A stretch of 41,458 nucleotides of DNA from Actinomycetota bacterium (GTDB lineage Bacteria > Actinomycetota > Actinomycetes > Actinomycetales > Microbacteriaceae), in contig JAFDWK010000073.1 of NCBI GenBank assembly GCA_018268515.1, forward strand, positions 460 to 41,917, in the 5' to 3' direction. A model generated the notes under the pieces. That model saw only the letters and a program-made list of their open reading frames with translations, was not told the origin of the DNA and made no database searches. Shown one piece after another: positions 1 to 41,458 of the stretch; positions within the stretch are counted from its first letter, which is position 1, and each line of letters begins with the position of its first letter. Made by a program: the position numbers and the translations under genes.

Positions 1-542
1 TGGCCGTCCATCATGCCGGAAAGGCCCAGCAGCTGCGATCCGGCGCGCGCCTGCGCGAGCGCCATTGCGACGTACCGCTCCAGGGTCGCGTCGTTGTCCA
101 CCGAGCCGTCGGGGGCGAGCACGCCGCAGTGGCCGTGGTCGGTGAACTCGTCCAGGCACAGGTCGGTCTGCACCACGAGCGCGTCGCCGACCTCGGCCGC
201 GAGCGCGGCGGTGGCGACGTTGAGGATCCCGTGCTCGTCGTCCGCACCGGATCCGATCGCGTCGCGCACCGCGGGAACGCCGAAGAGCATGATGCCGGTG
301 ACGCCCGCCTCGGCCGCCTCGACGGCGGCGCGGCGCAGCGAGTCGAGCGAGTGCTGCACGACGCCGGGCATGGATCCGATCGGGACCGGATCCGTCAGCC
401 CCTCACGCACGAAGGCGGGGAGCACCAGATGCCGCGGCAGCAGATCCGTCTCGCGCGCGAGGGATCGCACGGCGGCGGACTGCCGCAGCCGGCGCGGCCG
501 GACGTCGGGGAAGCCAGCCGTCGCGCCGAGCCCGCCGCTCAC
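1..542 (-). CDS. hemB: Delta-aminolevulinic acid dehydratase (porphobilinogen synthase), 3' end outside window
   Basis: Condenses two 5-aminolevulinate molecules to porphobilinogen in the cytosol. About 180 residues are visible and the gene continues past the left edge. The metal-site segment DLCLDEFTDHGHCG (C129, D131, C139) is typical of the family; Asp in place of the middle Cys of the classical three-Cys zinc site suggests a mixed or magnesium-type site. The fragment ends in LLGLSGMMDG, again family-typical. The start is the GTG at 542-540, which overlaps the hemD stop as GTGA. This is the same 4-bp coupling used by hemD on hemC and hemC on hemQ, so translation of the operon is probably coupled throughout. 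Confidence 0.95.
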   Translation of the reverse strand, partial: MSGGLGATAGFPDVRPRRLRQSAAVRSLARETDLLPRHLVLPAFVREGLTDPVPIGSMPGVVQHSLDSLRRAAVEAAEAGVTGIMLFGVPAVRDAIGSGADDEHGILNVATAALAAEVGDALVVQTDLCLDEFTDHGHCGVLAPDGSVDNDATLERYVAMALAQARAGSQLLGLSGMMDG

Positions 543-1348
543 GGGGCGAACTCGTCGGCGGCGTGCGGGAGGGTGAAGTGCGAGACGGCGTCGATGAGCG
601 CGTCGACCGTCTGCCGGTCGGCGACGACGGTGATCGGCAGGCCCGCCTTCTTCGCGTCCTTCGCGGTGCGCGGTCCGATCGCGGCGAGCAGGGTGGTGTC
701 GGGGATGTCCGGGAACTGCTCGCGCACCTGCTCGGCGACGGATCCGCTGGTCACGAGGATCGCGTTGATCCGGCCGTTCTGCACGTCGCGAAGGATCCGC
801 TCCGTGACCGGGACGCCGACGGTGCGATAGGCGACCACGCTCGACACGTCGTGACCGGCCTTGATCAGCGACTTGGTCAGCAGCGGCTTGGCGATCTCGC
901 TGCGCAGGGTCAGGATCCGCTTCGGCTGCGACTCGCGCGAGATGATCTGGCGCGCCATGCCCTCGGCCGAGTTGTCGTCCTCGGGCACCAGGTCCACGTG
1001 GTAGCCGACCGCGGCCAGGGCGGCGGCCGTGGTCTCGCCGACCGCGGCGATCTTCGTCGAGACCGGGATCACGGTGCGGTGCGCGAACAGCACGTCGACC
1101 GTGGTCGCACTGGTGATGGTGAGCCAGTCGAACTCGCCCGCGGCGAGCCGCACCAGGGCGTCATCGAGCGTCGGCTGGTCGTTGGTCGGCGCGAAGTTGA
1201 TCAGCGGCGCGACCACGGGCACGGCGCCCTGCGCGCGCAGGCTCGCGGCGACGCCGTCGCCCCAGGGCCCTCCGCGCGGCACGAGAACGCGCCAGCCGGT
1301 CAGCGGCTTGGCCTCTTGCTTCGTTTCAGTCATGATCATCGGGTTCAC
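539..1348 (-). CDS. hemD: Uroporphyrinogen-III synthase
   Basis: Closes and isomerises hydroxymethylbilane to uroporphyrinogen III. The protein is 269 residues, normal for the family, with the expected two-lobed alpha/beta pattern (opening near GWRVLVPRGGPWGD, later ILVTSGSVAEQV and AAIGPRTAKDAKKAGLPITV). The GTG at 1348 overlaps the hemC stop by four bases (GTGA). Internal ATGs at codons 4 and 6 are alternative starts, but the overlap matches its neighbours and is preferred. HemD sequences diverge strongly; the call rests on this fold pattern plus position between hemC and hemB. Confidence 0.93.
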   Translation of the reverse strand: MNPMIMTETKQEAKPLTGWRVLVPRGGPWGDGVAASLRAQGAVPVVAPLINFAPTNDQPTLDDALVRLAAGEFDWLTITSATTVDVLFAHRTVIPVSTKIAAVGETTAAALAAVGYHVDLVPEDDNSAEGMARQIISRESQPKRILTLRSEIAKPLLTKSLIKAGHDVSSVVAYRTVGVPVTERILRDVQNGRINAILVTSGSVAEQVREQFPDIPDTTLLAAIGPRTAKDAKKAGLPITVVADRQTVDALIDAVSHFTLPHAADEFAP

Positions 1349-2406
1349 GGGCGCGGGAGGAGGTCAGCCGCCCCACGTTCGAGCAGCCGATGGGCAACAG
1401 ACAACCCGATCCTTCGCGCTGCGTGGATCGGGTCTGCACCATCGGCAGAGTCCGCGCCGTTGCCACTGCCGTTGGGATGAATATACCCCTCGGCCGCACC
1501 CGGCGCCTCCACGGATGCTGGACGCAACGACTCCGTGACATCCAGCCCGATCCGCCAGCCGTCCTGCGGCGCATAGACCACGGCGCGCACGCGCAGGTCG
1601 CCGCCCTCGAGCACGGCGTGCGCGGCCATCGGCGCTTGGCAGCCCGAGTCGAGCCCCTCCAGCACCGCCCGCTCCGCGGTGACCGCGATGCGGGTGGCCT
1701 CGTCGTCCAGCGCCGCGAGCGCGGCGAGCAGCTCCGCCGGGGCCTCGGCGATGGTCTCGACCGCGAGCGCGCCCTGGCCCGGGGCGGTGGGCCACTCGGC
1801 GAGTCCGAGCTGCTCCGCCTTCAGCTCTCCGAGCACCGCACGGTCGGGCGCGGCGCCATCGGAGACGGGGCCGCCGAGCCGGCTCAACCCTGCCGCGGCG
1901 AGGATCACGCCGTCGAGCTCGCCGGTGGCCACGCGCTGCAGCCGGGAGTCGACGTTGCCGCGCAGATCCGTGGTGCGCAGGCGCGGGTTGCGCACATGCA
2001 CCTGCGCGATCCGGCGCGGGGATCCGGTGCCGATCGCGGATCCGCTCTTCAGCTCGTGCAGCGGCGTGCCGTCGCGGGTGATCGCGACGTCGCGGGCGTC
2101 GGCGCGGACCGGGGTCGCGGCGATGACGAGTCCGTCCGGCACCTGGGTCGGCAGATCCTTCAGTGAGTGCACCAGGAAGTCGCACTCGCCGCGTCGCAGC
2201 GCGTCGCGCAGTGCCGTGGCGAACACGCCCTGCCCGCCGATCTCGCTGAGCGACGCGCGGTTGGTGTCGCCCTCGCTCGTGATCGGCACGAGTTCCACCG
2301 GGTGCCCGGACACCCGCTCCAGCGCGGCGGCGACGTGTCCGGACTGTGCCTGGGCGAGGGCGCTGCGCCGGGTGCCCAGGCGGATGACGCCGGCGCCTGC
2401 CGTCAC
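1345..2406 (-). CDS. hemC: Hydroxymethylbilane synthase (porphobilinogen deaminase)
   Basis: Polymerises four porphobilinogen units into hydroxymethylbilane. The product is 353 residues. It opens with the family N-terminus (IRLGTRRSALAQAQ, residues 8-21), continues through FLVHSLKDLPT and GNVDSRLQRV, and carries the cofactor-attachment cysteine in DSGCQAPMAAH (about C256), where the dipyrromethane primer binds. The start is the GTG at 2406 that overlaps the hemQ stop (GTGA). An open frame extends further upstream, but that part is only the hemQ region read out of frame. It is the second gene of the hemQ-hemC-hemD-hemB operon. Confidence 0.96.
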   Translation of the reverse strand: MTAGAGVIRLGTRRSALAQAQSGHVAAALERVSGHPVELVPITSEGDTNRASLSEIGGQGVFATALRDALRRGECDFLVHSLKDLPTQVPDGLVIAATPVRADARDVAITRDGTPLHELKSGSAIGTGSPRRIAQVHVRNPRLRTTDLRGNVDSRLQRVATGELDGVILAAAGLSRLGGPVSDGAAPDRAVLGELKAEQLGLAEWPTAPGQGALAVETIAEAPAELLAALAALDDEATRIAVTAERAVLEGLDSGCQAPMAAHAVLEGGDLRVRAVVYAPQDGWRIGLDVTESLRPASVEAPGAAEGYIHPNGSGNGADSADGADPIHAARRIGLSVAHRLLERGAADLLPRP

Positions 2407-3107
2407 TGCAGCACCTCGGGGATCTCGTCGAGCCGCACACGGCGTCCCGTGTAGAAGGGAACCTCCTCCTTCACGTAGCGGCGGGCGTCGGTGTAGCGCA
2501 GGTCGCGCATGAGGTCGACCAGCTCGGTGAGGTCGTCCGCTTCGAGCGGCAGCAGCCACTCGTAGTCGCCGAGGGCGAAGGCGGCCACGGTGTTGGCGAT
2601 GACCCCGCGGAACGCGGCGCCCTTGCGCCCGTGCTCGGCGAGCATGCGGCGGCGGTCGTCCTCCTCCACGAGGTACCACTCCGGGGTGCGCACGAACGGG
2701 TACAGGCAGAGCCAGTCCTTCGGCTCGACGCCCCGCAGGAAGCCGGGCACGTGCGCGCGGTTGAACTCGGCGTCGCGGTGCACGCCCATCACGTTCCACA
2801 CCGGCAGCAGGGTGCGCAGCAGCTCGGTGCGTCGCAGCCGGCGCAGAGCCAGCTGCAGCTCCTCGGGGTTCGGGCCGTGCAGCCAGACCATGAGGTCGGC
2901 CTGGGCCTTGAGGCCCGAGACGTCGTAGAAGCCGCGGACCGAGATCCCGCCTTCCTCGATGAGACGGACGATGTCCTCCAGCTCCGTCGAGTCGGACTCG
3001 GTCACCGGAGCGGAGGGGTCGCGGCGCCACACGGCCCAGAGGGTGAACCCCTGGGGGGAGGCGTCGGAGTCGGCGGCGAGCACGGGCGATTCAGCAGCTT
3101 CAGCCAT
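2403..3107 (-). CDS. hemQ: Coproheme decarboxylase HemQ/ChdC (chlorite dismutase-like fold)
   Basis: Catalyses the last step of the coproporphyrin-dependent pathway of Gram-positive bacteria, oxidative decarboxylation of coproheme to heme b using peroxide. The 234-residue protein shows the actinobacterial signature YPFVRTPEWYL with catalytic Tyr136, a conserved His119 in NRAHVPGFL, and the likely proximal heme ligand His159 in MLAEHGRKG. The ATG at 3107 is preceded by CAGACT plus exactly six bases (ggatcc), a leaderless-type start found repeatedly in this window. It is the promoter-proximal gene of the hemQCDB operon. Its presence means heme is made through coproheme here, not protoporphyrin. 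Confidence 0.95.
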   Translation of the reverse strand: MAEAAESPVLAADSDASPQGFTLWAVWRRDPSAPVTESDSTELEDIVRLIEEGGISVRGFYDVSGLKAQADLMVWLHGPNPEELQLALRRLRRTELLRTLLPVWNVMGVHRDAEFNRAHVPGFLRGVEPKDWLCLYPFVRTPEWYLVEEDDRRRMLAEHGRKGAAFRGVIANTVAAFALGDYEWLLPLEADDLTELVDLMRDLRYTDARRYVKEEVPFYTGRRVRLDEIPEVLQ

Positions 3108-3119
3108 GGATCCAGTCTG
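3108..3119 (-). promoter_or_regulatory. Leaderless -10 element of hemQ
   Basis: On the minus strand CAGACT (3119-3114) is followed by ggatcc and then ATG. The A at position 2, T at position 6 and six-base spacing match the other leaderless starts in the window, though the first T of TANNNT is missing. Confidence 0.5.
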
Positions 3120-3225
3120 CCCCCTCCGCCTATGAGGCAGGGACGCATGACGGATCCCGCGCCCACGACGCCGGATCGGCCGGCTGCCCCGGTCGGTCGA
3201 CTGCCCAGCTGCCCCGGCTGCCCGG

Positions 3226-3343
3226 TTCCTCGGTCGCGACGCCGGGACCGGCCGGGTACCCCGGTCGCGACGCCGGGACCGGCCGGGTACCTCGGTCGCG
3301 ACGTCGGGACCGGCCCGGTACCTCGGTCGCGACGTCGGACCGG
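3226..3343. repeat. 31-bp tandem repeat, about 3.8 copies
   Basis: Units begin at 3226, 3257, 3288 and 3319, each containing CTCGGTCGCGACG or CCCGGTCGCGACG followed by TCGGGACCGG or a close variant; the last copy is incomplete. It lies in the non-coding stretch upstream of hemQ. I see no gene in 3120-3530. Confidence 0.85.
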
Positions 3344-3355
3344 TTGGCTCCTTCG

Positions 3356-3402
3356 GCTGACCCGCTGACCCGCTGACCCGCTGACCCGCTGACCCGCTGA
3401 CC
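3356..3402. repeat. 8-bp tandem repeat GCTGACCC, nearly six copies
   Basis: Five perfect GCTGACCC units occupy 3356-3395 and a sixth partial unit ends at 3402. It directly precedes the large inverted repeat at 3398-3476. The 8-bp unit is not a multiple of three, which argues against coding. Confidence 0.9.
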
Positions 3403-3476
3403 GCGAGACTCCAACGGGGCGACGAGACTGCACGTCAGGCATGCAGTCTCGTCGCGGAGTTGCAGTCTCGCGGTCA
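3398..3476. terminator. Long imperfect hairpin, 35-nt arms, 9-nt loop
   Basis: The left arm begins TGACCGCGAGACT and ends CGACGAGACTGCA; the right arm is its reverse complement with four differences (31 of 35 paired), around loop CGTCAGGCA. It lies downstream of the minus-strand gene ending at 3531 and upstream of hemQ, so it probably ends or insulates the envelope-gene operon. There is no T-tract, so intrinsic termination is an inference from position. Confidence 0.55.
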
Positions 3477-3530
3477 GGACGATGCGGATCGCGGCGGGAT
3501 CCGGTTCCGGCGCGGGCGGCCGGATCCGAC

Positions 3531-3806
3531 TCAGCGCGCGATGCTGCGGGCGACGGCCCAGACGATGCCGCCGACGACCGCGGCGACGCCGACGGCCGCG
3601 GCCACGGCGCCGACCGGGTTGCGCTGCGCGAACGAGCGCAGCTTGACCTTGCCCTCGACGGTCGCCTTCTCGAGACGACGGGGCACGTTGCCCTTCTCCT
3701 CGATCGCGAGCAGCGCCGCCTTCAGCTCGGCACGGGCCGAAGCGACGGGATCGACGATCCCGTTCGGCACGGCGGTGCGCGGGATGTTCACCGGATCAAC
3801 GGCCAT
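3531..3806 (-). CDS. Small membrane-anchored protein, DUF3618-like
   Basis: A 91-residue protein: a charged helical N-terminal part (residues about 20-60, ASARAELKAALLAIEEKG) followed by one C-terminal membrane segment (about 65-88, NPVGAVAAAVGVAAVVGGIV). This layout resembles actinobacterial DUF3618-type envelope proteins; the exact family is uncertain. It overlaps the preceding holin-like gene by 11 bp and has a strong ribosome binding site, AAGGAGG, inside that gene just before the ATG at 3806. It is the last gene of a three-gene envelope operon whose function I cannot name. Confidence 0.75.
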   Translation of the reverse strand: MAVDPVNIPRTAVPNGIVDPVASARAELKAALLAIEEKGNVPRRLEKATVEGKVKLRSFAQRNPVGAVAAAVGVAAVVGGIVWAVARSIAR

Positions 3807-4200
3807 CGCCGGCCTCCTTCACGATGCGGATGTCAGTGGCGACGGCCTGCGCGGGGTTCTCCCGGTGCAGGACCTTCCGGAACTTCAGCACCCCGAGCAG
3901 GGCGAACACGAGCACCGCGAGCAGCAGGATCCCGAACGTGATGATCGCCGACAGCCACACCGGGAACCACGACGAGAGTCCGGCGATCGCGAACACGAGC
4001 ACGACCGGGACGGTCCAGAACAGGAAGAACAGCGCGACCAGGAACCAGACGCTGCCGATGCCGGCGTCCTTCGCGGTCCGCGAGATCCAGGTCTTGGCCG
4101 CGTCGATCTCGGCCTTGACGAGGTTGCTGACCAGGTCGGGGAGGTCGCCGAGCAGCGTCAGCAGACTGTCGTCGGCGCGATCCCGGAAATTGCCGGCCAT
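3796..4200 (-). CDS. Phage-holin-like membrane protein (putative actinobacterial Holin-X, superfamily III)
   Basis: A 134-residue protein with an amphipathic N-terminus (DSLLTLLGDLPDLVSNLVKAEI) and two strongly hydrophobic segments at roughly 48-72 and 77-105, then a basic tail. The pattern LVKAEIDAAKTW followed by two membrane helices is that of the actinobacterial Holin-X (PF07332-type) family. Despite the name these are usually chromosomal envelope proteins, and nothing phage-like is nearby. The ATG at 4200 lies one base beyond the stop of the upstream YtxH-like gene; a longer upstream frame exists but is the shadow of that gene. It is the middle gene of the envelope operon. Confidence 0.82.
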   Translation of the reverse strand: MAGNFRDRADDSLLTLLGDLPDLVSNLVKAEIDAAKTWISRTAKDAGIGSVWFLVALFFLFWTVPVVLVFAIAGLSSWFPVWLSAIITFGILLLAVLVFALLGVLKFRKVLHRENPAQAVATDIRIVKEAGDGR

Positions 4201-4201
4201 G

Positions 4202-4624
4202 TCAGGAGCCCGCGGCCGGCTTCTTCGGCGCGCTCTTCGCAGCCGACGCCGCGCGGGGCTTCGTCCTGCCCGCGGCAGCCGCTGCGGATGCCTCCGCAGC
4301 CGCGACGGTCTCCTCGGCGGCCTGCTTGACATCGGCCGCGACCGTCTTTCCGCTCGCGATGGTGGTGTCGACGCGCTGGCCCGGCGTGCCGTCGGACGTG
4401 GCGGCCTTGACGATCTTCACGGCACCGGTCCACAGCGCCTGCGGCACGGCCGCCGCCTGCGTCTTCGCGAAGTCCTGCACCTTGTGCACCTGCGCCTGCA
4501 CCGGATCGAGGTTCCAGACTTTGAGCCACTGCTTCTTGATCTGCTCGTAGCGCTCACGCCCGGCACGGGTGCCCAGCACGTATCCGACGCCGAGTCCGAC
4601 GACGAGTCCGAACTTCCCCTTCAT
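4202..4624 (-). CDS. YtxH-like protein with Ala/Lys-rich tail
   Basis: A 140-residue protein. The N-terminus has a short glycine-rich membrane segment (KFGLVVGLGVGYVLGTRAGR, residues 4-23), typical of YtxH-like actinobacterial proteins, followed by a helical region and a low-complexity Ala/Pro/Lys tail from about residue 105. The ATG at 4624 is preceded by GAGGAG. It is the promoter-proximal gene of the three-gene envelope operon. The function is unknown; the family is commonly treated as stress- or envelope-associated. Confidence 0.78.
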   Translation of the reverse strand: MKGKFGLVVGLGVGYVLGTRAGRERYEQIKKQWLKVWNLDPVQAQVHKVQDFAKTQAAAVPQALWTGAVKIVKAATSDGTPGQRVDTTIASGKTVAADVKQAAEETVAAAEASAAAAAGRTKPRAASAAKSAPKKPAAGS

Positions 4625-5017
4625 GGGGTCTCCTCACGATTGCGGTCTCTGCGGACCTCCAGCGTAACCCTGTATTCCGATTTCGGCATCTATCGGCCGA
4701 ACGGATCCGGATCCCCCGCCGGATCCGACACCCAGAGAGGGACCACGCTCCGTTCCCTGGTCGTTCCCTGGTCGCGAATGGCACCATTTCTTCGTTCGAG
4801 GGCGCAATCTGCGACCAGCGAGCGAAGGTGCGGGACTCTCCGTCCGGTCCGCGTGTCACCTCTGCCTCACCCGGGAGCACGCCGCCCGGGCGCGCGGGAG
4901 CACGCGGCCGGGACGCCACCTCGGCGGACGCCGCCCGGGCGCGCGGGAGGACGCGGCCGGGCGTGCCCTCGGAGCACGCCGCCCGGGCACCCGGGAGCAC
5001 GCCGCCCGGGCGCGCCC
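4625..5017. other. Intergenic region between hemY end and envelope operon: promoter area plus degenerate GC repeats
   Basis: I see no gene. 4625-4700 should hold the promoter of the minus-strand envelope operon. 4768-4818 has a weak inverted repeat CTGGTCGC...GCGACCAG with a long loop, preceded by a tandem GTTCCCTG. 4870-5017 consists of degenerate copies around GAGCACGCCGCCCGGG, downstream of hemY. They can fold extensively and may act as a terminator, but no single clean stem-loop with a T-run stands out. Confidence 0.5.
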
Positions 5018-6595
5018 TCAGCCCCAGAGCAGGGCGTGGCGGATCCGCTCCGCCTCGGCCTTCGCATGCGGGACGACCTGGGCGAGGCCGGTACCGCTCA
5101 GCCACGCCCCCGTCGCTGCGATGCCCGGCACGGCCGCGATGGCCTGGGCTGCCGCGGTGCGCCGCTCGGCCGCGCCCAGCACCGCCGAGGGCTGCGCCTG
5201 CACGAACCGCGCGCGGTGGCTCCCGCGCAGCTGCCCGGGATCCAGGGCGACGCCGAGCAGCGCCGATGCTTCGGCGAGCGCGAGCGCACCGGCGGCCTCG
5301 TCGTCGAGGGCGGACGTCGCCGGCTCCTCGCCGGCCGAGCCGAAGGACACCCGCACGACGTGCCGGGACCCCGCGCGCTCACGCAGCCAGGCCCACTTCG
5401 CGGTGCTGTGGGTGAGCGCCTTGGCCGTGTGCGACCCGGGAACGGTGAGCACCCCGGATCCGCGCGGGGCCGCGTCCAGCACCGGCGCATCGAGCACGAG
5501 GGTGACGATCTCGATGTGCGGCGAGGATCCGGTCGCGACGTCGGCGAGTCCGGGCACGTGCGCGGCGAGGAGACGCCGCGCGGTCTGCTCATCCGCAGCG
5601 AGGATCACCGCGTCGAACCGGGCGGTGCCCTCGGCACGATCCGGGACGCCGTCGTCCAGGCCCGCGGTCCCGGTCGCCGTCTCCGGATCCGGATCCGGCT
5701 CCGGATCCGCGATGCGCACGATCCAGGCGTCGCCGTCGCGCTCGAGCGCCTCGACCGGCTCCCCGGTGCGCACCTCGGATCCGAGCACCTCGAGACGGGC
5801 GACGAGGGCGTCGACGAGACCCGACATGCCACCGCTCAGGCCCTGCACGGCGGCGCCGGGGGTGCGCGCGGAGCCTGCCGTGATCTCGGCGACCGCACCC
5901 GAGAGCGATCCGGAGCGGGTCAACGCCGCGTTCAGCGCCGGCGCGGCGACGTCGAGGTCGATGTCATCCGGGTGCGCGGAGTACACCCCCGTGCTGACGG
6001 GCGCGACGAGCCGCTCGAGCACGCGAGCCCCCATGCGCTTGCGCACGAGCCGGCCAAGACTGTGCTCGTGACCGATCGTGAGCGGCGGACGCAGCCGGTC
6101 CACCCAGGCCCGCCAGGTGCCGCTCCAGCCGATCACGCGGCGCACGTCCTCGGCGAACGGGTTCGCGGGGATGCCGAGCAGTCCGCCCTTGGGCAGCGGG
6201 GCCGCTCCCCCGGGGACGCCCGCCACCCAGGCGCCGCCGGGCTCGGGCGACACCACGCGGTCGTCGAGTCCGAGGTCGGTGAGCAGAGCCCGTACGTGCC
6301 CGCCGCGCACCGCGAAGCTCTCCGCGCCGGCGTCGAAGGACAGACCGTCGGCCTCGCCGGATCGCACGGCGCCGCCCGTGCGCTCCTGCGCCTCGAAGAC
6401 CGTGGCGTGCGCGCCGATCGCCGCGACCGACTCGGCCGCGACCAGGCCCGCGATGCCGCCGCCGATCACGGCGACCCGCAGCTTCGCCGCCTTCGCGGCG
6501 AGCTCCGGGGCGTGCGGGTCGGAGGCCGGCGCCCCGGCCCGCTCAGGATCCTGCGGTGCGGCCGCGGGCGAGGGGACCGGATCCGGCGTGCTCAT
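5018..6595 (-). CDS. hemY: Coproporphyrinogen III oxidase / protoporphyrinogen oxidase-type FAD enzyme (HemY/CgoX)
   Basis: An FAD-dependent oxidase of 525 residues. In a pathway with HemQ it should oxidise coproporphyrinogen III to coproporphyrin III. The dinucleotide-binding motif [15 protein letters not shown] lies at residues 44-58 after a disordered Pro/Ala/Asp-rich N-terminus, and the C-terminus has the family pattern [20 protein letters not shown], which completes the FAD site. Residues about 290-315 form an unusual Asp/Pro/Glu-rich insertion encoded by repeated GGATCC. The ATG at 6595 overlaps the hemE stop (ATGA), so the two are translationally coupled. Confidence 0.93.
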
Positions 6596-7650
6596 CGCCC
6601 CGCTCCGGAGGCGACCGACTCGATGCGGACCTCGTGCGCGAGCTCGACGATGCGGGTGAGCACGGCGGGATCGGTCTCCGGCGGCACGCCGTGGCCGAGA
6701 TTCAGGATGTGCGCGCGGGCGGCCGTGCCGCGGCGCAGCACGTCGCGCACGTGCGCCTCGAGCACGGACCACGGTGCGGTGAGCAGCGCGGGGTCGATGT
6801 TGCCCTGCACGGTCACGTCGTCGCCGAGCACGGCGACGGCCTCGTCCAGCGGCAGGCGCCAGTCGACGCCGACGGCGTCGGCGCGCCCGTCCAGGCGCAT
6901 GTCGGCGAGGAACGGTCCGGTACCCACGCCGAAGTGGATGACCGGGGCCTCGATGCCGTCGACCGCGGCGGCCGAGTGCGGTGCGACGAACGCACGGTAG
7001 TCGGCGGGGCTGAGCGACCCCGCCCACGAGTCGAACAGCTGCACGGCGCTCGCCCCCGCCGCGCGCTGCGCGTCGAGGAAGGTCCGGGACAGGCGCGCGA
7101 GCCAGCCGGCGAGCCGGTTCCACGAATCCGGATCCGTGTGCATCATCGCGCGGGCGCGCAGGTGCTCCTTGGACGGACCGCCCTCGACGAGGTAGGCGGC
7201 GAGCGTGAACGGCGCTCCCGCGAAGCCGATGAGCGGGGTGGTGTCGCCGAGCTCCGCGACGACGAGCCGGACGGCCTCGGCGATCTGCGTCGTGTCGAGG
7301 GTGTCGGGGTCGATCTCGGTGATCCGGTCGACGTCGGCGGCGGTGTGCACGGGCGACGCGAAGACCGGGCCGCGGCCGGGCTCGATCTCGACCTCGACGC
7401 CGGCGAGCCGCAGCGGCACCACGATGTCGCTGAAGAAGATGCCCGCATCGACCCCGTGCCGGCGCACCGGCTGCAGCGTGATCTCCGCGGCGAGGTCGGG
7501 GGTGAGGCACGCGTCGAGCATCCGGGTGCCGACCCGCAGGTCGCGGTACTCCGGCAGCGAGCGCCCGGCCTGGCGCATGAACCACACCGGAGTCGTGCCG
7601 GGGCGGGTTCCGGCAAGGGCGCGCAGCAGCGGGGCGTCGTCGAGAGGCAT
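6592..7650 (-). CDS. hemE: Uroporphyrinogen decarboxylase
   Basis: Decarboxylates the four acetate side chains of uroporphyrinogen III to give coproporphyrinogen III. The 352-residue protein carries the N-terminal signature [13 protein letters not shown] (residues 24-36), [17 protein letters not shown], the central WAGSLSP and the C-terminal [15 protein letters not shown] chose the ATG at 7650 ([14 protein letters not shown]): it fits the family N-terminus and is preceded by GAGAAT plus six bases (ggatcc), a leaderless-type promoter. The longer open frame upstream is non-coding sequence. It starts the hemE-hemY unit and is divergent from hemA. Confidence 0.96.
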
Positions 7651-7662
7651 GGATCCATTCTC
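7651..7662 (-). promoter_or_regulatory. Leaderless -10 element of hemE
   Basis: On the minus strand GAGAAT (7662-7657), six bases ggatcc, then ATG. The GGAGA inside it could also be read as a weak ribosome binding site, so a leadered transcript is not excluded. Confidence 0.5.
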
Positions 7663-7813
7663 CCCGACCCGCCTTTGCGGTGTTCGACCGGCTCCGGATC
7701 CGGCCTCCGCGCTGGCCTTCGGATCCGGCTTCCGTACGCTCCGGCGGAGGCCGGCATCGCGGCTCCCATGTCGCCGTGCGACAGCGTCCAGGATCCGCAA
7801 AGGCCTCCGAGCG

Positions 7814-7819
7814 TAAACT
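7814..7819 (+). promoter_or_regulatory. Leaderless -10 element of hemA (TAAACT)
   Basis: TAAACT fits the actinobacterial TANNNT -10 and is followed by exactly six bases and the GTG start. No Shine-Dalgarno sequence is present, so transcription probably starts at the initiator codon. Confidence 0.65.
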
Positions 7820-7825
7820 CACAGG

Positions 7826-9160
7826 GTGCTGCTCTGCGTCACGGCCAATCACAAGACGGCCCCTTTCGAACTCCTCGAACGACTCAGCCGCACCCCGGAT
7901 GACCTGGCCGGATCCCTGTCCGACGAATCGCGAGGCGCCGTGGTGCTGGCGACCTGCAACCGGTTCGAGGCGTATGTCGACGTCGAGGGCGCGGCGGACG
8001 AGACCGACGTCGCGCGGATCCTGAGCACCGTCGCGGAGCGCAGCGGGATCGACGCCGACACGCTCACCGCATCGTCATCGGTGCATTCCGGCCCGCGGGT
8101 CGTGGAGCACCTGTTCGCGGTCGCCTCGGGGCTCGAGTCCGTCGTGTCCGGTGAGGGCGAGATCGCCGGACAGGTGCGCCGCGCGCTCGCCTCGGCCCGC
8201 ACGCACGGCACCACCTCCCCCGAGCTGGAGCGGCTGTTCCAGCGCGCCAGCGAGGCGCAGCGCAAGGTCAAGAACGACACCGCCCTGGGACGCGCAGGGC
8301 GTTCGCTCGTGCGCCTGGCGCTCGAGCTGGCCGACAGCCGCATCGCCGACTGGGGCGCCGCCCGGGTGCTGCTCGTCGGCACCGGAGCCTACGCCGCGGT
8401 GACCCTGGCGGCGCTGCGCGAGCGCGGCGCCCACGACATCAGCGTGCACTCCCCCTCGGGCCGCGGAACCGCCTTCGCCGCGAAGCACGGCATCCGCGCG
8501 CTGCCGAAGGCGGAGTACGCCCGCGCCGCCGCCCACGCCACGCTCGTCATCACCTGCACCAGCGCCGAGCACGCGGTGCTCGATGCGGCGGTCCTGCGCG
8601 AGGGCCGGGGCCCCGCACTGTCGGCGCTGCCCGCGCCCTCGGGTGCGTCCGGCGAGTGCCCGATCCCCGGCCACGGTGCCGCCGGCGCGACGCCCACGCA
8701 GCTGATCGTCGACCTCGGCATGCCCCGCAACGTCGCCCCCGATGTCGCCGACGTCGAGGGTGTCGCCCTGCTCGACCTCGAGACCATCCGCCTGCACGCC
8801 CCGCTCGAGGAGCTGCAGGCGACCGATGCCGCCCGCTCGATCGTGCGTGCGGCCGCCGCGACGTTCCACGAGGTCGGCGCCCGCGAGAGCGTGACCCCGG
8901 CGGTCGTGGCCCTGCGCGCGCACATCTTCGGGCTGCTCGAGGCCGAGATCGAGCGCGCCCGCAAGCGCGGCGACCACGGCGGACAGGTCGAGCAGGCCAT
9001 GCGCCACCTCGCCGGCGTGCTGCTGCACACCCCCACCAGCCGGGCGCACGAGCTCGCCGCACAGGGACGCGGATCCGAGTTCATCGCCGCGGTGGAGAGC
9101 CTGTACGGGCTGACCACCGAGGTCGAGACCCGGACGACGGACGACGCCGCCACGGCATAG
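7826..9160 (+). CDS. hemA: Glutamyl-tRNA reductase
   Basis: Reduces glutamyl-tRNA(Glu) to glutamate-1-semialdehyde, the committed step of C5 heme synthesis. The 444-residue protein has the N-terminal catalytic domain with nucleophile Cys44 in ATCNRFEAY and VSGEGEIAGQVRRAL. A Rossmann NADPH domain follows near residue 180 (VLLVGTGAYAAVTLAALRERG), then a helical dimerisation domain. A low-complexity Gly/Ala/Pro-rich insert lies at about 265-292, longer than usual. The GTG at 7826 sits six bases after TAAACT. It is divergent from hemE-hemY and commits glutamate to the pathway encoded on the opposite strand. Confidence 0.96.
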   Translation: MLLCVTANHKTAPFELLERLSRTPDDLAGSLSDESRGAVVLATCNRFEAYVDVEGAADETDVARILSTVAERSGIDADTLTASSSVHSGPRVVEHLFAVASGLESVVSGEGEIAGQVRRALASARTHGTTSPELERLFQRASEAQRKVKNDTALGRAGRSLVRLALELADSRIADWGAARVLLVGTGAYAAVTLAALRERGAHDISVHSPSGRGTAFAAKHGIRALPKAEYARAAAHATLVITCTSAEHAVLDAAVLREGRGPALSALPAPSGASGECPIPGHGAAGATPTQLIVDLGMPRNVAPDVADVEGVALLDLETIRLHAPLEELQATDAARSIVRAAAATFHEVGARESVTPAVVALRAHIFGLLEAEIERARKRGDHGGQVEQAMRHLAGVLLHTPTSRAHELAAQGRGSEFIAAVESLYGLTTEVETRTTDDAATA

Positions 9161-9175
9161 CCCCGGTCGCCGCCC

Positions 9176-9217
9176 TTCGCGTGGTCGCCGAGGTCGGCGA
9201 CGGGACGAGGCTCGCTC
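9176..9217 (+). pseudogene. Relic of a second arr 3' end
   Basis: These 42 bases match 9894-9935 of the intact arr gene at 38 of 42 positions. Read in the same frame they give LRVVAEVGDGTRLAP against LRVIAEVDDWTRLAP in Arr. No start or remaining domain is present, so this is a duplication scar just after the hemA stop. Confidence 0.6.
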
Positions 9218-9580
9218 CTCGCAAGCCACGCCTCGCCAGCTGCAGGACCCTGCTTCCATCTGCAGGACCAGCTCGGCGGGATGGACCGCGGAGCCCGGAT
9301 TTTCGCGCGTTCACAGGGCGGCGTGACGTCGATCGCCGGATCGGTCCTGCATTTCGGGAGCCCCGTCCTGCATTCGGCGGCCTGATCCCGGTCGATCCGG
9401 GTCCGATGGCGGTTGGGCCCGGTCCTGCATCCGGTTCTCGGATCCCGGTCGGACCCCGGGGCACGACAGCGGGCGGATCGCGGCGTGTTCTCCACCCGGC
9501 CCCCGGGCGCCCGCGACCCGGACGAGATCCGGACCTTGGTTCCGAGGCCGGTTGGCGACGCTCGACAGTGCGGTCGCGGT

Positions 9581-9586
9581 TACCCT
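9581..9586 (+). promoter_or_regulatory. Leaderless -10 element of arr (TACCCT)
   Basis: TACCCT, six bases (gtggga), then GTG at 9593. The hexamer and spacing are the same as at the POT transporter gene (39900). Confidence 0.65.
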
Positions 9587-9592
9587 GTGGGA

Positions 9593-10009
9593 GTGAGCGA
9601 GGCGACAGACGAGGGACCGTTCTTCCACGGCACCAAGGCGGATCTGCGGCCCGGTGACCTGCTCACCGCGGGGTTCCGTTCGAACTACCGGCCCGAGGTC
9701 GTGATGAACCACATCTACTTCACCGCGCTGCGCGACGGAGCCGGCCTCGCCGCCGAGCTCGCCGCCGGCGACGGCGCCGGCGCCCCGCGGGTCTACCGGG
9801 TCGCACCGACGGGCGCGTTCGAGGACGACCCCAATGTGACCGACAAGAAGTTCCCCGGCAACCCGACGCGGTCCTACCGCAGCGCGGATCCGCTTCGCGT
9901 GATCGCCGAGGTCGACGACTGGACGAGGCTCGCCCCGGAGGCGTTGCAGGACTGGCGCGATCGCCTGGCCGCGCTCGCGGCGGACGAGCGCGGCCAGATC
10001 ATCAACTGA
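9593..10009 (+). CDS. arr: Rifampin ADP-ribosyltransferase-like protein
   Basis: Arr enzymes inactivate rifamycins by ADP-ribosylating the C23 hydroxyl using NAD+. The 138-residue length is typical. The N-terminal FFHGTKADLRPGDLLTAGF (residues 10-28) holds the family His-Gly-Thr; VYRVAPTGAFEDDPN and TDKKFPGNPTRSYRS follow, both hallmark Arr segments. The GTG at 9593 is the only start with both a good -10 (TACCCT at the leaderless distance) and a complete N-terminus. Chromosomal arr homologues are common in environmental actinobacteria; resistance or a role in stress physiology cannot be told apart from sequence. Confidence 0.92.
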   Translation: MSEATDEGPFFHGTKADLRPGDLLTAGFRSNYRPEVVMNHIYFTALRDGAGLAAELAAGDGAGAPRVYRVAPTGAFEDDPNVTDKKFPGNPTRSYRSADPLRVIAEVDDWTRLAPEALQDWRDRLAALAADERGQIIN

Positions 10010-10034
10010 TCGCCCCGGGTGCGAAACGACCGGG

Positions 10035-10050
10035 ATGCGAGACTGGATCC
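10035..10050. repeat. Left 16-bp direct repeat flanking the toxin-antitoxin module
   Basis: ATGCGAGACTGGATCC here is identical to 11037-11052. The right copy contains the -10 and spacer of the HhH-GPD gene; the left copy is followed by TTT instead of a start codon. Confidence 0.75.
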
Positions 10051-10337
10051 TTTTCCACGAACCAGAGCAACTCTCGAGTGCGGCGGGCATCACACCATCC
10101 GGGTCCTTTCCGCGCGCTGACGGACCGCTCAACGGCGGCCGACAACTCGTCCTCGACGCATTCGCTCCCTTGGGTATCACCGGGGAGGGTTTGAACCTGC
10201 GGCTTCGAATCGTCGCGCTCGATATCGATCACAACGCAGACGTGGCAGCGGTGAGTCGATTGCGCATCGACGAAGCGGTGACGGGGCGATGGTACTTCGA
10301 AGAGGCCAGCGTGAGGCCCGAGCGGCAGACACTCTGA
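10035..10337 (+). CDS. Hypothetical protein, about 100 residues
   Basis: An open frame from ATG 10035 giving a soluble, mixed alpha/beta-looking protein (segment LNLRLRIVALDIDHNADVAA in the middle). I do not recognise a family. Composition is plausible for a real protein and better than the overlapping minus-strand frame. GC content and GGATCC use are lower than in neighbouring genes, matching the adjacent toxin-antitoxin pair. The first five codons fall inside the 16-bp repeat, so the true start may be further downstream. It may be cargo of the inserted segment or a degenerate remnant. Confidence 0.4.
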   Translation: MRDWILFHEPEQLSSAAGITPSGSFPRADGPLNGGRQLVLDAFAPLGITGEGLNLRLRIVALDIDHNADVAAVSRLRIDEAVTGRWYFEEASVRPERQTL

Positions 10338-10349
10338 CCACACGAAGGG

Positions 10350-10733
10350 CTAAGGCTGCAATGCGCAGTCCGGAGCGGATGCCGCGAGACGAGCATCGAG
10401 AGTCAGCAGCGAGCACTGCGCCGCGCGAGCGAGCACGACGTACATCGCGTCGTACGGGCTGACGTTGTGCCGCAGTGCATACACGGCGGGCAGCATGGAC
10501 ATCATCGGCACCTCTTCGACACCGAGTGCGTCGAACTCGATGAACGCGCGCAGCGCCTGCTCATCACTGATCTGTCGACTGAGCGACCACCCGCGGATGA
10601 CAGAGGCGACTTCAGCCGTCAGATGCTGCGGCGCCAGCAGCTCGTGTCCGTCGATCAACGCAGCCGCTCGTCGCCCCGCCTCGGTACCGAGAAGGATCTC
10701 GGCGACCGCGGATGCGTCGACCACGAGCGTCAT
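10350..10733 (-). CDS. vapC: PIN-domain ribonuclease toxin (VapC/FitB-like)
   Basis: A 127-residue PIN protein, expected to cleave RNA when released from its antitoxin. The acidic metal-binding residues are in place: Asp6 (VVDASAVAEILL), Glu41 (TAEVASVIRG), Asp95 (VSPYDAMYVVLA) and Asp113 (TLDARLA). The ATG at 10733 overlaps the antitoxin stop as ATGA, the usual antitoxin-first coupling. The pair lies in a segment of about 1 kb bounded by 16-bp direct repeats and lacking the GGATCC words common elsewhere, which suggests acquisition. Confidence 0.9.
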   Translation of the reverse strand: MTLVVDASAVAEILLGTEAGRRAAALIDGHELLAPQHLTAEVASVIRGWSLSRQISDEQALRAFIEFDALGVEEVPMMSMLPAVYALRHNVSPYDAMYVVLARAAQCSLLTLDARLAASAPDCALQP

Positions 10734-10954
10734 CGGCCGGGTCGCTGCTCGGCAAGCACTGTCGCGGCTGGTTCGAGCGTGACGACGCCGCGGCTCGCGA
10801 TCCTCTGCAGGAGCTCGGCGCGACTCGGTCGCGTCGCGAGGCGGTCGAGCTCGCGCAGCAGATAGTCGCTCAGCGAGCGGCCCTCAAGCGCGGCCTTCGC
10901 CTTGAGTGCACGACTCGTCTCGTCGGAGACGTTGCGAACCTGGATCGTTGTCAT
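10730..10954 (-). CDS. vapB: Ribbon-helix-helix antitoxin (FitA/VapB-like)
   Basis: A 74-residue protein. The N-terminal TTIQVRNVSDETSRALKAKA is a ribbon-helix-helix DNA-binding domain of the FitA type, and the C-terminal half (from about residue 45) is the expected toxin-neutralising tail. The ATG at 10954 follows TATGCT by exactly six bases, so the mRNA is probably leaderless; an upstream in-frame start was rejected because it would bypass this promoter. GCATGC palindromes immediately upstream are the likely autoregulatory operator. Confidence 0.88.
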   Translation of the reverse strand: MTTIQVRNVSDETSRALKAKAALEGRSLSDYLLRELDRLATRPSRAELLQRIASRGVVTLEPAATVLAEQRPGR

Positions 10955-10988
10955 GCAATCAGCATACGACGCATGCGGTCTGCATGCA
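10955..10988 (-). promoter_or_regulatory. Antitoxin promoter with GCATGC operator half-sites
   Basis: On the minus strand TATGCT (10966-10961) is followed by six bases and the ATG. Upstream, two GCATGC palindromes (10971-10976 and 10982-10987) are separated by five bases, as expected for a ribbon-helix-helix autorepressor site next to the -10. Confidence 0.6.
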
Positions 10989-11036
10989 GCAGCACATCGA
11001 GTGACGCCGGCCGCCACTCCCGCAGCATCCCCTCGA

Positions 11037-11052
11037 ATGCGAGACTGGATCC
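11037..11052 (+). promoter_or_regulatory. Right 16-bp direct repeat carrying the HhH-GPD gene promoter
   Basis: GAGACT (11041-11046) plus six bases ggatcc precede the ATG at 11053, the leaderless spacing of this window. The whole 16-mer is duplicated at 10035-10050. Confidence 0.6.
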
Positions 11053-11655
11053 ATGGCCCTTCACATCACCGGAGACACCGCCGCCGACGACCTGCTCACC
11101 CGCGATCCGCTGGCGCTGCTGATCGGGATGCTGCTGGACCAGCAGGTCGCGATGGAGACCGCCTTCGCCGGACCGCTCAAGATCGAGCAGCGCACCGGAG
11201 CGACCGATGCCGCCGCCATCGCCGCATACGACCCCGAGGAGTTCCTCGCCGCGTTCAAGCAGTCGCCCTCGGTGCACCGCTTCCCCGGGTCCATGGCGAC
11301 GCGCGTGCAGACGCTGTGCCAGGTGATCGTCGACGACTGGGGCGGCGACGCCGCGAACCTGTGGACCCGCCCTTCGACGGGCTCGGGGACCGGGACGGGA
11401 TCGGAATCGGCTCCCGACGGCGCCGAGGTGCTGCGCCGGCTGAAGGGCCTTCCCGGCTTCGGCGAGCAGAAGGCGAAGATCTTCCTCGCGCTGCTCGGCA
11501 AGCAGTACGGCTTCTCCGGCGCAGGGTGGCGTGAGGCCTCCGCCCCCTACGGCGAGGACGGATCCTTCCGCTCGGTCGCCGACATCGTCTCGCCCGAGTC
11601 GCTCACCAAGGTCCGCGAGCACAAGCGCGCGATGAAGGCCGCGGCGAAGGGCTGA
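11053..11655 (+). CDS. HhH-GPD family base-excision DNA repair protein (TIGR03252-like)
   Basis: A 200-residue protein of an actinobacterial HhH-GPD family of unknown substrate. The N-terminal helical part (DPLALLIGMLLDQQVAME, residues 18-35) resembles the DNA-glycosylase fold. The helix-hairpin-helix LKGLPGFGEQKAKIFLALLG lies at residues 130-149, then a short C-terminal helix region. A Ser/Gly-rich linker (about 106-122) interrupts the two lobes. It probably binds or repairs damaged bases, but the catalytic Lys/Asp of characterised glycosylases is not obvious by eye. The ATG at 11053 follows GAGACT plus six bases. Confidence 0.85.
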   Translation: MALHITGDTAADDLLTRDPLALLIGMLLDQQVAMETAFAGPLKIEQRTGATDAAAIAAYDPEEFLAAFKQSPSVHRFPGSMATRVQTLCQVIVDDWGGDAANLWTRPSTGSGTGTGSESAPDGAEVLRRLKGLPGFGEQKAKIFLALLGKQYGFSGAGWREASAPYGEDGSFRSVADIVSPESLTKVREHKRAMKAAAKG

Positions 11656-11802
11656 CCGCGCGCCCGAGCCAGCCCCTGAGCGAGCGCAACGAGACGAAAC
11701 CCCGGTGACCAAGGGCGGAACGGATCCGCCCGAGATCACCACGCTTCGTCTCGTCCGGCGTCCGACCGTGCTCGCTCAACGCCCCGAGGGCACGCCTTCA
11801 CA
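11656..11802. repeat. Paired REP-like palindromic elements between convergent genes
   Basis: CCTGAGCGAGCGCAACGAGA starts near 11676, and its rough reverse complement (TTCGTCTCGT... GCTCGCTCAA) lies near 11744-11780. Related elements occur at 33496, 34627 and 41404. This pair sits between the convergent ends of the HhH-GPD gene and the GH20 unit and may act as a bidirectional transcription barrier. Confidence 0.6.
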
Positions 11803-12006
11803 TCATGACCATGTCAGCGTCGTCGGCGCGGTAGTCCTCGGTCGCGGGGACCACGGGCAGAAGCCGTCGTGGTGCTTCGCGGTGAGTACCACCGATCGCG
11901 CGCCGACGGCGCGGGCGGCGGCCGCCCAGTGCCGCGCGTCCAGGCGGGCAGGGTCGAACCCGGCCGCGGGAAGGGTGCCGTCGCTCCATTCCACGCCGAA
12001 CGCCCT
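11803..12006 (-). pseudogene. Remnant of a GH29 alpha-L-fucosidase (GH29-B-like N-terminal fragment)
   Basis: The minus strand encodes about 67 residues that read like the N-terminal part of a GH29 fucosidase: EWSDGTLPAAGFDPARLDAR, then HWAAAARAVGARSVVLTAKH and HDGFCPW. The LTAKHHDGFC.W motif is diagnostic of the family, and the EW.DG...F.P..LDA spacing is that of GH29-B (alpha-1,3/4-fucosidases). It has no start region, appears frameshifted after the CPW and stops at 11803. It lies 36 bp downstream of GH20 in the same orientation, so it was probably the next gene of that operon. The remaining ~300-400 residues are gone. Confidence 0.75.
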
Positions 12007-12041
12007 TCCGGCGCGCTCGGCCTGAGTGCGGCCAGGCCGAG

Positions 12042-13616
12042 TCAGCCTGCGACGGCACCGATCGCGGCGTCGAGCGCCGCGAAGTCCTCCAGCGACAGAG
12101 CGGATCCGGCGTTCCACGCCCGCTCCGCCATCGCACGCAGGGGCCCGCGGATCCCCTCGGCGACCTCGGCCGGGGTCTGCGCCTCCGGCCGGTCCGACCA
12201 CACCGCGAACGAGACGCCGAGCAGCAGCGAGGTGTAGGGGCGCACCAGCTCCTGCCGCACCGTGCTCTGCCCCTCCGGCCCCCAGAGCGCCGGGAAGAGC
12301 CCGGGATGCCAATCCGCCTCCCAGATCCCCGCCGCCGTGGGGTAGCGGTAGCCCGCGTTCTCGCCGAGCACGTAGTAGAACATCGCGTCGTTGACGTTGA
12401 CCAGCCGGTGCCCCGCGGCGATGGCATCGGCGACCGGACGCATGCCCTTGTTCCAGTTCGTCCACCAGGTCAGCACGACCTCGGGGTCCAGCCGCTCGGC
12501 GGTGCTGCGCAGCAGGCCGTCGTTCCATGCCCGCGCCTCGAACCCGCGCTCCCGCAGGTGCGCCGCGATCCGGTTGACGAACGCCGTGAGCAGGTCGAAC
12601 CCGGTCCCGTCCGCGCCGTAGCGCTCCCGCGCGGCGGCGGCGAGCGCGGGGAACTCCCCGATCCGGTCGAAGTCGACGAACTCGTCGCCGCCGAGGTTCC
12701 AGCGCGTGCTGTGCGGGAAGACCGGGATCATGTCGTCGATCAGGGCGAGGGCGAAGCGGATCGGATCCTCGCGGGTGATGTCGAGAGCGTGGTCGGTGTC
12801 GAGCCCGGGCGTCTCCGGCAGCCGGAACTCCGGGTGCGCGGCGAGCACGTGTTGCAGGTGTCCCGGCATGTCCAGCGACGGGATCAGGTCGATGTGCAGG
12901 TCGTGCGCGGTCGCGACGATCTCCGCAGCCTCGGCCCGGGTGATCCGCTCATCCGAGACGATCTCGCCGAACGCCTCCGACTCGAGCCGGAACCCGGGGT
13001 TCTCGGAGAAGTGCCACTGGAAGACGTTGACGCCGATGTCGGCGGCGGCGTGCAGCTGCTGCCGGATCCACGCCGCCGGATAGTGTTTGCGCCCCGCATC
13101 GAGGTGCAGCCCGCGTTCGGCGACGGCCGGCGCGGACTGCACGCACCCCCGAGGGACGGCGCCCTGCGCGCGCAGGTTGTGCAGCAGCTGCCGGGTGGCC
13201 CGGAACACTCCTGCCGCGGATGCCGCGGTCACCACGACGTCGTCTGCCACGTCGATCGCGAACGACTCGTCCGGGAACGCGCGGGCGGCGAGCGCAGCAC
13301 CCTCCGCCCCCGGCGCCGGCGCCGATGCCGATGCCGATGCCGATGCCGATGCCGCCCCCACCCCCGACGTGCCCAGCCGCAGGCGGATCGCCGGATCCGA
13401 GGCATCGCCGGCGACCGCGATCCCGCGTTCGCGCAGCTCCGATGCGAATCGCTCGGCCTCGCGCGCCAGCTCCGGCTCCTCGGCGATCACCCGCACCTGC
13501 CCCGGCGCCCACCTCCCGCCCGCGGGCTCGAACGACGTGGGCTGCGGTAGGGCGAGCCAGGGGATTCGGCCCGCCCCCTCATCTGGTTCCCGGACCGAGC
13601 TGTCGAGGGTGTTCAC
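12042..13616 (-). CDS. GH20 beta-N-acetylhexosaminidase
   Basis: Exo-hydrolase removing terminal beta-GlcNAc or beta-GalNAc by substrate-assisted catalysis. The 524-residue protein has an N-terminal GH20b-like domain (about 22-160) and a TIM barrel with GLHLDAGRKHYP (substrate-binding Arg175) and the catalytic Asp311-Glu312 pair in WNLGGDEFVDF. There is no signal peptide, so it acts in the cytosol on imported oligosaccharides. The GTG at 13616 overlaps the permease stop (GTGA), making it the last intact gene of the importer-1 operon. Residues about 89-99 form an Ala-Ser dipeptide run encoded by a hexanucleotide repeat. Confidence 0.92.
   Translation of the reverse strand: MNTLDSSVREPDEGAGRIPWLALPQPTSFEPAGGRWAPGQVRVIAEEPELAREAERFASELRERGIAVAGDASDPAIRLRLGTSGVGAASASASASASAPAPGAEGAALAARAFPDESFAIDVADDVVVTAASAAGVFRATRQLLHNLRAQGAVPRGCVQSAPAVAERGLHLDAGRKHYPAAWIRQQLHAAADIGVNVFQWHFSENPGFRLESEAFGEIVSDERITRAEAAEIVATAHDLHIDLIPSLDMPGHLQHVLAAHPEFRLPETPGLDTDHALDITREDPIRFALALIDDMIPVFPHSTRWNLGGDEFVDFDRIGEFPALAAAARERYGADGTGFDLLTAFVNRIAAHLRERGFEARAWNDGLLRSTAERLDPEVVLTWWTNWNKGMRPVADAIAAGHRLVNVNDAMFYYVLGENAGYRYPTAAGIWEADWHPGLFPALWGPEGQSTVRQELVRPYTSLLLGVSFAVWSDRPEAQTPAEVAEGIRGPLRAMAERAWNAGSALSLEDFAALDAAIGAVAG
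13319..13354. repeat. In-frame hexanucleotide repeat (GCCGAT) in GH20
   Basis: Five to six copies of GCCGAT encode an alternating Ala/Ser linker (read on the minus strand). Because the unit is six bases, copy-number change would alter linker length without breaking the frame. Confidence 0.85.
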
Positions 13617-14572
13617 CCCTTGACGCTCCCCTCTTCCACGCCCTTGAAGAACTGCTTCTGCAGGACCGCGAAGAGGATGATGATCGGCACCAGAGCGATC
13701 ATCGTGCCGGCCGCGATCACGCGCGGGTTGGCTCCGAACGTCGAGTTCAGATAGTCCATTCCGACCGTCAGCGTGTACTTCGCCGGATCCGACAGCACGA
13801 CCAGCGGCCACAGGAACTCGTCCCAGGCTCCGATGAACGCGAACAGCGCGACGACCGAGACCATGCCGCGAATGTTCGGCCACACGATGTGCCGCAACCG
13901 CTGCAGGGTGTTCGCTCCGTCGATGGTCGCGGCGTCCAGTGTGTCCGCGGGGATCATGCGGCAGGCCGCAGCCATGAGCAGCACGTTGATCGCCGCGATC
14001 GCACCGGGAAGGAAGACGCCCCACAGCGTGTTCGCCAAGCCCAGCGACTTCACGGTGAGGTACTGACTGGTCAACGTGACCTCGCCGGGAAGCAGCAGCG
14101 TGGAGAAGAAGATCGCCATGACGATGCCCTTCCCGCGGAACTTCAGGCATCCGAGCGCGTATCCGCCCAGCGTGGCGAAGATGACATTCGTGATGACCGT
14201 GCCTACGCCCACGAGAAGCGAGTTGCGGGCGTAGTCGAGAACCGGGATGGTACGGAACACCTCGGCGTAGTTGTCCCAGTTCGGCGCGGTCGGGATGAGC
14301 GACGGCGGGAAGGAGTAGATGTCCTCGGTGTTCCCCTTGAACGACGTGGAGAGCTGCCACACGAAGGGGAACACCATGACGACGAAGATCACGATGAGCA
14401 ATGCGTACTTGCCGACCAGCCCCCCGAGGGAAGGCTTCAGGATATCGGCCGACCCCTTGCCGCGATACGGCTTCTCCTTGTGCCGGGGCTCACGTCCCGG
14501 GCGTCGCCGTTCCACGGTCGCCTCGGTCTGCTCGACCAGCGCGGACGTCTCGCGCGAACCCATCAGGCTCAT
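13613..14572 (-). CDS. ABC sugar importer 1, permease (MalG/UgpE type)
   Basis: A 319-residue inner-membrane permease. After a charged 45-residue cytosolic N-terminus there are six predicted membrane segments. The cytoplasmic coupling loop (EAA motif) reads AATIDGANTLQRLRHIVWPN, where a shared ATPase would dock. The C-terminal FFKGVEEGSVKG is typical of carbohydrate-type MalG proteins. It overlaps the partner permease by four bases and the GH20 gene by four. No ATPase gene is present in the window; actinobacterial importers of this class usually share a distant MsiK-type ATPase. Confidence 0.93.
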   Translation of the reverse strand: MSLMGSRETSALVEQTEATVERRRPGREPRHKEKPYRGKGSADILKPSLGGLVGKYALLIVIFVVMVFPFVWQLSTSFKGNTEDIYSFPPSLIPTAPNWDNYAEVFRTIPVLDYARNSLLVGVGTVITNVIFATLGGYALGCLKFRGKGIVMAIFFSTLLLPGEVTLTSQYLTVKSLGLANTLWGVFLPGAIAAINVLLMAAACRMIPADTLDAATIDGANTLQRLRHIVWPNIRGMVSVVALFAFIGAWDEFLWPLVVLSDPAKYTLTVGMDYLNSTFGANPRVIAAGTMIALVPIIILFAVLQKQFFKGVEEGSVKG

Positions 14573-15516
14573 GCCGACACCTCCTCGGCGCGCTTGGCCG
14601 CACGCGCGGCGCGGCGGATGCGACGGTTGCCGACGATCTCACGCAGCACGTCGCCGTTGTTGGCGATGCCGACCACGAGCAGAGGCACCAGGGTGAGCAG
14701 GAACAGCACGATCGAGATCGCGGAGGCATATCCGATCTGACCGTTGAGGCCCTTGCCCATCGACTGGATGAGCATCACCATGCTCATCGACCGTCCGCCC
14801 GGCCCGCCGGACCCGTGCGACAGCACATACAGTTCGGTGAACACCCGCACGGCGGCGACGCAGATCAGCACCGAGACGAGCATCATGGGTCCACGGACCC
14901 CGGGGACGGTGACCGACCAGAACCGGCGCCAGGCGCCGGCGCCGTCCATCGCGGCCGCCTCATGGAGTTCGCGACCGACGTTTCCGAGGGCGGCCAGATA
15001 CACGACCATGTAGTAGCCGAGGCCCTTCCACACGGTCAACCCGATCGCGCAGAACATGAGAAGCCAGCGATCGGAGAGGAACTCGATCGGCCGGTCGGCC
15101 AGCCCGAAGAACTTCAGAGCCGAGTTGATCGTTCCCGTGCTGGAGAAGAGGAACTCCCAGACGATCGCCACGACCACCGCCGAGGCGATCACCGGGAAGT
15201 AGAACGTGGTGCGGAAGAAGCCGATGGCCGGAACCTTCCGGTGCACGAGCAGAGCCAGCAGCAACGGGATGAAGGTCAGCAGCGGGACGCACACGACGAC
15301 GTAGACGAGTGAGGTCGTCAGGGCGTAGCCGAAGCGCTCATCGCTGCCGAGCTTGACGAAGTTGTCCAATCCGACGAACTGGACGGGGCGGAGAGGGCGA
15401 GCATCGGTGAAGGCCAGCACCACCGTGTTCAGGAAGGGCCATAGTGCGAACACCAGGACCCAGATGACTCCGGGCAGTACGAGCAGGTACGGCGTGTACC
15501 AGCGCTGTCTTCTCAT
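14569..15516 (-). CDS. ABC sugar importer 1, permease (MalF/UgpA type)
   Basis: A 315-residue permease starting MRRQRWYTPYLLVLPGVIWV, characteristic of the MalF/UgpA family, with six predicted membrane segments. The EAA loop is visible as ELHEAAAMDGAGAWRRFWSV. It lies 28 bp downstream of the binding-protein stop and overlaps the following permease start by four bases (ATGA). With the MalG-type partner it would form the pore through which the captured oligosaccharide enters the cell. Like the rest of importer 1 it is poor in GGATCC compared with most of the window. Confidence 0.93.
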   Translation of the reverse strand: MRRQRWYTPYLLVLPGVIWVLVFALWPFLNTVVLAFTDARPLRPVQFVGLDNFVKLGSDERFGYALTTSLVYVVVCVPLLTFIPLLLALLVHRKVPAIGFFRTTFYFPVIASAVVVAIVWEFLFSSTGTINSALKFFGLADRPIEFLSDRWLLMFCAIGLTVWKGLGYYMVVYLAALGNVGRELHEAAAMDGAGAWRRFWSVTVPGVRGPMMLVSVLICVAAVRVFTELYVLSHGSGGPGGRSMSMVMLIQSMGKGLNGQIGYASAISIVLFLLTLVPLLVVGIANNGDVLREIVGNRRIRRAARAAKRAEEVSA

Positions 15517-15544
15517 TCGCTCACCCTCTCCACATCACATCGAA

Positions 15545-16834
15545 TTACTTGGAGGCGTTCTCGTTGGCGTAGTCCTGGCCCTTCTTCAGGGCCTCCTTCG
15601 CCGTGATGTCGCCACGCACCGCGAGAGCGATCTGCTGCTTCGCGTAGGTGTTCATCGCCTCGGTGAACCCAGGGGCGCCGGGGATGCGTGCCGCGTCCAT
15701 CTGAGCGGAGGCGAACTTGGTCGCCTGGGCCTGCTCCGGATTCTGCGCGGTCTCCGCGAACTTCGACGGATCGGCGTTGGCGGCCTTGGTGCCGGGGAAG
15801 AAGCCGGCAGCCAGCTTCACGAACTCGATCTGGTTCGAAGTGTCGGTGACGAACTCGGCGAAGGCCAGCGCGGTCGCGGACTGCTTGGACTTCGCCGAGA
15901 CGCCGATGCCCTGCAGGAACAGCGGCGCATCGCCGAAGCCACCGCTCACCTTGACGGAGGGCAGCAGGGTCGGGGCGTTCACCGCGAGGTTCTTGTCGAT
16001 GTAGTTCGGGCCGGCAGTTGTCCAGGCCACGGTGCCCTTGTTGAAGTTGTTGACGTTGTTGTCCGCCGTGCCCGCACCCTGAAGCGCCTCAGGGCTCACG
16101 CCACCAGCCTTGTAGAGCTTGGCGTAGCGGTCGATGATCGCCTCCGCCTCGGGGGTGTCGAAGACGAACTTGCCGCCCTTGTAGAACGGATAGGTGCCGC
16201 CCATGTCCGAAACCATCCACTGCAGCGCCTTGGTGTCGGGGATGTCGGACATGGTCTGCACGCCCTGCGCAGCCAGCTTGTCGGCATCGTCGAGCGTCGC
16301 GGCGAAGTCCTTCGGCGGCGCGGTGATGCCGGCCTTGCCGAGCAGCTCCGTGTTCCAGTAGTTGAGGTTGGTGCCGAGATACCACGGGAACGCGTAGGTA
16401 CCCTCGAGGCCGTCATAGGTGTACCCGGCGACACCACCCTCGACATAGTCGCCGAGCACCTTGGAGTCCTTCTTCAGGTCGACCAGCTGACCGACCTTGG
16501 CGAGCTCAGCGGCGAACTCCGGCGGCAGGTTGACCACATCGGGCAGTTCGCCGGATTCCGCCTGCTGCAGGATCTTGTCCTCATAGCCGTCGGCGGGCTG
16601 GTCGATCCAGTTGACCTTCGCGCCCTTGTGCTCCTTCTCGAACGCCGCGATGACGTCTTTGAAGTAGGGCGTGAACTTGTCGTTCTTGAGCGACCAGGTC
16701 TGGAACGTGATCGTTCCGTTGATCTCGCCGCCAGCGGATCCACCCCCGGAGGCCGCTCCTCCCCCGGTGCACGAGGTGAGGGCGAGCGCTGCCACCGCGG
16801 CGATGCCGACGGCGATTGTCGATCGGATCTTCAT
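15545..16834 (-). CDS. ABC sugar importer 1, solute-binding lipoprotein
   Basis: A 429-residue extracytoplasmic binding protein (carbohydrate family 1 type). The signal peptide ends in lipobox ALTSC with acylated Cys22, followed by a Gly/Ser-rich tether (CTGGGAASGGG). The mature part has the usual two-lobed pattern (FQTWSLKNDKFTPYFKDVI near the start). The ATG at 16834 has AAGGAG upstream. It is the first gene of the minus-strand unit binding protein-permease-permease-GH20. A LacI-type operator lies 60 bp upstream, between this gene and the divergent sulfatase gene. The ligand is predicted from context to be a sulfated or complex-glycan-derived oligosaccharide. Confidence 0.93.
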   Translation of the reverse strand: MKIRSTIAVGIAAVAALALTSCTGGGAASGGGSAGGEINGTITFQTWSLKNDKFTPYFKDVIAAFEKEHKGAKVNWIDQPADGYEDKILQQAESGELPDVVNLPPEFAAELAKVGQLVDLKKDSKVLGDYVEGGVAGYTYDGLEGTYAFPWYLGTNLNYWNTELLGKAGITAPPKDFAATLDDADKLAAQGVQTMSDIPDTKALQWMVSDMGGTYPFYKGGKFVFDTPEAEAIIDRYAKLYKAGGVSPEALQGAGTADNNVNNFNKGTVAWTTAGPNYIDKNLAVNAPTLLPSVKVSGGFGDAPLFLQGIGVSAKSKQSATALAFAEFVTDTSNQIEFVKLAAGFFPGTKAANADPSKFAETAQNPEQAQATKFASAQMDAARIPGAPGFTEAMNTYAKQQIALAVRGDITAKEALKKGQDYANENASK

Positions 16835-16893
16835 GGACGTGTTCTCCTTCGAAGTGTCCCGGGTGCATCGCCGGTCGGCGCTGGCATCCCATC

Positions 16894-16909
16894 ACTAAAA
16901 CGATATAGT
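16894..16909. promoter_or_regulatory. LacI-family operator O1 between importer 1 and sulfatase 1
   Basis: ACTAAAACGATATAGT is a partial palindrome (ACTAnAnCGnTnTAGT) with the central CG typical of LacI-family sites. It is identical at 15 of 16 positions to the site at 31469-31484 next to the lacI gene. A plus-strand TATAGT -10-like hexamer (16904-16909) overlaps its right end, so bound repressor would block the sulfatase promoter. Confidence 0.75.
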
Positions 16910-16918
16910 CTGCTTAGC

Positions 16919-16972
16919 ATGCCACACGGACGCAACGTCGTCCAACACCACTGCAATCAGAGGCAGCGGTGA
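16919..16972 (+). CDS. Possible 17-residue upstream ORF in the sulfatase leader
   Basis: ATG at 16919 opens an 18-codon frame ending in TGA at 16970-16972. It begins 7-9 bases after a TATAGTCT promoter-like word, so it could be translated leaderlessly. The peptide is His/Asn/Gln-rich (VVQHHCNQRQR). The sulfatase start follows 34 bp later. Nothing beyond position supports it. Confidence 0.2.
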   Translation: MPHGRNVVQHHCNQRQR

Positions 16973-17006
16973 ACCAAATCCCTTCAGCGCATCAAGGAGG
17001 AGAGCG

Positions 17007-18428
17007 ATGAACAGCCCCCGTCGCCCGAACATCGTGTTCGTGCTGACCGATGATCACGCCTCGAACGCGATCGGCTGCTACGGATCCGTCGTGAACATGA
17101 CGCCCGGCATCGACGCGATCGCCGCGGCCGGGATCCGCTTCGACCGCGCCCTCGTCGAGAACGCGCTGTGCACCCCCAGCCGCGCGGCCTTCCTCACCGG
17201 CACCTACAGCCACACCAGCGCCGTGACCACGCTCTCCACGCACCTGACGAACGACCACGAGACCTTCATCACCGCACTCAAGGCCGCGGGCTACCGCACC
17301 GCGATGTTCGGAAAGTGGCATCTCGGCCACGGCCCCGACCACGACCCGGTCGGCTTCGACCACTGGGAGGTGCTGCCGGATCAGGGCGAGTACTTCGACC
17401 CGGAGTTCTACACCCCGGACGGCCCGGTGCGCCGCGAAGGCTACGTCACCGACATCATCACCGAGCGCGCGCTGGCATGGATGCGTGCGCAGGGCGACGA
17501 GCCGTACTGCGTGCTGGTGTGGCACAAGGCCCCGCATCGCCCCTGGCTGCCCCACCCGCGGCACGCGGAGCTGTACACGGATCCGATCCCGCTGCCGCCC
17601 ACCTTCGACTACGACGGCCGCGGCACGCCCGCCCATCACGCCACCATGCGCATCGCCGACTACCTCACCGGCATCGACCTCAAGGAGGATCCGCCCGCCG
17701 AGCTCGGTTACACCGCACGCGCGGTGTGGAAGTACCAGCGCTACATGCAGGACTACCTGCGCTGCGTGGCCGCGGTCGACGAGGGCGTGCAGTCGCTCAC
17801 CGACTTCCTGCACGCGACGGGCCAGTTCGACGACACGGTCACGATCTACGCGTCCGACCAGGGCTTCTACCTCGGCGAGCACGGCTGGTTCGACAAGCGC
17901 TTCATGTACGAGGAGTCGCTGCGGATGCCGCTCGTGCTCAGCTATCCGGCGCAGGTCGCCGCCGGCGGCAGCACGGAGGCACTCGTGTCGAACGTCGACA
18001 TCGCGCAGACGCTGCTCGACTTCGCCGGGGCGCCCGCACCGGAAGGCATGCAGGGCCACAGCCTCGTGGATCTCGTGACCGCACCGGATCCGGATCCCGT
18101 GCGCGACGCGCACTACTACCGCTTCTACGAGCATGACGACCACATGCACCACGTGTGGGCGCACTACGGCGTGCGCACCGACCGCTACAAGCTGATCTAC
18201 TACTACGCCGACGGAATGGGACTGCCCAACACGGGCGACACGTCCTATCCTCCGGAGTGGGAGCTCTTCGACCTCGAGAAGGATCCGTTCGAGCTCACCA
18301 GCGTGCATCTCGATCCCGCGTACGCCGGCATCCGGCGTGGGCTGACCCTGAAGCTGTGGGATCTGCAGCACGACCTCGGCGACACCCCTCACCCGCGCCA
18401 GCCCGTCCCGGAAGGACGAACCAGATGA
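17007..18428 (+). CDS. Type I sulfatase (formylglycine-dependent), N-acetylglucosamine-6-sulfatase-like
   Basis: A 473-residue alkaline-phosphatase-fold sulfatase. Calcium ligands Asp15-Asp16 ([10 protein letters not shown]), the catalytic signature [11 protein letters not shown] (Cys55, to be converted to formylglycine), [10 protein letters not shown] and the later [16 protein letters not shown] are all present. The overall pattern, ending [15 protein letters not shown], resembles the GlcNAc-6-sulfatase-like branch, but substrate is not settled by sequence. There is no signal peptide, so it acts in the cytosol. The ATG at 17007 has an excellent AAGGAGG site, and its stop overlaps the GH5 start (ATGA). 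The maturase (formylglycine-generating enzyme) is not in the window. Confidence 0.9.
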
Positions 18429-19798
18429 CCATCGGCACCGACGCCGCCCCGGCCCCCGCTTCGAACGGAGCCGCCGCGAACGGAGCCGCCCCGTTGCGGT
18501 TCGGCGCGAACTACACCCCGTCGAAGGAGTGGATGCACTCCTGGCTCGACCTGGATCTCGATGTCGTGCGGCGAGACTTCGCCGGTCTCGCCGCCCTCGG
18601 CCTGGACCACGTGCGGATCTTCCCGCTCTGGCCCGTGCTGCAGCCCAACCGCACGCTCATCCGCGAGAAGGCGATCGCCGACGTGCGCGCCGTGATCGAC
18701 GTCGCCGCCGAGTTCGGCATGGACGCGTCGGTCGACGTGATCCAGGGGCACCTGTCGAGCTTCGACTTCATCCCGTCGTGGCTGTTCACCTGGCACGACA
18801 AGAACATGTTCACGCACCCGCAAGCGCTGAGCGGGCAGATCGCGCTCGTCGAGCGGCTCGGCGAGGCCCTGCGCGACGCCCCCAACTTCCTCGGCTTCAC
18901 ACTCGGCAACGAGGTGAACCAGTTCGCAGCGAGCGTGCACCCGCACCCGTGGCCGGTCTCGCCCGACGAGGCCGCGGGCTGGCTCACCACGCTGCTGGAC
19001 GCGGCCGAGCGCTCCGCCCCGGGCCTGCCGCACGTGCACAGCGAGTACGACGCGGCCTGGTACATGGACGGCCACGGCTTCGTGCCGACGCACGCCAGCC
19101 GCATCGGCGCGATGACGACCGTGCACTCCTGGATCTTCAACGGCACCGCCCAGCGCTACGGCGGGCGGAGCGCGGCGAGCGACCGGCACGCCGAGTACAT
19201 GATCGAGCTGTCCCGCGCCTTCGCGACGGATCCGGCCCGTCCGATCTGGCTGCAGGAGGTCGGCGCCCCGTCGAACTGCCTGACGCCCGAGCAGACTCCC
19301 GGCTTCCTCGAGGCGACCGTGCGCGCCGCGGTGCGGACCGAGAACCTCTGGGGCGTCACCTGGTGGTGCTCTCACGACGTGGGCCGCGAGCTCGCCGATT
19401 ACCCGGAGCTGGAGTACTCGCTGGGTCTGATCGATCAGACGGGTGAGGCCAAGCCCATCGGCCGCCGTTTCGCGGAGATCATCCCGTCCCTGCGTGAACG
19501 GCGCCCGGCGCCCGCGCGCACGACGGCGATCGTGATCGACGTCGACGCGCACGAGGTCCCGGTCAGCCGCGCGGCGATGAGCCCCGGTGGCGCGATCTTC
19601 CAGGCCTGGGTCGACGCGTGCGAGGCCGGGCTGGATCCGACCTTCGTCACCTCCGTCACGGCAGCGGATCCGGCCGCCCTCACCGCCCGGGGGATCACGG
19701 ATCTGATCCGTCCCGACCTGAGCACCGGATCGGGGATCTACTCGTCGAACAACACGGTCGTCGACGGGGCGGAGGATGCGGCAAAGGTCTCGGCATGA
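18425..19798 (+). CDS. GH5 subfamily 18-like beta-mannosidase (N-glycan core Man-beta-1,4-GlcNAc)
   Basis: A 457-residue cytosolic glycosidase. The barrel begins [20 protein letters not shown] (residues 25-44) and continues [15 protein letters not shown] and [15 protein letters not shown]. The acid/base is Glu163 (TLGNEVNQ) and the nucleophile Glu278 (IWLQEVGAP). This pattern closely resembles the bifidobacterial GH5_18 enzymes acting on the Man-beta-1,4-GlcNAc core disaccharide of N-glycans; that link is from memory of the family. About 95 residues follow the barrel. It overlaps the flanking sulfatase genes by four bases on each side, so desulfation and core cleavage are expressed together. 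Confidence 0.82.
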
Positions 19799-21096
19799 CC
19801 CGCCCGAGCGTCGTCGTGATCTACGCCGACGACCTCGGCTATGGCGATGTCGGCTGATTCGGCGGCGACGACGTGCGCACGCCGCACCTGGACCGCCTGG
19901 CCGCACGCGGTGTGCGCGGGACGAACTGGTACTCGAACTCGCCCGTGTGCTCGCCGTCGCGCGCGGCGCTGCTGACCGGCCGCCACCCCGTTCACGCCGG
20001 GGTGCAGGAGATCCTCGGCGGCAAGCGCGGCACCCCAGGGCTCCCCGCGCAGCCGACGCTCGCCTCGCGGCTGCGCGACGAGGGCTACCGCACCGGGATC
20101 TTCGGCAAATGGCATCTCGGCACGGGATCCGGATACCGCCCGCTCGACCGCGGCTTCGAGCAGCACTTCGGCTTCCTCGCCGGCTGCGTGGACTACTACT
20201 CGCACATCTTCTACTGGGGTCAGGGCCAGAACCCGGTGCACGACCTGTGGGACGACGAGCGCGAGGTCTACGACAACGGCCGCTACCTCACCGAGGTGAT
20301 CGCGGAGAAGGCCGTCTCGTTCATCGCGGACAACGCGGCGGATCCGTTCCTCTGCTACGTGCCGTTCAATGCCCCGCATTACCCGATGCACGCGCCGAAG
20401 GAGTATGTCGACCGCTTCCCCGACCTGCCGGACGATCGCCGCATCATGGCCGCCATGATCGCCGCGATGGACGACGGCGTGGGCCGGATCCTGGATGCGC
20501 TCGACGCGGCGGGGATCACGGACGACACGATCGTGTTCTTCTCCTCCGACAACGGCCCCTCCACCGAGAGCCGCAACTGGCTGAACGGCGAGGAGATTGA
20601 CTACCAGGGCGGATCCACCGGTGGCCTGCGCGGCAACAAGGGGTCGCTGTTCGACGGCGGGATCAGGGTGCCCGCGATCATCTCCTGGCCCGCGGCGCTG
20701 CCGCAGGGGGCGGAGTGGGCCGAGCCCGGGGCGATGACGGACGTCGTGCCGACCGTGCTCGAGGCGGCCGGCGCCCCTGCGGCGGACGATGCGGACGGCA
20801 CGAGCCTGTTCGCGGCACTGCGAGCGCTGGAGCCCCTGCCTGCCGAGCGCACCCTGTTCTGGGAGTACGGCCCGCAGCTGGCCGCCCGCCGCGGTCCCTG
20901 GAAGCTCACTACGTCGCCCCGGGAGCACCTCGGCGGACCGTTCGTGCTCGGCAGCAGCGTACTTGCGAACCTCGACGAGGATCCGGCCGAGGCCGTGGAT
21001 CTGTCCACGCAGCATCCCGAGATCGCCGACGCGCTGCGCACCGAGCTCGAGGAATGGGCGCGGAGCTTCGCTTGGGATCCGGCGCCCTGGCGGTGA
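19795..21096 (+). pseudogene. Type I sulfatase 2 with in-frame UGA at codon 21
   Basis: The frame encodes a full-length (about 433 residue) sulfatase apart from one TGA at 19855-19857. Before it are [20 protein letters not shown] with metal ligands Asp12-Asp13; after it FGGDDVRTPHLDRLA, the catalytic SPVCSPSRAALLTGR (Cys52), IFGKWHLGTGSGY, FFSSDNGPS and a normal C-terminus. The UGA occupies a position that is commonly Cys in this family. A restart at GTG 19873 would lose the calcium ligands and give a dead enzyme. Options are a base-call error (TGC to TGA), a very recent inactivation, or recoding. The ATG overlaps the GH5 stop (ATGA); no signal peptide is seen. Confidence 0.85.
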
Positions 21097-21115
21097 GCGC
21101 CGGGCGGGTCAGCTC
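21081..21115. repeat. Left 35-bp direct repeat bounding the 21.1-29.7 kb block
   Basis: Matches 29666-29700 at 33 of 35 positions. It contains the last codons and stop of sulfatase 2 (plus strand) and the last codon and stop of the GH2 gene (minus strand). Confidence 0.8.
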
Positions 21116-24072
21116 GGGTTGCGGTCGGCTTCGGCGCGGAACCGGAACTGCACCGTGAACCGCGCCTCCCGCGCCTGCAGATCGTGCGCGGGCAGCACCG
21201 CGGGGCCACAGGCCGCCGTGCCGACACCGCGCTGGGCGTGGTCGAGTGACACGTAGGTGCGCCCGTCCGGCACAAGAGAGTTCTGGTGGGTGGCGTCCGC
21301 GAGCGCCCGCTGCGAGTAGGGTCGCACGGTCAGGGAGAATGGTTCCCCCCGGACCTCCAGCGCACCGGCCGATGTACGGATAAGAGCGGTCCGGACTCCG
21401 GCTCGCGCTCCGGACTCCTGCGGGCGGACGTAACGCACGTCCAGATCCGCGACCGTTCCGGCATGCCAGCCCAATCGTGCGGCCTGCCCTGTGTCGGGAT
21501 AGGCCTGCCCCGGTCCGAGCCCGAACCAGGCGACGTCGTGCGGCACGGCTTGCAGCATCAGCTCGACGCCGATCCGCGCCCAAGGTCCCGCCCAAGCACC
21601 CGTCGGGCGCACGTGGGTTTCGAGCTCGACTCGGTCACCGTGGACGCGCCATCGATGATCGACCAGGATGGCGGAGCGGCTGTCTGCGGCGGCCACCCTG
21701 GTCTGCACCCGCAGCTCCTCGCCGTCGTCGCCCTCGTGCAGCGTCATCATGATCAGCCGCGTATGCAGGCGATCAAGTCCCACACGCTCCCAGTACCGTG
21801 CCGCCGGCTCCCATCCCCAGGAGAACTCCTCGGCACCGCGATCGTTGTCCGTGGGTGCCCGCCAGAAGTCGGCACGAAGCGCCGCGGGTACGCCGCCGAG
21901 CGCGACGAGCATCCCCGTCGCGCGATCGAATCGAGCCGGGCCCAGCGTGATGCTGTCGGCGCCCACCATGGCAGCTGAGGCGCTTGCGGTGTGCAGACGG
22001 CCCGCGTCGAGGTCGGCCGGCGCGCACTGCCCCCAGGCGACCTCATGCCCGGCGGCCGCCCACGCGGTGTCCGAGGCCAGGAGCGCCGAGACCGTGACCA
22101 CCGCGTCGCCGGGTGGGGGCGGCAACGGCACTTCCTGCTCATCGCCTGCGGGGATCGACGCGACGGCGACCAGCTGCTCGGCCACGAGGCCGTCGCTGCG
22201 GTGGCACTGCCAACGGAAGACGAGATGGCTGGTGTCGCCCAGGTCGTAGAGGTTTCGGATCGACGCGCGGCGGCCGTTCGCAGCGATCTGGATCTGCACC
22301 GGCGCGAACACCCGTGCGACGTCGGCGAGACCCGGGCGCGGATGCAGATCCGCGTCGACGAGTCCGTCGGTCACGAAGTTGCCGTCATGCAGTTCCTCGC
22401 CGAAGTCCCCTCCGTAGACGTGGAACCGGGCGCCGGATTCGTCCGTGCGGGCGATGCCGTGCTCGATCCACTCCCAGATGAACCCTCCGGCGAGCCGAGG
22501 GTGCTCCTCGAAGACCCGTTGGTACTCGCTGAGCCCTCCGGGGCCGTTGCCCATCGCGTGCGCGTACTCGCAGAGCAGGAACGGCAGGCCGCGACGATGG
22601 GCGTCGCGATCCTCGTCGCTCAAGGTCTCCTCGGCATGACGGCCCACCTTCTCGAGTTCCTGTGGGGCCAGGTACATCCGGGAATAGACGTCGACGTAGG
22701 CGCATTCCAAATCGCCCTCGTAGTGGATCGGCCGCGAGGGGTCCCGGCGCTTGGCCCATGCCGACATCGCGGAGAGGTTGCGACCGGTGCCCGACTCATT
22801 GCCGAGGGACCACATCACCACGCTGGCATGATTCTTGTCCCGCTCGACGGTGCGTGTGATCCGGTCGATGAGCGCGTCGTGCCAGCGCGGATCATCCGCG
22901 GGATTGTCCTGCCACTGATCCTGCTCGAACCCGTGCGTCTCCAGGTCGCACTCCAGGATCACATACAGGCCGAGCTCGTCGGCCAGCTCCAGCATCCGCG
23001 GATGCGGAGGGTAGTGAGACGTTCGCACGGCGTTGATGTTGTGCTGCTTCATCAGCCGCAGTTCCTGTACGAGCCGTTCCTCCGAGACGACCCTGCCCCG
23101 ATGCGGGTCGTGCTCATGACGGTTGACGCCGCGCAGCAGCACCGGGCGCCCGTTCACACGGAACACCCCACCGGCGGTCGTCACGGTGCGGAATCCGATC
23201 CGCACCGTGACGGTCTCCGTCTCCGTCGCGACGGTGGCGTCGTAAAGCCAGGGCGTGTCCGCGCTCCAGCCGCGGACACGCGGCACCCGCACGACCTCAC
23301 CGGCGGGGACGTCGAGGCCCAGCGCCGGCACCCGCACCCGCGCCGGCACGGGCAGGCCGTCCCGGAAAGCGTCGACCCGCAGCGCGCCCTGCCCCTCGTC
23401 GTAGTCCGCATGCACGAAAACGTCATCGATCCCGCCCTCCGGACGCGCGATGAGGGTGACATCACGGAAGATCCCCGGCAGCCACCACATGTCCTGATCC
23501 TCGAGATAGGTGGATGCGGCGAACTGCGCGACGCGCACTGCCAGCACGTTGCGCCCGGGCCGGAGGACGCCGGTGACGTCGAACTCGTGGGCGAGCCGGC
23601 TGCCTCGCGTGGTTCCGAGCCGCGCGCCGTTGAGCCAGACTTCGCCGGCCGCATCGACGCCGTCGAAACGCAGCAGGGCACCCCGGACGAACACCGCATC
23701 CGCCTCGAACGCGAACAGGTGATCGCCGACGGGGTTGGCCTGTGGCGGGTGCGGCACGTCGATCGGGATCGGGAACCGGATGTTCGTGTACCACGGCGCC
23801 CCGTGTCCGTGCATCGGCCAGCTCGACGGGACAGGCAGATCGGTGAATCCCTCGGCGTCGCCGAACTGCCAGCCGTCATCCGGCGCCTGGCGGATCCCCG
23901 GAGACAACCGGAAACGCCAGGTGCCGTTCAGAGAGAGGCGCGGCGCATCGCTGTGCAGGAACGCTCGTGCCGGCCTGGTCCCCTCCGCCGGGGAGAAGGA
24001 GCCGAGGGCTGCGGCGGTCTCGGGTGCGAGGTCCACGCGCCGCGTCGTAGCGGTATCAGTCACGGTTTCCAC
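21109..24072 (-). CDS. GH2 beta-galactosidase (LacZ type)
   Basis: A 987-residue LacZ-architecture enzyme releasing terminal beta-galactose. In order: jelly-roll sugar-binding domain (about 45-210), immunoglobulin-like domain, TIM barrel with acid/base Glu426 (WSLGNESGTG) and nucleophile Glu502 (FLLCEYAHAMGNG), a second Ig-like domain, and the C-terminal beta-galactosidase small-chain domain (ADFWRAPTDNDRGAE onward). No signal peptide. The GTG at 24072 follows AGGAG by about ten bases and lies 16 bp after the permease stop, so it is the last gene of the importer-2 operon. In 3 kb there is only one GGATCC, unlike the neighbouring sulfatases. Confidence 0.94.
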   Translation of the reverse strand: METVTDTATTRRVDLAPETAAALGSFSPAEGTRPARAFLHSDAPRLSLNGTWRFRLSPGIRQAPDDGWQFGDAEGFTDLPVPSSWPMHGHGAPWYTNIRFPIPIDVPHPPQANPVGDHLFAFEADAVFVRGALLRFDGVDAAGEVWLNGARLGTTRGSRLAHEFDVTGVLRPGRNVLAVRVAQFAASTYLEDQDMWWLPGIFRDVTLIARPEGGIDDVFVHADYDEGQGALRVDAFRDGLPVPARVRVPALGLDVPAGEVVRVPRVRGWSADTPWLYDATVATETETVTVRIGFRTVTTAGGVFRVNGRPVLLRGVNRHEHDPHRGRVVSEERLVQELRLMKQHNINAVRTSHYPPHPRMLELADELGLYVILECDLETHGFEQDQWQDNPADDPRWHDALIDRITRTVERDKNHASVVMWSLGNESGTGRNLSAMSAWAKRRDPSRPIHYEGDLECAYVDVYSRMYLAPQELEKVGRHAEETLSDEDRDAHRRGLPFLLCEYAHAMGNGPGGLSEYQRVFEEHPRLAGGFIWEWIEHGIARTDESGARFHVYGGDFGEELHDGNFVTDGLVDADLHPRPGLADVARVFAPVQIQIAANGRRASIRNLYDLGDTSHLVFRWQCHRSDGLVAEQLVAVASIPAGDEQEVPLPPPPGDAVVTVSALLASDTAWAAAGHEVAWGQCAPADLDAGRLHTASASAAMVGADSITLGPARFDRATGMLVALGGVPAALRADFWRAPTDNDRGAEEFSWGWEPAARYWERVGLDRLHTRLIMMTLHEGDDGEELRVQTRVAAADSRSAILVDHRWRVHGDRVELETHVRPTGAWAGPWARIGVELMLQAVPHDVAWFGLGPGQAYPDTGQAARLGWHAGTVADLDVRYVRPQESGARAGVRTALIRTSAGALEVRGEPFSLTVRPYSQRALADATHQNSLVPDGRTYVSLDHAQRGVGTAACGPAVLPAHDLQAREARFTVQFRFRAEADRNPS

Positions 24073-24088
24073 TCTGGTGCACTCCTGC

Positions 24089-24913
24089 TCATTTCATGGC
24101 TCCGGCGACCATGCCCTTGATGAAGTTGCGCTGCAGGAAGAGGTACGCCACCAGCACCGGCGCCACCGACAGTAGCGCGGCGGCTGCGGCCGCCCCGGGG
24201 TTGCTCGACTGCGTGGTGAAGAAGTTCGCCACAGCGGGCGCGATCGTGCGCGTGGACGGATCGCGCAGGAAATAGGTGCTCAACGCGAATTCGTTCCAGA
24301 TGCCCACGCCGGCGAGGATCGCCGCGGTAGCGGTGACCGGCTTGAGCATCGGAACGACGACGTGCAGCAGAACCTGTACCGCGTTCGCGCCGTCCACGGT
24401 CGCCGCCTCCTCGATCGAGATCGGCAGGCTGCGCATGAAGGCGGCATAGAGGAAGACGGCGAGCGGGAGATTTCCCGTCACCATCACCAGGATGACGCCC
24501 CAGTGGGTGTTCAATGCGCCGATGTCCTTCATGAGCGTGTACAACGGCACGAGCACGGCCAGAGGCGGGATCATGATCAATCCGATGATTCCCGCGTACA
24601 CCACCTGGTTTCCACGGGTGTTCCGGCGGGCGAGCGGGTAGGCCGTGAACGCGCCGAGGATGCAGACCAGGACGGTCGAGACCACTGTGATCACAGCGCT
24701 GTTGCCGATCGCCACGAGAATGTTTCCCTGCTCGGCCGCGGTGCGGAAATTCTCCCAGTAGACCTGGGCCGGGAAGATCCAGGGCGAGGACAGGTCCGTC
24801 TTCGGCTTGGCAGCCGTCGTGACCGAGAAGTAGAAAGGCAGCAGTTGCAGCAGCGCCACCAGCGACAACGCCGCATAGAGGCCGACCCGTCCCATTGCCG
24901 ACGTTTCCTTCAC
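24089..24913 (-). CDS. ABC sugar importer 2, permease (MalG type)
   Basis: A 274-residue permease with six predicted membrane segments and the EAA coupling loop SIEEAATVDGANAVQVLLHV. The C-terminus LQRNFIKGMVAGAMK is characteristic of carbohydrate MalG-type permeases. The GTG at 24913 overlaps the upstream permease stop (GTGA). With the MalF-type partner and the binding protein at 25904-27172 it forms a second importer without its own ATPase. Coupling to the GH2 gene suggests its cargo carries terminal beta-galactose. Confidence 0.93.
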   Translation of the reverse strand: MKETSAMGRVGLYAALSLVALLQLLPFYFSVTTAAKPKTDLSSPWIFPAQVYWENFRTAAEQGNILVAIGNSAVITVVSTVLVCILGAFTAYPLARRNTRGNQVVYAGIIGLIMIPPLAVLVPLYTLMKDIGALNTHWGVILVMVTGNLPLAVFLYAAFMRSLPISIEEAATVDGANAVQVLLHVVVPMLKPVTATAAILAGVGIWNEFALSTYFLRDPSTRTIAPAVANFFTTQSSNPGAAAAAALLSVAPVLVAYLFLQRNFIKGMVAGAMK

Positions 24914-25848
24914 AGCTCGACTCGCTTCCTGTTGAGCAGCCCGTTGAGGACGAATGTCACGGCCGCGATCAAGATGAACAGCACGACGCCGAGGGCCGAG
25001 GCGTACCCCGCAGCCTGATTCGCGAAGTAGGTGTCGGTGATGAGCGTGGACACCGAGTGCGTCGTCTTACCGGGTCCGCCCCCAGTGAGCACCTCGATCA
25101 CGTCGAACAGCTTCAAACCGCCGATGAGATTCAGCACGATGCTGGTCGCGAACGCCGGTTGCAGCAGCGGGAGCGTGATGGATCGGAAGCGCTGCCACCA
25201 CCCTGCTCCGTCGAGCTGGGCAGCCTCGTAGTACTCGACCGGCACGGCCTGAAGACCGGCGAGATAGATCACCATCGAGATACCGACGAACTGCAACGAG
25301 TTCACGGCGACGATGATCGCGACCCCCGCCGCAGAGTTCGCCAGCCACGCCACCTTCTCAGCGCCGAAAAGTGCGCCCAGCGCATCGTTCAGAGCACCGT
25401 TGCGGTAACGGAAGATCAGGTAGTACATCGTCCCCATCACGACCGGGGAGACCATGACCGGCAGGTAGATGATCGCCCGGAGGAAGGCCGCTCCGCGGGT
25501 GACTCGATCGAGGACGACGGCGAGCCCCAGGCCGAGCATCTGCTGGATCAGCGTGCTTCCCACGCCGTAGATCAGGGTGTTGATTAACGCGGTGCGAAAG
25601 ACATCGTCACCGAGGAGGCGCAGATAGTTGTCGAGTCCGACGAACGAGCGCCCGGGGCTGTACCCGTTCCAGTTGGTCAGCGACAGGCTCATGCCACTGA
25701 GCAGCGGATACAGGGCGAACACGGCGAACAGGATCAACGCGGGGACGTAGAACCAGTTCAGCCGGCGCGACGCGGTGCCGTACCGGCGACGGCGACCGGG
25801 CACGACGATCGCCGCCGTATCCGTCGAGTCTGTGAGCGTTGCGGTCAT
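24910..25848 (-). CDS. ABC sugar importer 2, permease (MalF type)
   Basis: A 312-residue permease, hydrophobic from RLNWFYVPALILFAVFALYP, with six predicted membrane segments and an EAA loop (VEYYEAAQLDGAGWWQRFRS). The ATG at 25848 was chosen over an upstream in-frame start because a perfect AGGAGG lies five bases before it. That ribosome binding site is itself inside a small hairpin, with a second strong hairpin between it and the binding-protein stop, so permease translation may be throttled relative to the binding protein. Confidence 0.93.
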   Translation of the reverse strand: MTATLTDSTDTAAIVVPGRRRRYGTASRRLNWFYVPALILFAVFALYPLLSGMSLSLTNWNGYSPGRSFVGLDNYLRLLGDDVFRTALINTLIYGVGSTLIQQMLGLGLAVVLDRVTRGAAFLRAIIYLPVMVSPVVMGTMYYLIFRYRNGALNDALGALFGAEKVAWLANSAAGVAIIVAVNSLQFVGISMVIYLAGLQAVPVEYYEAAQLDGAGWWQRFRSITLPLLQPAFATSIVLNLIGGLKLFDVIEVLTGGGPGKTTHSVSTLITDTYFANQAAGYASALGVVLFILIAAVTFVLNGLLNRKRVEL

Positions 25849-25849
25849 G

Positions 25850-25897
25850 GATCCTCCTGGGAGGATCGGGGGCCGGACTTTGTTCCGGCCCCCGATC
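25850..25897 (-). promoter_or_regulatory. Intercistronic double hairpin controlling permease translation
   Basis: 25864-25897 is a perfect 14-bp stem (arms GATCGGGGGCCGGA and its complement) with a six-base loop, right after the binding-protein stop. 25850-25867 forms a second stem that buries the permease AGGAGG. The two stems share the bases GATC (25864-25867), so they compete at their junction. Confidence 0.7.
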
Positions 25898-25903
25898 CGT
25901 GTC

Positions 25904-27172
25904 CTACTTCTGGCCGAACAGAGTCTTGAAGTCAGCACCGGCCTGCTTGACGGCCCCCGGCACGTCGGTCTGCCCGGTGATGACGCCGCCGGTCGTGGTG
26001 ATCAGGGTGTCCCACATGCCGTTGGGCAGGTACGCGCGGTCGAAGTACGGCACCATCCGCACCTTGCCCGGGGTGAAGAAGGCGTCGAAGCTGGGCGTCA
26101 GCGGTCCGAGATCGACCTTCACGTCCTTGAGCCCGGCTGGGTTCCCGCCCGCCGACGCCAGCGTCTGGACATTCTTGGACTGCGCCATGAAGTTCAGGAA
26201 GTCCAGCGCGGTCTTCTTGTTCTTGCCGTCCTTCCATGCTCCGAATGCGAAGCCCTCGCCGCCGATGAGGTACTCCGGGTCGCCATTGATCGCCGGCACC
26301 GGGATGAAGCCGAGCTGAACGTCCGGTACCAGCTCGCGCGCCGTGACCGCGATGCCGTTCTGCACCATCACGAACGCCGTGGTGCCCTGTGCGAGCGCGG
26401 CCGGGACATCGTCGCTGCTCGCCGCGGCGAAGTCCGCGTTGAAGTAGCCCTTCTTCGTCCAGTCCTCGAGTTTCCCGTACAGCGCGGAGAACCCGCTGTC
26501 CACGAAGTCGCCCTTGGCCAGCTTGGCGAGTTGATCCTTCGTGAAGGACCCGGATCCCAGCCAGTCGGCGAGATCGCCTGCGAACCAGCTGGCCTTGGAG
26601 GAGCTCGTGATCGGCACGACGCCCGCAGCCTTGATCTTCGCCAGGGCCCCCTCGAAGGCGCTCATGGTGCCCAGCGACTTCGGGTCGATCCCCAGCTTGT
26701 CCAGCACTGCCTTGTTGTACACGATGCCCGCCACGTCCGTGGTGACCGGAAGGGCGAAGAATTCGCCCTTGCTGTTCTTCATGGTGGCGTCCAGCACGGG
26801 GTTGACCCGCTTCGCCCATGGCTGCGTCTGCAGGGGTTCCAGGAACTCGCTGTAACGCAGCAACGACCAGCCGTGCGTCGCCCAGATGTCCGGAAGGTCC
26901 CCCGCCGCCATGCGGACCTTCATGTCCCCCTCGTAGTCCTTGCCCTGCGGAACGACCTTGATCGTGACACCGGGGTGCTCCTTCTCATACGCCTTCGAGA
27001 TCGAGTCGAGAGCCTTGTACTGCGGGGTGGTGGCCTCCATGGCCGACTGCAGTTCGAGGGAGGCCTTGCCGTCGCCGCCCGAAGCCGCCCCACCCGCGCA
27101 TCCGCTGAGCATGAGCGCCGCCAAGGCGACACCGGCGGTCATGACCACCAGTCTGTTGCGATGTGACTTCAT
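25904..27172 (-). CDS. ABC sugar importer 2, solute-binding lipoprotein
   Basis: A 422-residue extracytoplasmic binding protein with a signal peptide ending in lipobox MLSGC (acylated Cys25) and a Gly/Ala/Ser tether. The mature domain (LELQSAMEATTPQYKALDSI onward, DIWATHGWSLLRYSEFLEPL, FDRAYLPNGMW) is of the carbohydrate family 1 type. It is the first gene of the minus-strand unit binding protein-permease-permease-GH2 and diverges from the oxidoreductase gene. The ligand is unknown; coupling to a beta-galactosidase makes a galactose-terminated oligosaccharide likely. Confidence 0.93.
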   Translation of the reverse strand: MKSHRNRLVVMTAGVALAALMLSGCAGGAASGGDGKASLELQSAMEATTPQYKALDSISKAYEKEHPGVTIKVVPQGKDYEGDMKVRMAAGDLPDIWATHGWSLLRYSEFLEPLQTQPWAKRVNPVLDATMKNSKGEFFALPVTTDVAGIVYNKAVLDKLGIDPKSLGTMSAFEGALAKIKAAGVVPITSSSKASWFAGDLADWLGSGSFTKDQLAKLAKGDFVDSGFSALYGKLEDWTKKGYFNADFAAASSDDVPAALAQGTTAFVMVQNGIAVTARELVPDVQLGFIPVPAINGDPEYLIGGEGFAFGAWKDGKNKKTALDFLNFMAQSKNVQTLASAGGNPAGLKDVKVDLGPLTPSFDAFFTPGKVRMVPYFDRAYLPNGMWDTLITTTGGVITGQTDVPGAVKQAGADFKTLFGQK

Positions 27173-27220
27173 TGTCTGTCCTTCATCGGGATGTGGTTGT
27201 GCCCTGGATGAGCAGGGCCG

Positions 27221-27250
27221 AGTCTACGCGAATAGATTCAAAAGAAGCAA
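27221..27250 (-). promoter_or_regulatory. Promoter of importer 2 operon
   Basis: On the minus strand TTGCTT (27250-27245), an 18-base spacer and TAGACT (27226-27221) give a reasonable sigma-70-type promoter about 50 bp before the ATG at 27172. Confidence 0.5.
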
Positions 27251-27297
27251 TGGCATCTTTTCTCTTGATTTGACTGGCGAATGGGTTCAGTTTACTG

Positions 27298-27306
27298 GCG
27301 TAGACT
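27298..27306 (+). promoter_or_regulatory. Mirror-image -10 of the divergent oxidoreductase gene
   Basis: GCGTAGACT is the exact reverse complement of 27221-27229 and contains a TAGACT -10-like hexamer facing the oxidoreductase gene. The two arms may be paired regulator sites as well as promoters. Confidence 0.4.
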
Positions 27307-27352
27307 TTTGGGCGCGGCACCCGCCGTCGCAGACCTCGCAGAAGGACACACC

Positions 27353-28555
27353 ATGACGTTCTCCCTCGGAATCGTGGGCGCCGGGCAGTTCGCCGGGCAG
27401 TTCGCCACCCTGTTCAACCACCACCCCGGTGTCTCATCGGTCGTCGTGACCGACGTGATCGGCGAGCGCGCCGAGGCGCTCGCCCGCTCCGCGGAGCTCG
27501 CGGGCACGGTCGAGAGTTTCGACGCCCTGCTGGCCAGCGATGTCGACGCGGTCGCCATCTTCACCCAGCGCTGGACGCATGGACCGCTGGTGGTTCGCGC
27601 ACTGCGCGCCGGCAAGCACGTGTACTCCGCCGTGCCGATGGCGATCAGCGAGGAGGAGATCGGGGCGATCATCGATGCCGTCCGCGAGACCGGGCTGACG
27701 TACATGATGGGGGAGACCAGCCAGTACAACCCTGCCACGGTCTTCGCTCGCGGCAAGGCGGCCGAGCACGCGTTCGGACGCCTCTTCTACGCCGAGGGCG
27801 ACTATGTGCATGACATGGACCTCGGCTTCTACGAGGCATACCAGTACAGCGGCGGGGAGGAATGGCGTACCACGGCGAGCTACCCGCCGATGCTGTACCC
27901 CACGCACTCCGTGGGCGGGGTGCTCGGCGCCTGGCCGACCCATGCGGTCAGTGTCAGCTGCATCGGCGTCCGCGACGATCGTGGCGACGGGGTCTTCGAC
28001 CGTGACGTGAGCATGTTCGACAACGACTTCTCCAACGCCAGCGCCCTGTTCGAGATGGCGGGCGGGGGCTCGATGCGGATCAACGAGTTCCGCCGGGTCG
28101 GCTACCCGTCCCACCTGCGCGAGTCGCGCTTCCGCTTCTTCGGCACGGAGGGCTCGTTCGAGCAGCTCGTCGAGGCGGCCGTGTGGCAGGACAAGGAGGG
28201 TTTCACCGACGTGTCCGCGTTGCTGCACACCAGCGCCTCCAGGGACGAGACGGATCCGACCCTCGCGCATGTCGCCCCCGCGCTGCGCGCCTCTTTCGTC
28301 TCGGGATCCGCCCCCGTGCACGACACCCGGCGCATTCCCGTCGAGATGGCACACCTGCACAACGGCCATGAGGGCAGTCACCACTTCCTGGTGGACGACT
28401 TCGTGCGCGCCGTCTCATCGGGCGCGCTGCCGCCCGTGAATGCATGGGTCGCCGCCCGCTACACGTTGCCTGGGATCGTGGCGCATCGGTCCGCGCTGCA
28501 GGGCGGGGCGCGTCTTGCTATTCCCGACTTCGGCGACGCGCCCTCCGGCTGCTGA
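27353..28555 (+). CDS. Gfo/Idh/MocA family NAD(P)-dependent oxidoreductase
   Basis: A 400-residue protein with an N-terminal Rossmann fold (LGIVGAGQFAGQFATLF, residues 4-20) and the motif GKHVYSAVPMAISEEE in the place of the usual EKP loop. The C-terminal alpha/beta domain includes PPMLYPTHSVGGVLG. Members oxidise or epimerise sugars, and some act as NAD-dependent glycosidases (the GH109 type), so it could process a released sugar or cleave a glycosidic bond. Substrate cannot be assigned. The ATG at 27353 has AGAAGGA upstream. It is divergent from importer 2 and 72 bp upstream of a co-oriented LacI gene. Confidence 0.88.
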   Translation: MTFSLGIVGAGQFAGQFATLFNHHPGVSSVVVTDVIGERAEALARSAELAGTVESFDALLASDVDAVAIFTQRWTHGPLVVRALRAGKHVYSAVPMAISEEEIGAIIDAVRETGLTYMMGETSQYNPATVFARGKAAEHAFGRLFYAEGDYVHDMDLGFYEAYQYSGGEEWRTTASYPPMLYPTHSVGGVLGAWPTHAVSVSCIGVRDDRGDGVFDRDVSMFDNDFSNASALFEMAGGGSMRINEFRRVGYPSHLRESRFRFFGTEGSFEQLVEAAVWQDKEGFTDVSALLHTSASRDETDPTLAHVAPALRASFVSGSAPVHDTRRIPVEMAHLHNGHEGSHHFLVDDFVRAVSSGALPPVNAWVAARYTLPGIVAHRSALQGGARLAIPDFGDAPSGC

Positions 28556-28627
28556 TCCGCCCTCGGATCCCTTCATGTCAACTGCTAGCGTGCGATGCAG
28601 GGATTCGCCCTGCGATGAGGGGACACG

Positions 28628-29617
28628 ATGAGCGGTGCCGATCAGCGACGTGGCGTCACGCGCGCCGATGTGGCGCGACTCGCGGGCGTCAGCACGGCGG
28701 TCGTCAGCTACACGCTGAACGACGGGCCGAAGCCAGTGGCGGCGGCGACGAAGGCGAGGGTGCTCGAGGCCGTGCGGTTGCTGGGCTACCGGCCCAATGC
28801 CGCCGCCCGCGCACTGAGCACGGGGCAGTCCGACCTGCTCGCACTCGTCGTGCCCACCGTGGAGCAGTCCTATTTCGCGCACCTTGCGGCGGCCGTGGAG
28901 AGAGCAGCCGCCGCGCACGGGCTCTCACTGATCGTCGCGAACGCGATGCCGGATCGCGTCGCGCCCGTCGTGCGCGGCCTGGTCGGCCGGCAGGTGCGCG
29001 GCCTCATCATCGCCGCCGAAGCCACCGCGGATGCGACCAAGGAATTCCTCGCTGCAGGGACTCCCACCGTGGTGATCAACCAGGCCTCACCGATCGGGTC
29101 GCTGCTCACCCTGGGACCGGACTACCGCGCCGGCACGATGAACGGCGTGCACCACCTCATCGAAGCGCACGGTCATCGCCGAATCGCCTACCTGGGCGGG
29201 GACGTCGACGGGGACGAGCGCGTGCGCGGGTGGACGGACGCGCTGTCCGCCGCAGGACTCGCACTCGGCCCCGCCCTGGCCGGCGGGTTCACCCCCGCCG
29301 ACGGCCGTACGGCGATGCGTGCACTGCTGCGTGAGCACCCGGAGGTCACCGCTGCGTTCTGCGCCTCCGATCAGCTGGCGATCGGCGCCCTTGCGGCACT
29401 CGCCGAGACCGGCGGGAGAGCTCCCGATGATCTCGCGTTGGTGTCATTCGACGGCTCGCCCGAGGCGGAGTTCGCCGTGCCCGCTCTGACCACGGTCAAC
29501 GTTCCCATCGACGCGATGGCACATGACGCCGTCACACGAGTGCTCGACGACATCTCCGCCGGGCATGTGCGCTACGAGGCAGAGCTCATCGTGCGGCGCT
29601 CCTGCGGCTGCCAATAG
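28628..29617 (+). CDS. LacI-family transcriptional regulator 1
   Basis: A 329-residue repressor-type protein: N-terminal helix-turn-helix (TRADVARLAGVSTAVVSYTL, residues 11-30, with hinge region around RPNAAARALSTG) and a periplasmic-binding-protein-like effector domain ending LIVRRSCGCQ. The ATG at 28628 has GAGGGG upstream. It lies with the oxidoreductase gene and divergent from importer 2, so it probably regulates these; its operator may involve the mirrored AGTCTACGC/GCGTAGACT sites. Its recognition helix differs from that of LacI 2, so it should read a different operator. There is no GGATCC in the gene. Confidence 0.92.
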   Translation: MSGADQRRGVTRADVARLAGVSTAVVSYTLNDGPKPVAAATKARVLEAVRLLGYRPNAAARALSTGQSDLLALVVPTVEQSYFAHLAAAVERAAAAHGLSLIVANAMPDRVAPVVRGLVGRQVRGLIIAAEATADATKEFLAAGTPTVVINQASPIGSLLTLGPDYRAGTMNGVHHLIEAHGHRRIAYLGGDVDGDERVRGWTDALSAAGLALGPALAGGFTPADGRTAMRALLREHPEVTAAFCASDQLAIGALAALAETGGRAPDDLALVSFDGSPEAEFAVPALTTVNVPIDAMAHDAVTRVLDDISAGHVRYEAELIVRRSCGCQ

Positions 29618-29665
29618 AGCCCCTACGGCGCGGGACTTCCGTCGCGCGCACGGCCTTGATCGTTC

Positions 29666-29700
29666 GGCGCGCTGGCGGTGAGCGCCGAGCGGGTCAGCTC
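29666..29700. repeat. Right 35-bp direct repeat bounding the 21.1-29.7 kb block
   Basis: Matches 21081-21115 at 33 of 35 positions. On the plus strand it retains a Trp-Arg-stop reading like the sulfatase 2 end (ARWR then TGA); on the minus strand it contains the stop and last two codons of the cytidylyltransferase gene. Confidence 0.8.
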
Positions 29701-30173
29701 TTGCCGTTGACCCGCTCGGCCTCCTTGGCCGCGACGATCTTGCGCAGGCCGGAGCTGGAGAAGCGGTGGTCGCGCCTGTTGAAATACAGCTCGATGCCGG
29801 CCTCTTCGCAGTAGGCGCGGCCGGTGAAGTCGCGGTCCTCGTACTCGTCGCCGACGATGCGCACGTCGAGCTTGAAGGAGCGGAGGATGTCCTCCAGATC
29901 CTGCTCGGTGGAGTACGGCACGATCTCGTCGACGTACTCGCAGCCACGCAGCTGGATGTAGCGCTCGACCACCGTCTGGGTGGGAGCGTTCTTCTCCGGG
30001 CGGTCGAGGGTCGGATCCATCTGCAGCCCGCAGATGAGGTAGTCGCACTGCCGCTTCGCCTCGGCGAGCATCATGATGTGCCCCGCGTGCAGCAGGTCGA
30101 AGGTGGAGAAGGTGATCCCCACGCGGGGTCCGGGGTTGTAGTCCTGGTGCTTCTTCACGGTGTCCGGCGCCAT
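29694..30173 (-). CDS. tagD: Glycerol-3-phosphate cytidylyltransferase-like protein (TagD family)
   Basis: A 159-residue nucleotidyltransferase expected to make CDP-glycerol or a similar CDP-polyol from CTP, for wall or surface polymers. The CTP-binding HxGH motif is HAGH (residues 29-32) in ITFSTFDLLHAGHIMMLAEA, and the C-terminal nucleotide motif is HRFSSSGLRKIV. YIQLRGCEYVDEIVPY matches the family. The ATG at 30173 has AAAGGGGA upstream and a TAGAGT -10 at 30206-30201. Its job looks unrelated to the glycan genes; its 3' end forms the right border of the putatively inserted block. Confidence 0.85.
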   Translation of the reverse strand: MAPDTVKKHQDYNPGPRVGITFSTFDLLHAGHIMMLAEAKRQCDYLICGLQMDPTLDRPEKNAPTQTVVERYIQLRGCEYVDEIVPYSTEQDLEDILRSFKLDVRIVGDEYEDRDFTGRAYCEEAGIELYFNRRDHRFSSSGLRKIVAAKEAERVNGKS

Positions 30174-30200
30174 GCGAGTCCCCTTTCGTCGGGCCAGAGA

Positions 30201-30206
30201 ACTCTA
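30201..30206 (-). promoter_or_regulatory. -10 element of the cytidylyltransferase gene
   Basis: TAGAGT on the minus strand, about 30 bases before the ATG, leaving room for the AAAGGGGA ribosome binding site. Confidence 0.4.
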
Positions 30207-30276
30207 TCGGACCCCGCTGGACGGCCCCGCACCCGCCTGCCTCAGGCGATCGGGGCGACATCCCTCCCGACCGTAC

Positions 30277-30357
30277 TGCGGGAAACTCCCGGCCGTGTTG
30301 CGGGAAACGCTCGGTCGCACTGCGGGAAACGCTCGGTCGCACTGCGGGAAAACCAAG
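30277..30357. repeat. 22-bp tandem repeat, about 3.5 copies
   Basis: Units beginning TGCGGGAAAC start at 30277, 30299, 30321 and 30343; the middle two are identical and the first is diverged. The last runs directly into the left arm of the hairpin at 30347-30417. Confidence 0.85.
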
Positions 30358-30417
30358 GAGGAGGCGGCGCGTCGCGAGGTCGACGCGCTCGACACGCCGC
30401 GAACTCCTCCGTTTTCC
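30347..30417. terminator. Long interrupted hairpin downstream of LacI 2
   Basis: Arms begin GGAAAAC...GGAGGA and end TCCTCC-GTTTTCC, with further pairing around CGGCG/CGCCG inside. It lies 18 bp beyond the LacI 2 stop on the minus strand and is a plausible terminator for it. The T-run is inside the stem, not after it. Confidence 0.5.
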
Positions 30418-30434
30418 GACCGACACGGATCCGT

Positions 30435-31457
30435 TCAGCGCCGGGGTGCGGCCGTGCTCTCCCGGATCGTGAGCGCCGGAGGGGTTCCCGGCCGGGACGG
30501 CAGCGGATCCGCGGATCCGATCCGCTCCAGGAGGAAGGCCGCCGCCTGCTCGCCGAGGGCGAAGGTGTCGCGAGTGAGGCAGGTGATCGACGGATGCACG
30601 AGCCCCGTGACCACCGAGTCGTCGAACGATGCCACCGACAGCGCCTGCGGCACTCCGACGCCCATCTCCTGCGCGACCCTGAGCCCCGCGATCGCCATCA
30701 CGTCGTTGTCGTAGACGACGGCGGTCGGCCTCGCCGCGCGGCTGAGCAGCGTCCGGGTGGCGGCCGTGGCGGCCGCCGGGGAGAAGTCCGTGACGATCGT
30801 CTCCCCCGCGACGTGGCGCCCCGCGAGGGACGCCAGCACGTCCGCGCGGATCCGGGTGTGCTGGAACTCCGCGGGCCCGGAGATGTATGCGATCTCCTGA
30901 TGGCCGAGGGCGGCGAGGTAATCGAACAGCGAGTGCGCGGCGGCCTGGTCGTCGAGCCAGATCGCGGGCGGATCCCCCGCGGTGTCGCTGCTGCCGATCA
31001 CGACCGCCGGCAGCGGCAGCGAGGGCAGCAGGGTCAGGCGCGGGTCGTCGTCGCGCGGATCAATCACGATCACGCCGTCGACCTGGTTCGCGCTGCACCA
31101 GCGCCGGTAGGTCGCCATCTCCTCCTCGATCGAGGAGACCACGACCAGCTGCAGCGCCACGCCGTGCTGCGCGAGGGCCGACTGCACGCCGGCGATGAGG
31201 TCGGTGAAGAACGCCTCCGTGCCGAGGGTGCGGGCGGGGCGGTTCACCGCGAAGCCGACGACACCGGCGCGGGATCCGACCAGGGCCCGGGCGGCCGAGC
31301 TGGGCTGCCACTGGTGCTCCTCGGCGATGTCGAGGATGCGCTGCCGGGTCTGCTCGCTCACGCCGGGGCGGCCGTTCAGCGCGAACGAGACCGCGCCGGG
31401 GGAGACTCCCGCGAGCCGGGCGATATCGGCGATGGTGATGCGCTTCGCCTGTGACAT
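30435..31457 (-). CDS. LacI-family transcriptional regulator 2 (proposed master regulator of the glycan locus)
   Basis: A 340-residue regulator with helix-turn-helix ITIADIARLAGVSPGAVSFA (residues 7-26), hinge SSAARALVG, and a sugar-sensing C-terminal domain (VASFDDSVVTGLVHPSITCL near the end). The ATG at 31457 follows TACGGT by exactly six bases, so it is probably leaderless. The palindrome 31469-31484 overlaps this promoter and also precedes the divergent GH38 gene; a 15/16 match lies at 16894-16909. This predicts autoregulation plus control of GH38, importer 1, GH20 and the sulfatase-GH5-sulfatase operon, with an oligosaccharide or mannoside as inducer. Confidence 0.93.
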   Translation of the reverse strand: MSQAKRITIADIARLAGVSPGAVSFALNGRPGVSEQTRQRILDIAEEHQWQPSSAARALVGSRAGVVGFAVNRPARTLGTEAFFTDLIAGVQSALAQHGVALQLVVVSSIEEEMATYRRWCSANQVDGVIVIDPRDDDPRLTLLPSLPLPAVVIGSSDTAGDPPAIWLDDQAAAHSLFDYLAALGHQEIAYISGPAEFQHTRIRADVLASLAGRHVAGETIVTDFSPAAATAATRTLLSRAARPTAVVYDNDVMAIAGLRVAQEMGVGVPQALSVASFDDSVVTGLVHPSITCLTRDTFALGEQAAAFLLERIGSADPLPSRPGTPPALTIRESTAAPRR

Positions 31458-31463
31458 AGACTC

Positions 31464-31469
31464 ACCGTA
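31464..31469 (-). promoter_or_regulatory. Leaderless -10 element of LacI 2 (TACGGT)
   Basis: TACGGT on the minus strand, six bases (gagtct), then ATG. The adjacent operator overlaps its first base. Confidence 0.6.
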
Positions 31470-31484
31470 CTAGATCGTTTTAGT
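31469..31484. promoter_or_regulatory. LacI-family operator O2 between lacI 2 and GH38
   Basis: ACTAGATCGTTTTAGT is a partial palindrome with central CG and symmetric ACTA/TAGT ends. Its reverse complement differs from the 16894-16909 site at one base. It sits 78 bp before the GH38 start and directly upstream of the lacI -10. Confidence 0.78.
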
Positions 31485-31546
31485 TGACCCTGGGGAACGC
31501 ATTCCCCAGGCGTCCTCACATTCTCGCACCGCAAAGGAGCACCCCC

Positions 31547-34500
31547 GTGCACGAAGAGACCTCGCTCACCGTCGGCCGCGTCACCCGCGTGCTCGGCGAG
31601 CGCGTGCGGCCCGCCGTCCATTCGGCCCGCATCCCGCTGGAGATCGGCGTGCACGCCCTGCCGGGCGAGCCGATCGCGCCCGCCGACGGCATGGCACTCG
31701 AGTACACGCCGTTCGCGGCCGGCCAGCAGTGGGGCCCCGCGTGGGGCACCACGTGGTTCCGCGTCCGCGGCACCGTGCCGGCCGAGTGGGCGGGCAAGCG
31801 CGTCGAGGCGCTCGTCGACCTCGGCTTCGACATCAACATGACCGGGTTCCAGTGCGAGGCCCTCGCCTACCGCACCGGGGCCGACGGCGAGCCGATCCCG
31901 GTGAAGAGCCTCAACCCGCGCAACCAGTGGCTGCCGATCACGGAGCGGGCCGAGGGCGAGGAGGCGATCGAGCTGTTCCTCGAGGGCGCCTCCAATCCGG
32001 TGCTGCTGGACTACCACCCCTTCCTGCCGACGCAGGAGGGCGACATCCTCACCTCCTCGCCGGATCCGCTCTACCGCGTGCGGCACATGGACCTCGCCGT
32101 GTTCGAGCCCGAGGTGTTCGAGCTCTCCCTCGATCTCGAGGTGCTGCTCGAGCTGCAGGCGGAGCTGCCCGAGACCAGCCCCCGCCGGATGCGCATCCTG
32201 CAGGCGCTCGACAACGCCCTGGACGAGCTCGACCTGCAGCGCATCGTCGAGACCGCGGGCGAGGCCCGCGCGCAGCTGGCCGACGTGCTCGCCGCACCCG
32301 CCGACGCGAGCGCGCACCGCATCGCCGCGATCGGGCACGCGCACATCGACTCCGCCTGGCTGTGGCCGCTGCGTGAGACCGTGCGCAAGGTCGCCCGCAC
32401 CACGTCGTCGATGACGACCCTGCTCGAGGAGCAGCCGCAGTTCCGCTACGGCATGTCCAGCGCGCAGCAGTACGCCTGGATGAAGGAGCACCGTCCCGAG
32501 GTCTACGCCCGGATCAAGGCCGCCGTCGCCGAGGGCCGCTTCCTGCCGCTGGGCGGCATGTGGGTCGAGTCCGACACCGTGATGCCGACCGGCGAGTCGC
32601 TGGTGCGGCAGTTCTCGCACGGGCAGCGCTTCTTCGAGCGCGAGTTCGGGATCCGCTCGAAGGGCGTCTGGCTGCCGGACAGCTTCGGCTACTCCCCCGC
32701 CCTGCCGCAGCTCATGCGCCGGGCCGGCTTCGAGTGGTTCTTCACGCAGAAGATCTCGTGGAACCAGCGCAACGTGTTCCCGCACCACAGCTTCGACTGG
32801 GAGGGCATCGACGGATCGCGGATCTTCACGCACTTCCCCCCCATGGACACCTACAACTCGCAGCTCTCGGGCATGGAGGTCGCCAAGGCGTCCCGCCAGT
32901 TCAAGGAGAACCGCGTCGCGACGCGCTCGATCGCCCCGGTCGGCTGGGGCGACGGCGGCGGCGGCACGACCCGCGAGATGACCGGCAAGGCCTCCCGCCT
33001 CGCGGATCTCGAAGGCAGCGCGAAGGTCGAGTGGATCCACCCCGACGAGTTCTTCGACGCCGCCAAGGCGGAGCTTCCGGATCCCGCCGTGTGGGTCGGC
33101 GAGCTGTACCTCGAGCTGCACCGCGGCACGCTCACCAGCCAGCACGCCACGAAGGCGCTGCACCGCTGGGCCGAGCAGGCGCTCATCGAGGCCGAGCTGT
33201 GGGCATCGACCGCCGCCGTGCGCCTCGGTGCGGCCTACCCGCACGACGAGCTCGACCGGCTGTGGGAGACGGTGCTGCTGCACGAGTTCCACGACATCCT
33301 GCCGGGCACCTCGATCGCGTGGGTGCACCGCGAGGCGGTCTCGGTGCTCTCCGGCGTACTCGACGAGGCCCGCACGCTGTCGGATGCCGCACGCGCGGCG
33401 CTCGCCGGCTCCGGGGATCTCGAGCTCGTCTTCACCCCGACCTCGGTGGGCGTCGGATCCGGTGCCCAGGCGCTCGGCGCCGCCGCACGCACGGACCGGT
33501 CCCTGAGCGAGGAGCGCAGCGCCCTTCGTCTCGCTTCGCTCGCTCAGGAACCGGCGAAGGGCGTCTCGCTCACCGAGACCGGATCCGGGTTCCGCCTCGA
33601 GAACGACCTCGTCGCGGTCGTGATCTCGCCCGAGGGCCTCATCGTCTCCGCCGTGGACAAGGCCACGGGCCGCGAGACGATCCCGGCCGGCAAGCCCGCG
33701 AACCTGTTCCAGCTGCACCAGGACTTCCCGAACATGTGGGACGCGTGGGACATCGACAAGTACTACCGCAACCGCGTGGACGACCTGACCGCGGTGTCGT
33801 CGATCTCCGCCTCGGTCGAGGACGGCGTCGCGACGATCGTGGTGGAGCGGCCGTTCTCGGTGTCGTCCCTGCGGCAGACGATCACGCTGGCCCCCGGATC
33901 CCGCACCGTGTCGCTGCGCAACGAGATCGACTGGCACGAGACCGAGAAGCTGCTCAAGCTCGCCTTCCCGCTCGACGTCTTCGCCCGGCAGACGGCCGCC
34001 GAGACGCAGTTCGGCTTCCAGCGCCGGGTCACGCACGTGAACACGAGCTGGGAGGCCGCGAAGTTCGAGACCTCGATGCACCGTTTCGTGCTGGTGCAGG
34101 AGGACGGCGGCTTCGGCGCCGCGCTCGTGAACGACTCGATCTACGGCTTCGACACCACGCGCGACGTGGACGGCGACGACGTCAGCACCACCGTGCGCCT
34201 GTCGCTGCTGCGCGCCCCGCGCTTCCCCGACCCCGACACCGACCACGGCACGCACGAGATCCAGGTGGGCCTGGTGATCGGCGCCGACGCCGCGATCGCG
34301 ACCGCCGAGGGCATCACGCTGAACGCGCCGTCGACCGTCGTCCGGGGCGCGAACGAGGTCGAGCCGCTGGTGGCCGTGTCGGGCGAGGGCATCGTCGTGT
34401 CGAGTGTGAAGCTCGCCGACGACCGCTCCGGCGACGTGATCGTGCGCGTCTACGAGGCGCTCGGTCGGCGCACGAGCGGATCCCTGTCGGTCGGCTTCGC

Positions 34501-34618
34501 GCACACCGGGATCCGCGAGGTCTCGCTCATCGAGGATGAGCTGGAGTCGCCGCGCACCGGCGAGGCGCTGGAGCTGCGTCCGTTCGAGGTGCGCACGCTG
34601 CGCATCCCCCGGGCCTGA
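31547..34618 (+). CDS. GH38 alpha-mannosidase
   Basis: A 1023-residue class II alpha-mannosidase, a zinc-dependent retaining enzyme that trims alpha-mannose from N-glycans. Zinc ligands lie in HAHIDSAWLWP (His266, Asp268); the nucleophile Asp378 in WLPDSFGYSP binds zinc as well; HEFHDILPGTS starts near residue 579. C-terminal beta-sandwich domains follow. There is no signal peptide. I chose the GTG at 31547, seven bases after AAAGGAG, over an upstream in-frame start. Residues about 651-669 are encoded by a palindromic intergenic-type element (33496-33554) that seems to have inserted in frame. Confidence 0.94.
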   Translation: MHEETSLTVGRVTRVLGERVRPAVHSARIPLEIGVHALPGEPIAPADGMALEYTPFAAGQQWGPAWGTTWFRVRGTVPAEWAGKRVEALVDLGFDINMTGFQCEALAYRTGADGEPIPVKSLNPRNQWLPITERAEGEEAIELFLEGASNPVLLDYHPFLPTQEGDILTSSPDPLYRVRHMDLAVFEPEVFELSLDLEVLLELQAELPETSPRRMRILQALDNALDELDLQRIVETAGEARAQLADVLAAPADASAHRIAAIGHAHIDSAWLWPLRETVRKVARTTSSMTTLLEEQPQFRYGMSSAQQYAWMKEHRPEVYARIKAAVAEGRFLPLGGMWVESDTVMPTGESLVRQFSHGQRFFEREFGIRSKGVWLPDSFGYSPALPQLMRRAGFEWFFTQKISWNQRNVFPHHSFDWEGIDGSRIFTHFPPMDTYNSQLSGMEVAKASRQFKENRVATRSIAPVGWGDGGGGTTREMTGKASRLADLEGSAKVEWIHPDEFFDAAKAELPDPAVWVGELYLELHRGTLTSQHATKALHRWAEQALIEAELWASTAAVRLGAAYPHDELDRLWETVLLHEFHDILPGTSIAWVHREAVSVLSGVLDEARTLSDAARAALAGSGDLELVFTPTSVGVGSGAQALGAAARTDRSLSEERSALRLASLAQEPAKGVSLTETGSGFRLENDLVAVVISPEGLIVSAVDKATGRETIPAGKPANLFQLHQDFPNMWDAWDIDKYYRNRVDDLTAVSSISASVEDGVATIVVERPFSVSSLRQTITLAPGSRTVSLRNEIDWHETEKLLKLAFPLDVFARQTAAETQFGFQRRVTHVNTSWEAAKFETSMHRFVLVQEDGGFGAALVNDSIYGFDTTRDVDGDDVSTTVRLSLLRAPRFPDPDTDHGTHEIQVGLVIGADAAIATAEGITLNAPSTVVRGANEVEPLVAVSGEGIVVSSVKLADDRSGDVIVRVYEALGRRTSGSLSVGFAHTGIREVSLIEDELESPRTGEALELRPFEVRTLRIPRA
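33496..33554. repeat. REP-like palindromic element inside the GH38 coding sequence
   Basis: The 59 bases run from CCGGT-CCCTGAGCGA to TCGCTCAGG-AACCGG as an inverted repeat. The same GAGCGAGCGCAGCGAGACGAA family occurs between genes at 11676, 34627 and 41404. Here it is translated as a Ser/Leu/Glu/Arg-rich linker between the catalytic and C-terminal domains. Confidence 0.75.
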
Positions 34619-34811
34619 CGCCGTCGGGTTGAGCGAGCGCCTTTCGTCTCGTCGCTGCGCTCCTCGCTCAGGGGCCGGACCTTCCACCGGTTTCCTGAGC
34701 AAGCGCAGCGAGACGAGGGGCCCTCGGGGACCGCGAAGGTCCCTCCCGTCGCAAAAAGTGCCGCTCGGTTGTCCCAGAGCGGCACTTTTTGCGACGGGAA
34801 CAGGGCCGCGG
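34619..34811. other. Convergent intergenic region GH38/luxS: REP-like pair
   Basis: 34627-34720 contains two REP-like copies (GAGCGAGCGCCTTTCGTCTC... and CCTGAGCAAGCGCAGCGAGA...) in a tail-to-tail arrangement, followed by the perfect hairpin at 34744-34799. No gene. Confidence 0.7.
34744..34799. terminator. Perfect 23-bp hairpin, luxS 3' side
   Basis: Arms TCCCGTCGCAAAAAGTGCCG(CTC) and its exact reverse complement, loop of 10 bases. It lies between the convergent ends of GH38 and luxS and probably terminates both. The outer TCCCGTCGCAAA is shared with the hairpin at 35397-35453 on the other side of luxS. Confidence 0.7.
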
Positions 34812-35285
34812 TCAGCCCAGCACGCGGGTGAACGCGTCGCGGCTGATGCCCTGCTCCAGGATCCGCGCGGACCACTCGCGGGCGCTGTGCAGGCTGTGGT
34901 CGCGGTAGTTGCCGCACTCGATCGCACTGACGCCGGGCACGTCGCTCCACTCGGCCTTCTCGGCGATGAAGCGCAGGCTGTCGGTGATCGCGTCGACGAG
35001 CGCGGGCACCTCGGGGCGGCCCCACGTGATGAGGTGGAACCCGGTGCGGCAGCCGAACGGCGAGATGTCGATCACGCCGTCGACGCGGTCACGCAGCAGC
35101 GAGGCGAGCAGGTGCTCGATCGTGTGCAGGCCGGCGGTCGGGATCTCGCCCTCGTTCGGCTGCACGAAGCGCACGTCGAAGTTGGAGATCGAATCTCCCT
35201 GGGGCCCCTGCTCGACGCCGATGAGACGGATGTAGGGCGCCCTGACGGCGGTGTGGTCCAGGGTGAAGCTCTCGACCTCGGCCAT
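34812..35285 (-). CDS. luxS: S-ribosylhomocysteine lyase LuxS
   Basis: Cleaves S-ribosylhomocysteine to homocysteine and DPD, the precursor of autoinducer-2, in the activated methyl cycle. The 157-residue length is typical. The metal site is [10 protein letters not shown] (His54, His58) with Cys124 in ECGNYRDHS, and the catalytic Cys79 lies in [10 protein letters not shown] with general base Glu57. The ATG at 35285 has AAGGAGA upstream. Its normal partner (a nucleosidase of the Pfs type) is not in the window. The gene is monocistronic and bracketed by two hairpins with identical outer arms. Confidence 0.97.
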
Positions 35286-35396
35286 GGCGGATCTCCTTCG
35301 GGTGGCAGGTGGACGGGGCCGGATCCGGCCCGGATCCGAGGCTACCCCCGTCTCCGCGGATGACGGCCGTCGACCGCAACACGATGACGGATCCGC

Positions 35397-35453
35397 TCCC
35401 GTCGCAAAGGATGTCGTTCTGAACGGACGATAGCGACATCCTTTGCGACGGGA
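35397..35453. terminator. Perfect 20-bp hairpin, luxS 5' side
   Basis: Arms TCCCGTCGCAAAGGATGTCG and its exact complement with a 17-base loop. The outer 12 bases are identical to those of the hairpin at 34744-34799, but the inner part differs. It may end transcription coming from upstream toward luxS. Confidence 0.6.
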
Positions 35454-35463
35454 AGGCCCTGGC

Positions 35464-35520
35464 TCAGGCCACGCGCTCCCCGGTGAAGAACGCGCGGATG
35501 TCGCCGGCGAGCAGTCCCCG
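35464..35520 (-). pseudogene. C-terminal tail of a lost minus-strand gene, possibly alpha/beta hydrolase
   Basis: The minus strand reads [18 protein letters not shown] followed by TGA at 35466-35464. This resembles the last helix of alpha/beta hydrolases but is too short to be sure. It is back-to-back with the WYL tail starting at 35523, with no N-terminal part of either gene. Confidence 0.35.
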
Positions 35521-35522
35521 CG

Positions 35523-35708
35523 GTCGGCGTGGTCGAGCCTCTCGACGCCGACCACTGCGTCCTGGTCACCGGAGCGGACAGCCTCGACACCGTTGCGGCG
35601 TACATCGGGATGCTGATGATGGACTTCACCGTGGAGAGCCCGCCGGAGTTGATCCCCCGGCTGCGCTTGCTGTCCGAGCGCTACGCCCGCGCGGTCGCGG
35701 GATCCTGA
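35523..35708 (+). pseudogene. C-terminal tail of a WYL-domain (YafY/PafC-like) transcriptional regulator
   Basis: About 61 residues ending in TGA at 35706-35708. [20 protein letters not shown] and [20 protein letters not shown], then RYARAVAG, match the C-terminal end of actinobacterial WYL regulators, where the pattern DSL..(A/V)..IG...DF.V..PPEL......L..RY.RA is usual. The HTH and the WYL core are missing, so this is a deletion remnant. Confidence 0.65.
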
Positions 35709-35743
35709 CGGATCCGGATCCGGCGCGCGATCCTGACCGCATC

Positions 35744-35842
35744 GCGCGCTCATCGCCGCTCGCACTCTGGCACGAGGCGCGCTCATCGCCGCTCGCACTC
35801 TGGCACGAGGCGCGCTCATCGCCGCTCGCACTCTGGCACGAG
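35744..35842. repeat. 33-bp perfect tandem repeat, three copies
   Basis: Identical units at 35744, 35777 and 35810, each starting GCGCGCTCATCGCCGCTCGC. The unit is a multiple of three and stays open in several frames, but no plausible protein contains it. Perfect identity suggests recent expansion. Confidence 0.9.
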
Positions 35843-35994
35843 ATGGATTTCGCCGCTGGACCGACCCCCAGAGCAACGTTCTCCATCTCTCAGCCGGAGC
35901 GAACGGCACTCGGAGATGGATTCCGCCGCTGACACACTCGGCGCAGCAGCGAAAGGCATCCCTGACGGATCCCGGTGCCGACGCCCGGTGCTTC

Positions 35995-36813
35995 TCAGCC
36001 GTGGCCGTAGCGCGTGACGATCTCGTCGGTGAGCGGGGGCCAGATCCGCTTGTGGTCCTCCCCGAACGGGACGCCGGAGAGGAACGCCGCCGCGACGTCG
36101 CGCGAGCGGTCGATGAACAGGAAGCTGCCGAGCGCGCCGAAGTGACCGGCGGTCTCCGACGGGAGGGCGTCGCTCAGCCAGTGCGGGCTCTTCAGGCCCT
36201 TGAGCTCGAAGCCGAGGCCCCACTGGTTGTCGGTGTACGAGCCGAAGCCGGGCACGATCCCGCGCAGCCCCGGGTGCGAGACGGTGAGCGCGAGGTCCCG
36301 CAGCGCGGCGGGGATCAGCACGGGACGCAGCACCTCGCGGCCGAAGATCAGCAGGTCCTCGATCGAGGCGGATGCTCCTGCCGACGGACGGCCGGTCACC
36401 TCGGTGCGCTCCATGCCCAGCGGAAGCGTCACCTCGCGCAGCATCCAGTCCGCGAAATCCATGCCCACGGCGTCGGCGACGTGCGCGGCGAGGGCGTCGA
36501 ACCCGGCGTTCGAGTAGATCCGGCGCTCGCCCGGCGCCTTCTGCGGCTCGGATCCTTCCATCGGCAGCCCGCTCGTGTGATCGAGCAGGTTCAGCACGGT
36601 CGCCCCCGCGGGCCCCGCCGGCTCGTCCAGATCCACGAGCCCGCGCTCGACCGCCACGAGAACGCCCCAGGCGGTCAGCGGCTTCGTGACGGACGCCAGC
36701 GGCAGCACGGCCCGCGGATCGCCCTGTACGGCGAGGGTCTCCTCCGAGTCGGTGACTCCGACGAGGGCGGCGTGCGGAAAGCCGTCGGTCGCGGCGAAGG
36801 TCGTCGTCTGCAC
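35995..36813 (-). CDS. Serine hydrolase of the beta-lactamase / penicillin-binding-protein-like (class C) family
   Basis: A 272-residue protein with the SxxK motif SVTK (Ser41-Lys44) in [12 protein letters not shown] and the second motif in [10 protein letters not shown] (Tyr-Ser-Asn). A later His/Gly region ([15 protein letters not shown]) corresponds to the third motif. It resembles esterase/DD-peptidase-like members of PF00144. No signal peptide, so probably cytosolic. The GTG at 36813 follows GACGAT by six bases; the much longer upstream open frame was rejected because it crosses a non-coding hairpin and an opposite-strand gene relic. Substrate unknown. Confidence 0.88.
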
Positions 36814-36825
36814 GGGTCCATCGTC
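36814..36825 (-). promoter_or_regulatory. Leaderless -10 element of the serine hydrolase gene
   Basis: GACGAT on the minus strand (36825-36820), six bases (ggaccc), then GTG. Confidence 0.45.
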
Positions 36826-36848
36826 CCATGGGTCCGACGCCCTCCTCC

Positions 36849-36919
36849 CGCGAAAAACCACCTCCTGCGCGAGACACCACGGCGGATGTGGGGTCTCGTG
36901 CGAGATCTGGTTTCTCGCG
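36849..36919. repeat. Long imperfect hairpin upstream of the serine hydrolase
   Basis: Arms of about 30 bases pair at 23 positions; the outer ends are CGCGA-AAACCA and their complement, with GAGAC/GTCTC inside. The rest of 36920-37084 shows no gene. Confidence 0.6.
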
Positions 36920-37084
36920 GATCCGGAGAGCCGCCGACGCCCCCGGGGATGAAAGCCGCATCCGCCCGCGCCGCCCGTGCCGAAATCCATCCCCACCGCA
37001 CGCCCGGCGTCGGATCCGGATGTCACACATCCGCACCGGCCGGTGTCTCCATGTTCGAAGGCACGAGGAACGTGCCGCAGAAGG

Positions 37085-37360
37085 AGCGGCGGGCTCGTGC
37101 GGCACGCGGCCCGGCGGCCGCTGCACGGCGCCGATCGCGTGGTGGCGTTCCTGCAGGGCAGCATCGCCAAGCTCGACACGGCCTTCGCCGTGGTACCGCT
37201 CCGGGTCAACGGCACGCTCGCCGCGGGCGTCCGAGTCGGCGGTGAACTGCTCGCGGCGGTGAGCTTCGCGGTCGAGGACGGCCGCATCACCCAGGTGTTC
37301 TCGGTCGCCAATCCCGACAAACTCGCGGGTCTGGAGGCCGAGGCCCGGCTCTCCCGCTGA
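37085..37360 (+). pseudogene. C-terminal SnoaL-like tail of an ECF41/SigJ-type sigma factor
   Basis: About 91 residues ending in TGA at 37358-37360: GGLVRHAARRPLHGADRVVA, LRVNGTLAAGVRVGGELLAA, VEDGRITQVFSVANPDKLAG. This is the C-terminal regulatory domain of ECF41-family sigma factors, where NPDKL near the end is a hallmark. The sigma-2 and sigma-4 domains are absent and the upstream frame is unrelated sequence, so only a 3' remnant is left. Confidence 0.7.
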
Positions 37361-37407
37361 CGCCTCGCGCATCCGGATCCGAGTCCGATCGATCGGATCC
37401 GGATCCG

Positions 37408-37441
37408 CGAAACGCGGCTCCTGGAGGGGAACCGCGTTTCG
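37408..37441. terminator. 10-bp perfect hairpin downstream of glyS and the sigma-factor relic
   Basis: Arms CGAAACGCGG and CCGCGTTTCG with a 14-base loop. It sits between the plus-strand sigma relic end (37360) and the minus-strand glyS end (37595). 37442-37594 shows no gene. Confidence 0.5.
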
Positions 37442-37594
37442 TCTCGGTCGCCTGCGGCGTCCTCGCGGGGCGACCCCGAGCGGGCGATGAACGTCAGCCG
37501 CCGCACGGTCGCGCACCCCGAGAGCGGACGCGCGCCGCTCGGTCTCGTCGGCCGAGCGTGGACGGCTGTCGCAGGGCGCCGGGAAGGATCCGGC

Positions 37595-38980
37595 TCAGGC
37601 GCCCTTCAGGCGCTCCGAGAGGTAGGCGTCGAGCTCGGCGAGCGGCACGCGCTCCTGCGCCATGGTGTCGCGGTCGCGCACGGTCACGGCGTCGTCGTCG
37701 AGCGAGTCGAAGTCGATCGTGACGCAGAACGGGGTGCCGATCTCGTCCTGGCGGCGATAGCGGCGGCCGATCGCGCCGGCGTCGTCGAAGTCGATCGCCC
37801 AGTGCCCGCGCAGCTTGTCCGCGACCTCGCGGGCCAGCGGCGAGAGGCGCTCGTTGCGCGAGAGCGGCAGCACCGCGACCTTGACCGGAGCCAGGCGCGG
37901 GTCGAGCTTCAGCACGGTGCGCACGTCGGTGCCGCCCTTGGCGTTGGGCACCTCCTCCTCGACGTAGGCGTCCACGAGGAACGCCATCATCGAACGGGTG
38001 AGGCCGAACGACGGCTCGATCACGTACGGGATGTACTTCTCGCCCGATGCCTGATCGAAGTAGGTGAGCGATGAGCCCGAAGCCTCGCTGTGGTTGGACA
38101 GGTCGAAGTCGGTGCGGTTGGCGACGCCCATGAGCTCGCCCCACTCCTTGCCGGCGAACCCGAAGCGGTACTCGACATCGATCGTGCCCGCCGAGTAGTG
38201 CGCGCGGTCCTCCTCCGGGACGTCGAACTGGCGGATGTTCTCCGCGTTGATCCCGAGGTCGATGAACCAGTTCCAGCACTCCTGCACCCAGTGCTCGAAC
38301 CATTCCTGCGCCTCGGCGGGCGGCACGAAGTACTCGATCTCCATCTGCTCGAACTCGCGGGTGCGGAAGATGAAGTTGCCGGGGGTGATCTCGTTGCGGA
38401 ACGCCTTGCCCACCTGACCGATGCCGAACGGCGGCTTCTTGCGGCTCGCGGTGAGCACGTTCGAGAAGTTCACGAAGATGCCCTGGGCGGTCTCCGGACG
38501 CAGGAAGTGCACGCCCGATTCGTCGTCCACGACGCCGAGGTAGGTCTTCACCAGGCCCGAGAACGCCTTGGGCTCGGTGTACTGGCCCTTGGTGCCGCAG
38601 TTCGGGCAGGGCACGTCGGCCAGGCCGTTCTCGGCGGGGCGGCCCTTGCGCGCCTCGAAGTCCTCGACGAGGTTGTCGGCGCGGAACCGCTTGTGGCACT
38701 GCAGGCACTCGACGAGCGGATCCGTGAAGGTCGCGACGTGACCGGACGCCTCCCACACCCGCTTGGGCAGGATGATCGACGAGTCCAGGCCCACCATGTC
38801 GCCGCGGCCGCGCACGAAGGTCTGCCACCACTGCCGGCGGATGTTCTCCTTCAGCTCGGTGCCGAGGGGGCCGTAGTCCCAGGCCGACCGGGAACCGCCG
38901 TAGATCTCACCCGCTTGGAACACGAACCCGCGGTGGCGGGCGAGGGCGATGACCTTGTCAAGACGGGACTGTTCGGCCAC
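37595..38980 (-). CDS. glyS: Glycyl-tRNA synthetase (alpha2, eukaryote-like type)
   Basis: A 461-residue class II synthetase charging tRNA(Gly). Motif 1 region [20 protein letters not shown] and [15 protein letters not shown] at the N-terminus, motif 2 [20 protein letters not shown], and motif 3 [14 protein letters not shown] are all present, followed by the anticodon-binding domain. A CxxC...CxxC zinc-ribbon-like insertion occurs (CLQCHKRF and CPNCGTKGQ). The GTG at 38980 ([10 protein letters not shown]) was chosen because GGAG precedes it at proper distance; a longer frame upstream crosses the promoter area. A TAGGAT -10 candidate lies at 39039-39034. Confidence 0.96.
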
Positions 38981-39033
38981 GGTGGCTCCAATGGTCGGGT
39001 GACGCGGGGATGCGCACGAAGAGGCGCGCTTCA

Positions 39034-39039
39034 ATCCTA
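39034..39039 (-). promoter_or_regulatory. -10 candidate of glyS
   Basis: TAGGAT on the minus strand, about 53 bases before the GTG start, leaving a leader with a GGAG ribosome binding site. Confidence 0.4.
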
Positions 39040-39061
39040 TCGGCGCGGATCCGTCGGCGAG

Positions 39062-39078
39062 TCTCGCGGTTCGCGAGA
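39062..39078. terminator. Short perfect hairpin after the PIN toxin gene
   Basis: TCTCGCG-gtt-CGCGAGA, a 7-bp stem with a three-base loop, 37 bp downstream of the toxin stop on the minus strand. No T-run. Confidence 0.4.
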
Positions 39079-39115
39079 GTCAGGGCAGGAGATCCGCGAT
39101 CCGCCGAGACCCGCT

Positions 39116-39550
39116 TCAGAGCACGAATCCGTCCCGACCGGGCATGCGCGCCGGGATCCCCATCCCCTCGGCCGCCTCAGCCAGACGGTCATCGTACGTC
39201 CAGAGCTCCCGCGCTCCGACCGCAACGGCGGTGGCCAGATGAATGGCGTCGAGCGATCTCAGGATCGGCGGTCCGATGATTCGTGCGCTCTCGACGATCT
39301 GTTCGCCGATCGGTGCGATCGCGAGGTCTCCGAGAGCATCGGCCTCCGCGCTCCGGAGCACGGCGAGCGACTCCTCTTCGATCCGTCGCCGGGTCGCGCG
39401 CGACACTTCGACGACCGTCAGCGATGACGTGACGAATCTGTCTCCTCGTGCGATGGCTTCCGAGATCGAGTCCCGCAACGCCGTCGATTCCGCCTCCCGG
39501 AACGCTCGCTTCAGTGCAGCACTGGTGTCGAGATAGACCGGCAGACTCAT
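39116..39550 (-). CDS. vapC: PIN-domain ribonuclease toxin (VapC-like), second pair
   Basis: A 144-residue PIN protein with acidic site Asp8 (YLDTSAALKRAF), Glu48 (TVVEVSRA), Asp101 (SLDAIHLATAV) and Asp120/121 (TYDDRLAEAA). The ATG at 39550 overlaps the antitoxin stop by four bases (ATGA). It belongs to a different sub-branch from the toxin at 10350, judged by length and motif surroundings, so the two pairs are not recent duplicates. Confidence 0.92.
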   Translation of the reverse strand: MSLPVYLDTSAALKRAFREAESTALRDSISEAIARGDRFVTSSLTVVEVSRATRRRIEEESLAVLRSAEADALGDLAIAPIGEQIVESARIIGPPILRSLDAIHLATAVAVGARELWTYDDRLAEAAEGMGIPARMPGRDGFVL

Positions 39551-39804
39551 ATGCGGTCATCACGATCGAGCAGGTCCGCCGTGGTCATACCCGCCGGGAG
39601 CGTCAGCACCGGCGTGACAGGCCGATAGGCCCGACTCGGCGGAATGACCCACTCGGGCAGCACCGCCGGCCGCGGAGAGCCGGCCAAGCCCAGGTGCTCG
39701 TCGACCGCTCGCCGGAGGATCTCCTGCTGGCTGAGGCCGGTGCGCTCGGACTCCGCCTTCAGCGCGGCCGCGGCCTCCGGGCGCAACCTCAGATTCATCG
39801 CCAT
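39547..39804 (-). CDS. vapB: VapB-like ribbon-helix-helix antitoxin, second pair
   Basis: An 85-residue protein. The N-terminus AMNLRLRPEAAAALKAESER is a ribbon-helix-helix/Arc-type domain (with TGLSQQEILRRAVDEHLG), and the C-terminal part is a Pro-rich toxin-binding tail. The ATG at 39804 follows TACCAT by exactly six bases; an upstream in-frame start was rejected because it would lie ahead of this promoter. GGTACC palindromes overlap and precede the -10. Confidence 0.88.
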   Translation of the reverse strand: MAMNLRLRPEAAAALKAESERTGLSQQEILRRAVDEHLGLAGSPRPAVLPEWVIPPSRAYRPVTPVLTLPAGMTTADLLDRDDRI

Positions 39805-39839
39805 GAATCCATGGTACCGCCGGTCACCCACAGTGGTAC
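39805..39839 (-). promoter_or_regulatory. Antitoxin promoter with paired GGTACC operator sites
   Basis: TACCAT (39816-39811 on the minus strand) plus six bases precede the ATG. GGTACC occurs at 39813-39818 and again at 39834-39839, about two helical turns apart, one overlapping the -10. This is a likely autorepressor site. Confidence 0.6.
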
Positions 39840-39899
39840 CACTCGGCCGGATCGATGGTGGACGAGGAGTCCCGATCCTCGGCCGGCGCCGGCGCACTT

Positions 39900-39905
39900 T
39901 ACCCT
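39900..39905 (+). promoter_or_regulatory. Leaderless -10 element of the POT transporter gene (TACCCT)
   Basis: TACCCT, six bases (ggaatg), then ATG at 39912. Same hexamer and spacing as arr. Confidence 0.65.
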
Positions 39906-39911
39906 GGAATG

Positions 39912-41381
39912 ATGAGCACCGCGCAGGAGACCGACAAGCACGGCCACCACGACACCCGGTTCTTCGGGCAGCCGTGGGCCCTCGCCCACCTGTTCGGGGT
40001 GGAGATGTGGGAGCGGTTCAGTTTCTACGGCATGCAGGGGATCCTGCTCATCTACCTGTACTACTCGATCACCGACGGCGGGCTCGGGCTCGACAAGGGG
40101 ATCGCCGGCGGGATCGTCGGCGCCTACGGCGGATCCGTCTATCTCGCCACGATCCTCGGCGCGTGGGTCGCGGACCGGATCCTCGGATCCGAGCGCACCC
40201 TGTTCTTCAGCGCGATCGTCATCATGGCGGGCCACCTCGCCCTCGCGCTGCTGCCGGGCGTCGCCGGGGTGGGCGGGGGACTCGTCCTCGTCGCGATCGG
40301 ATCCGGTGGGCTCAAGGCGAATGCGACCTCGGTGGTCGGCACCCTGTACTCGGCCGACGACCCGCGTCGCGACGCCGGCTTCTCGCTGTTCTACCTGGGC
40401 ATCAACCTCGGCGGGTTCTTCGGGCCGATCCTCACCGGGCTGCTGCAGTCGACGCTGGGCTTCCACTTCGGCTTCGGCCTCGCCGCGGTCGGCATGGCCG
40501 CCGGTCTCATCCAGTACTCGTTCGGGCGCCGCGGACTACCGGCCGAGGCGCACCGCGTCGTGAACCCGCTGCCACGCAACCGCTACCTGACGGCCGTGAT
40601 CATCGCGATCGCCGCGATCCTGCTCATCGTCGTCCTCGTGCTCGTCGGCGTGATCCGCGCCGACAACCTGTCGACCATCGTGATCATCGCGGCCACCGTC
40701 GCCGCGATCGCCTACTTCGCGGTGATCCTCACGAGCCGCCGCATCGACACGACCGAGCGATCGCGCGTGTGGGGCTTCCTGCCGCTGTTCGTCACGAGCG
40801 TGGCGTTCTGGTCGCTGTACCAGCAGCAGTTCACGGTGCTCACCGTGTACTCGGACGAGCGCCTGAACCGCGACCTGTTCGGCTGGGAGATGCCGGTCTC
40901 GTGGGTGCAGTCGATCAACCCGGTCTTCATCATCGTGCTGTCCGGCGTGTTCGCGGCGATCTGGACGAAGCTCGGCGCCCGTCAGCCGTCCACACCGGTC
41001 AAGTTCGCGCTGGGCGCGATCATCATGGGCGCGGCGTTCCTGCTGTTCCTGCCGTTCGCCGGCGGCGCCGCGAACTCGACCCCGCTGCTGGCGATCATCG
41101 GGATCCTGTTCGTGTTCACGATCGCGGAGCTGCTGCTCTCCCCGATCGGGCTGTCGGCGGCGACGAAGCTCGCCCCGGCCGCGTTCCACACGCAGATGGT
41201 GGCGCTGTTCTTCCTGTCGGTCTCGCTCGGCACCGCGATCTCGGGCTGGCTGGTGCAGTTCTACGACCCGCACAACGAGGTGCCGTACTTCTCGATCCTC
41301 GGCGGGATCGCGATCCTCGTCGGCATCGGGCTGCTCGTCTCGGCCCGGCCCGTGCTCGCCCTCATGAGGGGCGTGCGCTGA
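39912..41381 (+). CDS. Proton-dependent oligopeptide transporter (POT/PTR2 family)
   Basis: A 489-residue major-facilitator-type symporter for di- and tripeptides. The PTR2 motif ExxERFxYYG appears as EMWERFSFYG (residues 31-40), followed by about 14 predicted membrane segments. FSLFYLGINLGGFFGPIL matches the second PTR2 signature, and the late segment AELLLSPIGLSAATKLAP is characteristic. Of two adjacent ATGs (39909, 39912) the second lies at the exact leaderless distance from TACCCT and is chosen. It could supply peptides released from glycoproteins, but the gene is an independent unit at the window edge. Confidence 0.93.
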   Translation: MSTAQETDKHGHHDTRFFGQPWALAHLFGVEMWERFSFYGMQGILLIYLYYSITDGGLGLDKGIAGGIVGAYGGSVYLATILGAWVADRILGSERTLFFSAIVIMAGHLALALLPGVAGVGGGLVLVAIGSGGLKANATSVVGTLYSADDPRRDAGFSLFYLGINLGGFFGPILTGLLQSTLGFHFGFGLAAVGMAAGLIQYSFGRRGLPAEAHRVVNPLPRNRYLTAVIIAIAAILLIVVLVLVGVIRADNLSTIVIIAATVAAIAYFAVILTSRRIDTTERSRVWGFLPLFVTSVAFWSLYQQQFTVLTVYSDERLNRDLFGWEMPVSWVQSINPVFIIVLSGVFAAIWTKLGARQPSTPVKFALGAIIMGAAFLLFLPFAGGAANSTPLLAIIGILFVFTIAELLLSPIGLSAATKLAPAAFHTQMVALFFLSVSLGTAISGWLVQFYDPHNEVPYFSILGGIAILVGIGLLVSARPVLALMRGVR

Positions 41382-41402
41382 CGATCCGGCCCGAGCACAC
41401 CC

Positions 41403-41458
41403 CAGGTTCCTGAGCGAGCGCGGGGAGACGATGCGCCCCCGGTTCCCGAGCGAGCGCA
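41403..41458. repeat. REP-like elements after the POT gene, cut by window end
   Basis: GGTTCCTGAGCGAGCG and a second copy, GGTTCCCGAGCGAGCG, in direct orientation at the right edge. Same family as at 11676, 33496 and 34627. Confidence 0.65.

What the first reader, a model, noticed from the sequence alone, without database searches (positions are those of the whole stretch)
11803..34618. A complete intracellular pathway for sulfated complex N-glycans (or similar glycoprotein glycans) in an actinobacterium
The locus combines two sulfatases, a LacZ-type beta-galactosidase, a GH20 hexosaminidase, a GH38 alpha-mannosidase, a GH5_18-type Man-beta-1,4-GlcNAc mannosidase, two sugar importers and two LacI regulators. 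Stripped in order, these activities dismantle a sulfated, galactosylated, GlcNAc-capped N-glycan down to the core GlcNAc. GH38 plus GH5_18 is a combination I know from bifidobacterial N-glycan use; adding cytosolic sulfatases fused by 4-bp overlaps to GH5_18 is, to my knowledge, not a described arrangement. An endoglycosidase to release the glycan is not in the window, so release is either encoded elsewhere or done by other organisms.
Basis: partly seen in the sequence, partly recalled or inferred. Interest (0 to 1): 0.82.

Follow-up and report, generated by a model that had tools for sequence, protein, structure and literature searches.

The report
Decayed sulfated N-glycan feeding locus
This soil-type bacterium carries a partly broken copy of a gene cluster that its relatives appear to use to release, import and dismantle sugar chains from glycoproteins, including chains that bear sulfate, an addition not found described for this kind of cluster in the papers searched.

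Summary
The named enzymes are there, but they are neither complete nor one pathway. The window lies in a Microbacterium genome. GH5_18, GH38, GH20, importer 1, LacI2 and an S1_11-like sulfatase belong to a conserved N-glycan locus. One LacI-type operator sits at both divergent promoters here (2 hits, 0.02 expected) and at the same promoters in relatives (136 hits, 80 of 100 loci; shuffled palindromes average 0.14). In relatives the operon continues past GH20 with a secreted GH18 endoglycosidase nearest Endo-CoM, a complex-type enzyme. Here it is deleted, the next gene, a fucosidase, is a relic, and the second sulfatase has an in-frame TGA. LacZ, importer 2, Gfo/Idh and LacI1 form an 8.6-kb block between 36-nt direct repeats, with no LacZ in the 99 other loci read. 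Across 100 loci, type-A importers (28: endoglycosidase 16, sulfatase 14, GH92 0) and type-B importers (50: GH92 44, endoglycosidase and sulfatase 0) exclude each other's enzymes around a shared GH5_18/LacI2/GH38 core. Sulfatase-GH5_18 coupling is conserved. Sulfate positions rest on homology. New variant of a known kind.

The parts
11797..12040 (-). Relic of an alpha-L-fucosidase (GH29): a stretch of the N-terminal part (11831-12000) joined to the last codons (11797-11858); no start codon kept
   Evidence: Pfam PF01120 on a 40-residue stretch; blastn map to L032 1449-1619 and 437-498
12042..13616 (-). GH20 beta-N-acetylhexosaminidase, GTG start overlapping the permease stop; the endoglycosidase that follows it in relatives is deleted here
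   Evidence: Pfam; start; nearest solved relatives are lacto-N-biosidases, but with Arg where 4h04 has Gln and 8hvb Tyr
13613..14572 (-). ABC importer 1, permease B
   Evidence: Pfam BPD_transp_1
14569..15516 (-). ABC importer 1, permease A
   Evidence: Pfam BPD_transp_1
15545..16834 (-). ABC importer 1, solute-binding lipoprotein (type-A importer)
   Evidence: Pfam SBP_bac_1; lipobox
16894..16909 (+). LacI-type operator ACTAAAACGATATAGT between importer 1 and Sulf1
   Evidence: 14 of 14 SBP1|Sulf1 junctions, this one included
17007..18428 (+). Sulfatase 1, S1_11-like (GlcNAc-6-O-sulfatase by homology), C-T-P-S-R
   Evidence: Pfam Sulfatase + SGSH_C; best solved relative 5g2v N-acetylglucosamine-6-sulfatase E 4e-113
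18425..19798 (+). GH5_18 Man-beta-1,4-GlcNAc beta-mannosidase, ATGA overlap with Sulf1
   Evidence: 9y4v 781 bits, ScGH5_18 7lr7 513 bits, BlGH5_18 7lqx 462 bits
19795..21096 (+). Sulfatase 2, S1_19-like, interrupted by in-frame TGA at 19855-19857 (codon 21); ATGA overlap with GH5_18
   Evidence: best solved relatives are carrageenan sulfatases of S1_19; open in the 8 relatives read, of 12 that have it
21080..21115 (+). Left copy of the 36-nt direct repeat bordering the inserted block
21109..24072 (-). LacZ-type GH2 beta-galactosidase (on the inserted block)
   Evidence: Pfam, NCBIfam LacZ-type models below their cut-offs; at most 53% identity to the others listed in the genus
24089..27172 (-). 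ABC importer 2: two permeases and an MsmE-like binding protein (on the inserted block)
   Evidence: Pfam; 4r6h MsmE 209 bits
27281..28555 (+). Gfo/Idh/MocA oxidoreductase (on the inserted block)
   Evidence: Pfam, NCBIfam below cut-offs
28628..29617 (+). LacI1 regulator (on the inserted block)
   Evidence: Pfam
29665..29700 (+). Right copy of the 36-nt direct repeat (34 of 36 identical)
30435..31457 (-). LacI2 regulator of the conserved locus
   Evidence: Pfam; found in most census loci
31469..31484 (-). LacI-type operator ACTAAAACGATCTAGT between LacI2 and GH38
   Evidence: 54 of 63 divergent LacI2|GH38 junctions
31547..34618 (+). GH38 alpha-mannosidase (open frame from 31484; likely start GTG 31547)
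   Evidence: Pfam, four GH38-type domains; solved relatives 7ufr etc.; start

Best explanation
It is one strain's eroded and remodelled copy of a conserved Microbacterium locus for complex-type N-glycans, some of them sulfated. In intact relatives a secreted GH18 endoglycosidase frees the glycan. A type-A ABC importer takes it in. In the cytosol an S1_11-like sulfatase removes 6-O-sulfate from GlcNAc and an S1_19-like sulfatase removes 4-O-sulfate from a galacto-configured cap (GalNAc or Gal). GH20 removes the exposed hexosamines, GH38 the alpha-mannoses, and GH5_18 splits the last Man-beta-1,4-GlcNAc. LacI2 holds the importer, sulfatase/GH5_18 and GH38 promoters (and separate endoglycosidase promoters in some relatives) through one operator. 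In this genome the endoglycosidase is deleted, the fucosidase is a relic and Sulf2 has a stop, so the strain would at most scavenge glycans freed by others and desulfate GlcNAc-6-sulfate. LacZ with importer 2 and LacI1 is an unrelated block inserted between Sulf2 and the next gene. Shown by computation: gene identities, deletions, stop, insertion, operator, conserved order. Inferred: every enzyme activity, substrate linkage, sulfate position, cell location and operator-repressor pairing.
For: GH5_18, GH38, S1_11-like Sulf1, S1_19-like Sulf2 by sequence and by the fold of an intact ortholog. Endoglycosidase directly after GH20 in L032 and L036, signal peptide by reading, nearest 6kpl, then CP40, 7puj, EndoS2, EndoS; PMC8374693 lists Endo-CoM (6KPL) among enzymes that cut complex but not high-mannose N-glycans (passages). 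Operator: 2 hits vs 0.02 expected in the window; 14 of 14, 54 of 63, 41 of 59 and 3 of 3 divergent junctions, 50 control palindromes mean 0.14. Sulf1 orthologs (>=81% identity) in 15 of 366 genus genomes, 14 of 15 directly beside GH5_18 on one contig, the 15th split by contig ends. ATGA overlap Sulf1/GH5 in 14 of 14 loci. Partition of enzymes by importer type over 100 loci. Insertion borders; deletion map. FGE present in the genome.
Against: No activity has been measured. GH20 is nearest solved lacto-N-biosidases, so type-1 chain cleavage is possible. A Sulf1 relative at 78% in Tessaracoccus caeni has no GH5_18 within 10 kb, and 31 further genus genomes hold only 46-60% homologs, none beside GH5_18, so the sulfatase is not bound to this pathway everywhere. 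G277 has a 92% GH5_18 but no Sulf1. 6 of the 15 sulfatase genomes lack the endoglycosidase (G000, G083, G097, G287, and the fragmented G074 and G278), and within type-A loci it is no commoner with sulfatases (8 of 14) than without (8 of 14). 20 of 100 loci show no operator within 3 mismatches. Co-occurrence counts are not corrected for relatedness.
Confidence: 0.75

Rival explanations
1. One reading: a complete, working pathway for sulfated and galactosylated N-glycans, with LacZ and both importers as parts of one system.
For: All families sit within 23 kb and LacZ would remove beta-1,4-galactose.
Against: Endoglycosidase deleted, fucosidase relic, stop in Sulf2. No LacZ relative in the 99 other census loci at E<=1e-20; the block lies between 36-nt direct repeats and has no LacI2 operator within 3 mismatches.
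Confidence: 0.07
2. The sulfatases serve keratan sulfate or mucin O-glycans and only happen to be next to GH5_18.
For: A solved relative of Sulf1 is named mucin-desulfating sulfatase; GH20 is near lacto-N-biosidases; Sulf1 relatives exist away from GH5_18.
Against: Sulf1, GH5_18 and Sulf2 overlap by 4 bp or lie within a few bases, and share one operator with the importer; sulfatases occur only with the type-A importer (14 of 28 against 0 of 50 and 0 of 22 without importer match); between the HhH-GPD and LuxS genes of the intact loci L032 and L036 every called gene was typed and none is a galactosidase.
Confidence: 0.12
3. Sulf2 is intact in the living strain and the TGA is a base-call or assembly error; then only the release and fucose steps are lost.
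For: dN/dS of Sulf2 against three relatives is 0.095-0.118, no sign of relaxed selection; the assembly is a 115-contig draft.
Against: The same locus carries two deletions that no single-base error explains; stray errors that make stops are rare in assemblies (general knowledge). No reads were available.
Confidence: 0.15
4. The in-frame TGA codes selenocysteine (the column is Cys in the 8 relatives read).
For: TGA on a Cys column.
Against: No tRNA-Sec over the Rfam cut-off in this genome or in the 22 other same-genus genomes searched, while 9 of the 15 genomes from elsewhere in the order reach it; the column is not the catalytic Cys.
Confidence: 0.01
5. The locus targets plant or fungal mannans.
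For: GH38 and GH5 families include mannan enzymes (general knowledge).
Against: Full-length match to N-glycan core GH5_18 enzymes and only a weak one to an endo-mannanase, 52 bits; a hexosaminidase in the operon; an endoglycosidase of the EndoS/Endo-CoM kind in relatives.
Confidence: 0.03

Closest known systems
Cutibacterium acnes GH38/GH5_18/GH20/GH18 locus (PMC6160142, passages read)
   Same: Cytoplasmic GH38, GH5_18 and GH20 with transporter genes and a regulator, and a GH18; GH20 and GH18 lost in some strains by a genomic deletion.
   Different: No sulfatase mentioned (term 'sulfat' has 0 occurrences in the main text); the GH18 there is compared with EndoT; no cassette exchange in the passages read.
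Bifidobacterium longum and Streptomyces GH5_18 enzymes and N-glycan pathways (structures 7lqx, 6mp2, 7lr7; the 2021 ACS Chem Biol paper on shared core genes is recalled and is not held)
   Same: GH5_18 plus alpha-mannosidase core for Man-beta-1,4-GlcNAc.
   Different: Sulfatases in such an operon are not known to me there; the paper itself could not be read.
GlcNAc-6-O-sulfatases: 5g2v and 7p24 (S1_11 label recalled), and F1-ORF13 acting on sulfated N-glycans (PMC8379841, passages; its subfamily not seen)
   Same: Sequence family of Sulf1 (first two); the third shows that a bacterial sulfatase can take 6-O-sulfate from GlcNAc of intact N-glycans.
   Different: F1-ORF13 is nearest Phocaeicola/Bacteroides proteins; Sulf1 has no signal peptide by reading and is coupled to GH5_18.
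S1_19 carrageenan sulfatases PsS1_19B, Ps i-CgsB (6psm, 6bia)
   Same: Closest sequence and fold for Sulf2, 31-34% identity.
   Different: Marine carrageenan substrates; a 4-O galacto-sulfate in an N-glycan is an inference.

Membership tests
GH5 subfamily 18 | Full-length match to characterised GH5_18 enzymes | tested here: met
   9y4v 781, 7lr7 513, 7lqx 462, 6gvb 360 bits; GNE and QEVG stretches present
Actinobacterial N-glycan utilisation locus | GH38 and GH5_18 without signal peptides, with importer and regulator | tested here: met
   signal peptides judged by reading only
Actinobacterial N-glycan utilisation locus | Endoglycosidase or amidase that releases the glycan | tested here: not met
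   None in the window; no relative of the EndoS-type enzyme, no PF00704 GH18 and no GH85 in the 96%-complete genome; present in 16 of 28 type-A loci. PNGase not searched
S1_11 GlcNAc-6-O-sulfatase (Sulf1) | Formylglycine motif and best match to GlcNAc-6-sulfatases | tested here: met
   CTPSR; 5g2v E 4e-113; subfamily label recalled, no SulfAtlas run
S1_11 GlcNAc-6-O-sulfatase (Sulf1) | Activity on GlcNAc-6-sulfate | not testable with these tools
   needs assay
S1_19 sulfatase (Sulf2) | Closest sequence and fold S1_19 | tested here: met
   208 bits to 6prm; Foldseek ranks 1-5 are PsS1_19B, rank 6 an S1_16 enzyme, with an intact ortholog's model, pTM 0.91
S1_19 sulfatase (Sulf2) | Intact open frame in this genome | tested here: not met
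   TGA at codon 21
Lacto-N-biosidase (GH20) | No Arg at the position where the known enzymes make room for galactose | tested here: not met
   Arg in LDAGRKHY against LCACQINI in 4h04 and VCACYINI in 8hvb; the role of the residue is recalled, so this is one weak test
Selenoprotein (Sulf2) | tRNA-Sec in the genome | tested here: not met
   draft genome, best match 41.6 bits against a cut-off of 47

The most novel reading that the evidence does not exclude
Microbacterium holds a modular N-glycan system in which whole cassettes (importer plus releasing enzyme plus trimming enzymes) are swapped around a fixed GH5_18-LacI2-GH38 core. One cassette adds a coupled pair of cytosolic sulfatases that together undress 6-O-sulfo-GlcNAc and 4-O-sulfo-GalNAc (sulfated LacdiNAc) N-glycans. 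This would be a dedicated bacterial route for hormone-type and invertebrate sulfated N-glycans; it would explain why the intact loci carry a hexosaminidase but no galactosidase.
Probability: 0.3. Interest if true: 0.72.

Novelty: new variant of a known kind. Interest (0 to 1): 0.52.

Why it matters
Sulfated N-glycans are reported on pituitary hormones, on immunoglobulins (abstracts in the listing) and on oyster proteins (a title in the reference list seen), and PMC8379841 calls enzymes that read them missing from the toolbox. A locus that names the sulfatases, the releasing enzyme, the importer and the likely regulator makes bacterial use of sulfated N-glycans directly testable, offers candidate tools for glycan analysis, and shows complex-type and presumed high-mannose specificities changing place at one chromosomal site.

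Tried and rejected
Selenocysteine for the Sulf2 TGA: rejected, no tRNA-Sec over cut-off. LacZ as part of the pathway: rejected. GH20 as lacto-N-biosidase: disfavoured by one residue, whose role is recalled. Importer 1 ligand from structure: nearest solved protein is 6wpm, which told me nothing about N-glycans. Tessaracoccus caeni neighbours of its Sulf1 relative gave no N-glycan genes among the 12 typed. An operator for LacI1: one 9-nt inverted repeat 27221/27298, not followed. Relaxed selection on Sulf2: not seen. Rfam scan of the window: nothing. Paper searches: GH5_18 + N-glycan + sulfatase, 0 papers; Microbacterium + N-glycan + sulfatase, 0; four further searches for sulfatases with N-glycans or for Microbacterium endoglycosidases gave no such locus in the listings, of which only PMC8379841 and PMC11659886 were opened, for passages. 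Only open-licence papers are held, so this is no proof of absence. The 2023 review PMC10154615 has 'sulfat' twice, both in one passage of its reference list.

Row handling: census = 100 loci of the 116 genus genomes with a GH5_18 match; 16 genomes were not fetched; L050 dropped as a second stretch of the genome of L231; 5 loci hold only a distant GH5_18 of 36-58% (L047, L048, L049, L230, L231) and are counted; 8 loci shorter than 13 kb (L037, L152, L154, L203, L208, L219, L227, L228) can miss genes. The GH38 tree used 81 rows and the importer-type test 68. One operator hit counted as inside a GH18 gene with a 40-base margin is not inside with a 60-base margin.
Full report
What is there. The window is contig C86, bases 460-41917, of a 3.71-Mb, 115-contig, 96%-complete genome. 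The closest named loci are Microbacterium: M. azadirachtae ARN176, Microbacterium sp. Au-Mic1, MAG 13-71-7, MAH-37 and others. Sulf1 is closest to N-acetylglucosamine-6-sulfatase 5g2v (E 4e-113) and 7p24. GH5 is subfamily 18, with 781 bits to 9y4v and 462 to BlGH5_18 7lqx. GH38 matches alpha-mannosidases 7ufr/7ufu. The two 4-bp overlaps are real.

Sulf2 has an in-frame TGA at codon 21 (19855-19857); the rest of the frame is open. In the 8 relatives read, of 12 census loci that have Sulf2, the column is Cys and the frame is open there. Selenocysteine is unlikely: no tRNA-Sec over cut-off in this genome or in 22 other same-genus genomes, against 9 of 15 genomes from elsewhere in the order. dN/dS of Sulf2 is 0.095-0.118 against three relatives, like Sulf1 (0.122-0.130) and GH5 (0.140-0.149), so the break is recent or an error. 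A restart at 19873 would lack the N-terminal Asp pair that I recall as metal ligands; both Asp are invariant in the 19-sequence alignment. At 11797-12040 lies a fucosidase relic: part of its N-terminal half is joined to its last codons.

The missing endoglycosidase. In L032 and L036 the operon continues past GH20 with a protein matching PF23916 (EndoS TIM barrel, E about 1e-86) and, in L032, then GH29. The endoglycosidase has an N-terminal signal peptide by reading. Its nearest solved relatives are 6kpl, CP40 8uen, 7puj, EndoS2 and EndoS; PMC8374693 gives 6KPL as Endo-CoM and puts it with EndoS, EndoF3 and BT1044 among enzymes that cut complex but not high-mannose N-glycans, while EndoS2 is broader (passages). 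In the window this gene is deleted: window 12058-12300 matches L032 3131-3373, and the next match is 11831-12000 to 1449-1619. The rest of the genome has no such enzyme, no PF00704 GH18 and no GH85, while the same protein query finds 19 of 366 genus genomes, so that search works. Two GH29 genes matching nearly the whole model exist on contig C26.

The inserted block. In L032-L036 and L039 Sulf2 is followed by the cytidylyltransferase-like gene and then LacI2. In the window 8.6 kb intervene: LacZ, importer 2, Gfo/Idh, LacI1. The block's ends carry the only direct repeat of 24 nt or more found in 20900-29900, 36 nt with 34 identical, at 21080-21115 and 29665-29700; 3 of 6 relatives examined show a single copy at this point (L032, L033, L035). 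LacZ has at most 53% identity to any other listed from 366 genus genomes (70 genomes pass E<=1e-200, the own included). I take the block as foreign to the pathway.

The regulon. The 16-mer ACTAAAACGATMTAGT occurs twice in the window within 3 mismatches, between importer 1 and Sulf1 (16894) and between LacI2 and GH38 (31469); 0.02 expected. Over 100 loci (1.91 Mb) the ideal palindrome with up to 3 mismatches has 136 hits in 80 loci, none inside matched genes; 50 shuffled palindromes average 0.14, at most 2. It sits in 14 of 14 SBP1|Sulf1, 54 of 63 LacI2|GH38, 41 of 59 SBP1|GH5 and 3 of 3 SBP1|endoglycosidase divergent junctions. That LacI2 binds it is inferred from position and conservation.

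The census. GH5_18 is in 116 of 366 genus genomes. Of these I read 100 loci. Type-A importer (SBP1 identity >=60%): 28 loci, endoglycosidase 16, Sulf1 14, Sulf2 13, GH29 6, GH20 26, GH92 0. Type-B (<50%): 50 loci, GH92 44, GH18 of another kind 37, endoglycosidase 0, sulfatases 0, GH20 7. No importer match: 22 loci, no sulfatase, endoglycosidase or GH92. So a complex-type and a presumed high-mannose cassette exclude each other. Within type A the endoglycosidase is as common with sulfatases (8 of 14) as without (8 of 14). On a GH38 tree the importer type changes at least 9 times by starred branches (13 by parsimony; 68 rows, FastTree) and the sulfatase label 5 times (81 rows, 12 with it), which fits exchange of cassettes at one site. 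High-mannose for type B rests on GH92 only.

Sulfatase coupling. Sulf1 orthologs at 81% identity or more occur in 15 of 366 genomes; the next hits are at 60% or less. In 14 of 15 the gene abuts GH5_18, and in the 15th (G074) both genes end near contig ends. The ATGA overlap Sulf1/GH5 is in 14 of 14 loci. GH5/Sulf2 overlap by 4 bp in 8 (window, L032-L036, L039, L041; TTGA in L034), lie within a few bases in L044, L154, L155 and L157, and could not be judged in L152 (contig end) and L229 (split GH5). The endoglycosidase is in 9 of these 15 genomes and in 10 of the other 351; relatedness is not controlled. A strong FGE match, the kind of enzyme that matures such sulfatases, is in the genome (G000:C72).

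Sulfate positions. Sulf1: GlcNAc-6-O by family. Sulf2: the model of the intact ortholog (pLDDT 86, pTM 0.91) has PsS1_19B, an S1_16 enzyme and Ps i-CgsB as nearest folds, with human 4-sulfatase 1fsu at rank 24; that most of these act on 4-O-sulfated galacto-sugars is partly recalled. Between the HhH-GPD and LuxS genes of L032 and L036 every called gene was typed and none is a galactosidase.

Verdict. Known: GH38/GH5_18/GH20/GH18 loci for N-glycans (PMC6160142, passages). Not found in the searches made: such a locus with coupled sulfatases.

Noticed in passing
window 13613-16834: Importer 1 is of another lineage than its neighbours: SBP1 is 76-77% identical to L032-L036 (dN/dS 0.35-0.36 against L032 and L036) but 86-89% to L044, L152, L154, L155, while Sulf1 shows the reverse in L044, L154 and L155. 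This suggests replacement of the importer by recombination.
   Followed up: partly
window 13321-13354: Hexamer microsatellite (GCCGAT x5.7) inside the GH20 gene, coding a Ser-Ala repeat.
   Followed up: no
window 9587-10009 (+): Gene matching rifampin ADP-ribosyltransferase Arr-ms (PF12120, E 3e-45), beside the haem genes; described only.
   Followed up: no
window 539-9160: Haem genes: HemD, porphobilinogen deaminase, chlorite-dismutase family (HemQ, label recalled), a flavin amine-oxidoreductase family gene, uroporphyrinogen decarboxylase, glutamyl-tRNA reductase.
   Followed up: no
window 34812-35285 (-): LuxS next to the GH38 gene, in the same place in several relatives.
   Followed up: no
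window 3220-3402, 4870-5013, 30266-30351, 35744-35842: Several tandem arrays with periods 8 to 49 outside the typed genes.
   Followed up: no
L229 (G287): GH5_18 is split into two overlapping frames in this genome, another eroded copy of the sulfatase-type locus; its genome also has no endoglycosidase match.
   Followed up: partly
window 27221-27229 and 27298-27306: 9-nt inverted repeat AGTCTACGC/GCGTAGACT between importer 2 and Gfo/Idh, a candidate LacI1 site.
   Followed up: no
L058 10001-11374: A 78% Sulf1 relative in Tessaracoccus caeni without GH5_18 within 10 kb, suggesting horizontal transfer of the sulfatase.
   Followed up: partly
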